Notes: generated from the sequence alone by a model not told the origin. A DNA stretch of 55,441 nucleotides from an uncultured Pseudomonadota bacterium (GCA_903876765.1 CAIRBH010000030.1:1-55441); one strand, 5' to 3'; positions 1-55,441 are shown, counted from the first letter of the stretch. Translations and numbers: made by a program.

Positions 1-79
1 CAACTGCGCTATGACCACGTTCTGTAATTTGTTTAAGCGCTTCTGCCTTAAACTCGTCGGTATATCTGATGCCTCTCAT
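1..79 (-). CDS. IS3-family transposase OrfA, N-terminal part (runs off the window)
   Basis: The minus-strand frame starts with ATG at 79-77 and reads MRGIRYTDEFKAEALKQI..., the helix-turn-helix start typical of the IS3/IS911 OrfA family. It matches the OrfA at 46197-46478 (MKRIRYTEEFKAEAIKQI...) at most positions. Only 26 codons are visible, so it is unknown whether the gene is intact. OrfA contributes the DNA-binding part of the OrfAB transposase, made by programmed -1 frameshifting in this family. Confidence 0.8.
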   Translation of the reverse strand, partial: MRGIRYTDEFKAEALKQITERGHSAV

Positions 80-139
80 TTAACTTCCTTTTAGTGATTT
101 CAGACATTATCAACTGTCTACTAAATCGGGGGAAGTCCA
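1..139 (-). mobile_element. IS3-family (IS150-like) element, one end only
   Basis: The terminal inverted repeat reads inward from position 139 as TGGACTTCCCC..., followed by a GTAGAC block. The same arrangement is seen at the right end of the IS at 45311-46538. The element runs off the left edge, so only its transposase-start end is visible. It resembles the second copy closely but is not identical, and both transposases point to the minus strand. No target duplication can be assessed from one end. Confidence 0.85.
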
Positions 140-314
140 ATCCTGAAATTTGCAACCCATCTCGCGAGAATATCCTCACTATAGCCATGGAGAGGGAATT
201 GGAAATGTGCTTTAACATACGGGACGGCAGAGAATAATAGCGCAATGTCAACGCTAGATTTGACAGCCTTATTAGACCTTACGCTCTGGGATTATTGACA
301 CTTGAAAACTAGAT

Positions 315-342
315 TTGCCAAAAATTATATTTACGGTAATCT
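315..342 (+). promoter_or_regulatory. Possible sigma-70 promoter for the 373-2954 genes
   Basis: TTGCCA (315-320) and TAATCT (337-342) are separated by 16 bp, just upstream of the first gene of the accessory operon. Both are partial consensus matches and the area is AT-rich, so this could be chance. Confidence 0.3.
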
Positions 343-372
343 ATTGGAAATAGTTACGCGATAGGAATAAAT

Positions 373-828
373 ATGAATCAAGTTAATGTATTTACGAAGG
401 TAGGCGCAATTTTCTGGTTATCTCTAATTGGATATTGTTCGCTGTTTGGAGCGTTTTATTACAATACCCAACACGCCTATCAAATATGGGACCTAATCGT
501 GCGTAGTGAATCTATGAAGGAACTTGGCCACCAGGCGTGTGAAAAAATGAAAGGTTGTACGGAAATTACTTTTTTTCCATACTTGGCTATCAATAAAGAT
601 ACCCACAAATATGTAATTCAAGCTGCTATCAAGACAAAAAAACCTACAAACGTAGATAACATCATTCTGCAGTCAATTTTCGATGAAGCTAAAGCTAAGT
701 TGCCAGAGCATTTGAATAGAAAGCTTGATTCAGTCCAAATTGTAAGTATTAATGGGATAAACACACAAACTGATTCTGAAAAAAAACCTGAGTGGTATAT
801 ATCTTTTGTGTCAAAGCTGGGTATTTAA
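373..828 (+). CDS. Hypothetical single-pass membrane protein
   Basis: This 151-residue protein belongs to no family I recognise. Residues about 8-30 form one hydrophobic segment (GAIFWLSLIGYCSLFGAFYY), which suggests an N-in membrane anchor followed by a soluble domain of about 120 residues outside the cytoplasm. Two cysteines near residues 56 and 62 (ACEKMKGC) could form a disulfide. AGGA lies 6 bp before the ATG. The stop codon is one base from the start of the downstream AAA+ gene, so the two are almost certainly cotranscribed and may work together. A periplasmic partner or inhibitor of the ATPase is possible, but that is inference only. Confidence 0.7.
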   Translation: MNQVNVFTKVGAIFWLSLIGYCSLFGAFYYNTQHAYQIWDLIVRSESMKELGHQACEKMKGCTEITFFPYLAINKDTHKYVIQAAIKTKKPTNVDNIILQSIFDEAKAKLPEHLNRKLDSVQIVSINGINTQTDSEKKPEWYISFVSKLGI

Positions 829-829
829 A

Positions 830-2794
830 ATGAGAAAATTTTCCTACAAAAGCCTAATGGCACTCCCCCTAGCACTACTTGCTTTTGGCGTGCTACCTAT
901 GCTGATATGTCCCATCGGGCAAGATACTATAGATAGATTTCAATATGACGCACTTGTTACTTCGCGCTGGCCTTTCTTTTTTGATGCTTATCACCTTCAG
1001 AAGGTAGAGTTTATTTTACTTCTGCCCGTTGCCTTCATTATATATGCTTTCATTTACGGCAAAAAAGCTTATCACGGCTTATGGGCGGTATTCCTTGTGA
1101 TTGGGTTTATGGTTAAAGCTACAAACATGGATTATTTAAACATGTTTATTTTGGCTTTAATGGGAGTGTTCGCCGCAGTGAATACATGGGCTTATTTAGA
1201 GGCTACAGGAGATACGCTGGACGACTGGTTAAACTACCGATATCCCAAACTGCGCGCGCAGAAAATTGCTCAAGGTAGCGGCTTAAGTGGAGCTACTTTT
1301 CCTTCACGTCGATCTTCTAGAACTTTCAAAGATGTTGTAGGCATGGCTGAATTAAAGATAAAATTAGCCAAAGCTGGAAAAGAAATACTTACTAACCCAA
1401 GTGCACGTAACGGTATTTTACTCACTGGCGAACCAGGGAATGGTAAAACATCAATGGCGGAAGCACTGGCTGGCGAGTTGAAGCTCCCGATCATTAACGT
1501 GGCTTTTGGCAACTTCCAAAGTATGTGGATAGGGGAAACCACGCAGAATGTGATGAAAGTGTTTGATGAGGCGGAACGTCAAGCACCATGCGTTTTATTC
1601 ATTGATGAAATAGAAGCATTGCTGATAGATCGTAGCCGAGTGTCTAACGCCGATAGCGAAGGCCCTAAAACTGTTTCCGCTATTTTGAAGCGTTTAGAAG
1701 ACATCCGTAAACATAAGGTGGTTCTTGTTGCGGCATCCAACTTTTTAGCGCGACTAGATCCTGCATCAATTCGTGAAGGTCGATTTGATTACAAGATTGA
1801 AGTGCCAGCACCTGATTTCGAAGCCAGAAAATTCATGTTGGAGGCTGGGCTAAAATCTGTCATACATTTAGTGGATAGCACAGGCTTAGAACGGGCGGCT
1901 AAACGCTGGGAAGGCTTTTCTGTAGCTCGTATTCGTGCGGTCGCAAATGAAGTGATGGATAAGCTCAATGACCAGAAAATTTCTAAGATTGGTTTTGATG
2001 AGCTCGCTGATGCATTACGAAGTCTCAATGCAACAAAAGGCGACAAGTTGCCTGAAAATACTTTAACTATTGAGCAATTAATATTAGAGCCTGACATGCG
2101 CTCACGTATGCGTAAATTAGCGAATCGTATGATCAATATCGATGAAATTGAAGAAATGGGCGGTAGCGTACCCGCAGGTGTTTTATTCCATGGCCCAGCA
2201 GGCACAGGTAAAACCATTGCCGCCATGGCACTTGCAAAAGAATCAAAATGGGCGTTCTTGAAAACAAGCGGCCATGACTTACTGCATAGTCCTGACAAGA
2301 TGGACGATTTGATGAATCGTGCTAAAGATATTCGACCTTGCGTGATTTTTATTGATGAGGCAGATGATGTATTAGCCGACAGAAGAAGTTCAATGATATC
2401 TAAAGATGTGACCAACAAATTGTTAAGCATCATGGATGGAGCTGGTGGCAGAACCAAGGACATTTTATTTGTAGCCGCGACTAATGCACCTGACCTGATT
2501 GATGAAGCAATGCTGCGTGGCGGTCGCTTTACTGAAAAGATTGCTTTTGATGTCCCTGGTGATGACACCTTGCATGAATATGTGAATAAGTGGATTACTA
2601 ACACCAAAGCTAAACTGGCTGATGATTTTACCGCTCATGCGGTAGTGGAAATCTTAAGTGGTCAGTCACTTGCCAATGTTGGCGAAATATTACAATCGGC
2701 GGTCAATGAGGCGATTTCGACTGGAGACAATAAAAACTTTAGAGTTACTCTGGCACATCTAAACGAAGCATTGAAATTAGTGAGAGGAGATTAA
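830..2794 (+). CDS. Membrane-anchored tandem AAA+ ATPase (function unknown)
   Basis: This 654-residue protein has about four hydrophobic segments in residues 10-125, then two AAA+ modules. Module 1 has Walker A GEPGNGKT, Walker B VLFIDEIEA, and a sensor-1/arginine-finger stretch VAASNFLARLD...REGRFD. Module 2 has Walker A GPAGTGKT, Walker B VIFIDEADD, and VAATNAPDLID...RGGRF. The modules resemble the FtsH/Cdc48 class, but no HEXXH zinc-protease domain follows, so it is more likely an unfoldase or remodelling ATPase than a protease. I chose ATG 830 over an upstream TTG at 806 that would overlap the preceding gene. It lies in presumed mobile DNA between an IS end and a tRNA scar. Its substrate is unknown. 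Confidence 0.85.
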   Translation: MRKFSYKSLMALPLALLAFGVLPMLICPIGQDTIDRFQYDALVTSRWPFFFDAYHLQKVEFILLLPVAFIIYAFIYGKKAYHGLWAVFLVIGFMVKATNMDYLNMFILALMGVFAAVNTWAYLEATGDTLDDWLNYRYPKLRAQKIAQGSGLSGATFPSRRSSRTFKDVVGMAELKIKLAKAGKEILTNPSARNGILLTGEPGNGKTSMAEALAGELKLPIINVAFGNFQSMWIGETTQNVMKVFDEAERQAPCVLFIDEIEALLIDRSRVSNADSEGPKTVSAILKRLEDIRKHKVVLVAASNFLARLDPASIREGRFDYKIEVPAPDFEARKFMLEAGLKSVIHLVDSTGLERAAKRWEGFSVARIRAVANEVMDKLNDQKISKIGFDELADALRSLNATKGDKLPENTLTIEQLILEPDMRSRMRKLANRMINIDEIEEMGGSVPAGVLFHGPAGTGKTIAAMALAKESKWAFLKTSGHDLLHSPDKMDDLMNRAKDIRPCVIFIDEADDVLADRRSSMISKDVTNKLLSIMDGAGGRTKDILFVAATNAPDLIDEAMLRGGRFTEKIAFDVPGDDTLHEYVNKWITNTKAKLADDFTAHAVVEILSGQSLANVGEILQSAVNEAISTGDNKNFRVTLAHLNEALKLVRGD

Positions 2795-2795
2795 T

Positions 2796-2954
2796 ATGTT
2801 AGATATTATTTGGTTTGTTTTTAAATATGCCTACATGTTTTTTCTTTGTTACAAAGCTGGAGGAGCTAGCAGCACTAATACGTTTTTGGGCTTAGGTATG
2901 TTCTTATTCATACAACTTAGTTTGTATCTTTTAAGGAAGATAGCTAGGCTTTAG
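2796..2954 (+). CDS. Small membrane protein, 52 aa
   Basis: An ATG lies one base after the stop codon of the AAA+ gene. The reading frame encodes 52 residues with two hydrophobic stretches (about 4-18 and 31-46) separated by a short polar loop AGGASSTNT, and it ends in a basic tail (LRKIARL). GAGGAGA lies just upstream, inside the end of the AAA+ gene, and can serve as ribosome binding site. It is below the usual length cut-off, but the tight coupling and the two-helix pattern support a real gene. I do not recognise a family. Confidence 0.55.
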   Translation: MLDIIWFVFKYAYMFFLCYKAGGASSTNTFLGLGMFLFIQLSLYLLRKIARL

Positions 2955-2981
2955 TGATGCGCATTGCTCACCTTTTAGGGT

Positions 2982-2998
2982 AGCAGACCTTTTCTGCT
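2982..2998 (+). promoter_or_regulatory. Hairpin abutting the ribosome binding site of the next gene
   Basis: AGCAGA (2982-2987) and TCTGCT (2993-2998) can pair around a 5-base loop. AAGGA, the ribosome binding site of the gene at 3009, starts right after the stem. The hairpin could be an intergenic processing site or modulate translation. It is too short to be sure. Confidence 0.3.
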
Positions 2999-3008
2999 AA
3001 GGAATCAA

Positions 3009-3218
3009 ATGACTCTATTCAAAAACTTCAAATGCCCCAACGGGCTTCCGCCAGATGAGTGCCTGCACTTACAGCAACTCGTGATTAATCTATCTAATTA
3101 TTTAATACGCAGACAAGAGTTGCGTGAGGCGAGTGCACGGGATGCCAAGCCAGATAACATTCAACAGTCTCAGCAGCCAGCAACTTCAAATGGTCAACGT
3201 GAACGCACTCGCAGATAA
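3009..3218 (+). CDS. Hypothetical small protein, 69 aa
   Basis: The protein has 69 residues with an ATG start and a good AAGGA site 6 bp upstream. The N-terminal half (CPNGLPPDECLHLQQLVINL) could be an amphipathic helix. The C-terminal half is polar and disordered-looking, rich in Gln, Ser and Arg, and ends QRERTRR. No signal peptide or membrane segment is present. It is the last gene before the tRNA-Arg scar, a position where integrative elements often carry small regulatory or excision proteins, but nothing in the sequence identifies it as an excisionase. Confidence 0.5.
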   Translation: MTLFKNFKCPNGLPPDECLHLQQLVINLSNYLIRRQELREASARDAKPDNIQQSQQPATSNGQRERTRR

Positions 3219-3402
3219 ATATGGCAACTTAATCTACCATTTGATAAAGCGATGCAAACTATAGAAGAGTTTACATGGAGCATAAATTAATCTAAAACCA
3301 GCGAAACACCCATATATTTAAGCATGAAAATATAAAACTATGACCCACAAAAAAATATGTATCATAATGATTTTATTGAATTAATTTGCTCATAAGCAAC
3401 AC
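3219..3402. other. AT-rich stretch without a recognisable gene
   Basis: I see no credible ORF, RNA or repeat here. The stretch leads into the tRNA-Arg half-gene and may hold the element-side arm sites of a recombinase, but no clear repeats support that. Confidence 0.4.
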
Positions 3403-3448
3403 GGCTACGAACCAAGGGGTCGGGCGTTCGTATCGCTCCGGGCACACC
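3403..3448 (+). other. Degenerate 3' half of tRNA-Arg(ACG): likely attachment-site scar
   Basis: The stretch starts with an anticodon loop of the tRNA-Arg(ACG) type (GGCTACGAACC). A variable region, a T arm and a 3' acceptor strand CGGGCAC plus ACC follow. No matching 5' half (acceptor, D arm) lies upstream. The T loop reads TTCGTAT, so the near-invariant A58 is T, and the end reads ACCG where CCA would be expected. Both changes fit a non-functional displaced copy. Tyrosine integrases commonly use tRNA 3' halves as att sites and leave such a duplicate at the far end of the inserted element. The intact tRNA-Arg would then lie left of this window. Confidence 0.7.
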
Positions 3449-3457
3449 GAATAAAAT

Positions 3458-3489
3458 AAAGGCTTATAGATTAAACTCTGTAAGCCTTT
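3458..3489 (-). terminator. Hairpin terminator after the lipid operon
   Basis: AAAGGCTTA (3458-3466) pairs with TAAGCCTTT (3481-3489). Read on the minus strand, downstream of the methyltransferase gene that ends at 3621, the stem is followed by T-rich sequence. On the plus strand it is followed by TGTCTTTTT, so it could stop transcription from both sides. Confidence 0.65.
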
Positions 3490-3620
3490 TGTCTTTTTAA
3501 CTACCTCTAAAATGATGTACTAACTGGCAACCTGCTGCGCAATATGCGCTAAGGCTGCTTCGACTTGGTCTATCAAAATCAAGCCCATGCGGCCAGTCAA
3601 TTGATCGTGCGTCAGCCATG

Positions 3621-4901
3621 CTATCGTTTGGTAAGCGTTCTATTTTCTGGTTTGACTAGCAGCATGTGTACATCACCTAAAGCTCGCTCGGCAAAGCCGC
3701 CTTCGCAATAACATAAGTAAAATTCCCACATGCGAATAAACGTTTCGGGGTAGCCTAGTTGCCGCACTTGGGCAATATTCATCAAGAAATTATCACGCCA
3801 CTTAGCAAGGGTGGTCGCGTAATGTGGTCCTATGTCTTGCAAGTCAAATAAACGCATATCAGTCGCTTTGGTAATGCTATTGAGCATAGCCGTCACAGAT
3901 GGAATGCAGCTACCAGGGAAAATATAGCGTTGGATGAAATCCACCGATTTGATCGCTGCAGCGTAGCGTTGGTCAGTGATGGTAATTGCTTGCAGCAGCA
4001 TCATGCCATCTTGCTTGAGTAGGTGGCTGCATTGTGCAAAGTAGGTGTCATAAAATTGGTGGCCTACCGCTTCTATCATTTCTATAGAAACCAGTTTGTC
4101 ATATTGGCCAGTTAAATCGCGATAGTCTGACAGTAAAACTTGGATGTTTTGCGCTAGCCCCGCTTGGTTAATTCTTTCATTTGCTAGATTAAATTGCGCT
4201 TGTGATATGGTTGTGCTGGTGATTTTACAGCCATAATTCTTGGCCGCATAGATTACAAATCCACCCCAGCCTGTACCAATTTCTAGCACATGGTCGCTAG
4301 GTTTGAGTTCAAGTTTTTCGCAAATACGCTGAAGTTTTGCTATAGAGGCTTGTGCTAGCGTTTGCTCTGGCGTTTCAAAAATGGCTGACGAGTACATCAT
4401 GCTAGGATCTAGCATGAGTTTAAAAAAATCGTTGCCTAAGTCATAGTGCGCCGAGATGTTACGCCGACTGCCCTGTTGGGTGTTTTTATTGATGCGGTGC
4501 AACCAAGATTGCATGGGCGCTGTGAGTTTGGCAAAACCACTTTCTATATCATCTAATAATGCTTGATTCCTGACCATTAGTCGGATGAGGTGCGTTAAAT
4601 TATCACAGCTAAAATATCCTTGCATATAGGCTTCACCAGCGCCTATAGAGCCGCCAAACACCACTTCACCATAAAACCGACTATCAATCACATCTAACCT
4701 AAGCGTGATAGGGGCTAAACTGGAATGACTTGGTTGATGACCAAATAATACCCGCTCACTACCTTCATGCAGTTCGATTGAGCCATGTTGCAGTTGCTTT
4801 AACCGATTAAACAGTATTTGTTTAGCCCAATGGTCTAAGCGTCTGAGTTTGGGGGTGTAGGCTCGGAGTAAAGCGATTTTTTGTGGGGTTTGGCTGGGCA
4901 T
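3621..4901 (-). CDS. cfa: Cyclopropane-fatty-acyl-phospholipid synthase family methyltransferase
   Basis: This 426-residue protein is of the usual length for CFA synthases. The family transfers a methylene from S-adenosylmethionine to cis double bonds of phospholipid acyl chains at the inner membrane. The SAM-binding motif VLEIGTGWGGF lies near residue 200, followed by the family blocks VSIEMIEAVGH, FIQRYIFPG and EFYLCYCEGGF. The YDLGNDFFKLMLDPSMMYS block near residue 150 is also typical. It is the last gene of the eight-gene operon and lies 19 bp after the DUF1365 gene. In similar clusters the enzyme has been linked to modified acyl chains other than plain cyclopropanes, so the exact product is open. 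Confidence 0.9.
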   Translation of the reverse strand: MPSQTPQKIALLRAYTPKLRRLDHWAKQILFNRLKQLQHGSIELHEGSERVLFGHQPSHSSLAPITLRLDVIDSRFYGEVVFGGSIGAGEAYMQGYFSCDNLTHLIRLMVRNQALLDDIESGFAKLTAPMQSWLHRINKNTQQGSRRNISAHYDLGNDFFKLMLDPSMMYSSAIFETPEQTLAQASIAKLQRICEKLELKPSDHVLEIGTGWGGFVIYAAKNYGCKITSTTISQAQFNLANERINQAGLAQNIQVLLSDYRDLTGQYDKLVSIEMIEAVGHQFYDTYFAQCSHLLKQDGMMLLQAITITDQRYAAAIKSVDFIQRYIFPGSCIPSVTAMLNSITKATDMRLFDLQDIGPHYATTLAKWRDNFLMNIAQVRQLGYPETFIRMWEFYLCYCEGGFAERALGDVHMLLVKPENRTLTKR

Positions 4902-4920
4902 AATTCAGATGTATAGTCGA

Positions 4921-5664
4921 TTAAGGGTGGGGGTTAAATGGCACACGCTTAAGCCATAATTTAAGAGCTTGCCAGTAAATGGCAAGTGTGACTTTGCTGG
5001 TCATGAAAGGGTAGCTAATAAGCACTTTGGCCATTTGCCAGTGTGATATTTCAATACGTTTTAAGTTCAGCCTTGCTTCAAATTGCAGCGCGCCACTTTG
5101 TAAATTTTGCATGGTAATAGATAGTTGATCCGAAGGCAGCGTAAATCGCCAATCATATTGCATATTCATGGGCATAAAAGGTGAAACATGGAATGCTTTA
5201 TCAAATTGAAAATGAAATTTATCCTGTTGATTTTTGCAGCTCAACACATAGCTATGACGCTCTCCCCAAGGGGTGTTGGTGATTTCTGCAACGATAAACT
5301 CTAATTGGCTATCTGTGGCATCAAAGCAATAATAAAAGCTCACTGGATTAAAAATGAAGCCAAAGTATCGTAAATGGGTCAATAATCGAATGGGGCCTGT
5401 GCTGTGCTCACCAGTTTGTTTGGTGATGAATTCACGTATGCAACTGGCAAGGTCTTGATTGTTCTGGCCAAAATAATCAGCGCGCTTAAAACTTGCGATA
5501 TTTCGGCGCTGCCAAGACCAAAGGCAAAACGGTTGAAATAAATGTTCGAGTTCTGCTAGGTCTAAATACATCATAAATAGTGAGTATTTAAAGCCGTGTG
5601 CTATGGGCCAGTGCCGCTGATGTGTTACTAAGCCAGTATATATGCAGCTATTGTTATTATTCAT
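4921..5664 (-). CDS. DUF1365 family protein
   Basis: This 247-residue protein belongs to the DUF1365 family, recognised by the N-terminal [32 protein letters not shown] and the central PVSFYYCFD motif. The biochemical role is unknown. The family is almost always encoded between an FAD-dependent amine-oxidase-like protein and a CFA-type methyltransferase, exactly as here, and is thought to take part in the same lipid modification. It overlaps the upstream FAD gene by 8 bp, so translation is probably coupled. It has no signal peptide or clear membrane span. Confidence 0.85.
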
Positions 5665-6925
5665 TCACAGACACTTTGCCTAACTGTGCTTGCTTAAAAT
5701 GGGCTAATGCAGCCAATGCACTCACAACACCGTCTTCATGAAAGCCATTACGCCAATAAGCACCCGCATAAGCCGTGCGATTAACGCCACTGATGCTGGC
5801 ATGTCTGGCCTGAGCGGCGACTGCCGCTGGGCTGAATACGGGATGTTGATAGTACAGCGTTTTAATAATCTTTTTGGGGTTGATGTTTGCGCTGTGGTTT
5901 AGGGTCACTAGTATAGGCTCGGGTGAGCTGATAGATTGCAATATATTCATATTGTAGGTGACTGCGGCAAAGTTAAGTGGATGAGCGCTGATGTGGTAGT
6001 TCCATGCGGCCCAGGCCAGTTTCTTTTTTGGCATTAACTTAGCGTCGCTATGTAAAACAATTTGATTAAGCTGATAGGGAATAGCCGCCAGAATTTCACG
6101 TTCATCATCAGAGGCATCTTGTAACATCGCTAATGCCTGGTCGCTGTGGCAGGCAAAAAATACCCAATCAAAATGTTGCGCCTTTTTATTTTTAGCTTTG
6201 ATGATGACGCCATCATGAGTGCGAGTGACCTGTTCTATGCTGGTATTGGTTTGTATTTTTTCTTTAAAGCTTGCCGTGAGTTTATCCACGTAAGCTTTAG
6301 ATCCGCCTTTAATCACGCGCCATTGTGGTCTATCAGACACACTCAACATACCATGATGATGAAAGAATCGTATAAAAAACTTGGCAGGAAATGCTAACAC
6401 TTGCTCGGGCGTAGCCGACCATATCGCAGAACCCATAGGGATGATGTAATGCTCAATAAACTTATCTTTGTAGCCATTTTTCTGCAAATATTCCGCAAAA
6501 GGCATATCGGACTGGTGGTCATCGAGTAGCAACGGTGCTTCTTTATTAAAGCGCAGTATGTCTTTAATCATGACTAAAAAACTCGGGCGAAAAATATTCA
6601 ACCTTTGGGCAAATAAACTATTTAAATTTGTACCGTTGTATTCCAATCCAGATACTTCATCTTGCACACTAAAGCTCATATTGCTAGGCTGGGTCTCTAC
6701 TCCTAGCGTCTCTAGCATCTGTATAAACTTAGGGTAAGTCCAGTCGTTGTAGACAATAAATCCTGTATCTATGTCATATTGCTGGCCAAAAGCTTGTATT
6801 TGATGCGTATGTGTATGGCCGCCAACATGGCTTTCGGCCTCAAATACTGTGATTTCATGCGCTTGGTGTAAGTGCCAAGCGATAGTATTGCCTGATATTC
6901 CTGCGCCAATAATCGCAATCTTCAT
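5657..6925 (-). CDS. FAD/NAD(P)-binding amine-oxidase-like protein (COG2907 type)
   Basis: This 422-residue flavoprotein starts with the Rossmann dinucleotide motif [15 protein letters not shown], followed by an acidic residue at the end of beta-2 ([11 protein letters not shown]). The GGHTHTH stretch and the C-terminal [15 protein letters not shown] block are typical of the family linked to DUF1365 and CFA-type enzymes. It probably oxidises or isomerises an acyl chain before or after methylation, but its substrate is not established. It overlaps the desaturase gene upstream by 4 bp (ATGA) and the DUF1365 gene downstream by 8 bp. Confidence 0.85.
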
Positions 6926-7839
6926 AGGCTGGCTCTTTTTTGCGAGAGTACTTCAATGGGTACATTTTTAAGATCCCATATCAAGCCCAGTGCAGATAGT
7001 ATTTTTAGCCCATAGTAGGTTAGGTCGATTTCCCACCAATAAAAGCCTTGTCTGGCAGAACTAGGAAAATGGTGATGATTGTTATGCCAGCCTTCACCCA
7101 AAGTGAGCAGGGCGATCAGGCTATTGTTGCGGCTATCATCATTGGTCAAAAAGCGTCTTTTACCCCAAACATGGGCAAGCGAATTCACTGTAAAAGTCAT
7201 GTGATATAGAAATACGGTAGAGATGACAAAGCCCCATAGCATTAATTGCACCCCGTTTGTGTGCAGTTGGGGTGCAATGTCTTCTAGCCATGAGCCTAGT
7301 AGGTATAAGCCCAGCAGCAGTAAAAGCGGGGCAATCGCATCGTATCTATCTAATAGCTGCAGTTCAGGATATTTCATTAAATCTTTGACTCGTTCAGTTT
7401 TTAATTTGAAGTTTTTATTGACCAAAAACCAGCTGATATGACTCCAAATTAAACCATGTTGTTTAGGCGAGTGGGGGTCATTTGGGTGATCGGAATGGGC
7501 ATGATGCTGTCTATGGTGCGATGCCCACCACAGCGGGCCTCGCTGCGCGGCACTTGCTGCGATAAACGCAAAAAAGAACTGTATGCCCCTAGAGGTTTTA
7601 AATGCTTTATGCGCAAAATAGCGATGATAAAAGCCAGTAATGGCGAACATTCTTAATAGGTATAACACGATAGCAACAACTAAGGCGATGTTGCTGAACT
7701 CTACCCAGAATACTGCAAAGCAGGTCAAGTGTAAGGCTATGAAAGGCAGTATGCGCAGAAGTTCTATTTTGTCTGGGTGCAGCTGGTACTCTGCAATAGC
7801 TTTGCTGTCGAACCAGGATAATATGGTTTTGATGCGCAT
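6922..7839 (-). CDS. Membrane fatty-acid desaturase (acyl-CoA/acyl-lipid delta-9 type)
   Basis: This 305-residue integral membrane di-iron enzyme inserts a cis double bond into saturated acyl chains using O2. All three histidine boxes are present: HRYFAH, HRQHHAHSDHP and HNNHHHFP. Hydrophobic segments flank them in the usual pattern. The product, a cis-unsaturated acyl chain, is exactly the substrate needed by the CFA-type methyltransferases of the operon, so its inclusion here makes biochemical sense. It starts one base before the lipocalin gene ends its stop, with no intergenic space. Confidence 0.92.
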   Translation of the reverse strand: MRIKTILSWFDSKAIAEYQLHPDKIELLRILPFIALHLTCFAVFWVEFSNIALVVAIVLYLLRMFAITGFYHRYFAHKAFKTSRGIQFFFAFIAASAAQRGPLWWASHHRQHHAHSDHPNDPHSPKQHGLIWSHISWFLVNKNFKLKTERVKDLMKYPELQLLDRYDAIAPLLLLLGLYLLGSWLEDIAPQLHTNGVQLMLWGFVISTVFLYHMTFTVNSLAHVWGKRRFLTNDDSRNNSLIALLTLGEGWHNNHHHFPSSARQGFYWWEIDLTYYGLKILSALGLIWDLKNVPIEVLSQKRASL

Positions 7840-8409
7840 TTAATCAACATCCTTATTCAATTGCGTATGATTGATTGGGCTATGCCAATCCTGTGGAATC
7901 TTTACTAGCTTGTTGATATCGTAGCCCATGCCCTTAATCTGCGCTAAATAGGCTTGGTATGCCTGATTTGACATATTGGGGCTGCGTGACATTAGCCAGA
8001 CATAATCTCTTGCATTTCTGGCGATAATCGTATTTTGATAAGCCTCATCTAAATAAACGATTCTATATTCTGCCTTAATCGGCCAAATAAACTGCATACC
8101 CCACAGCGCATTGCCGGTATTAGGCAGCACAAAGCCAGTAGGGTGATATTGCTTAAGCTCGCCATTTGCATTGCCTTTTCTAAAGCTAAAGGTGGTTTTA
8201 ATTGTGCCGTTATCAGCCAGTTGGTATGACTCTATGGCGTTGTGCACGTCTTTTTCTATCAATGTGGGGATGCAGGCTATGACATACCAATCCCCCATAA
8301 ATCGCTGCAAATCAACTTGATCAACAGTTTTGATAGGGGGTAAGTTCGAGCAGCCAGTGACTAGGGCGCACAGCGCAGCTAACACGTTTTTTTTAACAGA
8401 GCATTGCAT
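7840..8409 (-). CDS. Lipocalin lipoprotein (Blc family)
   Basis: This 189-residue protein has an N-terminal lipoprotein signal with lipobox VTGC (Cys about residue 20), so it is predicted to be lipidated and membrane-anchored. The lipocalin signature GDWYVIACIP follows near residue 40. The C-terminal YVWLMSRSPNMS stretch is typical of bacterial Blc/Lpp-type lipocalins, which bind fatty acids or lysophospholipids and are tied to membrane stress. In this operon it may carry or shield the modified acyl chains. It lies directly upstream of the desaturase gene. Confidence 0.88.
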   Translation of the reverse strand: MQCSVKKNVLAALCALVTGCSNLPPIKTVDQVDLQRFMGDWYVIACIPTLIEKDVHNAIESYQLADNGTIKTTFSFRKGNANGELKQYHPTGFVLPNTGNALWGMQFIWPIKAEYRIVYLDEAYQNTIIARNARDYVWLMSRSPNMSNQAYQAYLAQIKGMGYDINKLVKIPQDWHSPINHTQLNKDVD

Positions 8410-8506
8410 TTGTCTTTACCTGCTTAATATGAGTTGTCGTTTAATAAATGAGATGTAGTTTAGTAAAAGAGTTTTAGTTTGATGGATGCCATACTGACGC
8501 CTAAGC

Positions 8507-9280
8507 CTAGCTTTTTGGCAACCAAGGCACAAAAGTACTGGTTTTTTTAATGTAGTCTAGATAGTCAGGCCGCCGAATTGCTATATCGGCTTCTAGCAAT
8601 TTAACGCCAGTGACTTTTATCAATAAATACGTCATAAAAATAGGCGAAATTACACTCCACCAGCCGCCAGCGGCGATGGCAAAAAATCCGTATCCCCACC
8701 AAATGCAAGATTCGCCAAAATAGTTGGGGTGCCTGGTATAACGCCAAACCCCAGTATTTAACACTTTATTTTTATTGTCAGCCTTAGCCTTAAATTTTGC
8801 GAGTTGCATATCCCCCATGACTTGCCAGCACATACCCATCAGCCACAGCATCATGCCTATGTAATCAAAAATATTGAGAGTGTTGGCTGATTGCATGACA
8901 ACGTTTAGCGGTAAAGAGATAAGCCAAGCCAAAATGGCCTGTAAGATAAATACTAGGTAAAGGCTTTTGAATCTGAAATTTGGCTCATTTCTGGCGCGTA
9001 TCGCTTGGTATCGAAAGTCTTCTGGTTTGTTGTGGTTACGTATATGAAGATGCAAAGAGAGTCTGCATGACCATAGAGTCACCAAGCCTAATAGTAAGTA
9101 GGGGCGCGGGTTAGCTGGTGTAATAAAAACTAGCGTCACCCAAATGCCAACTAAGAAAAAAATCGCCCATACACTATCTATTAATGTGACATTGTTATGC
9201 TTTAAGCTCAATAACCAGGCCAATATTGCTAGTAACAGCATGGGCAAAAAAGTCAAGAAGTAATGTGTGATGATGAACAT
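8507..9280 (-). CDS. DUF1295 membrane protein (steroid 5-alpha-reductase-like)
   Basis: This 257-residue polytopic membrane protein has about six or seven helices. The C-terminal motif GVWRYTRHPNYFGES is the hallmark of the DUF1295/steroid 5-alpha-reductase/ICMT superfamily, members of which reduce double bonds with NADPH or methylate isoprenoid carboxyls. A reductase acting on an unsaturated lipid intermediate would suit this operon, but that is inference. The gene ends 97 bp before the lipocalin gene starts and begins 6 bp after the DUF2878 gene. Confidence 0.85.
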   Translation of the reverse strand: MFIITHYFLTFLPMLLLAILAWLLSLKHNNVTLIDSVWAIFFLVGIWVTLVFITPANPRPYLLLGLVTLWSCRLSLHLHIRNHNKPEDFRYQAIRARNEPNFRFKSLYLVFILQAILAWLISLPLNVVMQSANTLNIFDYIGMMLWLMGMCWQVMGDMQLAKFKAKADNKNKVLNTGVWRYTRHPNYFGESCIWWGYGFFAIAAGGWWSVISPIFMTYLLIKVTGVKLLEADIAIRRPDYLDYIKKTSTFVPWLPKS

Positions 9281-9286
9281 TTTTGG

Positions 9287-9820
9287 CTACTCGCTAACCC
9301 AAGGCCAATGCACATGGCGATGATTTGTTAATGAGGCAATTTTTAGCATGGTAGGCAGTATGATTGCCCAGCCCACACTTAGATAGACCATGGCGAATTT
9401 TAAGTCAGTTATTTTAAGTGCGCCAAGTTTTGCCCCTGCCCAATAGCACATCGGTCCAGCAATCGCCCCCAGTAATATAGCGAGCCATAGCCTTGGCTTT
9501 AACCAGCTGAGGCTGCTATTCATGGTGCTGGCAAATAATGCCCAAAGCATGATCATCCATGGCGGCGGCAGTGCACTAGGCCAATAGCTGACTGGCATAA
9601 AAGTAATCCAGCCTAGATTGAGGGCCATTGCATCAAATATTAGGCCTATGAACATGGCCGCCAATAATAGGCTGACTTCACTAGGCCAGTGTTGTGACCT
9701 AGCCGTATGGGCTAAAAGTATGATGGCAGCCGACAACACGCCCAACCAAGGCAACTGATATGCACTGCCTAATATGCAAGAAAACCAGCCCAATTGAAAA
9801 CCGATAATATTGATCAGCAT
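9287..9820 (-). CDS. DUF2878 membrane protein
   Basis: This 177-residue protein is very hydrophobic, with five to six predicted helices. The pattern NIIGFQLGWF...(H)WPSE and the GWITFMPVSYWPSALPPPWM block match the DUF2878 family, whose function is unknown and whose genes usually neighbour CFA-type methyltransferases and DUF1295 proteins. It lies 2 bp after the upstream methyltransferase gene and 6 bp before DUF1295, so it is part of the same transcript. Confidence 0.8.
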   Translation of the reverse strand: MLINIIGFQLGWFSCILGSAYQLPWLGVLSAAIILLAHTARSQHWPSEVSLLLAAMFIGLIFDAMALNLGWITFMPVSYWPSALPPPWMIMLWALFASTMNSSLSWLKPRLWLAILLGAIAGPMCYWAGAKLGALKITDLKFAMVYLSVGWAIILPTMLKIASLTNHRHVHWPWVSE

Positions 9821-9822
9821 GA

Positions 9823-10869
9823 TTAAACTTTTGATTTTTCAAACAGATAGTGGCTAACCCACCATTCTTGGCCATCATTAAAGCCAAATAGCTCAGCGCA
9901 GGCCATAAAGAAAATACGCCAACGCTGACGCCAAATAGTCACATTTTCTTTACCGTAACAGCTGGCTAAAATTGGCGTGATGTTTGCGTAGTTTTTATCC
10001 ATATTTTCTAGCCAAGCATTAGCCGTTTTCTGGTAGTGTCTGCCGTCCCAGCGCCACTGCTTGCTGATCTTAAGGTCAGTCTGAAATTGCAAAGGCGTAT
10101 CATCGCTGGGCATAAACCCACCAGAAAAAAAGAATTGACTCATCCAGTCATCATCGCCTTGGACTTCGAAGGCGTAAGGCACTTGGCGATGGCAGAATAT
10201 ATGCATGAAAAACTTACCTTCGGGCTTTAACCATAGCCTGATCTTTTTAAATAGCACTTCATAATTTCGCATGTGTTCAAACATCTCGACCGAGACTATG
10301 CGGTCAAAAGCCAGATCTGTCGCAAAAACATTCATGTCGCAAGTGATGACATTTAAGTTGTTCAGATTGCGTTTTGCCGCTTCAGCTAATATAAATTCAC
10401 GTTGCGAGTGCGAATTAGACACGGAAGTGATTTGACTGTGAGGCATATTCTCCGCCATCCACAAAGACAGGGATCCCCAGCCACAGCCTAATTCTAGTAT
10501 TGTTTGGCCATCATGAAGGTCTGCGTGATGGCTGGTTGTACGTAAGGCTATGTCTTCAGCATCATTTAGGTGATTGATGCTGCTAGGCCAGTAGCAGCTG
10601 CTATATTTACGGTTTTTACCCAGCACTAAATCAAAGAATGCTGCGGGCACTTCATAATGCTGAGCATTGGCCTTTTCAGGTAAGGGGGCAATCTGAGCCG
10701 ATTTCATGCTGGCAAAAAAAAGTGTTCGTATGTCGCTGGCTATTTCTACATCATTTGCAGAAATTTCTTTTAATCTTTGTTTGCAAAGTTTACGTATGCC
10801 AGCACGTACCATAAAATCGGGCATTAGGCCCCGTTCAGATACATCAATGGCGAGCTTAGAGAGGGTCAT
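9823..10869 (-). CDS. SAM-dependent methyltransferase, CFA-synthase superfamily (coclaurine-NMT-like branch)
   Basis: This 348-residue protein has the SAM motif ILELGCGWGS near residue 123 and the blocks VSVEMFEHMRNYE, FFMHIFCHRQVPYAFE and DDDWMSQFFFSGGFMPS. These blocks are closer to the branch that includes plant coclaurine N-methyltransferases and their bacterial relatives than to classical Cfa, which is represented at the other end of this operon. It is the first gene of the operon. The substrate could be an unsaturated acyl chain or an amine-bearing lipid; the sequence does not decide. Confidence 0.85.
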   Translation of the reverse strand: MTLSKLAIDVSERGLMPDFMVRAGIRKLCKQRLKEISANDVEIASDIRTLFFASMKSAQIAPLPEKANAQHYEVPAAFFDLVLGKNRKYSSCYWPSSINHLNDAEDIALRTTSHHADLHDGQTILELGCGWGSLSLWMAENMPHSQITSVSNSHSQREFILAEAAKRNLNNLNVITCDMNVFATDLAFDRIVSVEMFEHMRNYEVLFKKIRLWLKPEGKFFMHIFCHRQVPYAFEVQGDDDWMSQFFFSGGFMPSDDTPLQFQTDLKISKQWRWDGRHYQKTANAWLENMDKNYANITPILASCYGKENVTIWRQRWRIFFMACAELFGFNDGQEWWVSHYLFEKSKV

Positions 10870-11234
10870 TTTTTTACTTTAATATGTCAGTCATGAGTAT
10901 GAGGGCTAATGCAGAAAAAGGTTTGCTAGGCAGCACAATATATTCCTAGGGGGCGCAATTTATTGGGGGTGCAAATTTTTAGTGGAACAATTTATTAATA
11001 ATGCACTCATATTATCAATAATTTAGCTTGCAGGCAGCTATCATGGCGCTTACAAGAAATTTTATCTTATTCACTATTTCATCTTATTTAATAGTGGGGG
11101 TTTTTAATAGTGGCGTTAAAAATCTATGATGGGCCTTATTAATGCCTAATACTGCTGTTTGCAAGAGCACTTTTGATTGTACTTTTGACTTAACCCAGCT
11201 TGTAGCATCAAGATTAGAATATGAAGGTTAGAAC
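10870..11234. promoter_or_regulatory. Intergenic region upstream of the lipid operon and the peroxiredoxin gene
   Basis: This 365-bp divergent region must hold the promoters of both transcription units. I see two G-rich direct repeats, GGGGGCGCAATTT at about 10949 and GGGGGTGCAAATT at about 10965, spaced 16 bp apart and so roughly one and a half helical turns. They could be regulator sites. I found no convincing consensus promoter in either direction. A 28-codon ATG frame at 11043 is not supported by a ribosome binding site. Confidence 0.3.
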
Positions 11235-11774
11235 ATGAAAATTTTATTATTAGTATGTGCAGTCAGCGTTTTGATGGCCTTGTTTTCTCTCAAGCTTGCT
11301 GCCGCAGAAACCCCTAAACAGGGTGAGCTGGCACCAGCATTTACTTTGACCGATCAGCATGGCCAGACGCATACCCTTGTGCAATACGCTGGGCAGTGGC
11401 TAGTGCTGTATTTTTACCCTAAAGATGATACGCCAGGCTGCACAAAAGAGGCCTGTAGTTTTCGGGATGACCTTGCGATGATTAGCAAGTTGGGCGCTCA
11501 AGTGCTGGGGGTGAGTGTAGATGACAGCCAGTCGCATGCTCAATTTGCCAATAAATATCACCTGACATTTCCTTTGCTTGCCGATAAAGACGCTAAAGTG
11601 GCAGACTCTTATGGGGCGTTGACTAACTTATTAGTGATCAAGCTTGCCAAGCGTTACACTTTTCTAATTGATCCAGCTGGCAAGATATCCAAGGTTTATT
11701 TGAGTGTTGACACATCAAAACATTCTCAAGAAATTATTGATGACCTAAAAAAATATGCAGTTAAATCTGACTAA
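11235..11774 (+). CDS. Exported Bcp/PrxQ-type peroxiredoxin
   Basis: This 179-residue protein starts with a cleavable signal peptide (hydrophobic residues 3-22, likely cleaved after LAAA), so it should act in the periplasm, unlike classical cytoplasmic Bcp. The thioredoxin fold carries TPGCTKEACSFRD near residue 70, with the peroxidatic and resolving cysteines five residues apart, as in atypical 2-Cys PrxQ enzymes that reduce hydroperoxides, including lipid peroxides. It lies opposite the lipid-modification operon, which fits protection of modified or unsaturated lipids. Its 3' end overlaps the next gene by 20 bp. Confidence 0.88.
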   Translation: MKILLLVCAVSVLMALFSLKLAAAETPKQGELAPAFTLTDQHGQTHTLVQYAGQWLVLYFYPKDDTPGCTKEACSFRDDLAMISKLGAQVLGVSVDDSQSHAQFANKYHLTFPLLADKDAKVADSYGALTNLLVIKLAKRYTFLIDPAGKISKVYLSVDTSKHSQEIIDDLKKYAVKSD

Positions 11775-12204
11775 AAAGCCACTAGCGCTTATATTGCTTG
11801 TTTTACTGTTGCCAGTACTGCTTTATTGGCAGTTTATGCACCCTAGGCCATTAGCGCTGCAAGCGCAAAAAGCCCCAAAAGTCTTAGATACTAGGCTAGC
11901 CAATGTGGTGGATGAGTGTGCTGGCATTGCAGACAAAGCGGTGGCTAATATGCAGGCCATAGTAGAGTTTCAAAAGTTAGAAATTGAAGGGCGAAAATTT
12001 AACGTGATGCGGCGTTGCATGGATGACCGTGGTTTGATAGAGAATCCACAATGGCTAGCTTATGCAGCGCCGCTAGCTAAGGCTATGGCTAAGCAGCAAC
12101 ATATTTCTGAAGATGAAGCGATTGAGAATTTAAGGCGCTCGCAGATGATCAATGTCAAACCGATTGCCAATCAACCTATTTATTGGCAACCCCGCCATCA
12201 ATAG
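11755..12204 (+). CDS. Hypothetical exported or membrane-anchored protein
   Basis: This 149-residue protein has a short basic start (LTKKP) and one hydrophobic stretch (about 10-26), then a mostly helical soluble part with two cysteines (DECAG, RRCMD) that may pair outside the cytoplasm. I do not recognise a family. It overlaps the peroxiredoxin gene by 20 bp in another frame, so expression is probably coupled. The 3' end overlaps the convergent protease gene by 29 bp. Confidence 0.65.
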   Translation: MQLNLTKKPLALILLVLLLPVLLYWQFMHPRPLALQAQKAPKVLDTRLANVVDECAGIADKAVANMQAIVEFQKLEIEGRKFNVMRRCMDDRGLIENPQWLAYAAPLAKAMAKQQHISEDEAIENLRRSQMINVKPIANQPIYWQPRHQ

Positions 12205-13216
12205 CAGCGCTATGCCTGAGGGCGCTGATTTTAACGCTTAGTTCTTCAGAGGCCTCACCGTCTAAGTTAGCGATAGACGATTTGAGCTGATCTAACTGGG
12301 CAAAATCCGCCTGTTTTAATGCAATCTCAGATTGATGCACTAAAGCCGCCAAATGCTTAGGGTTAAAGCGCAGCGCCTGATCAAACTCTATTTTTGCTAC
12401 ATCTGCATGGTTTAGTGCCCAGTCAGCTACGCCTAAAAAATACCATGCGTCGGCAGCATTGGGGTCACTTTTGCTCCAAGCTTGGGCAATAGCATGAAGA
12501 TTTTGCCATTCATGGTTTTGGTAGGGAATGACAACCTGCATGAAGTAGGGTTGTTGTTGGTAGGGCAGTGCCCAGAAAGGTCTTTCCTCGGTATTTAAGC
12601 TTTGTAGCTCTTGACTGGCGATGAGCTGTTTAATCCATTCTACCGGCAGGCTGTAAAAGAAACCTTGCCGGCCTGGGCTTTTAAAGCTGGTAATGCCAAT
12701 TAAGTTGAATTGTTGATCGAATAAAGCGCCACCGCTAGAGCCTAGTGAGAATGCAGCATCTGAGCGGATAATTAAGCCACCATCAAATGGGTATTTGGCT
12801 TTGATGCTGCCATAAGAAGGCTGTGGCACGTTATTACCATTGGGGTAGCCTATGCTAAAGACTTCTTCTTCAATGGCGACTGTGGCGGTATCTCGCATAG
12901 GCACGGGTTTAAACGGCAGCCCTTCAAATTTAAGCGCACATAAATCATGCTGCCAATCAGCTTTCAGGGCAATCGGTTTATAGCCATCACCGTATTTGGC
13001 GACATTAGCGCCTTTACCATTGGCTAGTACGTGGCAATTGGTGATCACGTATTCGTTGCTAATGACCACGCCAGTGCCAGTGCCGACATTGCCATTTTCT
13101 AGTTCAACAGAAATCTGCACGATAGAGCCATGTAGCTGCAACAGCTCGCCTATACTAGGCTGTGCAAAAGCACTGTTGGCATAAAGCGCTAGACTAAAGA
13201 GTAATATTTTTTTCAT
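12176..13216 (-). CDS. Secreted trypsin-like serine protease with TPR repeats
   Basis: This 346-residue protein starts at ATG 13216, which opens a classical signal peptide (MKKILLFSLALYANSAFA). A longer start would bury it. The S1 catalytic triad is visible: His in TNCHVLANG, Asp in WQHDLCALKF and Ser in LGSSGGALFD. A C-terminal part of about 120 residues carries TPR-like helices (WYFLGVADWALNHADVAKIEFDQAL, HLAALVHQSEIAL). It probably cleaves periplasmic proteins while the TPR part binds partners. It lacks the PDZ domain of DegP/DegS. The gene converges on the preceding ORF. Confidence 0.85.
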   Translation of the reverse strand: MKKILLFSLALYANSAFAQPSIGELLQLHGSIVQISVELENGNVGTGTGVVISNEYVITNCHVLANGKGANVAKYGDGYKPIALKADWQHDLCALKFEGLPFKPVPMRDTATVAIEEEVFSIGYPNGNNVPQPSYGSIKAKYPFDGGLIIRSDAAFSLGSSGGALFDQQFNLIGITSFKSPGRQGFFYSLPVEWIKQLIASQELQSLNTEERPFWALPYQQQPYFMQVVIPYQNHEWQNLHAIAQAWSKSDPNAADAWYFLGVADWALNHADVAKIEFDQALRFNPKHLAALVHQSEIALKQADFAQLDQLKSSIANLDGEASEELSVKISALRHSAAIDGGVANK

Positions 13217-13353
13217 GGGATAGCCTAATGATAGGGTTCCCAGTTTTGTCTGGCAAATTTGCCTTAGGTTCAATTAATTTTGGCCTAGAGCTCATTTTGC
13301 AGTTACAGTGGTGGACCACTAGTCGCAGCTATTATTTGCTGCCATGCAGGCTT

Positions 13354-13761
13354 TTATTTTTTGATGATTTCTCTTTTTAAATCCGTAATTTCTTGCATCA
13401 TCAACTCTAGTGTTTTTTTTAATTCGTCGGTTTTTTTCAGATATAGCCTTTTATCCACATTAAGGTCTATGCCTAGAGTTGCGCTGCTATTGGCTAATGG
13501 TTGGTCTGCATGAATATTGAGCGAATTTAAGTCTATTTGCAGCCAAGTTTGTAGAATAAATAGTTTTTCTAGTTCGGGTATGGCTTGCCCACGCAACCAT
13601 TTTCTAGCGGATTCTTGGCTAATAGGCTCGCTATGCAGCGCTCTTAAGTTGAACTCTTTTGCCAAAAATGCAGCTGAGGGTATTTTTTGATAATAGCTTA
13701 GCAAACCTGCGGTTAACAATAGGCTAAAATTTTCTTTTATTTTTTGCTTGCTAGACATCAT
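13354..13761 (-). CDS. Small HTH-like protein with C-terminal coiled coil
   Basis: This 135-residue protein has an N-terminal half that reads like a DNA-binding helix-turn-helix: a FLAKEFNLRAL...SQESARKWLRGQAIPELEKLFIL pattern in which a recognition-type helix is followed by a C-terminal helix. The last 35 residues (KTDELKKTLELMMQEITDLKREII) form a heptad-patterned coiled coil. It may be a small transcriptional regulator that dimerises through its tail. AAGG lies 8 bp before the ATG. It lies next to the Ala-rich protein gene on the same strand and may control or partner it. Confidence 0.55.
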   Translation of the reverse strand: MMSSKQKIKENFSLLLTAGLLSYYQKIPSAAFLAKEFNLRALHSEPISQESARKWLRGQAIPELEKLFILQTWLQIDLNSLNIHADQPLANSSATLGIDLNVDKRLYLKKTDELKKTLELMMQEITDLKREIIKK

Positions 13762-13830
13762 TAAAAAAACCTTAGTTAATCATCAACTCTATAATTCCAA
13801 TCTAAAGAATCCCAATGTAAAGCGCGTCAG

Positions 13831-14334
13831 TTAACGATTGTTATCCATTCTATCTTTTGTGGCTCGCACATTATCAGAAGCCAAATTAGCCAATTTAACA
13901 GCTTCAGACGCGGCTAATGTGGCGAACTTTGTTGCCTCTGCTGCCTCGGCCGAAGCTTTTAATAACTCCTCTTCAGCTTGGTGTGCCACAGCTGCGGCTG
14001 CGGCTGCTGCTGCTGCTGCGGCCGCTGCGGCCGCTTCAATAGCGGCTTCTGCTGCTGCCGCCGCCGCATCTGCCGCCGCGTCTGCTGCCTTTAACACCTG
14101 CTCATTGCAAGCTTCAGTAGCTGCAGTTGAGGCATTTTTGGTTGCCGTTAGCGCATAGGCCGCCCCCTTAGCTGATCGCTTGGCCGATTCAGAAGCTTGT
14201 ATGGTCAATTCTTTAAGCGCAGATAGTGATGCAATATAGCGCTTATTAATAGTCACATAGCCATGCCTAAGGTTAGTGAGTTCGCCCTCGAACACACTCA
14301 TTTTTGAATATAAATTTTTAATATCGTCTGTCAT
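13831..14334 (-). CDS. Alanine-rich helical (coiled-coil) protein
   Basis: This protein has 167 residues from ATG 14334, preferred over 14346 because GAGA precedes it at normal spacing. The first 50 residues look globular or helical. About residues 55-155 are a very long Ala-rich helix including a 15-residue pure Ala run around 105-120, with spaced Glu/Lys. Ala codons vary (GCT, GCC, GCA and GCG mixed), so the run is not a simple trinucleotide expansion and is probably selected at the protein level. Such proteins resemble phasin-like or histone H1-like coiled coils, but the C-terminus lacks lysine repeats. Function unknown. Confidence 0.6.
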   Translation of the reverse strand: MTDDIKNLYSKMSVFEGELTNLRHGYVTINKRYIASLSALKELTIQASESAKRSAKGAAYALTATKNASTAATEACNEQVLKAADAAADAAAAAAEAAIEAAAAAAAAAAAAAAAVAHQAEEELLKASAEAAEATKFATLAASEAVKLANLASDNVRATKDRMDNNR

Positions 14335-14346
14335 GGTATGTCTCAT

Positions 14347-14789
14347 TCATTAAGCCCCGTTTTAGTTTACCCGTAAGCTGCTAGCATCAGTAGTTCGTAT
14401 CAGTAAGTTATCGGTGGCGGCAAGTTATCAGATTCGCTCGCTGTCTATAGACTTAAGCTAGATTAACTTGCTGACGTCAAGCTACCTAATTTCTATCGGG
14501 TATTCAAGATTAATTGCACAAAATACAATTATAGCGTGCATTTATTATCTAATTTACAACTTTAGCGTTTAATTGTAGCGCTAAGCCCATGCTATAAGTA
14601 CTTCAAATTAAAACAATATTTTATAACATTGACCTCATGTCATGATTGACTCGGGTTAAGAGCAAGGCTGCTAAATGCTAAGTCTAGCTTTAATGCAAAG
14701 GGGTTTGTCAAACAATTGATTGTTTGATGCTAACTATCTTCATGGCGACACAAGTCCACGATACACTTCAATGATGCTTAGGCGATGAT
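14347..14789. other. 443-bp gene-free region
   Basis: The region is AT-rich and separates the Ala-rich gene from the divergent histidine kinase gene. It must contain their promoters. I see no tRNA, no strong repeat and no clear consensus promoter. The reading frame of the kinase is closed by a stop at 14772-14774, so the kinase does not extend into this region. Confidence 0.4.
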
Positions 14790-16361
14790 ATGCGCTTAGG
14801 CTATCTTGGTTTAAATTCAATTACCGAGGGGGTGTTGTTTGCTAATGCTCAAGGCATCATTGAGTTCGTCAATATTGCGTTTACCCGCCTCACGGGCTTT
14901 GCTGAGTCAGATTTACTAGGCACTCAATGCAGTGCTAAGTTACAGGGGCCATTGACTGACAAAAATGCAATTCTGCAAATGCGCCATGCAAGATTAAATG
15001 ACATCGCCTTTCATGGTGATGTTTTAAATTATAAAAAAGATGGCAGCACTTTTTGGAATAGCCTGACCATCACCCCCATCTTTAATGAAGCTTTGCAGCT
15101 CACTCATTACATTAGTATTACCCGCGATATTAGCGCAATTAAATTAGCTGCGCTGACTATAAAGCGCCAGCGTGATGACATGGCAGCAGAATTGTCTGAA
15201 AAAACTGGTGAATTAAAAATTAGCTTAGCTAACAGTAATTTTACCGCACTTAAGCTTGCTGAAAAAAACCATGACTTAAAGATGGCGCAAACGGTATTAC
15301 TGGAAAGTGAAGAGCGACTGTCATTAGCCATCCGTTCTGCTGGTATAGGCATCTGGGATTTAAATTTGCAGACCATGGGCTTGATATGGGATAACAGCAT
15401 GCTGGCGCTATTTGGTGTAGAGCGTGCGGACTTTAGCAATACCATTGATGGTTGGCGAGATTGCATACACCCTGATGACCGTGACTATGCTGAAAATCAA
15501 TTAAATGCGGCTATTTATCATCAACAGCCTTTAGATTTTGTTTTTAGAATCGTTTGCAAGAAGACTGAAATTCGCCATATTAAAGCGCTAGGAACAGTTT
15601 TTTACGACGAAAATGGCCAGCCTTTACGCGTTCTAGGTACCAATATAGATGTGACTAAATTAGCTTGGCTAGATCAGCTTAAATCGGAGTTTTGTGCTAC
15701 CGCCGCCCATGAACTAAGAACGCCCATGACGGTGATATTTGGTTACGCGGAGTTATTAAAAAATATGCCTCTTGATACACAGCTACAAAAAGAGGCGATC
15801 ACTACTTTGTACCAGCAATCAAGCCTGATGATAGAGCTACTAAATGATATTTTAGATATGTCCAAATTAGAGCAGCAAGCAGCTAATTTTATTCAGATGC
15901 GGCCTCAAGCTATAGGCCTCATCATACAAGGCTTAGTGAGCACCATAATGCTTGATGCAAATCATAAGCGAGTGCTGTTAGATATCAGCGCCAACTTGCC
16001 TGATGTCAATGTTGATAAAGCCAAAATCGAACAGGTGATTAAAAATTTATTGAGTAATGCGAGTAAATTCTCACCTCAAGGCGGCGAGATTAGTATGCAG
16101 GTCAGCCAAGTAATACACGAAGAAGTACCTAAAGTATTGATTTGTATAGAAGACCATGGCATAGGCATGACAGCAGAGCAGCTAAAACATGTTTATGATA
16201 AATTTTATAGAGCGGATCAATCTGGCAAAATTCCAGGCACAGGCTTAGGCATGGCTATTGTCAAAGACATCCTGACCTATCACGGCGGTTGCATAGAGAT
16301 AAAAAGTCAATTCGGGCAGGGCACGCAGGTCATGGTGTATTTGCCGATAGCTGAAGTCTAG
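14790..16361 (+). CDS. Soluble PAS-PAS sensor histidine kinase (orphan)
   Basis: This 523-residue protein has two PAS/PAC domains (about 1-115 and 175-290) joined by a coiled coil (about 125-180). The HisKA domain carries the phosphoacceptor H-box ATAAHELRTPM, followed by the HATPase_c N-box IKNLLSNASKFSP, the G1 box IEDHGIGM and the G2 box GTGLGMAIV. No membrane segment is present, so it senses an intracellular signal such as redox state or a ligand in the PAS fold. No response regulator gene is adjacent. An upstream stop at 14772 limits the start, so the first PAS domain begins almost at residue 1. Confidence 0.9.
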   Translation: MRLGYLGLNSITEGVLFANAQGIIEFVNIAFTRLTGFAESDLLGTQCSAKLQGPLTDKNAILQMRHARLNDIAFHGDVLNYKKDGSTFWNSLTITPIFNEALQLTHYISITRDISAIKLAALTIKRQRDDMAAELSEKTGELKISLANSNFTALKLAEKNHDLKMAQTVLLESEERLSLAIRSAGIGIWDLNLQTMGLIWDNSMLALFGVERADFSNTIDGWRDCIHPDDRDYAENQLNAAIYHQQPLDFVFRIVCKKTEIRHIKALGTVFYDENGQPLRVLGTNIDVTKLAWLDQLKSEFCATAAHELRTPMTVIFGYAELLKNMPLDTQLQKEAITTLYQQSSLMIELLNDILDMSKLEQQAANFIQMRPQAIGLIIQGLVSTIMLDANHKRVLLDISANLPDVNVDKAKIEQVIKNLLSNASKFSPQGGEISMQVSQVIHEEVPKVLICIEDHGIGMTAEQLKHVYDKFYRADQSGKIPGTGLGMAIVKDILTYHGGCIEIKSQFGQGTQVMVYLPIAEV

Positions 16362-16403
16362 TCAGGCTGTATAGCCACAAAAAATACCCAGAATTAACAA
16401 AAG

Positions 16404-16429
16404 AGGCCTGCAATTTACATTGCAGGCCT
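16404..16429 (-). terminator. Hairpin terminator of the prp operon
   Basis: AGGCCTGCAAT (16404-16414) pairs perfectly with ATTGCAGGCCT (16419-16429) around a TTAC loop. On the minus strand, after the prpD stop at 16466, the stem is followed by CTTTTG, a short U tract. It lies between convergent genes and may act for both strands. Confidence 0.75.
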
Positions 16430-16465
16430 AGCTTATTGAATCAGCGCTAAGTTGTCAGTTGCCGC

Positions 16466-17932
16466 TTAATTATTTACCGCTAGCATGTCGACAAATTGAT
16501 GCACTGGCGTGGCCTCTAGCTTAGCTTGGTCTAAACATAGCGCTAAAATATCTGCCTGTTTTTGAGTATCAAAGCGCCGAGCTAGGTTGGTTTTGAATTT
16601 TTTAACTAGCTCTGGTATGCCTTGTGCGCGGCGACGGCGGTGGCCTATTGGGTATTCCACGGCAATGTTGTCTGATTGGCTGCCATCTTTGAAAAATATT
16701 TGTATAGCATTGGCGATGGAGCGTTTTTCAGGGTCGTGATAATCAGCCGTGTAGCTTGCTTTTTCTATACAAGTCATTTTTGCGCGAATTGCGTCAATTC
16801 GTGGGTCTGCAGCTGCCGCGTCTTCATAGTCTTGTGCAGTTAAGTTGCCTTTTAATAAACCAATAGTGGCCATGTATTGTATGCAGTGGTCACGGTCTGC
16901 TGGGTTATCCAGCGGGCCAGTTTTGTCAATAATGCGTATGGCTGATTCGTGCGTGGTAATCACAATTTTTTCAATTTGGCCAATTTGTTCTAGCGTTTGT
17001 AGTTTGCTAGCTACTTGTGCATGAAGCTGAATGGCGCATTCCACCGCAGTTTGCGCGTGGAACTCAGCAGGGAATGAGATTTTAAACAAGACTTGTTCCA
17101 TCACGTATGAGCCATAACTACGTTGAAATTTAAAGGCATTACCCTTAAATAGCACGTCATAAAAGCCCCATGTTTTGGCTGTCAGTGCCGATGGGTAGCC
17201 CATTTCGCCTTGCAGTGTCATCCAAGCTAGTCTGACTGCACGACTGGTGGCATCACCCGCCGCCCACGATTTGCGCGAGCCAGTATTTGGTGAGTGGCGA
17301 TAAGTTCTTAGACTTTGGCCATCAACAAAGGCATTAGACACCGCGTTGATGATGTCTTCTTTATTGCCGCCTAGCAACTTTGTAACGACTGCAGTCGAGG
17401 CGATTTTAACCAAAATCACATGATCTAAACCTACCCGATTAAAACTGTTTTCGAGGGCTAATACACCTTGAATCTCATGCGCTTTAATCATGGCGGTCAA
17501 TACATCTTTGATGGTCAGTGGCGCTTTGCCTGCAGCGATATTTTTACGCGATAAATAATCTGCGCTGGCTAAGATGCCACCTAAATTATCTGAGGGATGG
17601 CCCCATTCAGCCGCTAACCAAGTGTCGTTAAAGTCTAACCAACGTATCATGGCGCCAATATTAAAAGCGGCGAGGATTGGGTCTAGCTGAAAATTAGTCC
17701 CTGGCACTTTTGCACCATTGGGCACTACCGTGCCAGCAATCACTGGCCCCAATAATTTGGTGCAAGCAGGGTAGTCTAATGCTTCAAAGCCACAGCCTAG
17801 CGTGTCCATTAAGCAATTGCGTGCGGTATCAAATGCTTCGGAAGATTGAATTTCGTAATCAGCCACATAATTGGCGATATCGACAATCACTTGGTCTGGG
17901 GCAGGGCGAACGTTTGAAATGTGTGCGGACAT
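16466..17932 (-). CDS. prpD: 2-methylcitrate dehydratase
   Basis: This 488-residue protein is the usual length for PrpD, a cofactor-free MmgE/PrpD-family enzyme. It dehydrates 2-methylcitrate to 2-methyl-cis-aconitate in the cytosol. Family blocks visible include [33 protein letters not shown] near residue 100 and [15 protein letters not shown]. The aconitase that would rehydrate the product is AcnB, encoded at 33928. It is the last gene of the six-gene minus-strand operon and lies 43 bp after prpC. Confidence 0.95.
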
Positions 17933-17975
17933 ATTTAAAAAAACCTCTAATTGTATGAATTGAATTTAGTGATAT

Positions 17976-19136
17976 TTATCTTTGGCTAAGCGGAACATAA
18001 GGTCGGTTATCTGGACCTGTGTATTCGGCATTGGGTCGAATAATTTTGTTGTCTATGCGTTGTTCTATGACATGAGCAACCCAGCCTGTGGTGCGTGAAA
18101 TGACAAATATGGGCGTGAACATGCCAGTGGGAATGCCCATCATGTGATAGCTAGAGGCGCTGTACCAATCTAAATTAGGGAACATTTTTTTCTCGCGCCA
18201 CATCACCGCTTCTATGCGAGATGAAACGTCAAATAGGGTCATATTGCCTGCGTCTGCACATAGTTTGCGGCTGACTTCTTTGATGGATTCATTTCTTGGG
18301 TCAGCGATGGTGTACACCGGGTGACCAAAGCCTATGATAATTTCTTTGTTAGCCATTCTTTGTAAAATATCCGCTTCTGCCTCATCGGCGGTTTGGTAGC
18401 GTTCGATAATTTCCATGGCCGCTTCATTAGCGCCGCCGTGTTTTGCGCCACGTAATGCGCCTATCGCCCCAGTGATGCAAGAATACATGTCAGATAATGT
18501 GCCAGCAATAACCCGTCCAGCAAAGGTGGAGGCGTTAAACTCGTGTTCTGCATAAAGTACCAGTGAGGTATTCATTGCTTGAATATGCAATGGGCTAGGC
18601 GCTTTGCCATGCAATACGTGTAAAAAGTGCGCAGCAATACTGTCATCATCTGTCACCACATCCACACGTTTGCCGCTGTGGCTAAAGTGGTACCAATACA
18701 GCAAAATAGAGCCAAAGCATGAAATTAAGCGATCGCCCAAATCTTGCGCGGCTGCCGTATTGCGGTTGGCAACTTCTGGCTCTAAAGTGCCTAGCATGGC
18801 GCAACCTGTGCGCATCACATCCATTGGGTGAGTGTTTTTTGGTATTTGTTCTAGAACGGTTTTAAGAGCGGCCGGTAAATCGCGCAGTGTTTTTAGTTTT
18901 GCATGATAGGTTGCTAATTGTGTTTTATTGGGCAGTTCGCCATGTATCAGCAAGTAAGCGACTTCTTCAAATGTAGCATGTTTGGCCAGCTCGGTAATAT
19001 CGTAGCCACGATAGTGCAAATCGTTGCCGGTATGTCCCACCGTACAAATTGAGGTAGAACCAGCGGAAACGCCAGCCAGCGCCACGCCTTTTTTCTTTTT
19101 TGGCGCTTCTTCAAGGTTTTGCGCAGGTGAATTCAT
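17976..19136 (-). CDS. prpC: 2-methylcitrate synthase
   Basis: This 386-residue citrate-synthase-family enzyme condenses propionyl-CoA with oxaloacetate. The short length and the N-terminal [20 protein letters not shown]...LHYRGYDI are typical of PrpC rather than GltA. Catalytic blocks are visible: [18 protein letters not shown] with the catalytic His, and the late Asp region [26 protein letters not shown]. No gltA is present in the window, so PrpC could also supply some citrate synthase activity. It starts 2 bp after the prpB stop. Confidence 0.95.
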
Positions 19137-19138
19137 GA

Positions 19139-20023
19139 CTACTTTTCTCCTTTAAATAATTCATCCAGCTTTTGTTCGAAAGCGTGGTAGCCCAAGTTTT
19201 CATAGAGCTCAGCACGGGTTTGCATTAAACCAATCACATTTTTTTGAGTGCCATCTTTACGCATGGCTTGATACACGGTAAGCGCCGCTTGATTCATGGC
19301 GCGGAACGCAGAGAGCGGGTACAGCACCATGCTGACATCTGCCCCAGCCAATTCATCCACAGTAAATAATGGCGTGCTGCCGAACTCGGTAATATTGGCC
19401 AGTACGGGCACTTTCACTGCGGCAGCAAATTGTTTGTACATAGTCAGTTCTGTCATGGCTTCAGGAAATATCATGTCAGCTCCTGCTTCTACGCAGGCAC
19501 AAGCTCTATCCATGGCTGATTGCAGACCTTCTACGGCCAATGCGTCAGTACGCGCCATCACCACAAAGTCGGCATAAGGTTTGGCGTCAACTGCGGCTTT
19601 CACCCGGTCAACCATCTCCGCTAAGCTGACAATCGATTTGTTAGGCCGATGACCGCAGCGCTTAGCGCTGACTTGGTCCTCAATATGAATGGCCGCCGCA
19701 CCTGCTTTAGCCACACTTTTTACGCTGCGGGCGATGTTGAATGCGCCACCCCAGCCTGTATCAATATCGACAAGTAATGGCGTATCGACCGCGTCGGTAA
19801 TACGTCTGACATCAATCAACACGTCTTCTAAACTAGAAATGCCTAAATCTGGCAAGCCTAGTGAGCCAGCTGCCACTCCGCCGCCAGATAAATAGAGCGC
19901 TTTAAAGCCAGTTTGTGTGGCGAGCATGGCATGATAGGCATTGATTGCACCGATAATTTGTAGTGGTTTTTCGGCTTTAAGTGCCGCGCGAAAACGTGCG
20001 CCAGCGGTAGCTCTTTGTGTCAT
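19139..20023 (-). CDS. prpB: 2-methylisocitrate lyase
   Basis: This 294-residue isocitrate-lyase-superfamily enzyme cleaves 2-methylisocitrate to pyruvate and succinate. The diagnostic KRCGH motif with the catalytic Cys is visible near residue 122, and metal-binding DIDTGWGG and IEDQ precede it. It lies 28 bp after the Mcl-like lyase gene and is immediately followed by prpC. Confidence 0.95.
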
Positions 20024-20051
20024 ATTAAATACCTAAAAAATAAACTGAAAA

Positions 20052-21053
20052 TTAGCTAAAAAATGCCTGCATGGCATCGGCTTGTATGACCACTTTGGTC
20101 AATTTGGCTTTTTGTAAAATTTCCCAAAAATAGCGGTATGTGGCTCGATCGTGCAGCTCGCCATCATATTGTATGGGCCCCCAGTCGGCTTTTTGGGCGG
20201 CTAGTAGAATATTCGCGCCATCTTGCACCTCATCAAAATTCGGTTTCATGGCATTGACTATCGCTTCAATTTGCGTGGGATAAATGCTCCACATGCGTAA
20301 AAAGCCAAATTCATTGCGCGCGCGTGAGGCGTCGGCATAGGTGGTTTCTACATTTTTAAGGTCCAGCGTCACGTTATGTGCAGGCACTACGCCATTGGCC
20401 AGTGCGGCGGCGACTAACTCCGCCTTGGCGCGTGCTAATAATCTATGCTCAAATTGCCCAGGGCTGCGCATGGCCGAGGCAGGAATAGCGCCGTGATGGC
20501 CACTGACAAAATCCATTAAGCCAAAATCTAATACTTGTAGCCAAGGTAGTGTGGCGATTTCATGCACGGCTTTTAATGCGCCATGCGTTTCTATTAGGAT
20601 GTGTATTGGGATTTCACGCGTGATGCCATGAAAGGCCGCGACCTTTTGAATGTAAGCAATCATCTCTTGGGCTTGGGCGTAACTGGTACATTTGGGGATA
20701 GTGATGTAACTTAAAACTTGACCAGCACCGCCGACTAAAATATCCACATCAAGCTTCCAAGCAGGGTGGGTGTAATCGTGAATGCGTGCACCTGCCATTT
20801 GATGCTTGTTCTCAGCGCTTGTGAGTAGACGTACTATCATGGCGGCATGGTCGCGTTCTTGGCCAGCTTGCGCGCCATCTTCACAATCACAAGTAATATC
20901 AAATACTGGCCCTAGCGTGTCTTGCATGGCCAGTGCCTTAAGAATTAATTTTTCACTTCCAGCAAAATGCTCACAAGATGGGATGATAGGAAAAGACTTT
21001 TCTCCGCCAAATAAGGCTAGGTTAGGGTGAACCAATTGTTGTGTTGTCGCCAT
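20052..21053 (-). CDS. HpcH/CitE-superfamily CoA-ester lyase, Mcl-like (malyl-/beta-methylmalyl-CoA lyase candidate)
   Basis: This 333-residue protein has the metal and substrate motifs of the superfamily: CDCEDGA near residue 55, ARIHD, ILIETHGAL and LDFGLMDFVSG. The length and the C-terminal DGELHDRATYRYF block recall the Chloroflexus malyl-CoA/beta-methylmalyl-CoA/citramalyl-CoA lyase more than E. coli CitE. The most likely reaction is (2R,3S)-beta-methylmalyl-CoA to glyoxylate plus propionyl-CoA, which suits its neighbours: mesaconyl-CoA hydratase upstream and the methylcitrate enzymes downstream. Substrate choice among C4/C5 CoA esters cannot be read from sequence. Confidence 0.75.
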   Translation of the reverse strand: MATTQQLVHPNLALFGGEKSFPIIPSCEHFAGSEKLILKALAMQDTLGPVFDITCDCEDGAQAGQERDHAAMIVRLLTSAENKHQMAGARIHDYTHPAWKLDVDILVGGAGQVLSYITIPKCTSYAQAQEMIAYIQKVAAFHGITREIPIHILIETHGALKAVHEIATLPWLQVLDFGLMDFVSGHHGAIPASAMRSPGQFEHRLLARAKAELVAAALANGVVPAHNVTLDLKNVETTYADASRARNEFGFLRMWSIYPTQIEAIVNAMKPNFDEVQDGANILLAAQKADWGPIQYDGELHDRATYRYFWEILQKAKLTKVVIQADAMQAFFS

Positions 21054-21074
21054 GATATTGTCCTAATACTTAAA

Positions 21075-22166
21075 TTAAAATGGTTTGCGTGGCATAAGCA
21101 CGGTGTAATCTAGGTCTAGCACCACGTTGGGGTGATAGGATTTATTTTCGCCATAATTGACATGGGTGCTAGAGAGCGATGTGGCTGGTATATTTTTGAT
21201 ACCCACCATGCGCAGTCTGACGGCTGCAACGTCAACCCGATTGGGAATTAGCCATTTATCTAGCACTTCTGACCAAGTAAAAATAGTGTCATCGCCAAAA
21301 GTTGGGTTGCAGTGCGTGCCAGCATTAATAGCTGCTATGGTCAGGGCATTTTCTAGCCCATCGTGAGACAGTGCGCGACACAGCGAAATAATGTGGCCGC
21401 CATACATGAGTCGCCGCCCAAACGCCGTTTGCTTCATCATCACATCATCAAAATGTAGGCGTGCATTGTTTTGATAGAGTTTGGTGGCTAAGGTGTGGTC
21501 GCTGTCGTTAATCGTCATGCCTGCTGGATGATTAATGCGCTCGCCTATGGTGTAGTCGTCCCACAAGTATTGCCCGCCAGTATTAGCGGTGTTAAATTTT
21601 CTGGCATCTAAAAAGCTAGGTACGGCCAATTCGGTATTGGGCACAAAGCCTGATAGCTTGGGGATGACGGTTTCTGTGCTAGGTGCGTTGATGTTGTTTT
21701 TATGTACCATGACCCAGCGCACCCAAGACAGCACGGGCTGTTGCAACTGGTTAGTTGATACAGAGCGCACATAAGCGACACCAGATTTGCCGTTAGAATT
21801 TTGTTTAAGACCGATCACGGTTGAGCTGGTGCTCAGTGTGTCACCTATATAAACCGGGTGCAAAAATCGCACTTCAGCATAGCCTAAGTTAGCCACAGCG
21901 TTGACTGAGATGTCAGGCACGGTTTTACCAAAGGCAATATGAAAAGCAAGCAAATCGTCTACTGGCCTGGCGTTATAACCTAAAGATTGGGCGACAGTAT
22001 CAGCCGAGTGCAGCACTTGTCTGGCACCCGTTAGTGCGATGTATAAAGCTACTTCGCCTTCGCCTATGGTGCGTGGCGTGGCGTGATGTATCACTTGATT
22101 GAGGGCAAAATCCTCAAAAAAATTGCCGCTACTGATTTTGTTAGTAGTATTCACGTTGCTAGGCAT
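21075..22166 (-). CDS. mch: Mesaconyl-CoA hydratase (beta-methylmalyl-CoA dehydratase)
   Basis: This 363-residue protein has tandem hot-dog MaoC-like domains. N-terminal blocks FFEDFALNQVIHHATPRTIGEGEVALYIAL, DDLLAFHIAFGKTVPDISVNAVANLGYAEVRFLHPVY and IGLKQNSNGKSGV match what I recall of proteobacterial Mch of the ethylmalonyl-CoA pathway. The second domain holds the hydratase-like NARLHFDD. It interconverts mesaconyl-CoA and beta-methylmalyl-CoA. It overlaps the CitE-like gene upstream by 8 bp. Ethylmalonyl-CoA genes ccr, ecm and mcd are not in the window, so the source of mesaconyl-CoA is open. Confidence 0.85.
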   Translation of the reverse strand: MPSNVNTTNKISSGNFFEDFALNQVIHHATPRTIGEGEVALYIALTGARQVLHSADTVAQSLGYNARPVDDLLAFHIAFGKTVPDISVNAVANLGYAEVRFLHPVYIGDTLSTSSTVIGLKQNSNGKSGVAYVRSVSTNQLQQPVLSWVRWVMVHKNNINAPSTETVIPKLSGFVPNTELAVPSFLDARKFNTANTGGQYLWDDYTIGERINHPAGMTINDSDHTLATKLYQNNARLHFDDVMMKQTAFGRRLMYGGHIISLCRALSHDGLENALTIAAINAGTHCNPTFGDDTIFTWSEVLDKWLIPNRVDVAAVRLRMVGIKNIPATSLSSTHVNYGENKSYHPNVVLDLDYTVLMPRKPF

Positions 22167-23040
22167 GGCTGGCTTCCAAAGTTGTAATCATATCGTTGAG
22201 TTTTAATAAGCGCTCAGCGGCTCTGACGTGATGGCGCTCTACTAGTTTGTCATTGACGACGACGGTGCCTTTACCCATTTTATTGGCGGCTTTTAATGCG
22301 ACAATAATTTCACGTGCATGGGTCACTTCACTGGCTTGTGGGCGATAGGCATCATTGCTGTAGGCTAGTTGCGCAGGGTGTACCAGTGATTTGCCATCAA
22401 AGCCCATGTCGCGCCCTAGTCGGCAAGCGTATTCAAAAGAGTGCATATTTTTGAAGTCACTGGTGATGCCGTCAACGACCGCATGACCATAAGCACGTGC
22501 CGCTAAAATCACCAGCGATAGTGAGGTAAGTAGTGCTGAGCGTTCATGTGTCACTCTGGCATGTAATTGTGAGTTTAAGTCTGAAGTGGCCATGACCATA
22601 CATACAATACGGTCAGACACGCTGGCAATTTCCTTGGCATTTAACACGGCAATCGGGCTTTCTATCATCACCATAATAGGCAAATGACTGCCACCAGCAG
22701 CATCTAATAATGACAGGGCGATTAGCACATCTTCTTTAGATTCAATATTGGGGAACAGCACGGCGTCAATTTTTGTCTTGGCAATGGCTTTAATGTCGTC
22801 TTGGCCCCATTGTGAGATTAAATCGTTAACTCGCACCACGACTTCGCGTGAGCCATAGCCACCTTCGGTCACGGCACGTACTACGTTATCACGCGATTCT
22901 TCTTTACACTCAACTAAGACTGGATCACCTAAATCAAGTATCACTGAGTCGGCGTGCAAGGTTCTGGCGCGGTCGAGGTAGTGAGTGTTGCAGCCCGGCA
23001 CGTAAAGCATAGAGCGGCGTGGGCGATAATATAGCGTCAT
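22159..23040 (-). CDS. CitE-like CoA-ester lyase/thioesterase homologue with altered active-site motif
   Basis: This 293-residue protein is of classic CitE length. R (VVRVND), E (MIESPIAV) and D (ATSDLN) positions of the superfamily are kept, and FDGKSLVHPAQL is present. The usual DLED(S/A)V motif, however, reads LDLGDPV, so the conserved Glu is Gly. Homologues in the ethylmalonyl-CoA pathway include (3S)-malyl-CoA thioesterase, so this copy may hydrolyse rather than cleave its substrate. First gene of the operon, behind a strong promoter. It could instead have low or changed activity. Confidence 0.8.
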   Translation of the reverse strand: MTLYYRPRRSMLYVPGCNTHYLDRARTLHADSVILDLGDPVLVECKEESRDNVVRAVTEGGYGSREVVVRVNDLISQWGQDDIKAIAKTKIDAVLFPNIESKEDVLIALSLLDAAGGSHLPIMVMIESPIAVLNAKEIASVSDRIVCMVMATSDLNSQLHARVTHERSALLTSLSLVILAARAYGHAVVDGITSDFKNMHSFEYACRLGRDMGFDGKSLVHPAQLAYSNDAYRPQASEVTHAREIIVALKAANKMGKGTVVVNDKLVERHHVRAAERLLKLNDMITTLEASHA

Positions 23041-23091
23041 TCGAATCCCTTTATTTCATTGGTCTTTAATGTAACTTTTCAACTTGATTTG

Positions 23092-23121
23092 ATTATATAG
23101 AGAGAAAATCGAAACTGTCAA
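23092..23121 (-). promoter_or_regulatory. Promoter of the CitE-mch-mcl-prpBCD operon
   Basis: On the minus strand TTGACA (23121-23116) and TATAAT (23097-23092) are exact consensus hexamers with an 18-bp spacer, about 50 bp upstream of the first gene. The inverted repeat at 23124-23150 lies right beside the -35, so the operon is probably strong when not repressed, or activated by the adjacent regulator. Confidence 0.8.
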
Positions 23122-23123
23122 TC

Positions 23124-23150
23124 TATATCTTATGTCTTATATAAGATATA
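23124..23150. promoter_or_regulatory. Inverted-repeat operator candidate for the GntR regulator
   Basis: TATATCTTAT (23124-23133) and ATAAGATATA (23141-23150) form perfect 10-bp arms around a 7-bp spacer. Inside, TCTTATATAAGA (23135-23146) is a second perfect 12-bp palindrome, so the half-site CTTAT appears twice direct and once inverted. It lies between the two divergent -35 elements, an ideal place for one regulator to control both arms. Confidence 0.7.
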
Positions 23151-23156
23151 AAATGC

Positions 23157-23185
23157 TAGACTATTAAAAAATGGCATGATATAAA
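23157..23185 (+). promoter_or_regulatory. Promoter of gntR
   Basis: TAGACT (23157-23162) and TATAAA (23180-23185) lie 17 bp apart, four and five matches to consensus. The -35 begins 6 bp after the inverted repeat, which suggests autoregulation. Confidence 0.5.
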
Positions 23186-23257
23186 TAAGCCTAATACAGT
23201 TTGCTGTTCATTTGCTTACCGTTTAATTGTTGCTCAATATAGATGAGATAAAAAATC

Positions 23258-23995
23258 ATGATAGACAAACACTACAATTCACCAAGCTATAAGCCGCTTT
23301 ATGATCAGATTAAAGTATTGCTCACGCAAAGTTTGATTGGTGGTGAGTGGCGTCCAGGCGATATGATTCCAAGCGAAATTGAATTAGCTGGCCGTTATAA
23401 AGTCAGTCAAGGCACAGTCAGAAAAGCCATTGATGCCTTAGCGACAGAAAATATTTTGATACGCCGACAAGGTAAGGGCACATTTGTTGCCACCCATAGT
23501 GCCGAAGGCATGAAGTTGCGGTTTTTACGCTTAACTTCAGTCGATGGGCAAAAAGAACTGCTTAAAAATGAGTTTATTTCATGCACTAAAGGCAAGGCAG
23601 ATGCGCGTATGGGCCAGGTTCTTGATTTAAAAGCGGGCGCTTCCACCATAGAAATAAAACGTTTACTGACTTTTTCAGGTAGGCCACTTATTTTTGACCA
23701 CATCATTGTGCCAGCCGCCCCGTTTAAAGGCTTGAACGGCCAGCGTGTGGAAGATAATAACGGTTCTATGTATAGCATGTATGAATCAGAATTTGGTGTA
23801 CGCATGATACGTGCAGAAGAGCGTTTAAAAGCAGTGGCCGCAAAAGGTGAAGTGGCCAAGGACTTGGGTCTTAAAGAAAATGAGCCAATTTTAAGTATAG
23901 AGCGCGTGTCGTTTACTTATGGCGATAAGCCCATGGAATGGCGCTTAGGATTATGTGTGACAGATAACCATCATTATATGAACGAGCTTGAGTAG
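23258..23995 (+). CDS. GntR-family regulator, HutC subfamily (wHTH plus UTRA)
   Basis: This 245-residue protein has a winged-helix domain (about 10-80) carrying GDMIPSEIELAGRYKVSQGTVRKAIDALATENILIRRQGKGTFV, the GntR signature. Residues 90-245 form a UTRA ligand-binding domain. The likely effector is an intermediate of the pathway, such as 2-methylcitrate, methylisocitrate or propionyl-CoA, by analogy with other propionate regulators. It is transcribed away from the prp operon and upstream of maeB-sdh. The inverted repeat at 23124-23150 is the best operator candidate. Confidence 0.9.
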   Translation: MIDKHYNSPSYKPLYDQIKVLLTQSLIGGEWRPGDMIPSEIELAGRYKVSQGTVRKAIDALATENILIRRQGKGTFVATHSAEGMKLRFLRLTSVDGQKELLKNEFISCTKGKADARMGQVLDLKAGASTIEIKRLLTFSGRPLIFDHIIVPAAPFKGLNGQRVEDNNGSMYSMYESEFGVRMIRAEERLKAVAAKGEVAKDLGLKENEPILSIERVSFTYGDKPMEWRLGLCVTDNHHYMNELE

Positions 23996-24067
23996 GCTAA
24001 ATAAGCAAGCTTAGAGATAGCAGATAATTAATTACAGAATATACAAAAATTAAAAGAAGGTTAAAAA

Positions 24068-25276
24068 ATGGATGATTTGAAAAAGCGTGCTCTTGATTAC
24101 CATGAGTTTCCTAAACCAGGCAAACTCTCGGTCGAATCGTCTAAACCATGTGCTACGCAAGATGACTTGTCTCTAGCCTATACGCCTGGAGTTGCGGTGC
24201 CGGTGCGAGAAATTAATCGTGACCCAGCCAACGCCTATAAATACACCAATAAAGGCAATTTAGTGGCGGTAATTACCGATGGTACTGCGGTGTTGGGTTT
24301 AGGCAATATGGGCCCGCTAGCCAGCAAGCCCGTGATGGAAGGTAAGGCCGTTTTATTCAAACATTTTGCTGGTATAGATGTATTCGATATAGAGATTAAT
24401 GCGCCTAGCATAGAAGCTTTTATTGAAACGGTGGTCAATATCGCGCCAACTTTTGGCGGTATTAATTTAGAAGACATTGCCGCGCCACATTGTTTTAGGA
24501 TAGAAAATGAATTACGCGCACGATTAGATATTCCAGTGTTTCATGATGATCAGCATGGCACAGCGGTAATCGTGGCAGCGGCGTTATCTAATGCTTTAGA
24601 GCTGCAAGGTAAAACTTTAGCTAGCGCAAAAATTGTATTTTTAGGCGCTGGCGCAGCAGGTTGCTCTTGTGCCCGTTTACTAAAACTGATGGGTGCGACG
24701 AATATCACCATGGTGGATAAATCAGGCATATTAGATAGCGCGCGCAGCGATTTGCATGACAATAATCGCCATTTGGCGGTGCCACCTAGCAGCGCTAAAA
24801 CCTTAGCCGATGTGATGCCTGAGGCCGATGTATTTATTGGCGTTTCTGCAGCCAATGCCTTATCGCCAGATTTATTAAAACTGATGGCGGCAAAGCCCGT
24901 GGTATTTGCTTTGGCTAATCCTGACCCTGAAATATTGCCCAGTTTAGCCCATGCGGTGCGTGATGATATTTTAATGGCAACTGGTAGGTCAGATTTTCCT
25001 AATCAAGTGAATAATGCACTTTGTTTTCCTTACCTGTTCCGCGGAGCGCTGGATGCCAAGGCTAAGCAAATCACTGATGAAATGCAAATCGCCGCCGCAC
25101 ATGCCTTAGCTGCGCTAGCCCGTGAACCCGTGCCGGCCGATGTGCTTGCAGCTTATAACTTAACCAGTTTGAGTTTTGGCAAAGATTATATTATCCCCAA
25201 ACCCTTCGATAAACGCTTGTTGGCCTGCGTATCTGGTGCTGTGGCAGATGCGGCAAGATTACAACAAGCGCAATAA
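24068..25276 (+). CDS. maeB: NAD(P)-dependent malic enzyme
   Basis: This 402-residue malic enzyme decarboxylates malate to pyruvate. N-terminal YTPGVAVPVREI and GTAVLGLGNMGPLASKPVMEGKAVLFK are typical of the bacterial MaeB type. The catalytic DDQHGTAV and the nucleotide-binding GAGAAGCSCARLL follow. It lacks the phosphotransacetylase-like C-terminal domain found in long MaeB (about 760 residues). The AGAAGG site precedes the ATG. It provides an exit from malate produced by Sdh and fumarase. The next gene, sdhC, starts 2 bp after its stop. Confidence 0.92.
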   Translation: MDDLKKRALDYHEFPKPGKLSVESSKPCATQDDLSLAYTPGVAVPVREINRDPANAYKYTNKGNLVAVITDGTAVLGLGNMGPLASKPVMEGKAVLFKHFAGIDVFDIEINAPSIEAFIETVVNIAPTFGGINLEDIAAPHCFRIENELRARLDIPVFHDDQHGTAVIVAAALSNALELQGKTLASAKIVFLGAGAAGCSCARLLKLMGATNITMVDKSGILDSARSDLHDNNRHLAVPPSSAKTLADVMPEADVFIGVSAANALSPDLLKLMAAKPVVFALANPDPEILPSLAHAVRDDILMATGRSDFPNQVNNALCFPYLFRGALDAKAKQITDEMQIAAAHALAALAREPVPADVLAAYNLTSLSFGKDYIIPKPFDKRLLACVSGAVADAARLQQAQ

Positions 25277-25278
25277 AA

Positions 25279-25713
25279 GTGTCATTGACTATGCTAAATG
25301 ATTCATCACAAAACCAGTCAAAAGTGGGCCTAACCAAAGCGCAAAAACCACGGCCTAAAAATCTTAATTTATTGACCATACGCTTGCCGATTAATGCGCT
25401 GGTGTCTATTTTGCATAGGGCAACAGGCTGTATATTATTTCTCATCCTGCCTGTCATTTTGCTGCTTTTGCAATGGTCACTTAGTTCGGCGGCAAATTTT
25501 GAAACAGTCGTTGCCATTTTGCATTCGCCGCTCATCAAGCTGATGTTACTTGGTTTAGGCTGGGCTTTTTCCCATCATTTTTTTGCTGGCATACGTCATT
25601 TAGCTATGGATGTGCATTGGATGACAAGCCTGATGAAAGCCCGCTATACCAGTAAAGTGGTGTTAGTGCTGGGGGCACTGGCAACTTTATTATTGGCGAT
25701 TAAATTATGGTGA
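25279..25713 (+). CDS. sdhC: Succinate dehydrogenase cytochrome b556 subunit
   Basis: This is a 144-residue membrane anchor subunit with three transmembrane helices. ISILHRATG-type motif (VSILHRATGC) near residue 45 and SHHFFAGIRHLAMD near residue 95, with heme-ligand and quinone-site histidines, are typical. The GTG start at 25279 lies 2 bp after maeB. ATG 25291 is an alternative, and the N-terminal 35 residues are polar either way. It forms complex II with SdhD, SdhA and SdhB. Confidence 0.92.
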   Translation: MSLTMLNDSSQNQSKVGLTKAQKPRPKNLNLLTIRLPINALVSILHRATGCILFLILPVILLLLQWSLSSAANFETVVAILHSPLIKLMLLGLGWAFSHHFFAGIRHLAMDVHWMTSLMKARYTSKVVLVLGALATLLLAIKLW

Positions 25714-25720
25714 TGGTCTT

Positions 25721-26065
25721 ATGCTGATAGAACTTTTAACCAAGCGCTACCCTGGTATGCGTGCTTGGCTAACGCAGCGCTTAAGTGGGCTGGTGATGGC
25801 AATTTATAGCGTACTTGCTTTGGGGCGTTTCTTACTATTGCAGCCCACTTATTATGAAGCTTGGCTAGATTTTTTTAGGCCTTGGTGGTGGCGTCTAGCA
25901 AGCTTGCTTTTTTGGATAAGTTTGTCGATACACGCTTGGTTAGGCATACGTGATGTACTCAAAGATTACGTGCCAAATGCCAATCTACGTGGCGTATTAA
26001 TTAAGTTATTAGTCGTAGTGCTTTGGCTATATTTGGCCTGGGCAACTTACTTGCTTTTTGGTTAA
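25721..26065 (+). CDS. sdhD: Succinate dehydrogenase membrane anchor subunit
   Basis: This 114-residue protein has three hydrophobic helices. The quinone/heme motif SIHAWLGIRDVLKDY near residue 70 is the SdhD signature (H...G......DY). The start follows sdhC by 7 bp. It anchors SdhAB and takes part in ubiquinone reduction. Confidence 0.92.
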   Translation: MLIELLTKRYPGMRAWLTQRLSGLVMAIYSVLALGRFLLLQPTYYEAWLDFFRPWWWRLASLLFWISLSIHAWLGIRDVLKDYVPNANLRGVLIKLLVVVLWLYLAWATYLLFG

Positions 26066-26095
26066 TTTTAAATTTTATTAAAGGTTTAATTGCTT

Positions 26096-27859
26096 ATGGC
26101 AGTTGCAACACAAATATTTGATGCTTTAGTCGTGGGTGGTGGTGGAGCAGGCTTGCGTGCTTCATTGCAGCTAGCGCAATCTGGCCTAAAAGTGGCGGTT
26201 TTGTCTAAAGTTTTTCCAACGCGCTCACATACTGTGGCAGCGCAAGGTGGCATTGCTGCGGCATTGGGTAATGTGGCAAACGATCAATGGTTATGGCACA
26301 TGTATGACACCATTAAAGGCTCAGACTACTTGGGCGATCAAGATGCGATTGAGTTTATGTGTAAAAACGCCGCCGCCGCGATTTATGAGCTTGAGCATTT
26401 TGGTATGCCGTTTGATCGCTTAGAAAATGGCAAAATATTTCAGCGGCCGTTCGGCGGCATGACGCAAAATTTTGGAGAAAGTGCCATTTCACGCACTTGC
26501 GCGGTGGCTGATAGAACTGGCCACGCCATGCTGCATACGCTCTATCAGCGCAATATTCAATCCAATACCCAATTTTTTGTTGAGTGGCTAGCCCTAGATT
26601 TATTAAAAGATGCCGATGGTGATGTGCTAGGCGTCTTGGCTTTAGACATTGAAACAGGCGAAGTGCATTGCATACGCGCCAAGGCCACCCTACTGGCTAC
26701 CGGCGGTGCAGGGCGCATATTCAAAGCCAGTACCAATGCTTTTATTAATACTGGCGATGGCTTAGGGATGGCGGCACGGGCCAATATCCCCTTGCAAGAC
26801 ATGGAGTTTTGGCAATTTCACCCCACAGGCGTCTTAAATGCTGGGGTGCTGATTACCGAAGGGGTGCGAGGTGAGGGCGGTTATTTAGTCAATAGCGAGG
26901 GCGAACGTTTTATGGAGCGCTATGCGCCACATGCTAAAGATTTAGCCAGTCGTGACGTGGTGTCTCGCGCCACTGCCACTGAGATTAAAGAAGGGCGTGG
27001 CGTCGGCAAAAATAAAGACGCGGTTTATCTGAAGTTAGATCATCTAGGCGAGGCGCTTATCAACGACAGGTTGCCAGGCATACGAGAAATCGCCAAAACC
27101 TTTGCCAATGTGGACCCTGTGAAAGATCCGATTCCTATAGTGCCAACGGTGCATTACATGATGGGCGGCATTCCAACTAATCTGCAAGGCCAAGTAATAG
27201 TGCCAGACGCTACCGGAGGACAATCTGTGGTGAATGGTTTGTACGCGGTGGGTGAATGTGCTTGTGTTTCTGTACATGGCGCTAATCGTTTGGGTTCAAA
27301 TTCATTGTTAGATTTAGTGGTATTCGGCCGCGCTGCGGGCGATAAAATGGTTGAAGAAGTGAGAAAAGACAACCATCACAAACCATTGCCAGCAGATGCG
27401 TTTGATAAAACTTTAGCCAGATTAACTCGATTAGATAAGCAAACACAAGGTGAAAGCGTTAAAGAGGTCGGCGCGGCCTTGCGTGAGACCATGCAAACCC
27501 ATTGCGGCGTGTTCCGCTTTCCTGAATTGTTGCATGAAGGTGTGGCTAAAATTAACCAAGTGGCTGAACGTGCTAAAAATACCGTGATAAAAGATAAAAG
27601 TCAGGTGTTTAATACAGCCAGAGTTGAGGCCTTAGAGCTGGATAATTTGGTGGAAGTAGCCTTAGCCACCATGCACGCGGCAGAAGCCAGAAAAGAAAGC
27701 CGTGGCGCACATGCACGAGAAGATTTTAGTGAGCGTGATGATAAAAACTGGCTGACACACTCGCTTTATTATCGTGAGGGCCATCGTTTGGCTTACAAAC
27801 CGGTACGCCTCAAACCACAAACTGTCGAGAGCTTTGAGCCCAAGGCGCGTGTGTATTAA
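26096..27859 (+). CDS. sdhA: Succinate dehydrogenase flavoprotein subunit
   Basis: This 587-residue flavoprotein (counted from ATG 26096) has the FAD-binding [15 protein letters not shown], the covalent-FAD His in [10 protein letters not shown], and the catalytic HPTGV and RGEGG motifs. A TTG at 26090 has AAAGG at better spacing, so the start is uncertain by two codons. It oxidises succinate, including the succinate made by PrpB, to fumarate. Confidence 0.95.
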
Positions 27860-27885
27860 TTGATCAGCATTGAAGAGATTAAAAG

Positions 27886-28626
27886 ATGAAATTTTCCATT
27901 TATAGATTTAACCCAGATGTCGATAAAAAACCCTATATGCAAGACTACGATGTAGTGTTAGAAGACAGCGACCAAATGCTATTGGATGCCTTGTTACGCA
28001 TTAAAGACTTAGACGATAGCTTAAGTTTGCGTAAATCTTGCCGTGAAGGCGTTTGCGGCTCGGATAGCATGAATATTAACGGTAAAAATGGTTTAGCCTG
28101 TATTACCAAATTGTCCGATTTAGAACAGCCTGTTGTGCTGCGGCCTATGCCAGGCTTGCCAGTGATTCGAGATTTAGTGGTTGATATGACGCAGTTTTTT
28201 GAAAACTATAATTCAGTGCAGCCCTACTTAGTTAATAACGACCCGCCGCCTGAGACCGAGCGTTTGCAGTCGCCAGAAGATAGAGCCAAGTTAGATGGCT
28301 TATATGAATGTATTTTATGCGGTGCATGCACCACTTCATGTCCGTCTTTTTGGTGGAACCCTGATAAATTTGTCGGCCCAGCGGGGTTGATGCAGGCCTA
28401 CCGCTTTATGGTGGATAGCCGCGACCAAGCCATAGATGAGCGTTTAGAGAATTTAGAAGCGCCAGATCGCTTGTATCGCTGCCATAACATCATGAACTGT
28501 GTGGAAGTTTGCCCAAAAAAACTGAACCCCAGTGCGGCCATAGCAAAAATTAAAGACCTGAAGTTTGAGCAAGCGCGTGAGCATAAAAGTCAGCTTAAAA
28601 AACAGATAGCCATTAAGCCAGTATGA
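27886..28626 (+). CDS. sdhB: Succinate dehydrogenase iron-sulfur subunit
   Basis: This 246-residue protein carries all three cluster motifs: SCREGVCGSD...C for [2Fe-2S], CILCGACTTSCP and CHNIMNCVEVCPK for the [4Fe-4S] and [3Fe-4S] centres. It passes electrons from SdhA to the quinone site. The stop overlaps the sdhE start by 4 bp. Confidence 0.95.
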   Translation: MKFSIYRFNPDVDKKPYMQDYDVVLEDSDQMLLDALLRIKDLDDSLSLRKSCREGVCGSDSMNINGKNGLACITKLSDLEQPVVLRPMPGLPVIRDLVVDMTQFFENYNSVQPYLVNNDPPPETERLQSPEDRAKLDGLYECILCGACTTSCPSFWWNPDKFVGPAGLMQAYRFMVDSRDQAIDERLENLEAPDRLYRCHNIMNCVEVCPKKLNPSAAIAKIKDLKFEQAREHKSQLKKQIAIKPV

Positions 28627-28928
28627 CTATGAATACGCACACACAGAGCAATATGACGCCAGAACAAGTGCGACGTCTAAGTTGGCGCTGTCGGCGTGGG
28701 TTGTTAGAGCTAGATATAGTCTTGCAAAGATTTTCTGAACATCATGTCGCGAACTTGAACCCACAAGAGCTACTGGCATTTGATGGCTTGTTAGATTTGC
28801 CAGACAATGAATTCTTGGATTTGGTGACTTTACGGGTCCATGTGAGCAATGTGGCAGCCTTAAGAGACAAAAAACTAGATGCGGTTGCCATGCAGCGTGT
28901 GCTGACTAAATTAAGTGGTCGTGAATAA
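28623..28928 (+). CDS. sdhE: FAD assembly factor SdhE
   Basis: This 101-residue protein carries the family motif RRGLLELD, preceded by RLSWRC. SdhE promotes covalent flavinylation of SdhA. It overlaps sdhB by ATGA, as expected for coupled expression. In many proteobacteria gltA follows here. In this window a CitE-superfamily lyase follows instead. Confidence 0.9.
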   Translation: MTMNTHTQSNMTPEQVRRLSWRCRRGLLELDIVLQRFSEHHVANLNPQELLAFDGLLDLPDNEFLDLVTLRVHVSNVAALRDKKLDAVAMQRVLTKLSGRE

Positions 28929-28988
28929 GTGAATCGTTAAAATCAATTGTTAGAAAAATAAATAATTAAAATCAGTGAAAGAGCTAAT

Positions 28989-30152
28989 ATGAATAACGTA
29001 CACCCGATTACCGACGAAGCCAGCATGAACCATCTAAACAAAATAAAATGCTATAGCAATAGCGCTATGTTGGGTGAAAGCTGGCCTGGCATACAACTGT
29101 ATTACCCGCCAGTTAAATATTCACCTGCCTTAGGCATTTATGAAGATTTAACGCAGGCTGCAGCACGTATGCGTAAACATGCACACAACACCAATGCCCA
29201 TACCTTGATTTTTGACTTGGAAGATGGCTGCCGCCAAAAAGAAATGAGTCGAGATTTGTTGCGTCAAGAGCTGCCTTTGCTGCGTAAAGACAATCAGCAG
29301 GTCACCATAGCCATTCGCGCCAACTCATTTCGCACTGATGAATATGAACTAGATATGCAGTTAGTCAGTGATATGTCAGATTATATTGATGTGGTCATGC
29401 TGGCTAAGGCTGGCGAGGCGTATGGCGCGGCCGAAGTGCGCGATTTATCTAGCTTTTTGCTGGAAATTAACCCGCACATCACCATACAACCCATCATTGA
29501 ACACCCTAAATCACTTAAGATCGCTCCTGAGTTATTGCAATACAGCACGGTCAAGCATGTTGTGTTTGGTATTCATGACTTTTCTAAAGCGATGGGCATA
29601 CATATAACCCCAGAACACTGGATAGAAGAGTTGCAGTTTTATATGAATCAGCTCATGTTTGAAGCCCGTATTGCCGGTAAAGGCGTGATAGGCGGGGTAG
29701 AAACCTTGATAGGCGCCAATGTCATGCCAGAAAAGTTTGTCGAGCCGCATGATGTACGCCGCTGGCTAGATTTGCACGGAGATAATGAGTCCAGAGTGGT
29801 TTATAAACACGCCTGCCAAGAGGCTGCCATGGGCTTGACTGGCAAGCAAGTCATACATCCTGGCCATATTCACTTATGTAAAACGGCTTATACGCCATCC
29901 CCTACCGAAGTGAACCAAAAAGTCCGCATACTGAAAGCAGCCATAGAGGCTGATGCGCTGCACGGCGGTGCGATTAAGTTTGAGGGTGAAATGTTAGATC
30001 CGCCTATGTTTGGTAAGGCGCTACAGACCTTGCTGCGTGCCCATGCCTTAAGGGCCATCACCCCAGAGGACAAAAACTTTGCCTTGCAAGTGCTGGAGTT
30101 ATTGCCAGCGCAAGTGATACGACAAAACTGGCCATACGGCGCGATTTTATAG
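28989..30152 (+). CDS. HpcH/CitE-superfamily CoA-ester lyase (third paralogue; citramalyl-/malyl-CoA lyase candidate)
   Basis: This 387-residue protein is longer than CitE. The full active-site set is visible: FDLEDGCR near residue 77, IAIRANS, IIEHPKS, VVFGIHDFSKAMG, GLTGKQVIHPGHI and the C-terminal FEGEMLDPPM. It has the Glu that the 22159 paralogue lacks. The adjacent CoA ligase and class I fumarase make (S)-citramalyl-CoA (to acetyl-CoA plus pyruvate) or malyl-CoA attractive substrates, but this is inference. It lies 60 bp after sdhE in the same direction. Confidence 0.75.
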   Translation: MNNVHPITDEASMNHLNKIKCYSNSAMLGESWPGIQLYYPPVKYSPALGIYEDLTQAAARMRKHAHNTNAHTLIFDLEDGCRQKEMSRDLLRQELPLLRKDNQQVTIAIRANSFRTDEYELDMQLVSDMSDYIDVVMLAKAGEAYGAAEVRDLSSFLLEINPHITIQPIIEHPKSLKIAPELLQYSTVKHVVFGIHDFSKAMGIHITPEHWIEELQFYMNQLMFEARIAGKGVIGGVETLIGANVMPEKFVEPHDVRRWLDLHGDNESRVVYKHACQEAAMGLTGKQVIHPGHIHLCKTAYTPSPTEVNQKVRILKAAIEADALHGGAIKFEGEMLDPPMFGKALQTLLRAHALRAITPEDKNFALQVLELLPAQVIRQNWPYGAIL

Positions 30153-30213
30153 CCAGACCTTAGAGCATATTTTTAAAAGTGACCCTATTTATTCTGCAAT
30201 TTATGAAAGCTCA

Positions 30214-31848
30214 ATGATGCAAAAATTTGAAAAATTTCCAGACTGGCCATGGAATATAGCAAAACACTTCAATATTGGTGCTGCCTGTACAGATAAACAT
30301 TTAAACACGCCAGCGGCGCAAGCCATCGCCATGATAGTCGAAGATGATGTGCAAGGCACTTCTCAAATCAGCTTTGCGCAGTTAGCCAAACGTACCGACC
30401 AATTTGCTCAATTACTGAGAAATCTGCAACTGAGCCTAGGGGATAGGGTGTTGATTCGCTTGCCTAATTGTTTGGATTACCCGACAGCTTTTTTGGGCAC
30501 CATGAAGCGCGGCGCCATTGCTGTGCCAACATCGACCTTGCTGACCGCCGAAGAAGTGGCTTATTTGGCGCGTGATTCTAACGCGGCGGTATTGGTCACA
30601 GATAAAGCAGCCTGGCCCTCGCTACAAGACCATCTGTCAGAACTGCCCAATCTAAAGCATGTATTGTTGTCTGGCAGCGGCGATGTTGTTAAACATGCCA
30701 GTTTAAATGTGTGTGATTTAGCCACCGAACTTGCAGCAATTATGACTTGTTCAGGTACTGAGCAAACGGCGGCAGACGATCCTGCCTATTTAGTTTACAC
30801 CTCAGGCACGACTGGCTACCCTAAAGGGGTGTTACATGCCCACCGCGCGTTGATAGGTCGTGAGCCTGCGGCAAAATATTGGTTTAATTTTTCTGATCAT
30901 TTACAAGACCGCATTATGCATTCTGGTAAATTTAACTGGACTTATGTACTAGGCACGGGTTTGATGGACCCCTTGTATTTAGGTAAAACCGTGATTGTGC
31001 ATGAAGGTAAAAATGATGCTGATTTATGGACACGTTTGATCGCCAAACACGAGGCAACTATTTTTGTGGGCGTGCCTACTATTTATCGGCAAATTATTCA
31101 AAAATCAGCAGCAAAGCAGGCGGATGTGCCCAGCTTGCGCCATTGTATGAGTGCTGGTGAGCATTTGTCTGATGAAGTTTTGCAGCAATGGCGTGCACGT
31201 TTTGGCCAAGATATTTATGAAGCTGTCGGCATGAGTGAGTTTTCTTACTATTTAAGTCAAAGCATATTCCGCCCGATTAGAGCAGGTTCAGCAGGTTTTC
31301 CACAACCTGGCCATGCCATTAAACTGCTTAATCCCGATACTTTAGAAGAAGTAGCAGCTGGCGAAGAAGGCATGATATGCGTGCCAGATAATGATCCTGG
31401 GCTATTTTTGCGCTACTGGAATTTAGCTGAAGAAACCGCAAAATATAAACACGATGGCTGGTTTTTTACTGGGGATTATGCCCGTTACGATGCCGATGGC
31501 TATATTTGGTTCTTAGGTCGTAAAGACGACATTATTAAAAGTTTTGGCTATCGGGTATCGCCGTATGAAATCGAGCGGGTTTATAAGTCGCATCCAGCGG
31601 TTGCCGATTGCGCGGCAGTCGGTGAAGAGCTTGAAAAAGATAAGTTATTGGTAGTGACTTACGTGATATTGCAGCCCAATCATGAGGTGAGTGCTGATGA
31701 GTTGCTGGCTTTTGGCAAGCAACAATTAGCCGCTTATAAAACGCCAAAAACGGTTTATTTAACTAAAGAGTTTCCACGTACTAAAAATGGCAAAATTTTA
31801 CGAAAAGACATCAACAATACAATTGCTTACGCCAAATCTTCAAGATGA
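30214..31848 (+). CDS. AMP-forming acyl-CoA synthetase (substrate unknown)
   Basis: This 544-residue ANL-superfamily ligase has the P-loop YTSGTTGYPKGVLHAH, the A5-type region YEAVGMSEFSYY, the hinge GWFFTGDYARYDADGY.. and the catalytic Lys region PRTKNGKILRKDI. It looks like the benzoate/medium-chain-type branch rather than acetyl-CoA synthetase. Given its neighbours, propionate, mesaconate or citramalate are candidate substrates. It could feed propionyl-CoA to PrpC. ATG 30214 is followed directly by another ATG. Confidence 0.85.
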   Translation: MMQKFEKFPDWPWNIAKHFNIGAACTDKHLNTPAAQAIAMIVEDDVQGTSQISFAQLAKRTDQFAQLLRNLQLSLGDRVLIRLPNCLDYPTAFLGTMKRGAIAVPTSTLLTAEEVAYLARDSNAAVLVTDKAAWPSLQDHLSELPNLKHVLLSGSGDVVKHASLNVCDLATELAAIMTCSGTEQTAADDPAYLVYTSGTTGYPKGVLHAHRALIGREPAAKYWFNFSDHLQDRIMHSGKFNWTYVLGTGLMDPLYLGKTVIVHEGKNDADLWTRLIAKHEATIFVGVPTIYRQIIQKSAAKQADVPSLRHCMSAGEHLSDEVLQQWRARFGQDIYEAVGMSEFSYYLSQSIFRPIRAGSAGFPQPGHAIKLLNPDTLEEVAAGEEGMICVPDNDPGLFLRYWNLAEETAKYKHDGWFFTGDYARYDADGYIWFLGRKDDIIKSFGYRVSPYEIERVYKSHPAVADCAAVGEELEKDKLLVVTYVILQPNHEVSADELLAFGKQQLAAYKTPKTVYLTKEFPRTKNGKILRKDINNTIAYAKSSR

Positions 31849-31880
31849 AGCATAGCTAGGAAAACGCTGGTAAGGTACCC

Positions 31881-33410
31881 ATGACAACCATAGACCAAGA
31901 AGACTTTATTCAAAGCATTGCCGATGCGCTGCAATATATTTCTTATTACCATCCGCTAGACTATATACAAGCCCTAGGTCGGGCCTATGAGGCGGAGCAA
32001 TCGCCTGCGGCTAAAGACGCCATTGCACAAATTTTAAGCAATTCACGTATGTGTGCTGAAGGCAAGCGGCCGCTTTGCCAAGATACTGGCATTGTTGTTG
32101 CTTTTATTAAAGTTGGCATGCAAGTAAAGTGGGATGCAGCGTTGAATGTTGAGCAAATGGTCAATGAAGGTGTGCGCCGTGCTTACCAATTGCCTGAGAA
32201 TAAATTACGCGCTTCTATGGTCAGCGACCCCGCTGGAAAGCGCGCCAATACTAAAGATAACACGCCAGCAGTGGTACATGTGTCATTGGTCAAGGGCGAT
32301 AAAGTAGAGGTCAGCATCGCTGCCAAAGGTGGCGGTTCTGAGAATAAAGCCAAGCTCGCCATGCTTAACCCGAATGACAGCATCGCTGATTGGATATTGA
32401 GCGTAGTGCCCCAAATGGGTGCAGGTTGGTGCCCACCTGGTATGTTGGGTATAGGAATAGGCGGCAGTGCAGAAAAAGCAGTATTGCTGGCCAAAGAATC
32501 ACTGATGGCGCCTATTGATATACATGAGCTTAAGGCAAAAGGTGCCAGTAACAGCATAGAAGCCTTACGCTTAGAGATTTTTGAAAAAGTGAATAATTTG
32601 GGCATAGGCGCGCAAGGTTTAGGCGGGTTGGCAACGGTGTTGGATGTGAAAATTTTAGATTATCCTACCCATGCGGCTTCTTTGCCGGTGGCGATTATTC
32701 CTAATTGTGCGGCAACGCGGCACGTGCATTTTGAGTTAGATGGTACAGGGGTGGCGGTTTTAGAGGCGCCCGACTTAAATGCTTGGCCTGATGTGCATTG
32801 GGCGCCCAGTGCAGCGTCGTTAAGGGTGAATTTAGATACTATTACGCAAGCTGACATACAAACTTGGCAACCAGGCCAAACTTTGTTGTTAAGTGGAAAA
32901 TTATTAACAGGCCGGGATGCTGCGCATAAACGCATACAAACCATGTTGGCGGCAGGAGAAAAACTGCCAGTTGATTTTAATAATCGATTTATTTATTACG
33001 TAGGACCAGTCGATGCGGTGCGCGATGAAGCGGTAGGCCCCGCAGGCCCAACTACAGCAACGCGTATGGATGGTTTTACAGAGATGATGTTAGGTCAAAC
33101 AGGTTTATTAGGCATGGTCGGCAAAGCCGAGCGCGGAGCTGAAACCATAGCGGCAATCGCAAAATATCGGTCGGTTTATTTAACGGCAGTGGGCGGTGCT
33201 GCTTATTTGGTGAGTAAGGCGATTAAAAAAGCAGAAGTGTTAGCCTTTGCCGACTTGGGTATGGAGGCCATTTATGAGTTTACCGTGCAAGATATGCCAG
33301 TGACGGTGGCGGTGGATAGTCAGGGCGTTTCCGTACACAGTATAGGCCCAGCGCTCTGGCAAGAAAAAATTGCCCAACAACACCTAATTGAAATGCGCAC
33401 AACTAGTTAA
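31881..33410 (+). CDS. Class I fumarate hydratase (Fe-S; possible mesaconase)
   Basis: This 509-residue protein is the usual size for the iron-sulfur class I enzymes, with CQDTG near residue 66, PNCAATRHVHF and the C-terminal tartrate/fumarase beta domain (AVGPAGPTTATRMDGF). It hydrates fumarate to malate in the cytosol. Class I fumarases of other betaproteobacteria also hydrate mesaconate to (S)-citramalate, which would suit this cluster. It lies between the acyl-CoA ligase gene and the EF-hand gene, 32 bp and 2 bp away. Confidence 0.93.
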   Translation: MTTIDQEDFIQSIADALQYISYYHPLDYIQALGRAYEAEQSPAAKDAIAQILSNSRMCAEGKRPLCQDTGIVVAFIKVGMQVKWDAALNVEQMVNEGVRRAYQLPENKLRASMVSDPAGKRANTKDNTPAVVHVSLVKGDKVEVSIAAKGGGSENKAKLAMLNPNDSIADWILSVVPQMGAGWCPPGMLGIGIGGSAEKAVLLAKESLMAPIDIHELKAKGASNSIEALRLEIFEKVNNLGIGAQGLGGLATVLDVKILDYPTHAASLPVAIIPNCAATRHVHFELDGTGVAVLEAPDLNAWPDVHWAPSAASLRVNLDTITQADIQTWQPGQTLLLSGKLLTGRDAAHKRIQTMLAAGEKLPVDFNNRFIYYVGPVDAVRDEAVGPAGPTTATRMDGFTEMMLGQTGLLGMVGKAERGAETIAAIAKYRSVYLTAVGGAAYLVSKAIKKAEVLAFADLGMEAIYEFTVQDMPVTVAVDSQGVSVHSIGPALWQEKIAQQHLIEMRTTS

Positions 33411-33412
33411 CG

Positions 33413-33736
33413 ATGCTAGTGCAGCCCATACTAGACCGTTTGCCGCTTAGCATTGTTTTGCTGATGGGATTTTTTGTAGTGAATATAGCGAGTGCCGCAG
33501 ATATTTTAGCTTATTTGGCGGATAAAGATGGGCGATATAACGGCCCTAGCGTAGAAGACAATGTGGCGGCCATGGACACCGACAAGAATGGTTTTGCCGA
33601 TGTTTATGAAGTGCGGGCTTTTTTAGAATTAAAGCATGGCAAAGGCTATGAAAAAGAACTCATGGATAAAATGGAAGCTAGCGCAAAGGGTAAAAGTTGT
33701 AGTACGCCATTTTCAAAAGAGTTATACCTCAATTAA
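33413..33736 (+). CDS. Exported single EF-hand protein
   Basis: This 107-residue protein has a signal peptide (hydrophobic 12-27, likely cleaved after ASA). One EF-hand loop is visible, DTDKNGFADVYE, with ligands at positions 1, 3, 5, 9 and 12. A Cys near the C-terminus (GKSCSTPF) is single. It starts 2 bp after the fumarase stop, so it shares the transcript despite being periplasmic, an unexpected partner for central-metabolism genes. It probably binds Ca2+. Its function is unknown. Confidence 0.7.
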   Translation: MLVQPILDRLPLSIVLLMGFFVVNIASAADILAYLADKDGRYNGPSVEDNVAAMDTDKNGFADVYEVRAFLELKHGKGYEKELMDKMEASAKGKSCSTPFSKELYLN

Positions 33737-33790
33737 CAACTAATTGAGCATAGCTACTTGCTTAAGATGTAAAAGCCCTGAGCTTAAAAG

Positions 33791-33826
33791 AGACAAAAGA
33801 GACAAAAGAGACAAAAGAGACAAAAG
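33791..33826 (+). repeat. Tandem repeat, 4 x 9 bp (AGACAAAAG)
   Basis: Four exact copies of AGACAAAAG stand head to tail between the EF-hand and acnB genes. The array is noncoding and strongly purine-biased on this strand. Such arrays can vary in copy number and alter expression of the downstream gene. Confidence 0.95.
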
Positions 33827-33836
33827 AAAAATAGGT

Positions 33837-33854
33837 AAAACAGCTAAGCTGTTT
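33837..33854 (+). terminator. Short hairpin upstream of acnB
   Basis: AAAACAGCT pairs with AGCTGTTTT over one central base, giving a short stem ending in a U run. It may terminate the upstream operon or attenuate acnB. The stem is short, so the assignment is tentative. Confidence 0.4.
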
Positions 33855-33927
33855 TTGAACTGCCAGTATTGAGCAGCTAGTATAATGATGAAGAATTTTT
33901 TAACCCACTTTAAAGATGCAAAATACC

Positions 33928-36507
33928 ATGTTAAAAGCCTACGCCGCCCACGTTGAAGAACGTGCTAGCCTGCAACTACCGCCCTTACCACTTAATGCGG
34001 AACAAGTCGCGCAAGTGGTAGAGTTACTTAAAAATCCACCTAGTGGACAAGGCGAAACTTTGCTTGATTTAATCGCTAACCGCACACCAGCAGGGGTGGA
34101 TCAGGCGGCCTATGTAAAAGCCGCATTCTTGTCAGATATTGCGATTAGTAAAGCCGTGTCACCCATCATCAGCCCAGCGCAAGCGGTTGATTTGCTGGCC
34201 ACCATGTTAGGTGGCTATAACGTTCAGGCTTTAGTTAAGTTGCTAGATACGCCTATGGCAGCAGCGGCTGTTAAAGCTTTATCTAGCACTATTTTAATGT
34301 TTGACGCGTTTCATGATGTACATGAAAAAATGCAAGCGGGTAATAGCTATGCTCAACAACTCATTACTTCTTGGGCGAATGCCGAATGGTTTACCAATGC
34401 CCCAGTATTGGCTGAAGAAATTAAAATAGTGGTGTTTAAAGTCGATGGCGAAACTAACACCGATGATCTAAGTCCAGCGCAAGATGCTTGGAGTCGCCCA
34501 GACATCCCTCTACATGCCAAGGCCATGCTGATCAACAAAATGCCAGAAGGCCTAACGCTTATTGATACCTTGAAGCAAAAAGGCTTGCCGCTCGCTTATG
34601 TGGGTGATGTGGTCGGCACTGGTTCTTCACGTAAATCAGCGATTAATTCTTTGCAGTGGTTTATGGGCAATGACATTCCTAATATTCCCAACAAGCGCAC
34701 TGGTGGCGTGATTCTGGGGACTAAAATTGCCCCTATTTTCTTTAATACTGCTGAAGATTCTGGTGCATTGCCTATCCAATGTGACGTTTCAAAAATGCGT
34801 ACTGGCGACATCATCACCTTGCAGCCTTATGCAGGAAAAGTACTCAATGAAGCAGGCGAAGTCATCTCTAGTTTTACTTTAGCGCCATTAACGCTACCAG
34901 ATGAGGTGCGAGCAGGCGGCCGTATTGCCTTAATTATTGGTCGTGGCTTAACCAGCAAAGCGCGCGCCGCCTTGGGCTTACCGCCCACAGAATTATTCAT
35001 CACCGCTAGCACGCCAAAAGACAGCGGCAAAGGCTACACCCTGGCACAAAAAATGGTCGGTAGAGCTTGCGGCTTGCCTGAAGGGCAGGGTGTTAGACCA
35101 GGTTCATATTGTGAGCCCAAAGCCACTACAGTAGGCTCGCAAGACACGACTGGCGGTATGACCCGAGATGAGCTCAAAGAGTTGGCCTGTTTGGGTTTTA
35201 GCGCAGATTTAGTCATGCAAAGTTTTTGCCATACGGCAGCTTACCCAAAACCTGTAGACATTAAATTGCAGCATAGCCTGCCAGAATTCATGAGTAGTCG
35301 CGGTGGTGTGAGTTTACGTCCTGGTGATGGCGTGATTCATTCTTGGTTAAATCGCATGGTATTGCCCGACACAGTCGGCACTGGCGGCGACTCGCATACA
35401 CGCTTTCCTATCGGCATTTCATTTCCAGCAGGGTCGGGTTTAGTGGCATTTGCCGCCGCCATGGGCGCTATGCCGTTAGATATGCCAGAATCAGTCTTAG
35501 TGCGTTTTAAAGGCACCATGCAGCCTGGTATTACCTTACGCGACTTGGTCAATGCTATTCCTTATGCAGCCATACAAAAAGGTGAATTGACGGTGGGTAA
35601 GCAGGGCAAGAAAAATGTCTTTAATGGCCGTATTTTAGAAATTGAAGGCTTGCCAGATTTAAAAGTAGAGCAAGCGTTTGAATTTGCCGATGCCTCTGCC
35701 GAGCGCTCGGCAAATGGCTGCACGGTAAGGTTAAACAAAGCGCCTGTCATAGAGTTTTTAAGCTCAAACATCGTGCTGATGCAAAACATGATAGACCAAG
35801 GCTATGAAGATGCTCGCTCGCTACAACGCCGAATTGCCAGTATGCAGGCATGGCTAGCCAAGCCAGAACTATTAGAACCTGATGCTAATGCCGAATACGC
35901 TTACACGCTAGAAATAGATTTGAACGAAATTAAAGAGCCATTAGTGGCTTGCCCTAACGACCCCGATGACATCAAGCCTTTGTCAGCCGTGGTAGGCGAT
36001 AAGATTGACGAGGTATTCATAGGCAGTTGTATGACCAATATTGGTCATTACCGTGCTGCGGCAAAAGTGCTAGAAGGCTCGGGTAATATTCCTACCCGAT
36101 TATGGATAGCGCCACCTACCCGTATGGATGAAGCGCAATTAAGGGATGAGGGGGTTTATTCAGTATTTGGCGTGGCTGGCGCACGTACAGAAATACCAGG
36201 TTGCTCTTTATGTATGGGCAACCAAGCCCGTGTCGCCGATAAAGCAACGGTGTTCTCAACCAGTACGCGTAATTTTGATAATCGCATGGGTATGGATGCT
36301 AGGGTTTATTTAGGTTCGGCTGAATTGGCCGCAGTCTGTGCAAAACTAGGCCGTATGCCGAGTCATGCCGAGTACCTAGACACTGTGGGCAATAAATTAC
36401 AAAATAGTGCGGAAATTTATAAATATCTTAATTTTGATCAAATGCCAGATTATGCTGCTAGCCTGGCTAAGTCCAAGAAAATCATCCCGATTGCTGAAGT
36501 GATTTAA
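33928..36507 (+). CDS. acnB: Aconitate hydratase B / 2-methylisocitrate dehydratase
   Basis: This 859-residue protein has the AcnB domain order. The N-terminal HEAT-like part begins [16 protein letters not shown], which aligns with known AcnB starts, so I prefer ATG 33928 over ATG 33916 four codons upstream. Swivel domain [12 protein letters not shown] and Fe-S cysteines in GSCMTNIGH and [10 protein letters not shown] are visible. In the methylcitrate cycle it hydrates 2-methyl-cis-aconitate formed by PrpD. It also serves the citric acid cycle. Confidence 0.95.
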
Positions 36508-36522
36508 TTAATCGCTATTAAA

Positions 36523-36563
36523 CTTTAGGCTCATCCTTAATTTGTCAAAGGGTGAGCCTAAGG
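36523..36563. terminator. Strong hairpin after acnB
   Basis: A 16-bp stem (36523-36538 with 36548-36563, two G-U pairs) with a 9-base loop lies 16 bp after the acnB stop. No long T run follows on the plus strand. It may be a processing or termination hairpin, and it argues against the TTG start at 36542 inside the loop for the next gene. Confidence 0.6.
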
Positions 36564-36613
36564 CTATATTGCCTTATAATAGTTTACAAGGTAATAATTT
36601 AATTGACCGCAAT

Positions 36614-37054
36614 ATGTGCCCAGCAGATAACGAAATCAAACCTGACAACCCCAGTACCCATATTTTTAATGAGCAAACCTTAGCTGAGCTGCCTAAGCGC
36701 GGCGCTTGGAAGTGGATGTTGCCGCTGACGATATTGCTGGCGCTGGCGGTATTTGCCGCATGGCGTTTTGGTTGGCATGCCAAGGCGGTGACTACTGGCG
36801 TGGTCTTGGTTGCTGCCGCTTCTCACGTGCTGGCTTGGCTATTGGGCATGATTACTTTAGTGCCTATTATTGGCCCCATACTGGTAAAAGTACTGAGTTT
36901 GTCGATTATTTGGCTATTAAATGCAGTCGGTTATTTAGTCTCTTACGTGGCCATTAAGCGTGGCTACTCTAAAGATGTATTGAGTTATCGTGGTATTACC
37001 ATTGCGCTCATCACGGGCATAGTCATAGGCTTTGTCATGGGCAGTCTGCTTTAG
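36614..37054 (+). CDS. Small hypothetical membrane protein
   Basis: This protein has 146 residues from ATG 36614. A TTG at 36542 would lie inside the preceding hairpin and is rejected. After about 40 polar residues it has three hydrophobic segments (about 45-62, 71-107 with a possible break, 124-146). I do not recognise a family. It is followed 18 bp later by the DUF2914 membrane protein gene. Confidence 0.65.
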   Translation: MCPADNEIKPDNPSTHIFNEQTLAELPKRGAWKWMLPLTILLALAVFAAWRFGWHAKAVTTGVVLVAAASHVLAWLLGMITLVPIIGPILVKVLSLSIIWLLNAVGYLVSYVAIKRGYSKDVLSYRGITIALITGIVIGFVMGSLL

Positions 37055-37072
37055 TCTTGCTCATATCAGTCT

Positions 37073-38200
37073 ATGGTCATCGCTAAAATCAAGCAATCGC
37101 GCGCTTTTCAGCACTTGCTAAAATTTGCTGATTTTTTGCCAGCGATTTTCTTTTTCGGTGGGTTTTTATGGGATGCGCTCACCATAGGCCGTCAGGTTGC
37201 CGCACTAGACTTGTTTATTCTGGCCGCTTATCTATTGGCCGCCGCGGCTATTTTATATAGCATAGGCCGACCCACAGCTGTGCCAGAAAATACCAGCCCA
37301 TCAACTGCTTGGCGGCCTAAATTAGTCAGTTATTTGTATGCAGCCTATTGCCAGTCTAGGTTTTATTGGGCCAATTTGCCGTATTTTATGCTGCAATTTC
37401 TATTTGGTAGCATGCTTAGCGCTTTATTCATTTTATATTTTCAGAGTGCCAGTCACGGACTAGCTTGGCTGATGGCTATCTTGCTCGGTATTTTGTTGGT
37501 CGCTAATGAGTATTTAGAAGATCATTATCGGCAATTGACCATTAGCTGGGCGCTATTTGGCTTTTGCGCCATGTTGTTGTTTAATTTTGCTTTGCCATTT
37601 TTACTCGGTAGCATACACGCTATTTGGTTTTATTTAAGCACTGTATTGGGGGCAGGATTTGCCTATTGGCTCTATAAAAAAACGCCGCAACATTTAGGCT
37701 CAATTAAACCAGTCGGGATGATTGCGATCATGCTCATGTTGGCCTATAGCTTTGATGTCATTCCACCTGTGCCCTTGGTTAAACGTGATATCGCAGTAGG
37801 CTATGCTATTAGCAAAGTCGCTAACGATTATCAACTTAGCGAGCAAGCCTCAGATTGGTGGGTTTTTTGGCGAAAAACCAGTAATGATTTAAAAACCACA
37901 GCAGGCCAGCGTGTCTATTGTTTTTCATCAGTATTTGCCCCCAATGGCTTAAATACTAGGCTGTACCATGTTTGGCAGCTTTACGATAACAAACGTGGCT
38001 GGCAAACTCAATCACGTATTGGCTATAGCTTGTCTGGCGGCCGAAAAAATGGCTTTAGAGGCTATACCTTTAAGCAGGGCTTACAAGCCGGTGATTGGCG
38101 TGTGGCGGTAAAAACTGAAACTAATAAAACGGTGGCAATTCAAGAATTTACCGTGACAACTGTACAGGCTAGCTCAGTGCCTGTGCAGATAAGGTATTGA
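37073..38200 (+). CDS. DUF2914 family membrane protein
   Basis: This 375-residue protein has about seven to eight membrane helices in the first 240 residues, then a 110-residue soluble domain (about 265-375) that matches the DUF2914 pattern (RVYCFSSVFAPNG...LYHVWQLYD...GYTFKQGLQAGDWRVAV). That domain, a beta-rich fold, probably sits on the outer face of the membrane. Function unknown. It may be coupled to the small membrane gene upstream. Confidence 0.8.
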   Translation: MVIAKIKQSRAFQHLLKFADFLPAIFFFGGFLWDALTIGRQVAALDLFILAAYLLAAAAILYSIGRPTAVPENTSPSTAWRPKLVSYLYAAYCQSRFYWANLPYFMLQFLFGSMLSALFILYFQSASHGLAWLMAILLGILLVANEYLEDHYRQLTISWALFGFCAMLLFNFALPFLLGSIHAIWFYLSTVLGAGFAYWLYKKTPQHLGSIKPVGMIAIMLMLAYSFDVIPPVPLVKRDIAVGYAISKVANDYQLSEQASDWWVFWRKTSNDLKTTAGQRVYCFSSVFAPNGLNTRLYHVWQLYDNKRGWQTQSRIGYSLSGGRKNGFRGYTFKQGLQAGDWRVAVKTETNKTVAIQEFTVTTVQASSVPVQIRY

Positions 38201-38228
38201 CCATTTTGATCAATTTGCTGGTTTTTAG

Positions 38229-39071
38229 TTAAGCCATTTGACTGTTAAGCGTGTAATGAGCACTGTCATCTAGCGCCAATAGTTGCGTTAAAGCAGGCAA
38301 GGCGCCTTGCAAAGTGCTGGCTAAGGTCCAAGGTGGATTGATGACAAATAAGCCGCTGCCGTGCATACCAAATCCATCAGCAGCAGGTTGATGGATAGTC
38401 ATGCTGACATCTAGCCAGTTAGCTGGCTTTAAAGCCATTAAGTCATTGACCATTTCGGCAGGTTCTGGGCGTTGCAGTAAGGGGTACCAAATCATATAAG
38501 TGCCCGTTGCAAAACGAGTCAAGCTGTCTTTAATCATGCCAACGACACGCTGGTAATCTTGTTTATCTTCATAAGGCGGGTCTATTAACACCGCGCCACG
38601 CCGACTTGCAGGCGGCAAGCAAGCTTTAATGCCAGTAAAGCCATCTTGTTGTGCTATCTTCACTTGCTTGTTTTGCCCTGTAAAATTTTCTATCAGTAGT
38701 TTGTAATCGCTGGGGTGTAATTCAAACAAGCGCATTTTATCGTCAGCGCGTAAAAAATCCTGAGCTAGCATGGGTGAGCCAGGGTAAAACGTCAGCGTTT
38801 GCTGGTTAAAGCGCTTAATATGTGCAACAAAATCGGCCAATGTTTCAGGAAGCAGACTGGCCGTCATCAGCTTGGCGATGCCTTGCTCAAATTCAGCATT
38901 CTGACTAGCATAGCCTGTAGTTAGCTGGTATAAACCTGCACCTGCATGGGTATCTATATAGCAAAAAGCTTTATCTTTTTGCTTCATATAGGCAAGTACT
39001 AAGCTTAATACATAATGTTTAAGCACATCAGCATGGTTGCCTGCATGAAAGGCGTGGCGGTAGCTAAGCAT
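38229..39071 (-). CDS. rlmJ: 23S rRNA (adenine(2030)-N6)-methyltransferase
   Basis: This 280-residue enzyme opens with MLSYRHAFHAGNHADVLKH, the diagnostic RlmJ start. The SAM-binding/catalytic region is VLIDPPYE, a DPPY motif of N6-adenine methyltransferases. It methylates A2030 of 23S rRNA. It converges on the DUF2914 gene with 28 bp between the stops. Confidence 0.95.
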   Translation of the reverse strand: MLSYRHAFHAGNHADVLKHYVLSLVLAYMKQKDKAFCYIDTHAGAGLYQLTTGYASQNAEFEQGIAKLMTASLLPETLADFVAHIKRFNQQTLTFYPGSPMLAQDFLRADDKMRLFELHPSDYKLLIENFTGQNKQVKIAQQDGFTGIKACLPPASRRGAVLIDPPYEDKQDYQRVVGMIKDSLTRFATGTYMIWYPLLQRPEPAEMVNDLMALKPANWLDVSMTIHQPAADGFGMHGSGLFVINPPWTLASTLQGALPALTQLLALDDSAHYTLNSQMA

Positions 39072-39119
39072 AAGTGTTTTCCGTAAGATGTCAGCATTAT
39101 AACTTTTTGCGCAATTGAA

Positions 39120-39171
39120 CCATTTAATTTAACCTTTTAATTTAGCCCTTTAATTAAACCATTAAATTTTT
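39120..39171. repeat. Four degenerate 13-bp AT-rich tandem units
   Basis: Units CCATTTAATTTAA, CCTTTTAATTTAG, CCCTTTAATTAAA and CCATTAAATTTTT follow without gaps between the divergent rlmJ and CDF genes. They may be a promoter-associated repeat or a regulator site. Divergence of the copies suggests age. Confidence 0.6.
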
Positions 39172-39219
39172 CTGCATCAATCGCTTTAATCAAATGATTT
39201 TTCGGTTAGCATTTCAGCT

Positions 39220-39909
39220 ATGACAAACTTTACTAGTTCTGCACACCTTCACCATAACGACCATGACGAGCATCACGATCACGATGATCATGACGATCAT
39301 GACCATTATCTGGTGCCATTTTTACTGATTTTTACCTTTGCCATAGTTGAAGCCATTGGTAGCTGGTACACCGGTTCTTTAGCACTACTAAGTGATGCCG
39401 GGCACATGTTTACCGACGTCGCCGCATTGAGCCTAGCTTGGCTTGCAGCGGCCTTAGGCAAAAACCCTAAGATTGCGCGGCACAAATCTGGTGTGACTTA
39501 TGCCGAATTAGCGGTTTCTATAATTAACGCTCTAACGATGTTGGCGGTAGTGGTGTATGTGGTCGTAGAAGCCGTACATAGATTCAAACAACCGCAAGCA
39601 GTGCAAGGCCTAGGCTTGATCATTATTGCCACATTAGGTTTGATGGTGAATTTAATTGTCGCTCAGCAGTTGCATCACCAAACCTTGCATCATGGTGAAA
39701 GTTTAAATAATAAAGCGGCATTTTTACACGTGATGGGTGATTTGCTAGGCTCGGTGACTGCGGTTGCGGCGGGGCTGGTGATTTATTTCACGGGCTGGAT
39801 GCCGATAGACCCGATATTATCGCTATTTATCTCAGTATTGTTATTGGTGTTTACCTTAAATCTGCTGGGCGATATAGTAAAAACACTGCGAGCCACTAAA
39901 GCGGTATGA
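39220..39909 (+). CDS. CDF cation efflux transporter, short form
   Basis: This 229-residue protein has a His/Asp-rich N-terminus (HHNDHDEHHDHDDHDDHDH) followed by six membrane helices with the CDF metal-site motifs SDAGHMFTD and HVMGDLLGS. It exports Zn2+ or a similar ion against protons. Typical members have about 300 residues and a cytoplasmic C-terminal dimerisation domain. This one stops just after helix 6, with the stop overlapping the next start by 4 bp. The truncation looks native and not frameshifted. Confidence 0.88.
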   Translation: MTNFTSSAHLHHNDHDEHHDHDDHDDHDHYLVPFLLIFTFAIVEAIGSWYTGSLALLSDAGHMFTDVAALSLAWLAAALGKNPKIARHKSGVTYAELAVSIINALTMLAVVVYVVVEAVHRFKQPQAVQGLGLIIIATLGLMVNLIVAQQLHHQTLHHGESLNNKAAFLHVMGDLLGSVTAVAAGLVIYFTGWMPIDPILSLFISVLLLVFTLNLLGDIVKTLRATKAV

Positions 39910-40442
39910 GCATAATTGTTAAGCAACACCATACCTTGATACAAGCGTCTGTGGCGCATTTTTCAAGCTGTGAAAAGTATCGCTATTGGTTGCGTAGGGA
40001 TTGGGATCTTAGCCTGAATTCGATTAGTTTTTTAATGCTCAATCCCAGCACGGCAGACGAAGTTGATAATGACCCCACCATAGAGCGCTGCCAACGCAGA
40101 GCCATCGCCATGGGCTATGGCAGTATGATTATTGTTAATTTATTTCCGTTTCGCATGACAGATTCTAATTTGCTAAAATCTGTACAAGACTTATTGGGCG
40201 ATGTCAGCCTCGCCAACGATAGCATACTCAATGCTGTGCAATTGGCAGATGTCACCGTGTGTGGCTGGGGTAAACACCCACTGGCCGCGCCTAGGGCAAG
40301 AGCCGTTATGGCTATGCTTAACGAGGCTAAGCTGCAAGATAAAGTCAAGTGTTTGCAATTAAATGCCGATGGCAGCCCGCAGCACCCGCTTTATATTGCT
40401 TATGCTAAGCTACCCATACCGTTTGTAATTCATTCATACTGA
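39906..40442 (+). CDS. DUF1643 family protein
   Basis: This 178-residue soluble protein has the family pattern YRYWLRRDW...SISFLMLNPSTADEVDNDPTIERCQRRA and a VCGWGKHP block. DUF1643 has unknown function. It overlaps the CDF gene by 4 bp (ATGA), so the two are cotranslated, although no functional link is known. Confidence 0.88.
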   Translation: MSIIVKQHHTLIQASVAHFSSCEKYRYWLRRDWDLSLNSISFLMLNPSTADEVDNDPTIERCQRRAIAMGYGSMIIVNLFPFRMTDSNLLKSVQDLLGDVSLANDSILNAVQLADVTVCGWGKHPLAAPRARAVMAMLNEAKLQDKVKCLQLNADGSPQHPLYIAYAKLPIPFVIHSY

Positions 40443-40454
40443 AGGAGCATATCT

Positions 40455-40637
40455 ATGCCATACGTCAATATCAAACTTGCAGGTGAAGTAACACATGAGC
40501 AAAAAGCACAAATTGCCAAAGAGATTACTGAAACCTTAGAGCGGGTTGCGCATAAGCCTAAATCTTATACTTACATTACCTTTGAAGAGGTAGCTTATGA
40601 GGATTGGGCCATAGGCGGAAAGTTATTGTCTGACTAG
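40455..40637 (+). CDS. 4-oxalocrotonate tautomerase family protein
   Basis: This 60-residue protein has Pro1 right after the start Met (MPYVNIKL), the catalytic base of tautomerases. The length and the Q/K-rich first helix fit the small hexameric family. GAAGGAG lies close upstream. The substrate is unknown. It follows the DUF1643 gene by 12 bp. Confidence 0.88.
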   Translation: MPYVNIKLAGEVTHEQKAQIAKEITETLERVAHKPKSYTYITFEEVAYEDWAIGGKLLSD

Positions 40638-40700
40638 GCTATTTTTACTTAGCCTCAGACCTACAGGCTATTCGCATAGGTCTGGTGTTAGAATGCACCC

Positions 40701-41555
40701 ATGAAAACTCCACAAAGACTAGCGCCACTGGTAGAAGATGGTTTGATTGATGATGTGGTTCGCCAACTGATGAGCGGTAAAGAAGCCACCGTCTATGTGG
40801 TGCGCTGCGGTGATGAAGTGCGTTGCGCCAAAGTGTATAAAGAGGCCAATAAACGTAGCTTTAGACAAAGTGTGGATTACACTGAAGGTCGCAAAGTCAA
40901 AAATAGTCGGCAAGGCCGCGCGATGGCTAAGGGCTCTAAATTTGGTCGTGAATCGCAAGAAGCCGCTTGGCAAAGCGCTGAGGTCGATGCTTTATATCGC
41001 TTAGCCAATGCTGGGGTAAGGGTGCCTGAGCCTTATAACTTTTACGAAGGCGTGCTGCTGATGGAGCTAGTGGTAGATGCCAATGGCAATGCCGCCCCCA
41101 GGTTAAATGACATTACATTGAGCGCAGATGAGGCGCGAGTGCATCATCAGAGCTTAATCAAACAAGTGGTGCGTATGTTGTGTGCAGGCATAGTGCATGG
41201 CGATTTGTCTGAATTTAATATTTTAATGAGTGCCGATGGGCCAGTTATTATTGATTTGCCACAAGCGGTAGATGCGGCGGGCAATAATAATGCCCGTACT
41301 CTGCTAGAGCGCGATGTGAGTAATCTTAGCGACTATTTTGGACGCTTTGCGCCAGAACTGCTTACAACGGAATACGGCAAAGAAATTTGGGCCTTGTATG
41401 CACATGGTGATTTAACGCTAGATACCCAGCTCACAGGCCGCTTTAGGCATACCAATAAACCCGTAGATTTAAAAAGCGTAATGCGTGAGATAGACGATAT
41501 TAAGAAAGCAGAAGAAATGCGCTTATTGCGAATGGCAGAAGCTAAAGCCAGCTAA
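40701..41555 (+). CDS. RIO1-like serine protein kinase
   Basis: This 284-residue RIO-domain protein has ATP-loop SGKEATVYVVRC, Lys in RCAKVYK, catalytic loop VHGDLSEFNIL and metal-binding IIDLPQAVD (usually IIDVSQ or IDFPQ in relatives). Bacterial RIO proteins are of uncertain function and may act as ATPases or on translation factors. There is a basic patch (KVKNSRQGRAMAKGSKFG) in the usual flexible loop. It is followed by uvrC after 19 bp. Confidence 0.9.
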   Translation: MKTPQRLAPLVEDGLIDDVVRQLMSGKEATVYVVRCGDEVRCAKVYKEANKRSFRQSVDYTEGRKVKNSRQGRAMAKGSKFGRESQEAAWQSAEVDALYRLANAGVRVPEPYNFYEGVLLMELVVDANGNAAPRLNDITLSADEARVHHQSLIKQVVRMLCAGIVHGDLSEFNILMSADGPVIIDLPQAVDAAGNNNARTLLERDVSNLSDYFGRFAPELLTTEYGKEIWALYAHGDLTLDTQLTGRFRHTNKPVDLKSVMREIDDIKKAEEMRLLRMAEAKAS

Positions 41556-41574
41556 GTATATTGCTGCCAGTTTT

Positions 41575-43386
41575 ATGATAAACGCTATGTTTGACGCTAA
41601 ACCATTCTTAAAAACCTTGCCCAATCTGCCAGGCGTCTATCGTATGATGAACGCCGCACGCGAAGTGATTTATGTTGGCAAAGCCAAAGACTTAAAAAAG
41701 CGCGTTGCTTCTTATTTTAATAAGAACTTAGCCAGCCCCCGTACCCGCATGATGGTCAGTCATATCGCTCATATAGAAACCACCGTTACCCACAATGAAG
41801 CAGAAGCTTTATTGTTAGAAAATAACCTCATTAAAAGCATCATGCCGCGTTATAACGTGGTTTTTCGTGACGATAAATCCTACCCCTATATTGTGCTGAC
41901 AGGAGACGACTATTCGCGTCTAGCCTTTCACCGAGGCGCACAGCGTAAGGGAAATCAATACTTCGGGCCTTTTCCAAATTCTATTGCAGTGCGTGAGAGC
42001 ATACAGTTGCTACAAAAGGTTTTTAAGCTACGCACTTGTGAAAATACGGTATTTGCTAATCGCAGTCGCCCCTGTTTGCAGCACCAAATTGAGCGTTGCA
42101 CCGCGCCTTGTGTGGGGCTGATTACCGATGAGGACTATCGCAATGATGTATATCATGCGGCTATGTTTTTGCAAGGAAAAACCAACGAAGTGATTGACGC
42201 CTTAGGCGAACAAATGAATAGCGCGGCGGCCAATCAAGAATATGAATTGGCCGTGGTATTTAGAAACCGTATGCAGGCTTTGCGGCAGGTGCAGGCTAAG
42301 CAGTTTGTCAGTGATTTTAATGTGGCAGATGCAGATATTATTGCCTGTGCTCAGCTGCAAGGCCAGCACTGCATTAACTTGGTCATGATACGCGGTGGTC
42401 GCCATTTAGGTGATAGAAGTTATATGCCTAAAAACACCGACGGTGAGAGTTTAGAGACCAGCATGGCGGCCTTTTTGGCGCAGCATTATGTGGCGCAAAA
42501 TACGCCACCATTGATTGTGCTGGGCATTAAAATCGAAACCACATTGATAGAGGCAGTGCTGAGCGAGCAGGCGGGGCGTAAAATAAAAATCAACAGCAAT
42601 GCCATAGGCGATAAGCGCGTCTGGCTAAAAATGGCGCAAACCAATGCTGAGCTAGCCTTAGGTCAGCGCGCGGCAACTTCAGCTAATCAAACAGCTAAGT
42701 TATTAGCCTTGCGTGAGGCGCTGCATTTGCCAGAGACCACCGAGCGCATAGAATGCTTTGATATTAGCCATACCATGGGCGAGGCAACGGTGGGCAGTTG
42801 CGTGGTGTTTGATAAAGGCGACATGCAAAACAGCGAATATAGGCGCTATAACGTCACTGGCATCACCCCAGGCGATGATTATGCCGCCATGCGTGATGTG
42901 TTGACTCGGCGTTATAAAAAAGTCGCAGCGGGCGAGGGTGTGCGGCCAGATTTAATTTTTATTGATGGCGGTAAAGGCCAGTTAGGGGTAGCGGTTGAAG
43001 TGATGGCAGAAGTGGGCTTAGCTGATATTTTGCTAGTAGGCATAGCCAAAGGCGAAGAGCGCAGGCCGGGCTTAGAAACCATGATTTTTTCTGATACGGG
43101 TGAGATGCTCAATTTAGAAAAAGACAATAAAGGCTTGCATTTGCTACAACAAATTCGCGATGAAGCCCATAGATTCGCCATCACAGGGCATAGAGCCAAG
43201 CGTGCAAAATCTCGTATGCATTCGAGCTTAGAAGAGATTGAAGGCATAGGTGCTAAACGTCGCAAGGCTTTATTGACCCGCTTTGGTGGTTTAGACGGCG
43301 TAAAAAGTGCTAGTATTGACGAAATGGTGCAGGTGGAAGGTATCAGTCTGAGCTTGGCTGAAAAAATATATGGGGAATTGCATTAA
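41575..43386 (+). CDS. uvrC: Excinuclease ABC subunit C
   Basis: This 603-residue protein has a GIY-YIG nuclease (NLPGVYRM...EVIYVGKAKDLKKR), a UVR domain (about 205-240), the RNase-H-like nuclease (ECFDISHTMGEATVGSCVVF, FIDGGKGQL) and C-terminal helix-hairpin-helix motifs (IEGIGAKRRKALL, VEGISLSLAEKI). It makes both incisions in nucleotide excision repair with UvrB. Starts at 41575 or at Met 41587 cannot be separated by sequence alone. Confidence 0.96.
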   Translation: MINAMFDAKPFLKTLPNLPGVYRMMNAAREVIYVGKAKDLKKRVASYFNKNLASPRTRMMVSHIAHIETTVTHNEAEALLLENNLIKSIMPRYNVVFRDDKSYPYIVLTGDDYSRLAFHRGAQRKGNQYFGPFPNSIAVRESIQLLQKVFKLRTCENTVFANRSRPCLQHQIERCTAPCVGLITDEDYRNDVYHAAMFLQGKTNEVIDALGEQMNSAAANQEYELAVVFRNRMQALRQVQAKQFVSDFNVADADIIACAQLQGQHCINLVMIRGGRHLGDRSYMPKNTDGESLETSMAAFLAQHYVAQNTPPLIVLGIKIETTLIEAVLSEQAGRKIKINSNAIGDKRVWLKMAQTNAELALGQRAATSANQTAKLLALREALHLPETTERIECFDISHTMGEATVGSCVVFDKGDMQNSEYRRYNVTGITPGDDYAAMRDVLTRRYKKVAAGEGVRPDLIFIDGGKGQLGVAVEVMAEVGLADILLVGIAKGEERRPGLETMIFSDTGEMLNLEKDNKGLHLLQQIRDEAHRFAITGHRAKRAKSRMHSSLEEIEGIGAKRRKALLTRFGGLDGVKSASIDEMVQVEGISLSLAEKIYGELH

Positions 43387-43419
43387 TGATGAACAGCCGC
43401 AAATTTACAGGAGCATACA

Positions 43420-44016
43420 ATGAAGCCTAATATTCCTACCATGTTCACCTGGTTGCGTATTTTGCTCATTCCCATATTTGTTGGCGCGTTTTATTGGCCA
43501 GAAAATCTACATAAATTAAGCGCCATGCCGTCTCATTGGGTGAATATTTTCGCCACCACGGTATTTTTGATCGCCGCCATTACCGATTGGCTGGATGGCT
43601 ATTTGGCAAGACGGCTTAATCAAACATCGGCATTTGGCGCTTTTTTAGACCCAGTAGCTGATAAACTAATGGTGGCAGCCGCCTTGATTGTGCTGGTGGA
43701 ATTTGGTCGAGTAGGCGCAATCGTATCATTGATTATTATCGGCCGCGAAATTGCTGTTAGTGCCTTGAGAGAATGGATGGCAGGTGAGGGGCAAAGTAGC
43801 AGCGTAAGTGTGGCCATGATAGGAAAAATTAAAACCACAGTGCAAATGATCGCTATCTCATTTTTGTTGTTTTGGGATGACCTAGATTTGGGCGCGTTAG
43901 GCACTTTTCCTACCCAAGTATTTGGCCACGTCTTAATTGTGATTGCCGCATTTTTAACATTACTATCAATGGCTTATTACCTGAAAGCCGCTTGGCCTAA
44001 ATTAAAAGATAAATAA
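43420..44016 (+). CDS. pgsA: CDP-diacylglycerol-glycerol-3-phosphate 3-phosphatidyltransferase
   Basis: This 198-residue membrane enzyme carries the CDP-alcohol phosphatidyltransferase motif TDWLDGYLARRLNQTSAFGAFLDPVADKL (DG..AR......G..LD..AD). It makes phosphatidylglycerophosphate, the first committed step to phosphatidylglycerol. ACAGGAG precedes the ATG. uvrC-pgsA-tRNA order is common in proteobacteria. Confidence 0.95.
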   Translation: MKPNIPTMFTWLRILLIPIFVGAFYWPENLHKLSAMPSHWVNIFATTVFLIAAITDWLDGYLARRLNQTSAFGAFLDPVADKLMVAAALIVLVEFGRVGAIVSLIIIGREIAVSALREWMAGEGQSSSVSVAMIGKIKTTVQMIAISFLLFWDDLDLGALGTFPTQVFGHVLIVIAAFLTLLSMAYYLKAAWPKLKDK

Positions 44017-44042
44017 ATAACGGTTAAGAGTAGCGTTTAGTC

Positions 44043-44070
44043 TTGACGCTATTGTTAAAATCGCTATAAT
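44043..44070 (+). promoter_or_regulatory. Promoter of the tRNA-Gly/tRNA-Cys genes with GC-rich discriminator
   Basis: TTGACG (44043-44048) and TATAAT (44065-44070) lie 16 bp apart. GGCGCC follows the -10, the GC-rich discriminator typical of stringently controlled stable RNA promoters. The tRNA begins 19 bp after the -10. Confidence 0.8.
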
Positions 44071-44088
44071 GGCGCCTGTCTTAACGAC

Positions 44089-44164
<76 letters not shown>

Positions 44165-44269
44165 TGTATTTATTCAAATGGCATAATACGGCGAATGCAA
44201 ATATGCTTCGCCGTTTTAGTTTCAGCTCGTAATGTAGAATTGTTAATCCACAATAATTCTCACACAGAT

Positions 44270-44343
44270 GGCGCGATAGCAAAGCGGTTATGCCGCGGCC
44301 TGCAAAGCCGTTTAGACCAGTTCGACTCTGGTTCGCGCCTCCA
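44270..44343 (+). tRNA. tRNA-Cys (GCA)
   Basis: 74 bases with acceptor GGCGCGA pairing TCGCGCC, anticodon loop CTGCAAA with anticodon GCA at 44302-44304, discriminator T and encoded CCA. It is the last tRNA before the island-like DNA that follows. Confidence 0.96.
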
Positions 44344-44396
44344 ATTTATTAACGCAATTCAACTGTTGAGTTCTTGCCGTGAAATGAAGGACTTGA

Positions 44397-44801
44397 TTAG
44401 CATGCGACCTGATCAATTAATGCCATATGTGCTATATAACCAGAACGTGTTTCACCGGCTGATTTCGCCTTTGAATCCAATCTAGCCAATACTCTTTTTG
44501 GCAAACTGATATTAACTCTTTCTATATCGTCTGATAAAAGAGCTGGATCAATTTCAACAATGGCCCAAATCCAATTTTTGAATTCGGAATCATTTTGTAG
44601 TGACGCAATTGAGCTTGGTTTTGGTACAACAGAACCTTCATCTAAGGCTGTTTCAATCCATAATTCTATGGCTTCCTTAGCATTCTCTATTGCTTCATCA
44701 ATTCCGCTGTCGCCAGCAGAGAAACAGCCTGGTAAATCAGGCACAACTACTCCCCAAGCGGTCTTATTGTCACCTGCTTCTATTGCTATTGGGTATTTCA
44801 T
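44397..44801 (-). CDS. hicB: HicB-family antitoxin
   Basis: This 134-residue protein has the HicB N-terminal fold (GVVVPDLPGCFSAGDSGIDEAIENAKEAIELW) and a C-terminal ribbon-helix-helix domain (RVNISLPKRVLARLDSKAKSAGETRSGYIAHMAL). It neutralises HicA and probably represses the operon through the RHH part. It lies 10 bp after hicA, the usual hicA-hicB order. Confidence 0.92.
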   Translation of the reverse strand: MKYPIAIEAGDNKTAWGVVVPDLPGCFSAGDSGIDEAIENAKEAIELWIETALDEGSVVPKPSSIASLQNDSEFKNWIWAIVEIDPALLSDDIERVNISLPKRVLARLDSKAKSAGETRSGYIAHMALIDQVAC

Positions 44802-44811
44802 CTTATGCTCC

Positions 44812-44994
44812 TTAGTTCAATCCTGCTTGTTTTAGCAATTTCTGAACCAATCCAATACCTAAATCTTTTTTAGGGTGGGGCACGCTAATATGCCCTGTTT
44901 TAATTGGATGGATGAATATATGGTGAGATCCTTTCGACCCCCTTAATGCCCACCCGTCTTTTTCAAGTTTGGATATGAGTTCTTTACTATTCAT
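44812..44994 (-). CDS. hicA: HicA-family mRNA interferase toxin
   Basis: This 60-residue protein (MNSKELISKLEKDGWALRGSKGSHHIF...) has the double-stranded-RNA-binding-like HicA fold with the catalytic His in GSHHIF. ATG 44994 is preferred over a codon at 45018 because it gives the family-standard N-terminus. HicA cleaves mRNA and stops growth unless bound by HicB. Confidence 0.92.
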   Translation of the reverse strand: MNSKELISKLEKDGWALRGSKGSHHIFIHPIKTGHISVPHPKKDLGIGLVQKLLKQAGLN

Positions 44995-45064
44995 GGAATG
45001 ATTATACACACCATACACACAAAATTAAATTATTTCTATTTTGACTGGATGTAAATTATCCCCA

Positions 45065-45310
45065 TCACGTTTCCAGCATCTCATCTTCATTAATACGTTT
45101 AATCTTTCTTGATGATTTCGATGAGGACAGAATTTTGCTGTAGTCCTTTTTATTCTTTTCTTCCTCAACTAATAAGCCCCAAGTTCTTTTGGCGTAAATA
45201 TCTTGCTGCTTTTTGATTGTTACATAGTCAAACTTTAAACCACCCTTAATAGGTTCTAGGCTAGGAAACTTACCTCTAGCAGCATTTTCGGCAATGCATA
45301 GTGCGCATTC
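45065..45310 (-). pseudogene. C-terminal fragment of a gene cut by the IS3-family element
   Basis: A minus-strand frame stays open from the IS boundary for 81 codons (ECALCIAENAARGKFPSL... to ...DEMLET) and has no start codon of its own near the boundary. The polar Lys-rich C-terminus and two cysteines at the front edge (ECALC) look like real coding sequence. I do not recognise the family. It does not join in frame with the fragment on the other side of the IS. Confidence 0.6.
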
Positions 45311-45339
45311 TGGACTTCCCCGACTTTCGTAGACGTTTC

Positions 45340-46200
45340 TTAACTTCCAATTTGTAGCTTTTCAAACGCCATCGGACTCATCTGATTCAGATAACTGTGA
45401 CGACGTTTTCGATTATAAAACACTTCGATGTAATCAAATATCTCCGATTTAGCTTCCTCCCTTGTTGGGTAAATGCTTCGCCTTATACGCTCCTTTTTTA
45501 AACTGCTAAAGAAGGATTCTGCAACAGCATTATCGTAGCAATTACCACGACGACTCATGCTTGGCACTAGGTTGTTATCTTTGCACCAACGCATAAAGTC
45601 ATCGCTCCCGAACTGGCTGCCTTGGTCTGAATGAATGATGACTGGCGATTTAGGTTGGCGTCGCCACACTGCCATCATCAACGCATCCAACACAATGTCA
45701 GTCGACATGCTCGGCTTCATAGACCATCCAACAACCGATCTCGAGTAGAGATCAATCACAACGGCTACGTAGAGCCAGCCCTCGTGAGTTCGAATATAAG
45801 TAATGTCTGTCACCCAAGTGGTATCGGCATGGCTGTCATCAAACTGTTGTTGCAGTCTATTGGGCGAAGCGATGGCAGGCTTGCCTGACTTATAGCGTGG
45901 CTTGCGATAACCTCGTACCGATTTAATCTTAGCTTCACGCATGACCCTAGCCACTCGGTTCTCACTGCAACTTAATCCAGCCTCACGCATGTCACGGTAA
46001 ACACGAGGACTGCCGTAAATACCATGGCTGTCGTCAAATGAGTGCTTGATCTCAACTAGCAAGGCGGCATCCTCAATAGCACGGGCAGATACAGGATGCA
46101 TCTTCCAAGCATAATAGCCACTGCGATGCACCTTGAGTACTCGACACATGCTCACAAGCCTAAAGTCACTGCGGTGTTGGTCGATGAATGTGTACTTCAC
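45340..46200 (-). CDS. IS3-family transposase OrfB (DDE integrase domain)
   Basis: This 286-residue protein has an HTH_21 region (FDDSHGIYGSPRVYRDMREAG) and an rve integrase core with DDE residues in TTWVTDITY, IHSDQGSQF and NAVAESFFSSLKKE. It is probably translated mainly as an OrfAB fusion by -1 frameshifting. The independent start is GTG 46200. Confidence 0.95.
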   Translation of the reverse strand: MKYTFIDQHRSDFRLVSMCRVLKVHRSGYYAWKMHPVSARAIEDAALLVEIKHSFDDSHGIYGSPRVYRDMREAGLSCSENRVARVMREAKIKSVRGYRKPRYKSGKPAIASPNRLQQQFDDSHADTTWVTDITYIRTHEGWLYVAVVIDLYSRSVVGWSMKPSMSTDIVLDALMMAVWRRQPKSPVIIHSDQGSQFGSDDFMRWCKDNNLVPSMSRRGNCYDNAVAESFFSSLKKERIRRSIYPTREEAKSEIFDYIEVFYNRKRRHSYLNQMSPMAFEKLQIGS

Positions 46201-46478
46201 TCTTGGTGGCTGGCAAAGTACACGGCGGCCTTTTTTAAAATGTCACGCTCTTCAGTGGTGCGTTTGAGTTCAGCCTTTACCCGATTTAATTCCTGCTTAA
46301 TTGCCAACAGGTCTTTTGCGTCAGGCGCAGAGGCGGCTTTGTTCTTCCTGAGCCAGGCATAAAGGCTTTTATCTGAAATTCCTAACCGCTTGGATACTTC
46401 AACCACCCCATGCCCACGTTCAGTAATTTGTTTAATGGCTTCTGCTTTAAATTCTTCCGTATATCTGATGCGTTTCAT
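46197..46478 (-). CDS. IS3-family transposase OrfA
   Basis: This 93-residue protein has a helix-turn-helix (VVEVSKRLGISDKSLYAWL) and a leucine-zipper-like C-terminal helix (LLAIKQELNRVKAELKRTTEERDILKKA). It binds the IS ends and, as part of OrfAB, forms the transposase. Confidence 0.95.
   Translation of the reverse strand: MKRIRYTEEFKAEAIKQITERGHGVVEVSKRLGISDKSLYAWLRKNKAASAPDAKDLLAIKQELNRVKAELKRTTEERDILKKAAVYFASHQE
46230..46236 (-). promoter_or_regulatory. Programmed -1 frameshift site A_AAA_AAG
   Basis: In orfA the codons TTA AAA AAG form the classical slippery heptamer. After a -1 slip the frame is open through the orfA stop and into orfB, which gives an OrfAB fusion. This is the standard arrangement in IS3-family elements. 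Confidence 0.85.
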
Positions 46479-46538
46479 ATAAACCTCTCCATTTCATTTT
46501 CGACATTATCAAATGTCTACTGAAATAGGGGAAGTCCA

Positions 46539-46612
46539 CTTCCTCCGTTATCCAGCACAACAAAACTATGAGGCATATATGAAACATCTACTCGAATTTC
46601 AATCGTTGGCAT
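46539..46612 (-). pseudogene. N-terminal fragment of a gene cut by the IS3-family element
   Basis: ATG 46612 follows AAAGGA at 7 bp and opens MPTIEIRVDVSYMPHSFVV..., which runs 24 codons into the IS end. It begins 17 bp after the stop of the 46630-46935 ORF, so the two look like an operon. The family is not recognisable from this length. Confidence 0.5.
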
Positions 46613-46629
46613 TTCAATGTCCTTTTATT

Positions 46630-46935
46630 TTAAAGGTGTTTCAGTTTATGTGTTTTATCTAGGTCGCTATAAAACGTCAAATCAACAGGAATACGTTTAT
46701 CTCGATCATCGCTAAACTTGACCGCAAAATTCACAAGCTCATCTATTTCTGCCTCATTGGTAACGCCGTAAATATTGATATAGGCAACTGTTCCTAAATT
46801 AGCCTCCCATCGAATATCCTTACCACCTCCACATGACGAGCTATTGCTGTATCTGGAAGTACAAATTTTGTTATAAATTTGCTTAGTCAAATCAATAGCC
46901 AATTGTCGTGTTCCGTTATGCGGCTTATCACACAA
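46630..46935 (-). CDS. Hypothetical protein, probably truncated at its N-terminus
   Basis: The frame of 101 codons opens with a TTG inside sequence that resembles an IS256-type end, so the true start was probably lost. The C-terminal part (NLGTVAYINIYGVTNEAEIDELVNFAVKFSDDRDKRIPVDLTFYSD) looks like a folded alpha/beta domain. No known family is recognised. Position before MPTIEI... suggests a two-gene operon that was broken by mobile elements. Confidence 0.45.
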   Translation of the reverse strand: MCDKPHNGTRQLAIDLTKQIYNKICTSRYSNSSSCGGGKDIRWEANLGTVAYINIYGVTNEAEIDELVNFAVKFSDDRDKRIPVDLTFYSDLDKTHKLKHL

Positions 46936-47147
46936 AATTCAGGACACCCTCCACGTTCAACCAGTGCTTTAGTGAGTTGCTTGAGCAGGTCATTCTCACC
47001 AATTAAATCTTCTGGCTTTTTATAATTGGATAGCAGGCTATCAATTAAATCGTTTGGTAAGGCTTTTTGTGTCGTCATTTTTAATCCATTTCTGAAAATA
47101 GCAGTTTCCTGCAAAATGACGTTTACACAAAATTATTTACACCCTCC
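46929..47147 (-). mobile_element. IS256-family debris: left end, transposase start and a second end-like copy
   Basis: GGAGGGTGTAAATAATTTTG (from 47147 on the minus strand) is a typical end of IS256-type elements. It is followed by a transposase N-terminus that stops abruptly at 46953, where a second, diverged end copy (GGAGGGTGTCCTGAATTTTG) begins in the same orientation. The repeat order is direct, not inverted, so two elements appear to have collapsed together. Confidence 0.65.
46953..47078 (-). pseudogene. IS256-family transposase, N-terminal remnant
   Basis: ATG 47078 opens MTTQKALPNDLIDSLL..KKPEDLIGE..LLKQLTKALVER, the standard start of IS256-family transposases, of about 400 residues. 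Homology ends after 42 codons at the second end-like repeat. The frame runs on to 46887 in unrelated sequence. The DDE domain is absent, so it is dead. Confidence 0.8.
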
Positions 47148-47168
47148 GATACTGATAATCACCACGTT

Positions 47169-47206
47169 TTGTAATGGTTGCCATAATTTGTAATGGTTGC
47201 CATAAT
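47169..47206 (+). repeat. Tandem 19-bp direct repeat, two copies
   Basis: TTGTAATGGTTGCCATAAT occurs twice without a gap (47169-47187, 47188-47206). It lies just beyond the IS256 end, possibly a local duplication at an old insertion site or a binding site. Confidence 0.9.
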
Positions 47207-47258
47207 AAGTTCTCATTGTGCCAAGAGTGTGCCAATAATTATTATTATCCCTTAAAAT

Positions 47259-47305
47259 AAAAGTAAAGTTAATCTCGTCTCTAACACGGGATTAACTTTA
47301 CTTTT
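47259..47305. terminator. Long hairpin between island and adhesion locus
   Basis: The 16-base arm 47259-47274 pairs perfectly with 47290-47305 around a 15-base loop. On the plus strand it ends in CTTTT and on the minus strand in a similar U-rich arm, so it resembles a bidirectional terminator. A second hairpin lies at 47337-47369. Confidence 0.55.
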
Positions 47306-47608
47306 AGTCACCTGAAATAGGCTACAAAACTAAATGGCACTTAACTTAATTGCTGGTTGAGTTAAGTGCTTGCCGCCAAATATTCATGCTTTTAGTTTTT
47401 CAAAATACCAATATAGGCCATAAAAGTAGCTTAATTCTTAGAATTATTTAATGCCGTTCTCGGTTATATTTTCTGTTATTTGTAGGCATTTTCTTTCTAG
47501 CACATGTCGGCAGCGCGGCAGTTATTTCTGGCATTAAAATTGCTATTTATAAAAATTGATATTAAATATCTTATGCTTACTTGCCAACAACATAGTTAAT
47601 TTTACTTA

Positions 47609-49786
47609 ATGAATATTGATATTGAAAAAAACCTGACTGCGGACGCCCCGGTTAGAATTGCTGCCAGTGATATCGTAGATACATTATTAGATAGTCTATT
47701 ACTCATCTGTCGTATGCAAGGTGTCGTTACCTCTAAAGATGCGCTCATTTCTGGCTTGCCATTGCGTGATGGAAAAATGACGCCAGCACTTTTGAAGCGA
47801 GCTGGTGAACGCATCAATTTAACGGTCACCACTTTAAAGAAATCGCTGGATAAAATACGCCCAGAATATTTACCCGCCATTTTTCTGCTTAACGATGAAG
47901 AGGCCTGCGTTGTCACCAAGTTGGATGTTAATAATGGGCAATTGGGCGTCATCTTTCCTGAGTTGGGTGATGCTGAAATAGGCATGACTATCAATGAGTT
48001 AGCGCTTCGGTATTCAGGTTATTTGATGGTTGCTAAAGCTAAGTATGCCTTTGATCAGCGTGCCCCTAGTGTAGGAAAAGTGCGCTTGCGCCATTGGTTT
48101 TGGGGCACTTTGGCAGAAAATAGCCATATTTATCGAGACATTATGGTCGCCGCTTTTGTGGTGAATATGTTTGCTTTAGTCATGCCATTATTCACCATGA
48201 ATGTGTACGATCGGGTTTTACCAAATCGGGCTGTTGAAACTTTGTGGGTGATGGCGATTGGTATTGCGCTGATCACAATAGGCGATTTAATTTTGCGGAC
48301 TATGCGTGCTTATTTTCTTGATTGGGCAAGTGAGCGCATGGATATAAAACTGAGTGCTCGCATTATGGAGCAGGTGCTAGGTGTTAGGTTGGAGCTACGG
48401 CCTAATTCTGTGGGCTCTTTTGCCTCGAATTTACGTTCTTTTGAAACCGTTCGAGATTTCATCACTTCTGCCACAATTACAACATTCATTGATATTCCCT
48501 TTGGTCTGATATTTGTCGCCGTAATCGCATGGATATCCTTGCCCATGCTTATTCCTTTGCTAATAGGGGCGATTTTAATTTTGGTTTATTCCTTTAGCGT
48601 GCAAACTAAAATGCACGAATTGTCAGAAACCATGTTCAGAGCCAGTGCCCAGAGAAACTCAACGCTGATTGAAAGTTTAGTCGGGCTAGAAACGGTTAAA
48701 GCCTTAGGCATTGAAGGTCAAATGCAGCGCAAGTGGGAGAGTAGTGCACGCTTTTTAACTGAAGTTTCTAGTAAATTAAGGTTGTTATCTTCTTCTATTA
48801 ATTATGGTACGAGCACTATTTCGCAGTTAGTTAATATTTCCTTGGTGGTGTTAGGTGTTTACTTGGTGGTGCAAGGTGATTTAACCATGGGCGGCTTAAT
48901 CGCTTGTACCATGTTAGCTTCGCGAGCGTTAACGCCTATCGCCCAAACAGCTGGGTTGTTGACGCAGTACCATAATGCGGCTACTTCACTCACTTCGCTA
49001 GATGAAATTATGCAAAGAGAAGTTGAGCGGCCTCTGGACGCTAAATTCTTAAACAGACCTGCTTTTAACGGCAATATTGAATTTAGAGAAGTGAGTTTTA
49101 ACTACCCAGGAACAGACCAAAACGCGCTGACTAAAGTGTCATTTAAGATTAAGGCTGGCGAGCATGTGGCTTTGCTGGGTCGCATGGGTTCAGGTAAATC
49201 GACTATTCATAAATTGATATTAGGTTTATATCAGCCAACGGCGGGGGCTATCTTGATTGATGGCATAGATGCCAGACAAATTGACCCAGCAGAGTTACGA
49301 CGTTGTGTAGGCTATGTGCAACAAGATACGCAATTATTCTATGGCACGATGCGAGACAACATCACCATATCTGCACAACATGCAGACGCTGCTGCGGTAC
49401 TGACTGCTGCCCATCAGGGGGGTATAGATGAATTTATCAACGCCCATCCTAAAGGGTTTGATATGTTAATCGGCGAGCGCGGCGAGTCCTTATCTGGCGG
49501 TCAGCGGCAAGGGGTGGGTATCGCAAGGGCATTAATCAATCATCCAGCAATTTTGCTGTTAGATGAACCTACTAGCGCAATGGATCATTCTGGTGAAGAA
49601 GCCATTAAAAAACGCTTGGTAGAGACTATTCAAAATAAAACTTTATTACTCGTTTCACACCGTTCGTCACTGTACGATTTGATAGATAGAATTATTGTCA
49701 TAGATTCTGGCCGCATAGTGGCCGATGGCCCTAAAGCGCAAGTAACCGATGCCTTGCGTCAGGGCAAAATAGGCAAAGCGCTATGA
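47609..49786 (+). CDS. Type I secretion ABC transporter (LapB-like)
   Basis: This 725-residue protein has an N-terminal C39-peptidase-like domain (about 20-150) without a clear catalytic Cys-His arrangement, so it probably docks the substrate but does not cleave. Six membrane helices follow, then the ABC ATPase: Walker A GRMGSGKST, signature LSGGQRQ, Walker B ILLLDEPTS, H-loop VSHRS. It exports the large adhesin through a tripartite channel. It overlaps the adaptor gene by 4 bp. Outer-membrane LapE/TolC is not in the window. Confidence 0.93.
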   Translation: MNIDIEKNLTADAPVRIAASDIVDTLLDSLLLICRMQGVVTSKDALISGLPLRDGKMTPALLKRAGERINLTVTTLKKSLDKIRPEYLPAIFLLNDEEACVVTKLDVNNGQLGVIFPELGDAEIGMTINELALRYSGYLMVAKAKYAFDQRAPSVGKVRLRHWFWGTLAENSHIYRDIMVAAFVVNMFALVMPLFTMNVYDRVLPNRAVETLWVMAIGIALITIGDLILRTMRAYFLDWASERMDIKLSARIMEQVLGVRLELRPNSVGSFASNLRSFETVRDFITSATITTFIDIPFGLIFVAVIAWISLPMLIPLLIGAILILVYSFSVQTKMHELSETMFRASAQRNSTLIESLVGLETVKALGIEGQMQRKWESSARFLTEVSSKLRLLSSSINYGTSTISQLVNISLVVLGVYLVVQGDLTMGGLIACTMLASRALTPIAQTAGLLTQYHNAATSLTSLDEIMQREVERPLDAKFLNRPAFNGNIEFREVSFNYPGTDQNALTKVSFKIKAGEHVALLGRMGSGKSTIHKLILGLYQPTAGAILIDGIDARQIDPAELRRCVGYVQQDTQLFYGTMRDNITISAQHADAAAVLTAAHQGGIDEFINAHPKGFDMLIGERGESLSGGQRQGVGIARALINHPAILLLDEPTSAMDHSGEEAIKKRLVETIQNKTLLLVSHRSSLYDLIDRIIVIDSGRIVADGPKAQVTDALRQGKIGKAL

Positions 49787-51195
49787 GTGAAAGCTTGTTT
49801 AAAAAAATTGGTGCGGCCAATGAGGTGCTAAAAAAACAAACTTGGCTTAGCCGGCCTATTAATTATTGTTTAGACCATTTGGTGCCTAAAGATACCAAAG
49901 AAGACTTACATTGGCATGAAGAGGCTGACATCGCCATTTCAGAACAATCACGGGTAAGGGCTAAAGTGCTGGTTTATAGTGTTGCTGTGGCTATATTGGT
50001 GTTATTGGTTTGGGCATACTTTGCCAAAGTGGATGAAGTGACAAGAGGCGAGGGACGGGTCATACCGTCTAAGCAAGTGCAAATTATTCAATCCTTAGAT
50101 GGCGGCATTGTTTCTCAGATTTTAGTCGCTGAAGGGCAAACAGTGCAGGTAGGTACGCCGCTTATCCGTATTGATGAAACTAGAGCGGTATCTTCACTAA
50201 AAGAAAATCAAGCCCAATATTTAGCCTTGTTAGCTAAGCAAGCTAGGTTAAAAGCACTCGCTGATGATACGACGTTTAATATTCCTGAAATTGTTAAAAA
50301 TCAGGCGCCACAAACTTATGATCAAGAATATTCCTTATACATCGCCAGTAAAGACGAGTTACATTCAGCCGTTGCTATTGCTCAAGATCAGATGGTACAA
50401 AGAGAAAAAGAGCTGGTTGAAGTTGAGCTACGCAAAGAGCAAGCAGAAAAGAATTACGAATCAACCGCTAAAGAATTAGCCGCCAATAAACCTTTATTAG
50501 CAAGTGGCGCTATCTCTGAAATTGATCTATTACGATTAGAAAGAGAATCCAATAAAGCCAAAAGCGAAATTGACCAAGCGCGCGCGCAAATAAGCCGCAT
50601 TCATAGTGCTATTGCCGAGGCAAGGCGCAAAATTACTGAAGTTCAGCAAAATGCTAAAAGCAAAGAGCGCAATGAGTTAAATGACATTACTGCCAGACTA
50701 AATCAAATTACTGCCTCTAGCGTAGGGCTAACTGATAAGGTGAAGCAAGCAACTCTGAAGTCGCCAGTAAACGGTAAGGTGAGTCGGCTGTTTTTTAATA
50801 CTGTGGGCGGGGTAATACAGCCTGGTAGAGAGGTGTTAGAGCTAGTGCCTACCGATGACGCGCTGATTATAGAAACTAAAATTCAGCTCAAAGATATTGC
50901 TTTTATCCGTTTATCGCAACCAGCGGTAGTGAAGCTCACCGCTTATGATTACAGTATTTATGGAGCTTTGGACGCACAAGTAGAAAATATTTCCGCTAAC
51001 TCTATCGTCGATGACAAAGGCAATGCTTACTATTTGGTCAGAGTTCGCACCTTAAAATCTAGCCTAGGCAAAGGCTTGCCTATTATTCCTGGCATGGTGG
51101 CTCAAGTCGATATTATGACGGGCAAAAAGACCATACTTTCATACTTGCTAAAGCCAGTATTAAAAGCAAAATCTTACGCGTTTACTGAGAGATAA
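49783..51195 (+). CDS. Type I secretion membrane fusion protein (HlyD/LapC-like)
   Basis: This 470-residue protein has one membrane segment (about 60-82), the biotinyl-lipoyl-like hairpin start GEGRVIPSKQVQIIQSLDGGIVSQILVAEGQTVQVGTPLIRID, a long coiled coil (about 150-310) and a C-terminal HlyD domain (KSPVNGKVSRLFFNTVGGVIQPG...). It links the ABC transporter to the outer-membrane channel. Its start overlaps the ABC gene by 4 bp. Confidence 0.93.
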   Translation: MSESLFKKIGAANEVLKKQTWLSRPINYCLDHLVPKDTKEDLHWHEEADIAISEQSRVRAKVLVYSVAVAILVLLVWAYFAKVDEVTRGEGRVIPSKQVQIIQSLDGGIVSQILVAEGQTVQVGTPLIRIDETRAVSSLKENQAQYLALLAKQARLKALADDTTFNIPEIVKNQAPQTYDQEYSLYIASKDELHSAVAIAQDQMVQREKELVEVELRKEQAEKNYESTAKELAANKPLLASGAISEIDLLRLERESNKAKSEIDQARAQISRIHSAIAEARRKITEVQQNAKSKERNELNDITARLNQITASSVGLTDKVKQATLKSPVNGKVSRLFFNTVGGVIQPGREVLELVPTDDALIIETKIQLKDIAFIRLSQPAVVKLTAYDYSIYGALDAQVENISANSIVDDKGNAYYLVRVRTLKSSLGKGLPIIPGMVAQVDIMTGKKTILSYLLKPVLKAKSYAFTER

Positions 51196-51200
51196 CGACA

Positions 51201-51839
51201 GTGCGGGATATTTTTATTAGCTCACTACCTGCGCCACTCAATAGCTGGCTTCAAGCTTTTCCTAACGCCTTGTTATTGACCGCTATTGCAGACTTATTAG
51301 CAAACACACAGCTCAAGCTGAGTCAAAACCAAACCATTATTTTTTGGCTACATATTAATCAAGACAAGTCTTGGCTGGTAAATACCATGGCGCTTATTGC
51401 TAAAGAATATAAAGGTGCAAAAATTGTTGTTTTGGCTAATATGCCCAATCAGGAGGAATCTGCCCGTGTGTTAAGTTTAGGGGCGAGCGGCTATTGCCAC
51501 GCTTACATTGCAGCGCCTACGCTTAAAGGGATTAGGTCAGTGGTGAGTCATGGTGGCTTATGGTTAGGACAAGATCTTTTGCAGCGCCTCATTGCCGTGT
51601 CGACTAAGCGAATTAGCAATCAGCCCGCCTATGTGGAAAGTTTACTTGCTAAGCTCACCAAGCGCGAGCAAGAAGTGGCGCTGCAAGTTGCCAAAGGTCT
51701 CACCAACAAAGAAATTGCTAGGTTACTCAGCATCACTGAACGCACGGTTAAAGCGCATTTGGCGCATACCTTTGAGCGTTTGCAGGCCAAAGACCGGCTG
51801 CAATTAGCCTTGATGCTCAATCAAAATTACAGAGATTAG
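51201..51839 (+). CDS. LuxR-family regulator with degenerate receiver-like domain
   Basis: The 212-residue protein ends in a clear LuxR/NarL helix-turn-helix (LTKREQEVALQVAKGLTNKEIARLLSITERTVKAHLAHTFERL). The first 140 residues have the alternating pattern of a receiver fold, but the beta-3 end reads IIFWLHINQD where a phosphoacceptor Asp is expected, and the acidic pocket is missing. It is probably not phosphorylated. It starts at GTG 51201, 5 bp after the adaptor gene, so it is cotranscribed with the exporter and may control adhesin expression. Confidence 0.85.
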   Translation: MRDIFISSLPAPLNSWLQAFPNALLLTAIADLLANTQLKLSQNQTIIFWLHINQDKSWLVNTMALIAKEYKGAKIVVLANMPNQEESARVLSLGASGYCHAYIAAPTLKGIRSVVSHGGLWLGQDLLQRLIAVSTKRISNQPAYVESLLAKLTKREQEVALQVAKGLTNKEIARLLSITERTVKAHLAHTFERLQAKDRLQLALMLNQNYRD

Positions 51840-51871
51840 TTTTGCCTACCACCAACGCTTAGCAATTAGCA

Positions 51872-53812
51872 CTAAGACCTAATGCCAGGCCCAGTCATAC
51901 CATCCACTCCAATTAGTTTTAAAGCCGCTCGCTCACTGTTGCTTTGCACACCTTCAGCAATCGTGATCATGCCAATAGAGTGGGCTATCATGCATAAACC
52001 TCTCAGTAAAGCTTTGTTGGCTTCGTTACTATCAATATCACGAATGATAGACACATCAATCTTCATATAATCTAGTCCTAGATCATGTAACTCGCCTAGA
52101 CGAGAGATTGTTGCGCCCACATGTTCAATGCCAACTTTGCTGCCCAGCGCTTTGAGTTGGCGACAAAAATTGCGAAACTCGCTTAAATGTTCAAAGACAC
52201 TTTTTTCTGCAACCTCAAAGTGCAGATGCTGAGCAATGCTGGCATTTTCATGTATTAGTTGCAGCATTTTTTCAATAAAATTTGGGTTGCAAATAGCCTC
52301 AGCTGAAACGTTAAGCCCTATAGGCTGAGCGCCATTATTGAGCATATTAATCGCTGTTTCTAAGACCATTTCATCAACGCGACTCATTAAGTTGAGCTTA
52401 CTAGCCCAAGTAATAAACTCGCCTGCGGCATACCACTTTCCTTCAGGCGTTAATTGCAGCCTAACGGGGCTTTCATGGTGGATTAACTCACCTTGCTGAT
52501 TGATTACTGGATACTGTTCTAGTTTTATTCTCCTATAAGTCAGTGCGGCATTGATTAAACGCTGCCATTTGACTTGGCTGTTATTCGGAACTTGCGTCAA
52601 ATCGCTGTAGTCGATGACATGCAATGTATTATTGCTATCAACTTTCTTGGATAATGAGTTAATAAAAGAGATTAACTTAACGGCCGATTCTAACGCAGGG
52701 CTTAAATAGCTTATGGTGGCAGATTTGCCAATATTGATGACCACAGTGACAAAATTGGCGTTGATTAATATTTGTTCAGTATGACCAATATTGACCAGCA
52801 AACTTTGAATTTGATTGCCTAGCGTATAAGCATCTATAGGCTGATTAGAAAACACCGAAAAATCAGTACCGCTAAGCCGTCCAGCGTAAAGTGAGGTATT
52901 GGCCTTGCATTGATTTTCTAAGGCATCGCCAATTCTTTTGAGTAAAATATTAGTCGCTTGATGGCCCAAGCTTTGGTCTAAGCTTGCTAGATTAGTCAGT
53001 CTACAAACCAGCAACACGCCTGCGCTAAAAGTTTCTTCATGACTAATGCTGGCATCAACCCGATTAATAAAATAATCGTGGTTCATCAGGCCAGTAATTG
53101 GGTCAAAATTAGCGTTGAAGCGCAATTGTTCTAGCCTTGCAGCTTCTTCAGCTAAAGTTTTTTTAATGCGTCTAGAAAGCGCATTCATGGCGCTCGCCAC
53201 TGCTTTAAATTCAGTAGTTTTTGGCACGTCTATGCTGATGAACCGATTTTCACCAATCGCGGTTGCCTGATGCACCACATCATCAAGTGGGCTGATGATT
53301 TTTCTTGATACTTTGCCACCTATATAGCAGGCTAGTATGCCTATCAGCAAAGTCAATAGCGCGACTTGTATAGTTGAATCCCAAAGTTTATCGTAAGCAA
53401 AGTTCACATCACTTGCTAAGCTAATCGTGCCATACTGGCGCCAGCCATCCTGAATATCAGCAACGCCCCCCTGGGCCTGAATAGACACAAGCTGCGTAAA
53501 CCATTTGGGCGCTTTGCTTTTGCTATTCATATTAACCTGCTCGCTAATGGTCTTGCCGTCAGGGTCAGTTAAACGTATGTAGTGGTAGTGGCCAGCGTCA
53601 AATTGAGCAGAAATGAGCAAGCTCAAAGTGACTGGGTCTTTTGGCATTTGTGACATGGATAGCGCGAGTGAGGTCGCATTATCTATATTTTTCAATTGCA
53701 ATTGTTCTTCAAGATAATGCTTACTAGATAGCGTGCTTAGCATAAAGCTGCCGCTCGCCGCTAAGGCGACTATGAAGGTAATGGCTAACCACAGTTGTTT
53801 AATAAGTGACAT
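51872..53812 (-). CDS. lapD: LapD-like c-di-GMP receptor (periplasmic domain, HAMP, degenerate GGDEF-EAL)
   Basis: This 646-residue protein has two membrane segments (about 8-27 and 145-165) enclosing a LapD/MoxY-type periplasmic domain, then HAMP (about 165-225), GGDEF and EAL domains. GGDEF reads GRLSGTDFSVF and the EAL motif reads ESPVRL, so both catalytic sites are lost, as in LapD receptors that bind but neither make nor degrade c-di-GMP. With c-di-GMP bound it would sequester LapG. AAGGAG lies 5 bp before the ATG. It follows lapG by 19 bp. Confidence 0.9.
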   Translation of the reverse strand: MSLIKQLWLAITFIVALAASGSFMLSTLSSKHYLEEQLQLKNIDNATSLALSMSQMPKDPVTLSLLISAQFDAGHYHYIRLTDPDGKTISEQVNMNSKSKAPKWFTQLVSIQAQGGVADIQDGWRQYGTISLASDVNFAYDKLWDSTIQVALLTLLIGILACYIGGKVSRKIISPLDDVVHQATAIGENRFISIDVPKTTEFKAVASAMNALSRRIKKTLAEEAARLEQLRFNANFDPITGLMNHDYFINRVDASISHEETFSAGVLLVCRLTNLASLDQSLGHQATNILLKRIGDALENQCKANTSLYAGRLSGTDFSVFSNQPIDAYTLGNQIQSLLVNIGHTEQILINANFVTVVINIGKSATISYLSPALESAVKLISFINSLSKKVDSNNTLHVIDYSDLTQVPNNSQVKWQRLINAALTYRRIKLEQYPVINQQGELIHHESPVRLQLTPEGKWYAAGEFITWASKLNLMSRVDEMVLETAINMLNNGAQPIGLNVSAEAICNPNFIEKMLQLIHENASIAQHLHFEVAEKSVFEHLSEFRNFCRQLKALGSKVGIEHVGATISRLGELHDLGLDYMKIDVSIIRDIDSNEANKALLRGLCMIAHSIGMITIAEGVQSNSERAALKLIGVDGMTGPGIRS

Positions 53813-53831
53813 GTCAACTCCTTATTTTCAA

Positions 53832-54515
53832 TTACTCTATTCCATCTGCTGCTATACGCGCTAATACATCGCGCCATCTTGATAAATGTGACACTGCGTC
53901 GCTACGGGGTTTGCTGCTATTACCCACCCACAAGCCTTTATCGTTAAAACTAAAAATAGGCGTTAAATCTTTTCTGCGCGATGCGGGCAAGATGTCGCTT
54001 ACTAAGCTATCTAAAATCAGCGGCTCAGATTGTGGCGTTGAATAATAGCTCAACACCATGTGCGCTCTAATTACACTGCTGCCTTTGCTAGGTAGGGAAG
54101 CTCTAACATAGGTCAGTCTTAATTTGTCATTAGCCACATTTAATATTTTTAAAAAAGTATACTTGGCAATGCTAAAATCTTCGCAATCACCAGCCCCTAA
54201 ACCTAGTGCTTCTAATGGTGTTGCCCAATAATCAGCTTGTCCCCAAACATCCACATCTTCTGCATAGCTGATTTTACGGTTAAAAAAACTGTTAATTTCT
54301 TTAAGTTTATCTGCTTCAGGTGCAGACTTTAATCGACTCAATAGCTGATCAAGCTCTAAAGTTGTGTTGTAAGCATCCGTACCATAGCGTTGTTTGGCTA
54401 ATCCGCTAAATTTACTGAGGTCATAGCCTGTAGCATAAAGGCCACTCGCGACCAACATCAGCATGGCAATACTGAATGTGCTAATAATGAGCTTTGAATA
54501 CGCCTTATTTCTCAT
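53832..54515 (-). CDS. lapG: LapG-like periplasmic cysteine protease (bacterial transglutaminase-like)
   Basis: The protein has 227 residues from ATG 54515, chosen because it gives a clean signal peptide (MRNKAYSKLIISTFSIAMLML...). GTG 54536 is an alternative. The catalytic triad of the family is visible: Cys in GAGDCEDFSIAKY, His in IRAHMVLSYY and Asp in LILDSL. LapG cleaves surface adhesin at a TAAG motif when c-di-GMP is low. Its own substrate is probably the adhesin starting at 54789, transcribed divergently. Confidence 0.92.
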   Translation of the reverse strand: MRNKAYSKLIISTFSIAMLMLVASGLYATGYDLSKFSGLAKQRYGTDAYNTTLELDQLLSRLKSAPEADKLKEINSFFNRKISYAEDVDVWGQADYWATPLEALGLGAGDCEDFSIAKYTFLKILNVANDKLRLTYVRASLPSKGSSVIRAHMVLSYYSTPQSEPLILDSLVSDILPASRRKDLTPIFSFNDKGLWVGNSSKPRSDAVSHLSRWRDVLARIAADGIE

Positions 54516-54691
54516 AACAGACAGAATAAACGCCACTCCAAAATTTTTATTAGCAGAGATCTAACAGTAAGGTTGATAACGATAGGGTTATTCAGCAGCA
54601 AACAAATTAGCGACTAATTCTCTAAGATTATCATTTTGTAATTATTTAATCACCAAGAATTTCAAATGCACGCCATTAAAAAATCAAAATC

Positions 54692-54709
54692 ATTGTCCAT
54701 TAGGACAAT
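54692..54709. promoter_or_regulatory. Palindrome between lapG and the adhesin gene
   Basis: ATTGTCC (54692-54698) and GGACAAT (54703-54709) are perfect arms around ATTA. The site lies about 155 bp from the lapG start and 80 bp before the adhesin ATG, in the divergent promoter region. It could be an operator for the adjacent LuxR-type protein. Its short loop also allows a hairpin. Confidence 0.55.
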
Positions 54710-54788
54710 AGTTTTGTAACTACATAGTCAGGTTTAATACGAATGTAAAAAACCATATCTAGCATTAAATTTTAATTAAGGCGTAATC

Positions 54789-55441
54789 ATGGCATTGGTT
54801 GGAAAAGTAGTTGCAATCACAGGGTCAGTATTTGTCATTAACCCTAATGGTAGCCGACATCAGCTCAATTTAGGTGATCAAGTCGCTCAGGGTGATATCG
54901 TTGAAACGATACGTGGCGCCTTCGTAGATATCATGTTTACTGAAAGCTATGTGCTGCATATTGAGGCAGAACAACAAGTCACTATTACCATAGATATTAC
55001 AGAAACAGCTCAACTAAGTCAGGCAGATAGTGCGGTTGATTCGGCCACCATACAAACTGTCATTCAAGCCTTAGAAAGCGGTGATGACATAAGTGATGCT
55101 TTAGAAGCAACCGCCGCAGGTTCAGGGGTACCATCATCAGATTATGGTTTTAGTTTTGTTGACACATCTGTTACTAATTATTCGTCCAATGACATTTATC
55201 ATGCGCCACTAACAGAAACACCCCCCTCGACTTTTAATACCTACAATCCAATTGACACTACTATTTCGACCCCTGTCACTGGGACTAACGCCGCCGCCGT
55301 CATTAGCGGCGATAAGGCAGCCAGCCTCACAGAAACCAATGCCGTACAAACCGCCACTGGTACCTTAACCTCAACCGATGCGGATGGTACAGCCAACTTG
55401 TTTACAGCATTAGCCAGCACGGCAGGCAGCAACGGTTATGG
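54789..55441 (+). CDS. Large LapA-type adhesin, N-terminal part (runs off the window)
   Basis: ATG 54789 follows AAGG at 7 bp. The visible 217 residues begin with the LapA-type retention module (GKVVAITGSVFVINPNGSRHQLNLGDQVAQGDIVETI...FVDIMF). T108-A109-A110-G111 is a LapG cleavage motif at the position expected from Pseudomonas LapA. From about residue 160 a VCBS-like repeat starts (AAVISGD..SLTETN..QTATGTLTSTDAD). The N-terminal module would stall in the outer-membrane channel and hold the adhesin at the surface until LapG cuts it. Confidence 0.9.
   Translation, partial: MALVGKVVAITGSVFVINPNGSRHQLNLGDQVAQGDIVETIRGAFVDIMFTESYVLHIEAEQQVTITIDITETAQLSQADSAVDSATIQTVIQALESGDDISDALEATAAGSGVPSSDYGFSFVDTSVTNYSSNDIYHAPLTETPPSTFNTYNPIDTTISTPVTGTNAAAVISGDKAASLTETNAVQTATGTLTSTDADGTANLFTALASTAGSNGY

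Follow-up and report, generated by a model that had tools for sequence, protein, structure and literature searches.

Known related systems

In Methylophilaceae (Methylotenera, Methylophilus and OM43), a so-called methylcitric acid cycle cluster has been described (PMC4109929, PMC3728764, PMC6794327, PMC5120137), and its published gene list (PMC4109929) is identical to that of the locus reported here. The available text of these papers gives no reaction to the MaoC protein or to the three CitE-type proteins (cyl1, cyl2 and cyl3 below), names the CoA ligase prpE, and leaves the substrate open or takes it to be propionate; the substrate and purpose of the cluster were stated as unknown, and it was strongly expressed in situ in a lake (PMC3728764). 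The ab1917-ab1921 cluster of Arcobacter butzleri has three CitE units, two of them separate proteins and the third a domain fused to a CoA synthetase, together with a hydratase, a class I fumarase and methylcitrate genes, and the interconversion of propionyl-CoA plus glyoxylate with acetyl-CoA plus pyruvate was already proposed for it in 2007 (PMC2147049). It differs from the window in its one fused gene, in having malic enzyme elsewhere (ab1083), and in having fumarate reductase in place of Sdh (PMC2147049).

A citramalate cycle was proposed in 1997 (as cited in PMC2147049). In the form proposed for Rhodospirillum rubrum, acetyl-CoA and pyruvate would yield citramalate, mesaconate, mesaconyl-CoA and methylmalyl-CoA, and from the latter glyoxylate and propionyl-CoA, which returns to pyruvate via succinyl-CoA, whereas here the methylcitrate cycle would close the loop; later work questioned the citramalate cycle in R. 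rubrum (PMC8307300). The 3-hydroxypropionate bicycle of Chloroflexus shares with our locus an Mch-type hydratase, proteins of the malyl-CoA-lyase fold and the same end compounds. This bicycle employs an intramolecular CoA transferase, and a family search of the present cluster found no CoA transferase among its genes. Chloroflexus uses one trifunctional lyase (PMC3832036), in contrast to the three CitE-fold proteins here. Finally, the itaconate/methylsuccinate cluster of Pseudomonas and Cupriavidus also combines a MaoC-type hydratase and a CitE-fold lyase acting on C5 acids; as described, it comprises itaconyl-CoA hydratase, (S)-citramalyl-CoA lyase, a CoA transferase, an acyl-CoA dehydrogenase and an MmgE protein, with a single CitE-type gene and no CoA ligase in the available description (PMC12290011).

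Gene content of the cluster

The window, meaning the whole analysed stretch of 55,441 nucleotides from an uncultured Pseudomonadota bacterium (GCA_903876765.1), carries at 16466-36507 an Mch-like MaoC protein, three CitE-fold proteins, an AMP-forming CoA ligase, a class I fumarase and a methylcitrate set, as found by ORF and family search (NCBIfam and Pfam, bit scores against model cut-offs). Every gene listed by the initial annotation proved to be an open reading frame in its place with a family match, and the same interval additionally holds gntR, malic enzyme, sdhC/D/A/B/E and a small ORF that its list lacked. Its statement that no such cluster was known in methylotrophs does not hold, given the published gene list, and the cluster is therefore not new: the window resembles a member of the Methylophilaceae cluster. 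Since this gene order is repeated in dozens of named Methylophilaceae contigs, a chance assembly of the cluster is excluded.

On the minus strand lie prpD (2-methylcitrate dehydratase, 16466..17932; TIGR02330, 859 bits, cut-off 458), prpC (2-methylcitrate synthase, 17976..19136; NF009006, 672 bits, cut-off 550) and prpB (2-methylisocitrate lyase, 19139..20023; TIGR02317, 422 bits, cut-off 354), followed by cyl1 (20052..21053; PDB 3qqw 513 bits, 3r4i 363 bits), a candidate beta-methylmalyl-CoA lyase, maoC/mch (21075..22166) and cyl2 (22159..23040). Divergent to cyl2, the plus strand carries gntR, a GntR/UTRA-type regulator (23258..23995; GntR 72 bits, UTRA 96 bits), malic enzyme (24068..25276; malic 108 bits, Malic_M 84 bits), sdhC, sdhD, sdhA, sdhB and sdhE (25279..28928; TIGR02970, TIGR02968, TIGR01816 and TIGR00384 over cut-off, PF03937 64 bits), cyl3 (28989..30152; PF03328, 38 bits, cut-off 25), lig (30214..31848; PF00501, 252 bits), the class I (Fe-S) fumarase (31881..33410; PF05681 326 bits, PF05683 278 bits), a small ORF of 107 aa matching no family (33413..33736), and acnB, aconitase/2-methylisocitrate dehydratase (33916..36507; TIGR00117, 1469 bits, cut-off 1287). 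The methylcitrate cycle genes are thus complete in the window, with prpC, prpB and both the methylcitrate and methylisocitrate dehydratases over their NCBIfam cut-offs.

The maoC product is a candidate mesaconyl-CoA hydratase, as the initial annotation had it: the match to PF19315 "Mesaconyl-CoA hydratase" (44.6 bits, cut-off 26.5) spans residues 9-320 of 363 of this two-part MaoC protein, which also matches PDB 4e3e (422 bits) and the beta-methylmalyl-CoA dehydratase 8hgn (364 bits); against the haloarchaeal model NF041625 it stays far under the cut-off (44 vs 560 bits).

Active sites of the CitE-fold proteins

The three CitE-fold proteins score 45, 138 and 38 bits with the HpcH_HpaI/CitE-type Pfam model (cut-off 25), and they are the only CitE-type genes found in the source genome (1.91 Mb, 90% complete). 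We compared aligned homologues at Arg76, Glu141, Asp168, Asp299, Glu44 and Asp45 of Rhodobacter malyl-CoA lyase. In cyl1, which retains the catalytic Arg, Glu, Asp and Asp, all six are kept in 68-69 of 69 sequences (one row gapped), and in the long, diverged cyl3, a candidate citramalyl-CoA (or malyl-CoA) lyase sharing a GKQVIHP motif with human CLYBL, in 84-85 of 85 (one row with X). The active site of cyl2 (TIGR01588, 197 bits, below the cut-off of 443; PDB 5ugr, 128 bits) is altered: Glu stands at the Asp299 place in 69/69 sequences plus one gap, Gly replaces Glu44 in 68/70 (Glu in 2/70), and the Asp45 place holds Asp in 63/70, Ala in 4/70 and Asn in 3/70. Only in the malyl-CoA thioesterase group has an Asp299-to-Glu change been reported, and Glu44 is described as conserved across the whole superfamily (PMC3832036). 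The idea that the altered copy works as a thioesterase accordingly gains from the Glu of cyl2 and loses from the Glu44 and Asp45 of that group not being kept, and we retain cyl2 as a candidate acyl-CoA thioesterase. In place of Ala167, a propionyl-pocket residue that the two lyase groups have in common, we found Met in cyl1 (69/69), His in cyl3 (85/85) and Ser in cyl2 (69/70); the Met of cyl1 argues against its accepting propionyl-CoA, without excluding it.

Ligase and fumarase

Judged by its position, lig is the gene named prpE in the Methylophilaceae (PMC4109929). Its best PDB match is benzoate-CoA ligase (226 bits), its NWTY and SYY are invariant in 83/83 sequences, its relatives are 24-28% identical to AcsA/PrpE-type references, and the window protein has 25-26% identity with the PrpE-like ligases of loci L117 and L119. 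The PrpE model (TIGR02316) was not among the best 25 of 107 NCBIfam families matching lig. In two cyl3-bearing genomes, G104 and G106, a PrpE-like ligase (681 and 691 bits, below the cut-off of 827) lies in a separate prpB-prpC-acnD operon.

The fumarase is a candidate mesaconase, and its three Cys, which we take to be the cluster ligands, are kept in 64/64 sequences. The suggestion that it acts on mesaconate is backed by the class I enzymes of E. coli and Burkholderia, which hydrate mesaconate (PMC4682846). The gene lies outside the conserved core described below: 11 loci have that core with no fum or sdh alongside, some of these contigs ending shortly past lig. A class I fumarase is present somewhere in 25/25 genomes searched, but also in 82/100 of the order sample.

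A six-gene core beyond the Methylophilaceae

A core of six genes, cyl1-mch-cyl2 and, divergently, gntR-cyl3-lig, is found also outside the Methylophilaceae and is common to methylotrophs and iron-oxidiser-type bacteria; this recurrence, together with the cyl3/prpB co-occurrence pattern, is what is new here. The initial annotation had called for a co-occurrence search of the 28989 lyase, the 30214 ligase and mch, and here cyl3 and lig share a strand in 80/80 named loci, and the core including mch is complete in 64. Among the 16 incomplete loci, the end of the contig cuts off the left half in 14, only cyl2 remains of it in L036, and an insertion separates it from the rest in L082. The regulator gene gntR occurs in 75/80 loci, and the small ORF in 49/80, only in loci also bearing sdh and fum. 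Within contig reach, seven loci have the core with no adjoining methylcitrate, sdh or fum genes.

The arrangement varies. G014 and G080 have the operon order cyl3-lig-cyl2-maoC-cyl1, matched by the A. butzleri genes if the fused CitE domain corresponds to cyl2, a likeness of gene kinds only (PMC2147049). In G022 and G069, fum lies downstream of cyl3-lig with one ORF between, apart from the methylcitrate genes. AcsA and Mqo are inserted in the cluster of Methylobacillus flagellatus L1B, a Gallionella MAG has Xsc and a phosphate-acetyltransferase-type protein 3.5-6.4 kb beyond lig, and PpsR and PpsA follow lig in two Methylophaga-named MAGs. Some of these neighbours would form acetyl-CoA or serve gluconeogenesis, and such loci are few (acsA 1, xsc/pta 1, ppsA 2 and ppsR 3 of 80). 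No transporter was seen among the identified core neighbours, a set that covers a minority of the unnamed adjacent ORFs.

Genome-wide co-occurrence

We searched 25 genomes, 22 bearing cyl3 and three with Mch and no cyl3, with a 100-genome order sample as background for prpB and the class I fumarase. A prpB over cut-off is present in 22/22 cyl3 genomes vs 51/100 of the sample, on a different contig from the core in seven Gallionella-, Sideroxydans- or Nitrosomonadales-type genomes; this link is drawn from few independent lineages. Exactly three CitE-type genes occur in 20/22 cyl3 genomes. Counted in the cyl3 genomes only, isocitrate lyase is over cut-off in one and lacking in 21; malate synthase is absent from 15/22. 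Since autotrophy or methylotrophy is known for many of these organisms, the missing isocitrate lyase may simply mirror their life style. Crotonyl-CoA carboxylase/reductase (Ccr) is over cut-off in 0/25 genomes, including 0/22 with cyl3. Genome G000 (90% complete) has no match to Ccr or malate synthase, and the isocitrate lyase model matches there prpB alone, below cut-off. Unlike in the 3-hydroxypropionate bicycle, the cyl3 genomes, and G000, have no propionyl-CoA-synthase-like match of at least 150 bits (by cross-match of the crotonyl-CoA-reductase model); long ORFs with such a domain set occur only in G075 and G029, two of the three Mch genomes lacking cyl3.

A proposed citramalate cycle with a methylcitrate return, and its alternatives

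We tentatively favour, at somewhat under an even chance, a reading in which the cluster links acetyl-CoA plus pyruvate to propionyl-CoA plus glyoxylate by way of C5 dicarboxylates, is joined to the methylcitrate cycle and mostly runs as a citramalate cycle. The substrates, the direction and the step given to each CitE protein are our proposal from gene families, conserved catalytic residues, gene order and co-occurrence. In it, cyl3 would condense acetyl-CoA and pyruvate to citramalyl-CoA, cyl2 would release free citramalate (or malate from malyl-CoA), the fumarase would turn citramalate into mesaconate, lig would activate this to mesaconyl-CoA, Mch would hydrate it to beta-methylmalyl-CoA, and cyl1 would cleave the latter into propionyl-CoA and glyoxylate. 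PrpC, PrpD, AcnB and PrpB, with Sdh and fumarase, would carry propionyl-CoA back to pyruvate, while glyoxylate and a second acetyl-CoA would give malyl-CoA and then malate, so that two acetyl-CoA would yield malate without isocitrate lyase, malic enzyme then giving pyruvate. That the whole operates as a complete one-cluster cycle from two acetyl-CoA to malate, in bacteria without isocitrate lyase and, for the methylotrophs, 2-oxoglutarate dehydrogenase, is rather doubtful. In a variant, malic enzyme and a putative pyruvate dehydrogenase would let the complete cycle burn acetyl-CoA.

The prpB and isocitrate lyase counts and the lack of Ccr fit propionyl-CoA production over consumption, opposite to the direction taken by the initial annotation, and the methylcitrate set provides the return to pyruvate that a citramalate cycle requires. 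We also count in its favour the constant cyl3-lig pair, the frequent core, the three CitE-type genes and the often missing malate synthase of the cyl3 genomes, the Asp-to-Glu change of cyl2 and the acetyl-CoA or gluconeogenesis neighbours. In OM43 NB0046, an adjacent citrate-lyase-type and CoA-ligase pair, likely cyl3 and lig by name and place, rose from 101 and 104 table units (nutrient-deplete methanol) to 1,055 and 1,045 on dissolved organic matter; against this, acnB did not track the methylcitrate genes and the sdh rise was smaller (PMC5120137). Also against it, neither acetate nor propionate, alone or together, supports growth of A. butzleri, which has a similar cluster (PMC2147049), and citramalyl-CoA formation from acetyl-CoA and pyruvate is unfavourable unless pulled (PMC3832036), besides the Glu44 loss in cyl2, the pocket residues of cyl1 and cyl3, the fumarase outside the core and the few telling neighbours.

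Breakdown of a C5 diacid from outside, such as mesaconate, citramalate or beta-methylmalate, is an unlikely competitor: lig would activate the acid, Mch and cyl1 would yield propionyl-CoA and glyoxylate, cyl3 and cyl2 would join glyoxylate and acetyl-CoA into malate, and the methylcitrate cycle would take the propionyl-CoA. This accounts for three CitE genes and the prpB link with no mesaconase needed. The pair of cyl1 and Mch adjoins on a Cupriavidus and a Sphingobium plasmid too, and in Cupriavidus oxalaticus it sits beside a CoA transferase, an acyl-CoA dehydrogenase, an MmgE/PrpD protein and a tripartite transporter protein, which has the look of a C5-acid catabolic cluster. However, the identified core neighbours include no transporter, and we know of no use of such C5 acids by Gallionellaceae or methylotrophs. 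Up-regulation on dissolved organic matter (PMC5120137) and in situ (PMC3728764) would suit C5-acid breakdown as well.

The initial annotation had run the same parts from propionyl-CoA and glyoxylate through free mesaconate and citramalate to acetyl-CoA and pyruvate, with lig acting on citramalate and cyl3 on citramalyl-CoA, much like the second part of the 3-hydroxypropionate bicycle but by way of free acids; we consider this direction improbable. It has a candidate for every step, and the cyl3-lig pair, with fum downstream in G022 and G069, reads naturally as citramalate activation and cleavage; yet prpB, a competing propionyl-CoA consumer, is in every cyl3 genome, and these lack both Ccr and propionyl-CoA-synthase-like matches at the thresholds given above. 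We know of no precedent for a mesaconyl-CoA thioesterase of the CitE fold. For A. butzleri, this direction was the favoured one (PMC2147049). The interconversion itself has a published counterpart, its direction here is what the prpB count opposes, and overall the initial interpretation is partly supported. More improbable still is the published view, in which the methylcitrate cycle serves propionate use, lig is PrpE, and the CitE and MaoC proteins have accessory or side functions: the prpDCB-acnB-sdh-fum set is present, but the distance of lig from AcsA/PrpE-type ligases, the separate PrpE-like ligase of G104 and G106 and the seven loci whose core has no adjoining methylcitrate genes all speak against it.

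Biological significance

A proposal for each reaction, a minimal core of six genes and a list of named organisms make the purpose of the Methylophilaceae cluster testable. Through it, acetate-level carbon may become usable to these cells. Should the citramalate direction be true, a cycle proposed in 1997 and long disputed would acquire its genes, and supposed strict one-carbon or iron users would gain the use of acetyl-CoA.

Gene Layout of the Cluster and Its Published Record

The cluster (16466–36507) occupies two divergent strands in a genome of 1.91 Mb in 53 contigs, and all the genes listed in the initial annotation were confirmed there. The minus strand carries, from 23040 downward, cyl2, maoC (mch, the candidate mesaconyl-CoA hydratase gene), cyl1, prpB, prpC, and prpD in that order, while the plus strand carries, from 23258 upward, gntR, the malic enzyme gene, sdhC, sdhD, sdhA, sdhB, sdhE, cyl3, lig (an AMP-forming CoA ligase gene), class I fumarase (fum), a 107-aa ORF, and acnB. 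The three cyl genes, all of CitE fold, are the only CitE-type genes found in this 90% complete assembly. The start of the 107-aa ORF (33413–33736, between fum and acnB) is signal-like, and one DTDKNGFADVYEV segment in it resembles an EF-hand loop by eye, so that it is possibly a metal-binding exported protein; among the best 80 of 209 cyl3 loci it is found in 49, namely those with sdh and fum. Elsewhere in the window, two cyclopropane-synthase-type methyltransferases, DUF1365, an amine-oxidase-type flavoprotein, and a fatty acid desaturase (3621–10869, all minus) look like a lipid-modification cluster, and an ABC exporter (47609–49786), HlyD (49783–51195), and a LapD-like GGDEF/EAL protein (51872–53812) look like adhesin secretion under c-di-GMP control (47609–53812).

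The cluster itself is already known. The initial annotation knew of none such in methylotrophs, but PMC4109929 names a set of “Methylcitric acid cycle genes (prpCBD, cyl1, maoC, cyl2, gntR, mdh, sdhABCD, cyl3, prpE, fum, can)” in Methylophilaceae and terms these clusters strongly conserved. PMC3728764 describes it as strongly expressed under lake conditions and calls its metabolite unknown, and PMC6794327 describes it as a propionate-oxidising pathway. For the OM43 strain NB0046, PMC5120137 gives expression values (table units) for NB46_00665, of citrate-lyase type, and for NB46_00666, which encodes a CoA ligase; from name and place these are probably cyl3 and lig. The respective values are 101 and 104 in deplete, 269 and 341 in replete, 420 and 487 with vitamins, and 1,055 and 1,045 with dissolved organic matter; prpBCD were also up, sdh to a lesser degree, and acnB was not up. 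Within the openly readable literature, which takes in few subscription papers and some texts only in part, we found no reactions assigned to the Methylophilaceae cyl genes.

The pathway idea is likewise already in print for another organism, Arcobacter butzleri, in PMC2147049, which reports no growth on acetate, propionate, or both, and prefers a route that consumes propionyl-CoA and glyoxylate and yields acetyl-CoA and pyruvate. Going by the gene kinds described there, the A. butzleri order would match the cyl3-lig-cyl2-maoC-cyl1 operon of two of the genomes searched (G014 and G080), if its fused domain is taken as cyl2.

Conservation of the Six-Gene Core

A search of named genomes, with five aligned cyl3 proteins as the query, found 209 relatives, of which the best 80 were retained; these are mostly Methylophilaceae, and the survey is therefore tilted toward close relatives. 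The nearest to the window were MAGs named Methylotenera, plus one named Sulfuritalea; the window's genome is presumably a member of the Methylophilaceae. All 80 loci have lig behind cyl3 in the same orientation, and 64 have the complete core of cyl1, maoC, cyl2, gntR, cyl3, and lig. Among the 16 incomplete loci, 5 lack gntR as well, 9 have gntR at most 0.9 kb from the contig end with the cyl1-mch-cyl2 half missing, one (L036) keeps cyl2 alone from that half, and in another (L082) the core is split by an insertion, with the missing half past it, in L120. Pairwise distances of the five enzymes correlated at 0.80–0.94 across the 64 sets, with shared ancestry uncontrolled.

The core stands without sdh and fum in 11 of the 80 loci, some of whose contigs stop shortly past lig. 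Seven of them bear the names Sideroxyarcus, Gallionella, Sideroxydans, Gallionellaceae, or Nitrosomonadales and have no adjoining methylcitrate gene, the contig stopping within 1.4 kb of cyl1 in three; the other four, named Methylophaga or gammaproteobacterium, have prpDCB and malic enzyme. In the seven core-only genomes, prpB and the core are on separate contigs. The neighbours of this separate prpB were classified in two (L117 and L119), where it is accompanied by prpC, acnD, and a ligase resembling PrpE (681 and 691 bits; cut-off 827), with prpF also in L117; given this ligase, lig is probably not PrpE in those genomes. What looked like a fusion of cyl3 with the ligase in G022 was rejected as an artefact of the reading frame, as the 934-aa ORF there opens with something other than cyl3. 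On plasmids, the cyl3 search returned 125 records, every one below 60% identity.

Gene Content of the Genomes with cyl3

Content searches covered 25 genomes hand-picked, not at random, from those at hand: 22 with cyl3 and 3 with Mch only (G011, G075, and G029). All 25 had prpB over the family-model cut-off, vs. 51 of 100 sampled genomes of the window's order, where prpB was also common without cyl3 (46/95). In that order sample, Mch occurred in eight genomes and cyl3 in five, all five also Mch-bearing; at the limits used, the other two members of the window's family (G025 and G072) had none of the three genes, and within genus g16 one genome (G014) had all three and another (G062) none. Isocitrate lyase exceeded its cut-off in 1 of the 22 cyl3 genomes vs. 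3 of 3 Mch-only genomes. Malate synthase was missing from 15 of the 22, and 2-oxoglutarate dehydrogenase from 11, which are the window's genome and ten reached via Methylophaga-, gammaproteobacterium-, and Methylophilaceae-type loci. Exactly three CitE-type genes were found in 20 of the 22, with four in G022 and five in G069. Class I fumarase, present in 25/25, is scarcely informative because 82 of the 100 order genomes carry it. Crotonyl-CoA carboxylase/reductase reached its cut-off in none of the 25, and on this ground the ethylmalonyl-CoA pathway was set aside as a mesaconyl-CoA source in these genomes.

Active Sites and Structure Models

According to PMC3832036, Arg76, Glu141, Asp168, Asp299, Glu44, and Asp45 are conserved across the superfamily, and Glu in place of Asp299 is limited to the malyl-CoA thioesterase group. 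All six are kept in cyl1 (68–69 of 69 sequences) and cyl3 (84–85 of 85), and cyl2 has Glu at the Asp299 place (69/69, with one gap besides) and Gly at the Glu44 place (68/70). The Trp in contact with pyruvate or glyoxylate is retained by cyl1 (69/69), and cyl3 has Gln there (85/85), as does CLYBL, a human citramalyl-CoA lyase. In place of the Ala of the propionyl pocket, cyl1 has Met and cyl3 has His, which makes propionyl-CoA a less likely substrate for cyl1. In lig, the NWTY and SYY stretches, presumably near the acyl pocket as placed from ligase structures, are invariant (83/83). The AlphaFold models were poor for cyl3 (mean pLDDT 56.6) and fair for cyl2 (73.6), and Foldseek assigned both to the CitE/malyl-CoA-lyase fold, which does not distinguish substrates.

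cyl1 and Mch outside the Cluster

On a Cupriavidus oxalaticus plasmid (L106, 7979–15488), Mch and an adjoining cyl1 lie with a CoA transferase, MmgE/PrpD, an acyl-CoA dehydrogenase, and a tripartite tricarboxylate transporter protein; this looks like a methylsuccinate-type cluster, which would end at propionyl-CoA and glyoxylate, not at acetyl-CoA and pyruvate. On a Sphingobium plasmid, the two genes (annotated citE_2 and mch) also adjoin, next to an alpha-methylacyl-CoA racemase-type protein. These plasmids support cyl1 and Mch being one functional pair, whose direction in these hosts would be catabolic. Against a fixed pair, however, and within incomplete plasmid gene tables, cyl1 is annotated without an adjoining Mch of this type on two further plasmids, and a Marinobacter plasmid has Mch and a CoA transferase with no cyl1; in L024 and L025, moreover, Mch stands beside a different CitE type. 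The latter two loci (L024 of G075, 8682–19836; L025 of G029, 3799–11607) have the Mch-type hydratase and CitE-type lyase close to a very long ORF that combines acetate-CoA-ligase, enoyl-CoA-hydratase, and crotonyl-CoA-reductase domains, which we take to be the make-up of propionyl-CoA synthase. They resemble a fragment of the 3-hydroxypropionate bicycle; G075 and G029, which belong to the window's order, carry prpB and isocitrate lyase as well.

Direction of the Route

The initial annotation had the route run from propionyl-CoA and glyoxylate through mesaconate and citramalate to acetyl-CoA and pyruvate. Its interpretation stands in part, but its direction is less likely, since prpB was found in every cyl3 genome checked: this route and the methylcitrate cycle would both consume propionyl-CoA, which favours either of two other readings over it. 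One is that the same parts degrade a C5 acid from outside; the other, our tentative candidate for the best explanation, is the opposite, citramalate-cycle direction, from acetyl-CoA and pyruvate to propionyl-CoA and glyoxylate. No transporter appeared among the identified neighbours, a set that takes in a minority of the unnamed ones; this speaks against import of a C5 acid and fits both internal directions better; we consider such degradation rather unlikely, and the originally proposed direction, which shares this advantage, more doubtful still.

Certain extra neighbours favour the citramalate-cycle direction, although they are rare, with acsA at 1, xsc/pta at 1, ppsA at 2, and ppsR at 3 of the 80 loci in a post hoc tally. 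In Methylobacillus flagellatus L1B, the cluster contains an acetate-CoA ligase (962 bits against a cut-off of 725) and a malate:quinone oxidoreductase, the insertion between cyl2 and gntR (L120, 11580–17941) holding mqo, a no-family protein whose start looks signal-like, a small protein of membrane type, acsA, and a gene that is PanD-like by eye. In a Gallionella locus, Xsc (1068, cut-off 676) and a phosphate-acetyltransferase-type protein that scores 424 against a subfamily cut-off of 282 and 398 against another of 413 lie 3.5–6.4 kb beyond the core, with a choline-dehydrogenase-type gene between. PpsR-PpsA lies behind lig in L088 and L094, with a partial PpsR in L092; PpsA is compatible with all three readings alike, as each yields pyruvate.

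The direction is probably the opposite of the one first proposed. Acetyl-CoA and pyruvate would give propionyl-CoA and glyoxylate, and the methylcitrate cycle together with malate formation would close the cycle. Summed over the steps, and assuming a malate:quinone oxidoreductase, the net products of two acetyl-CoA and ATP would be malate along with two reduced quinones, AMP, and PPi.
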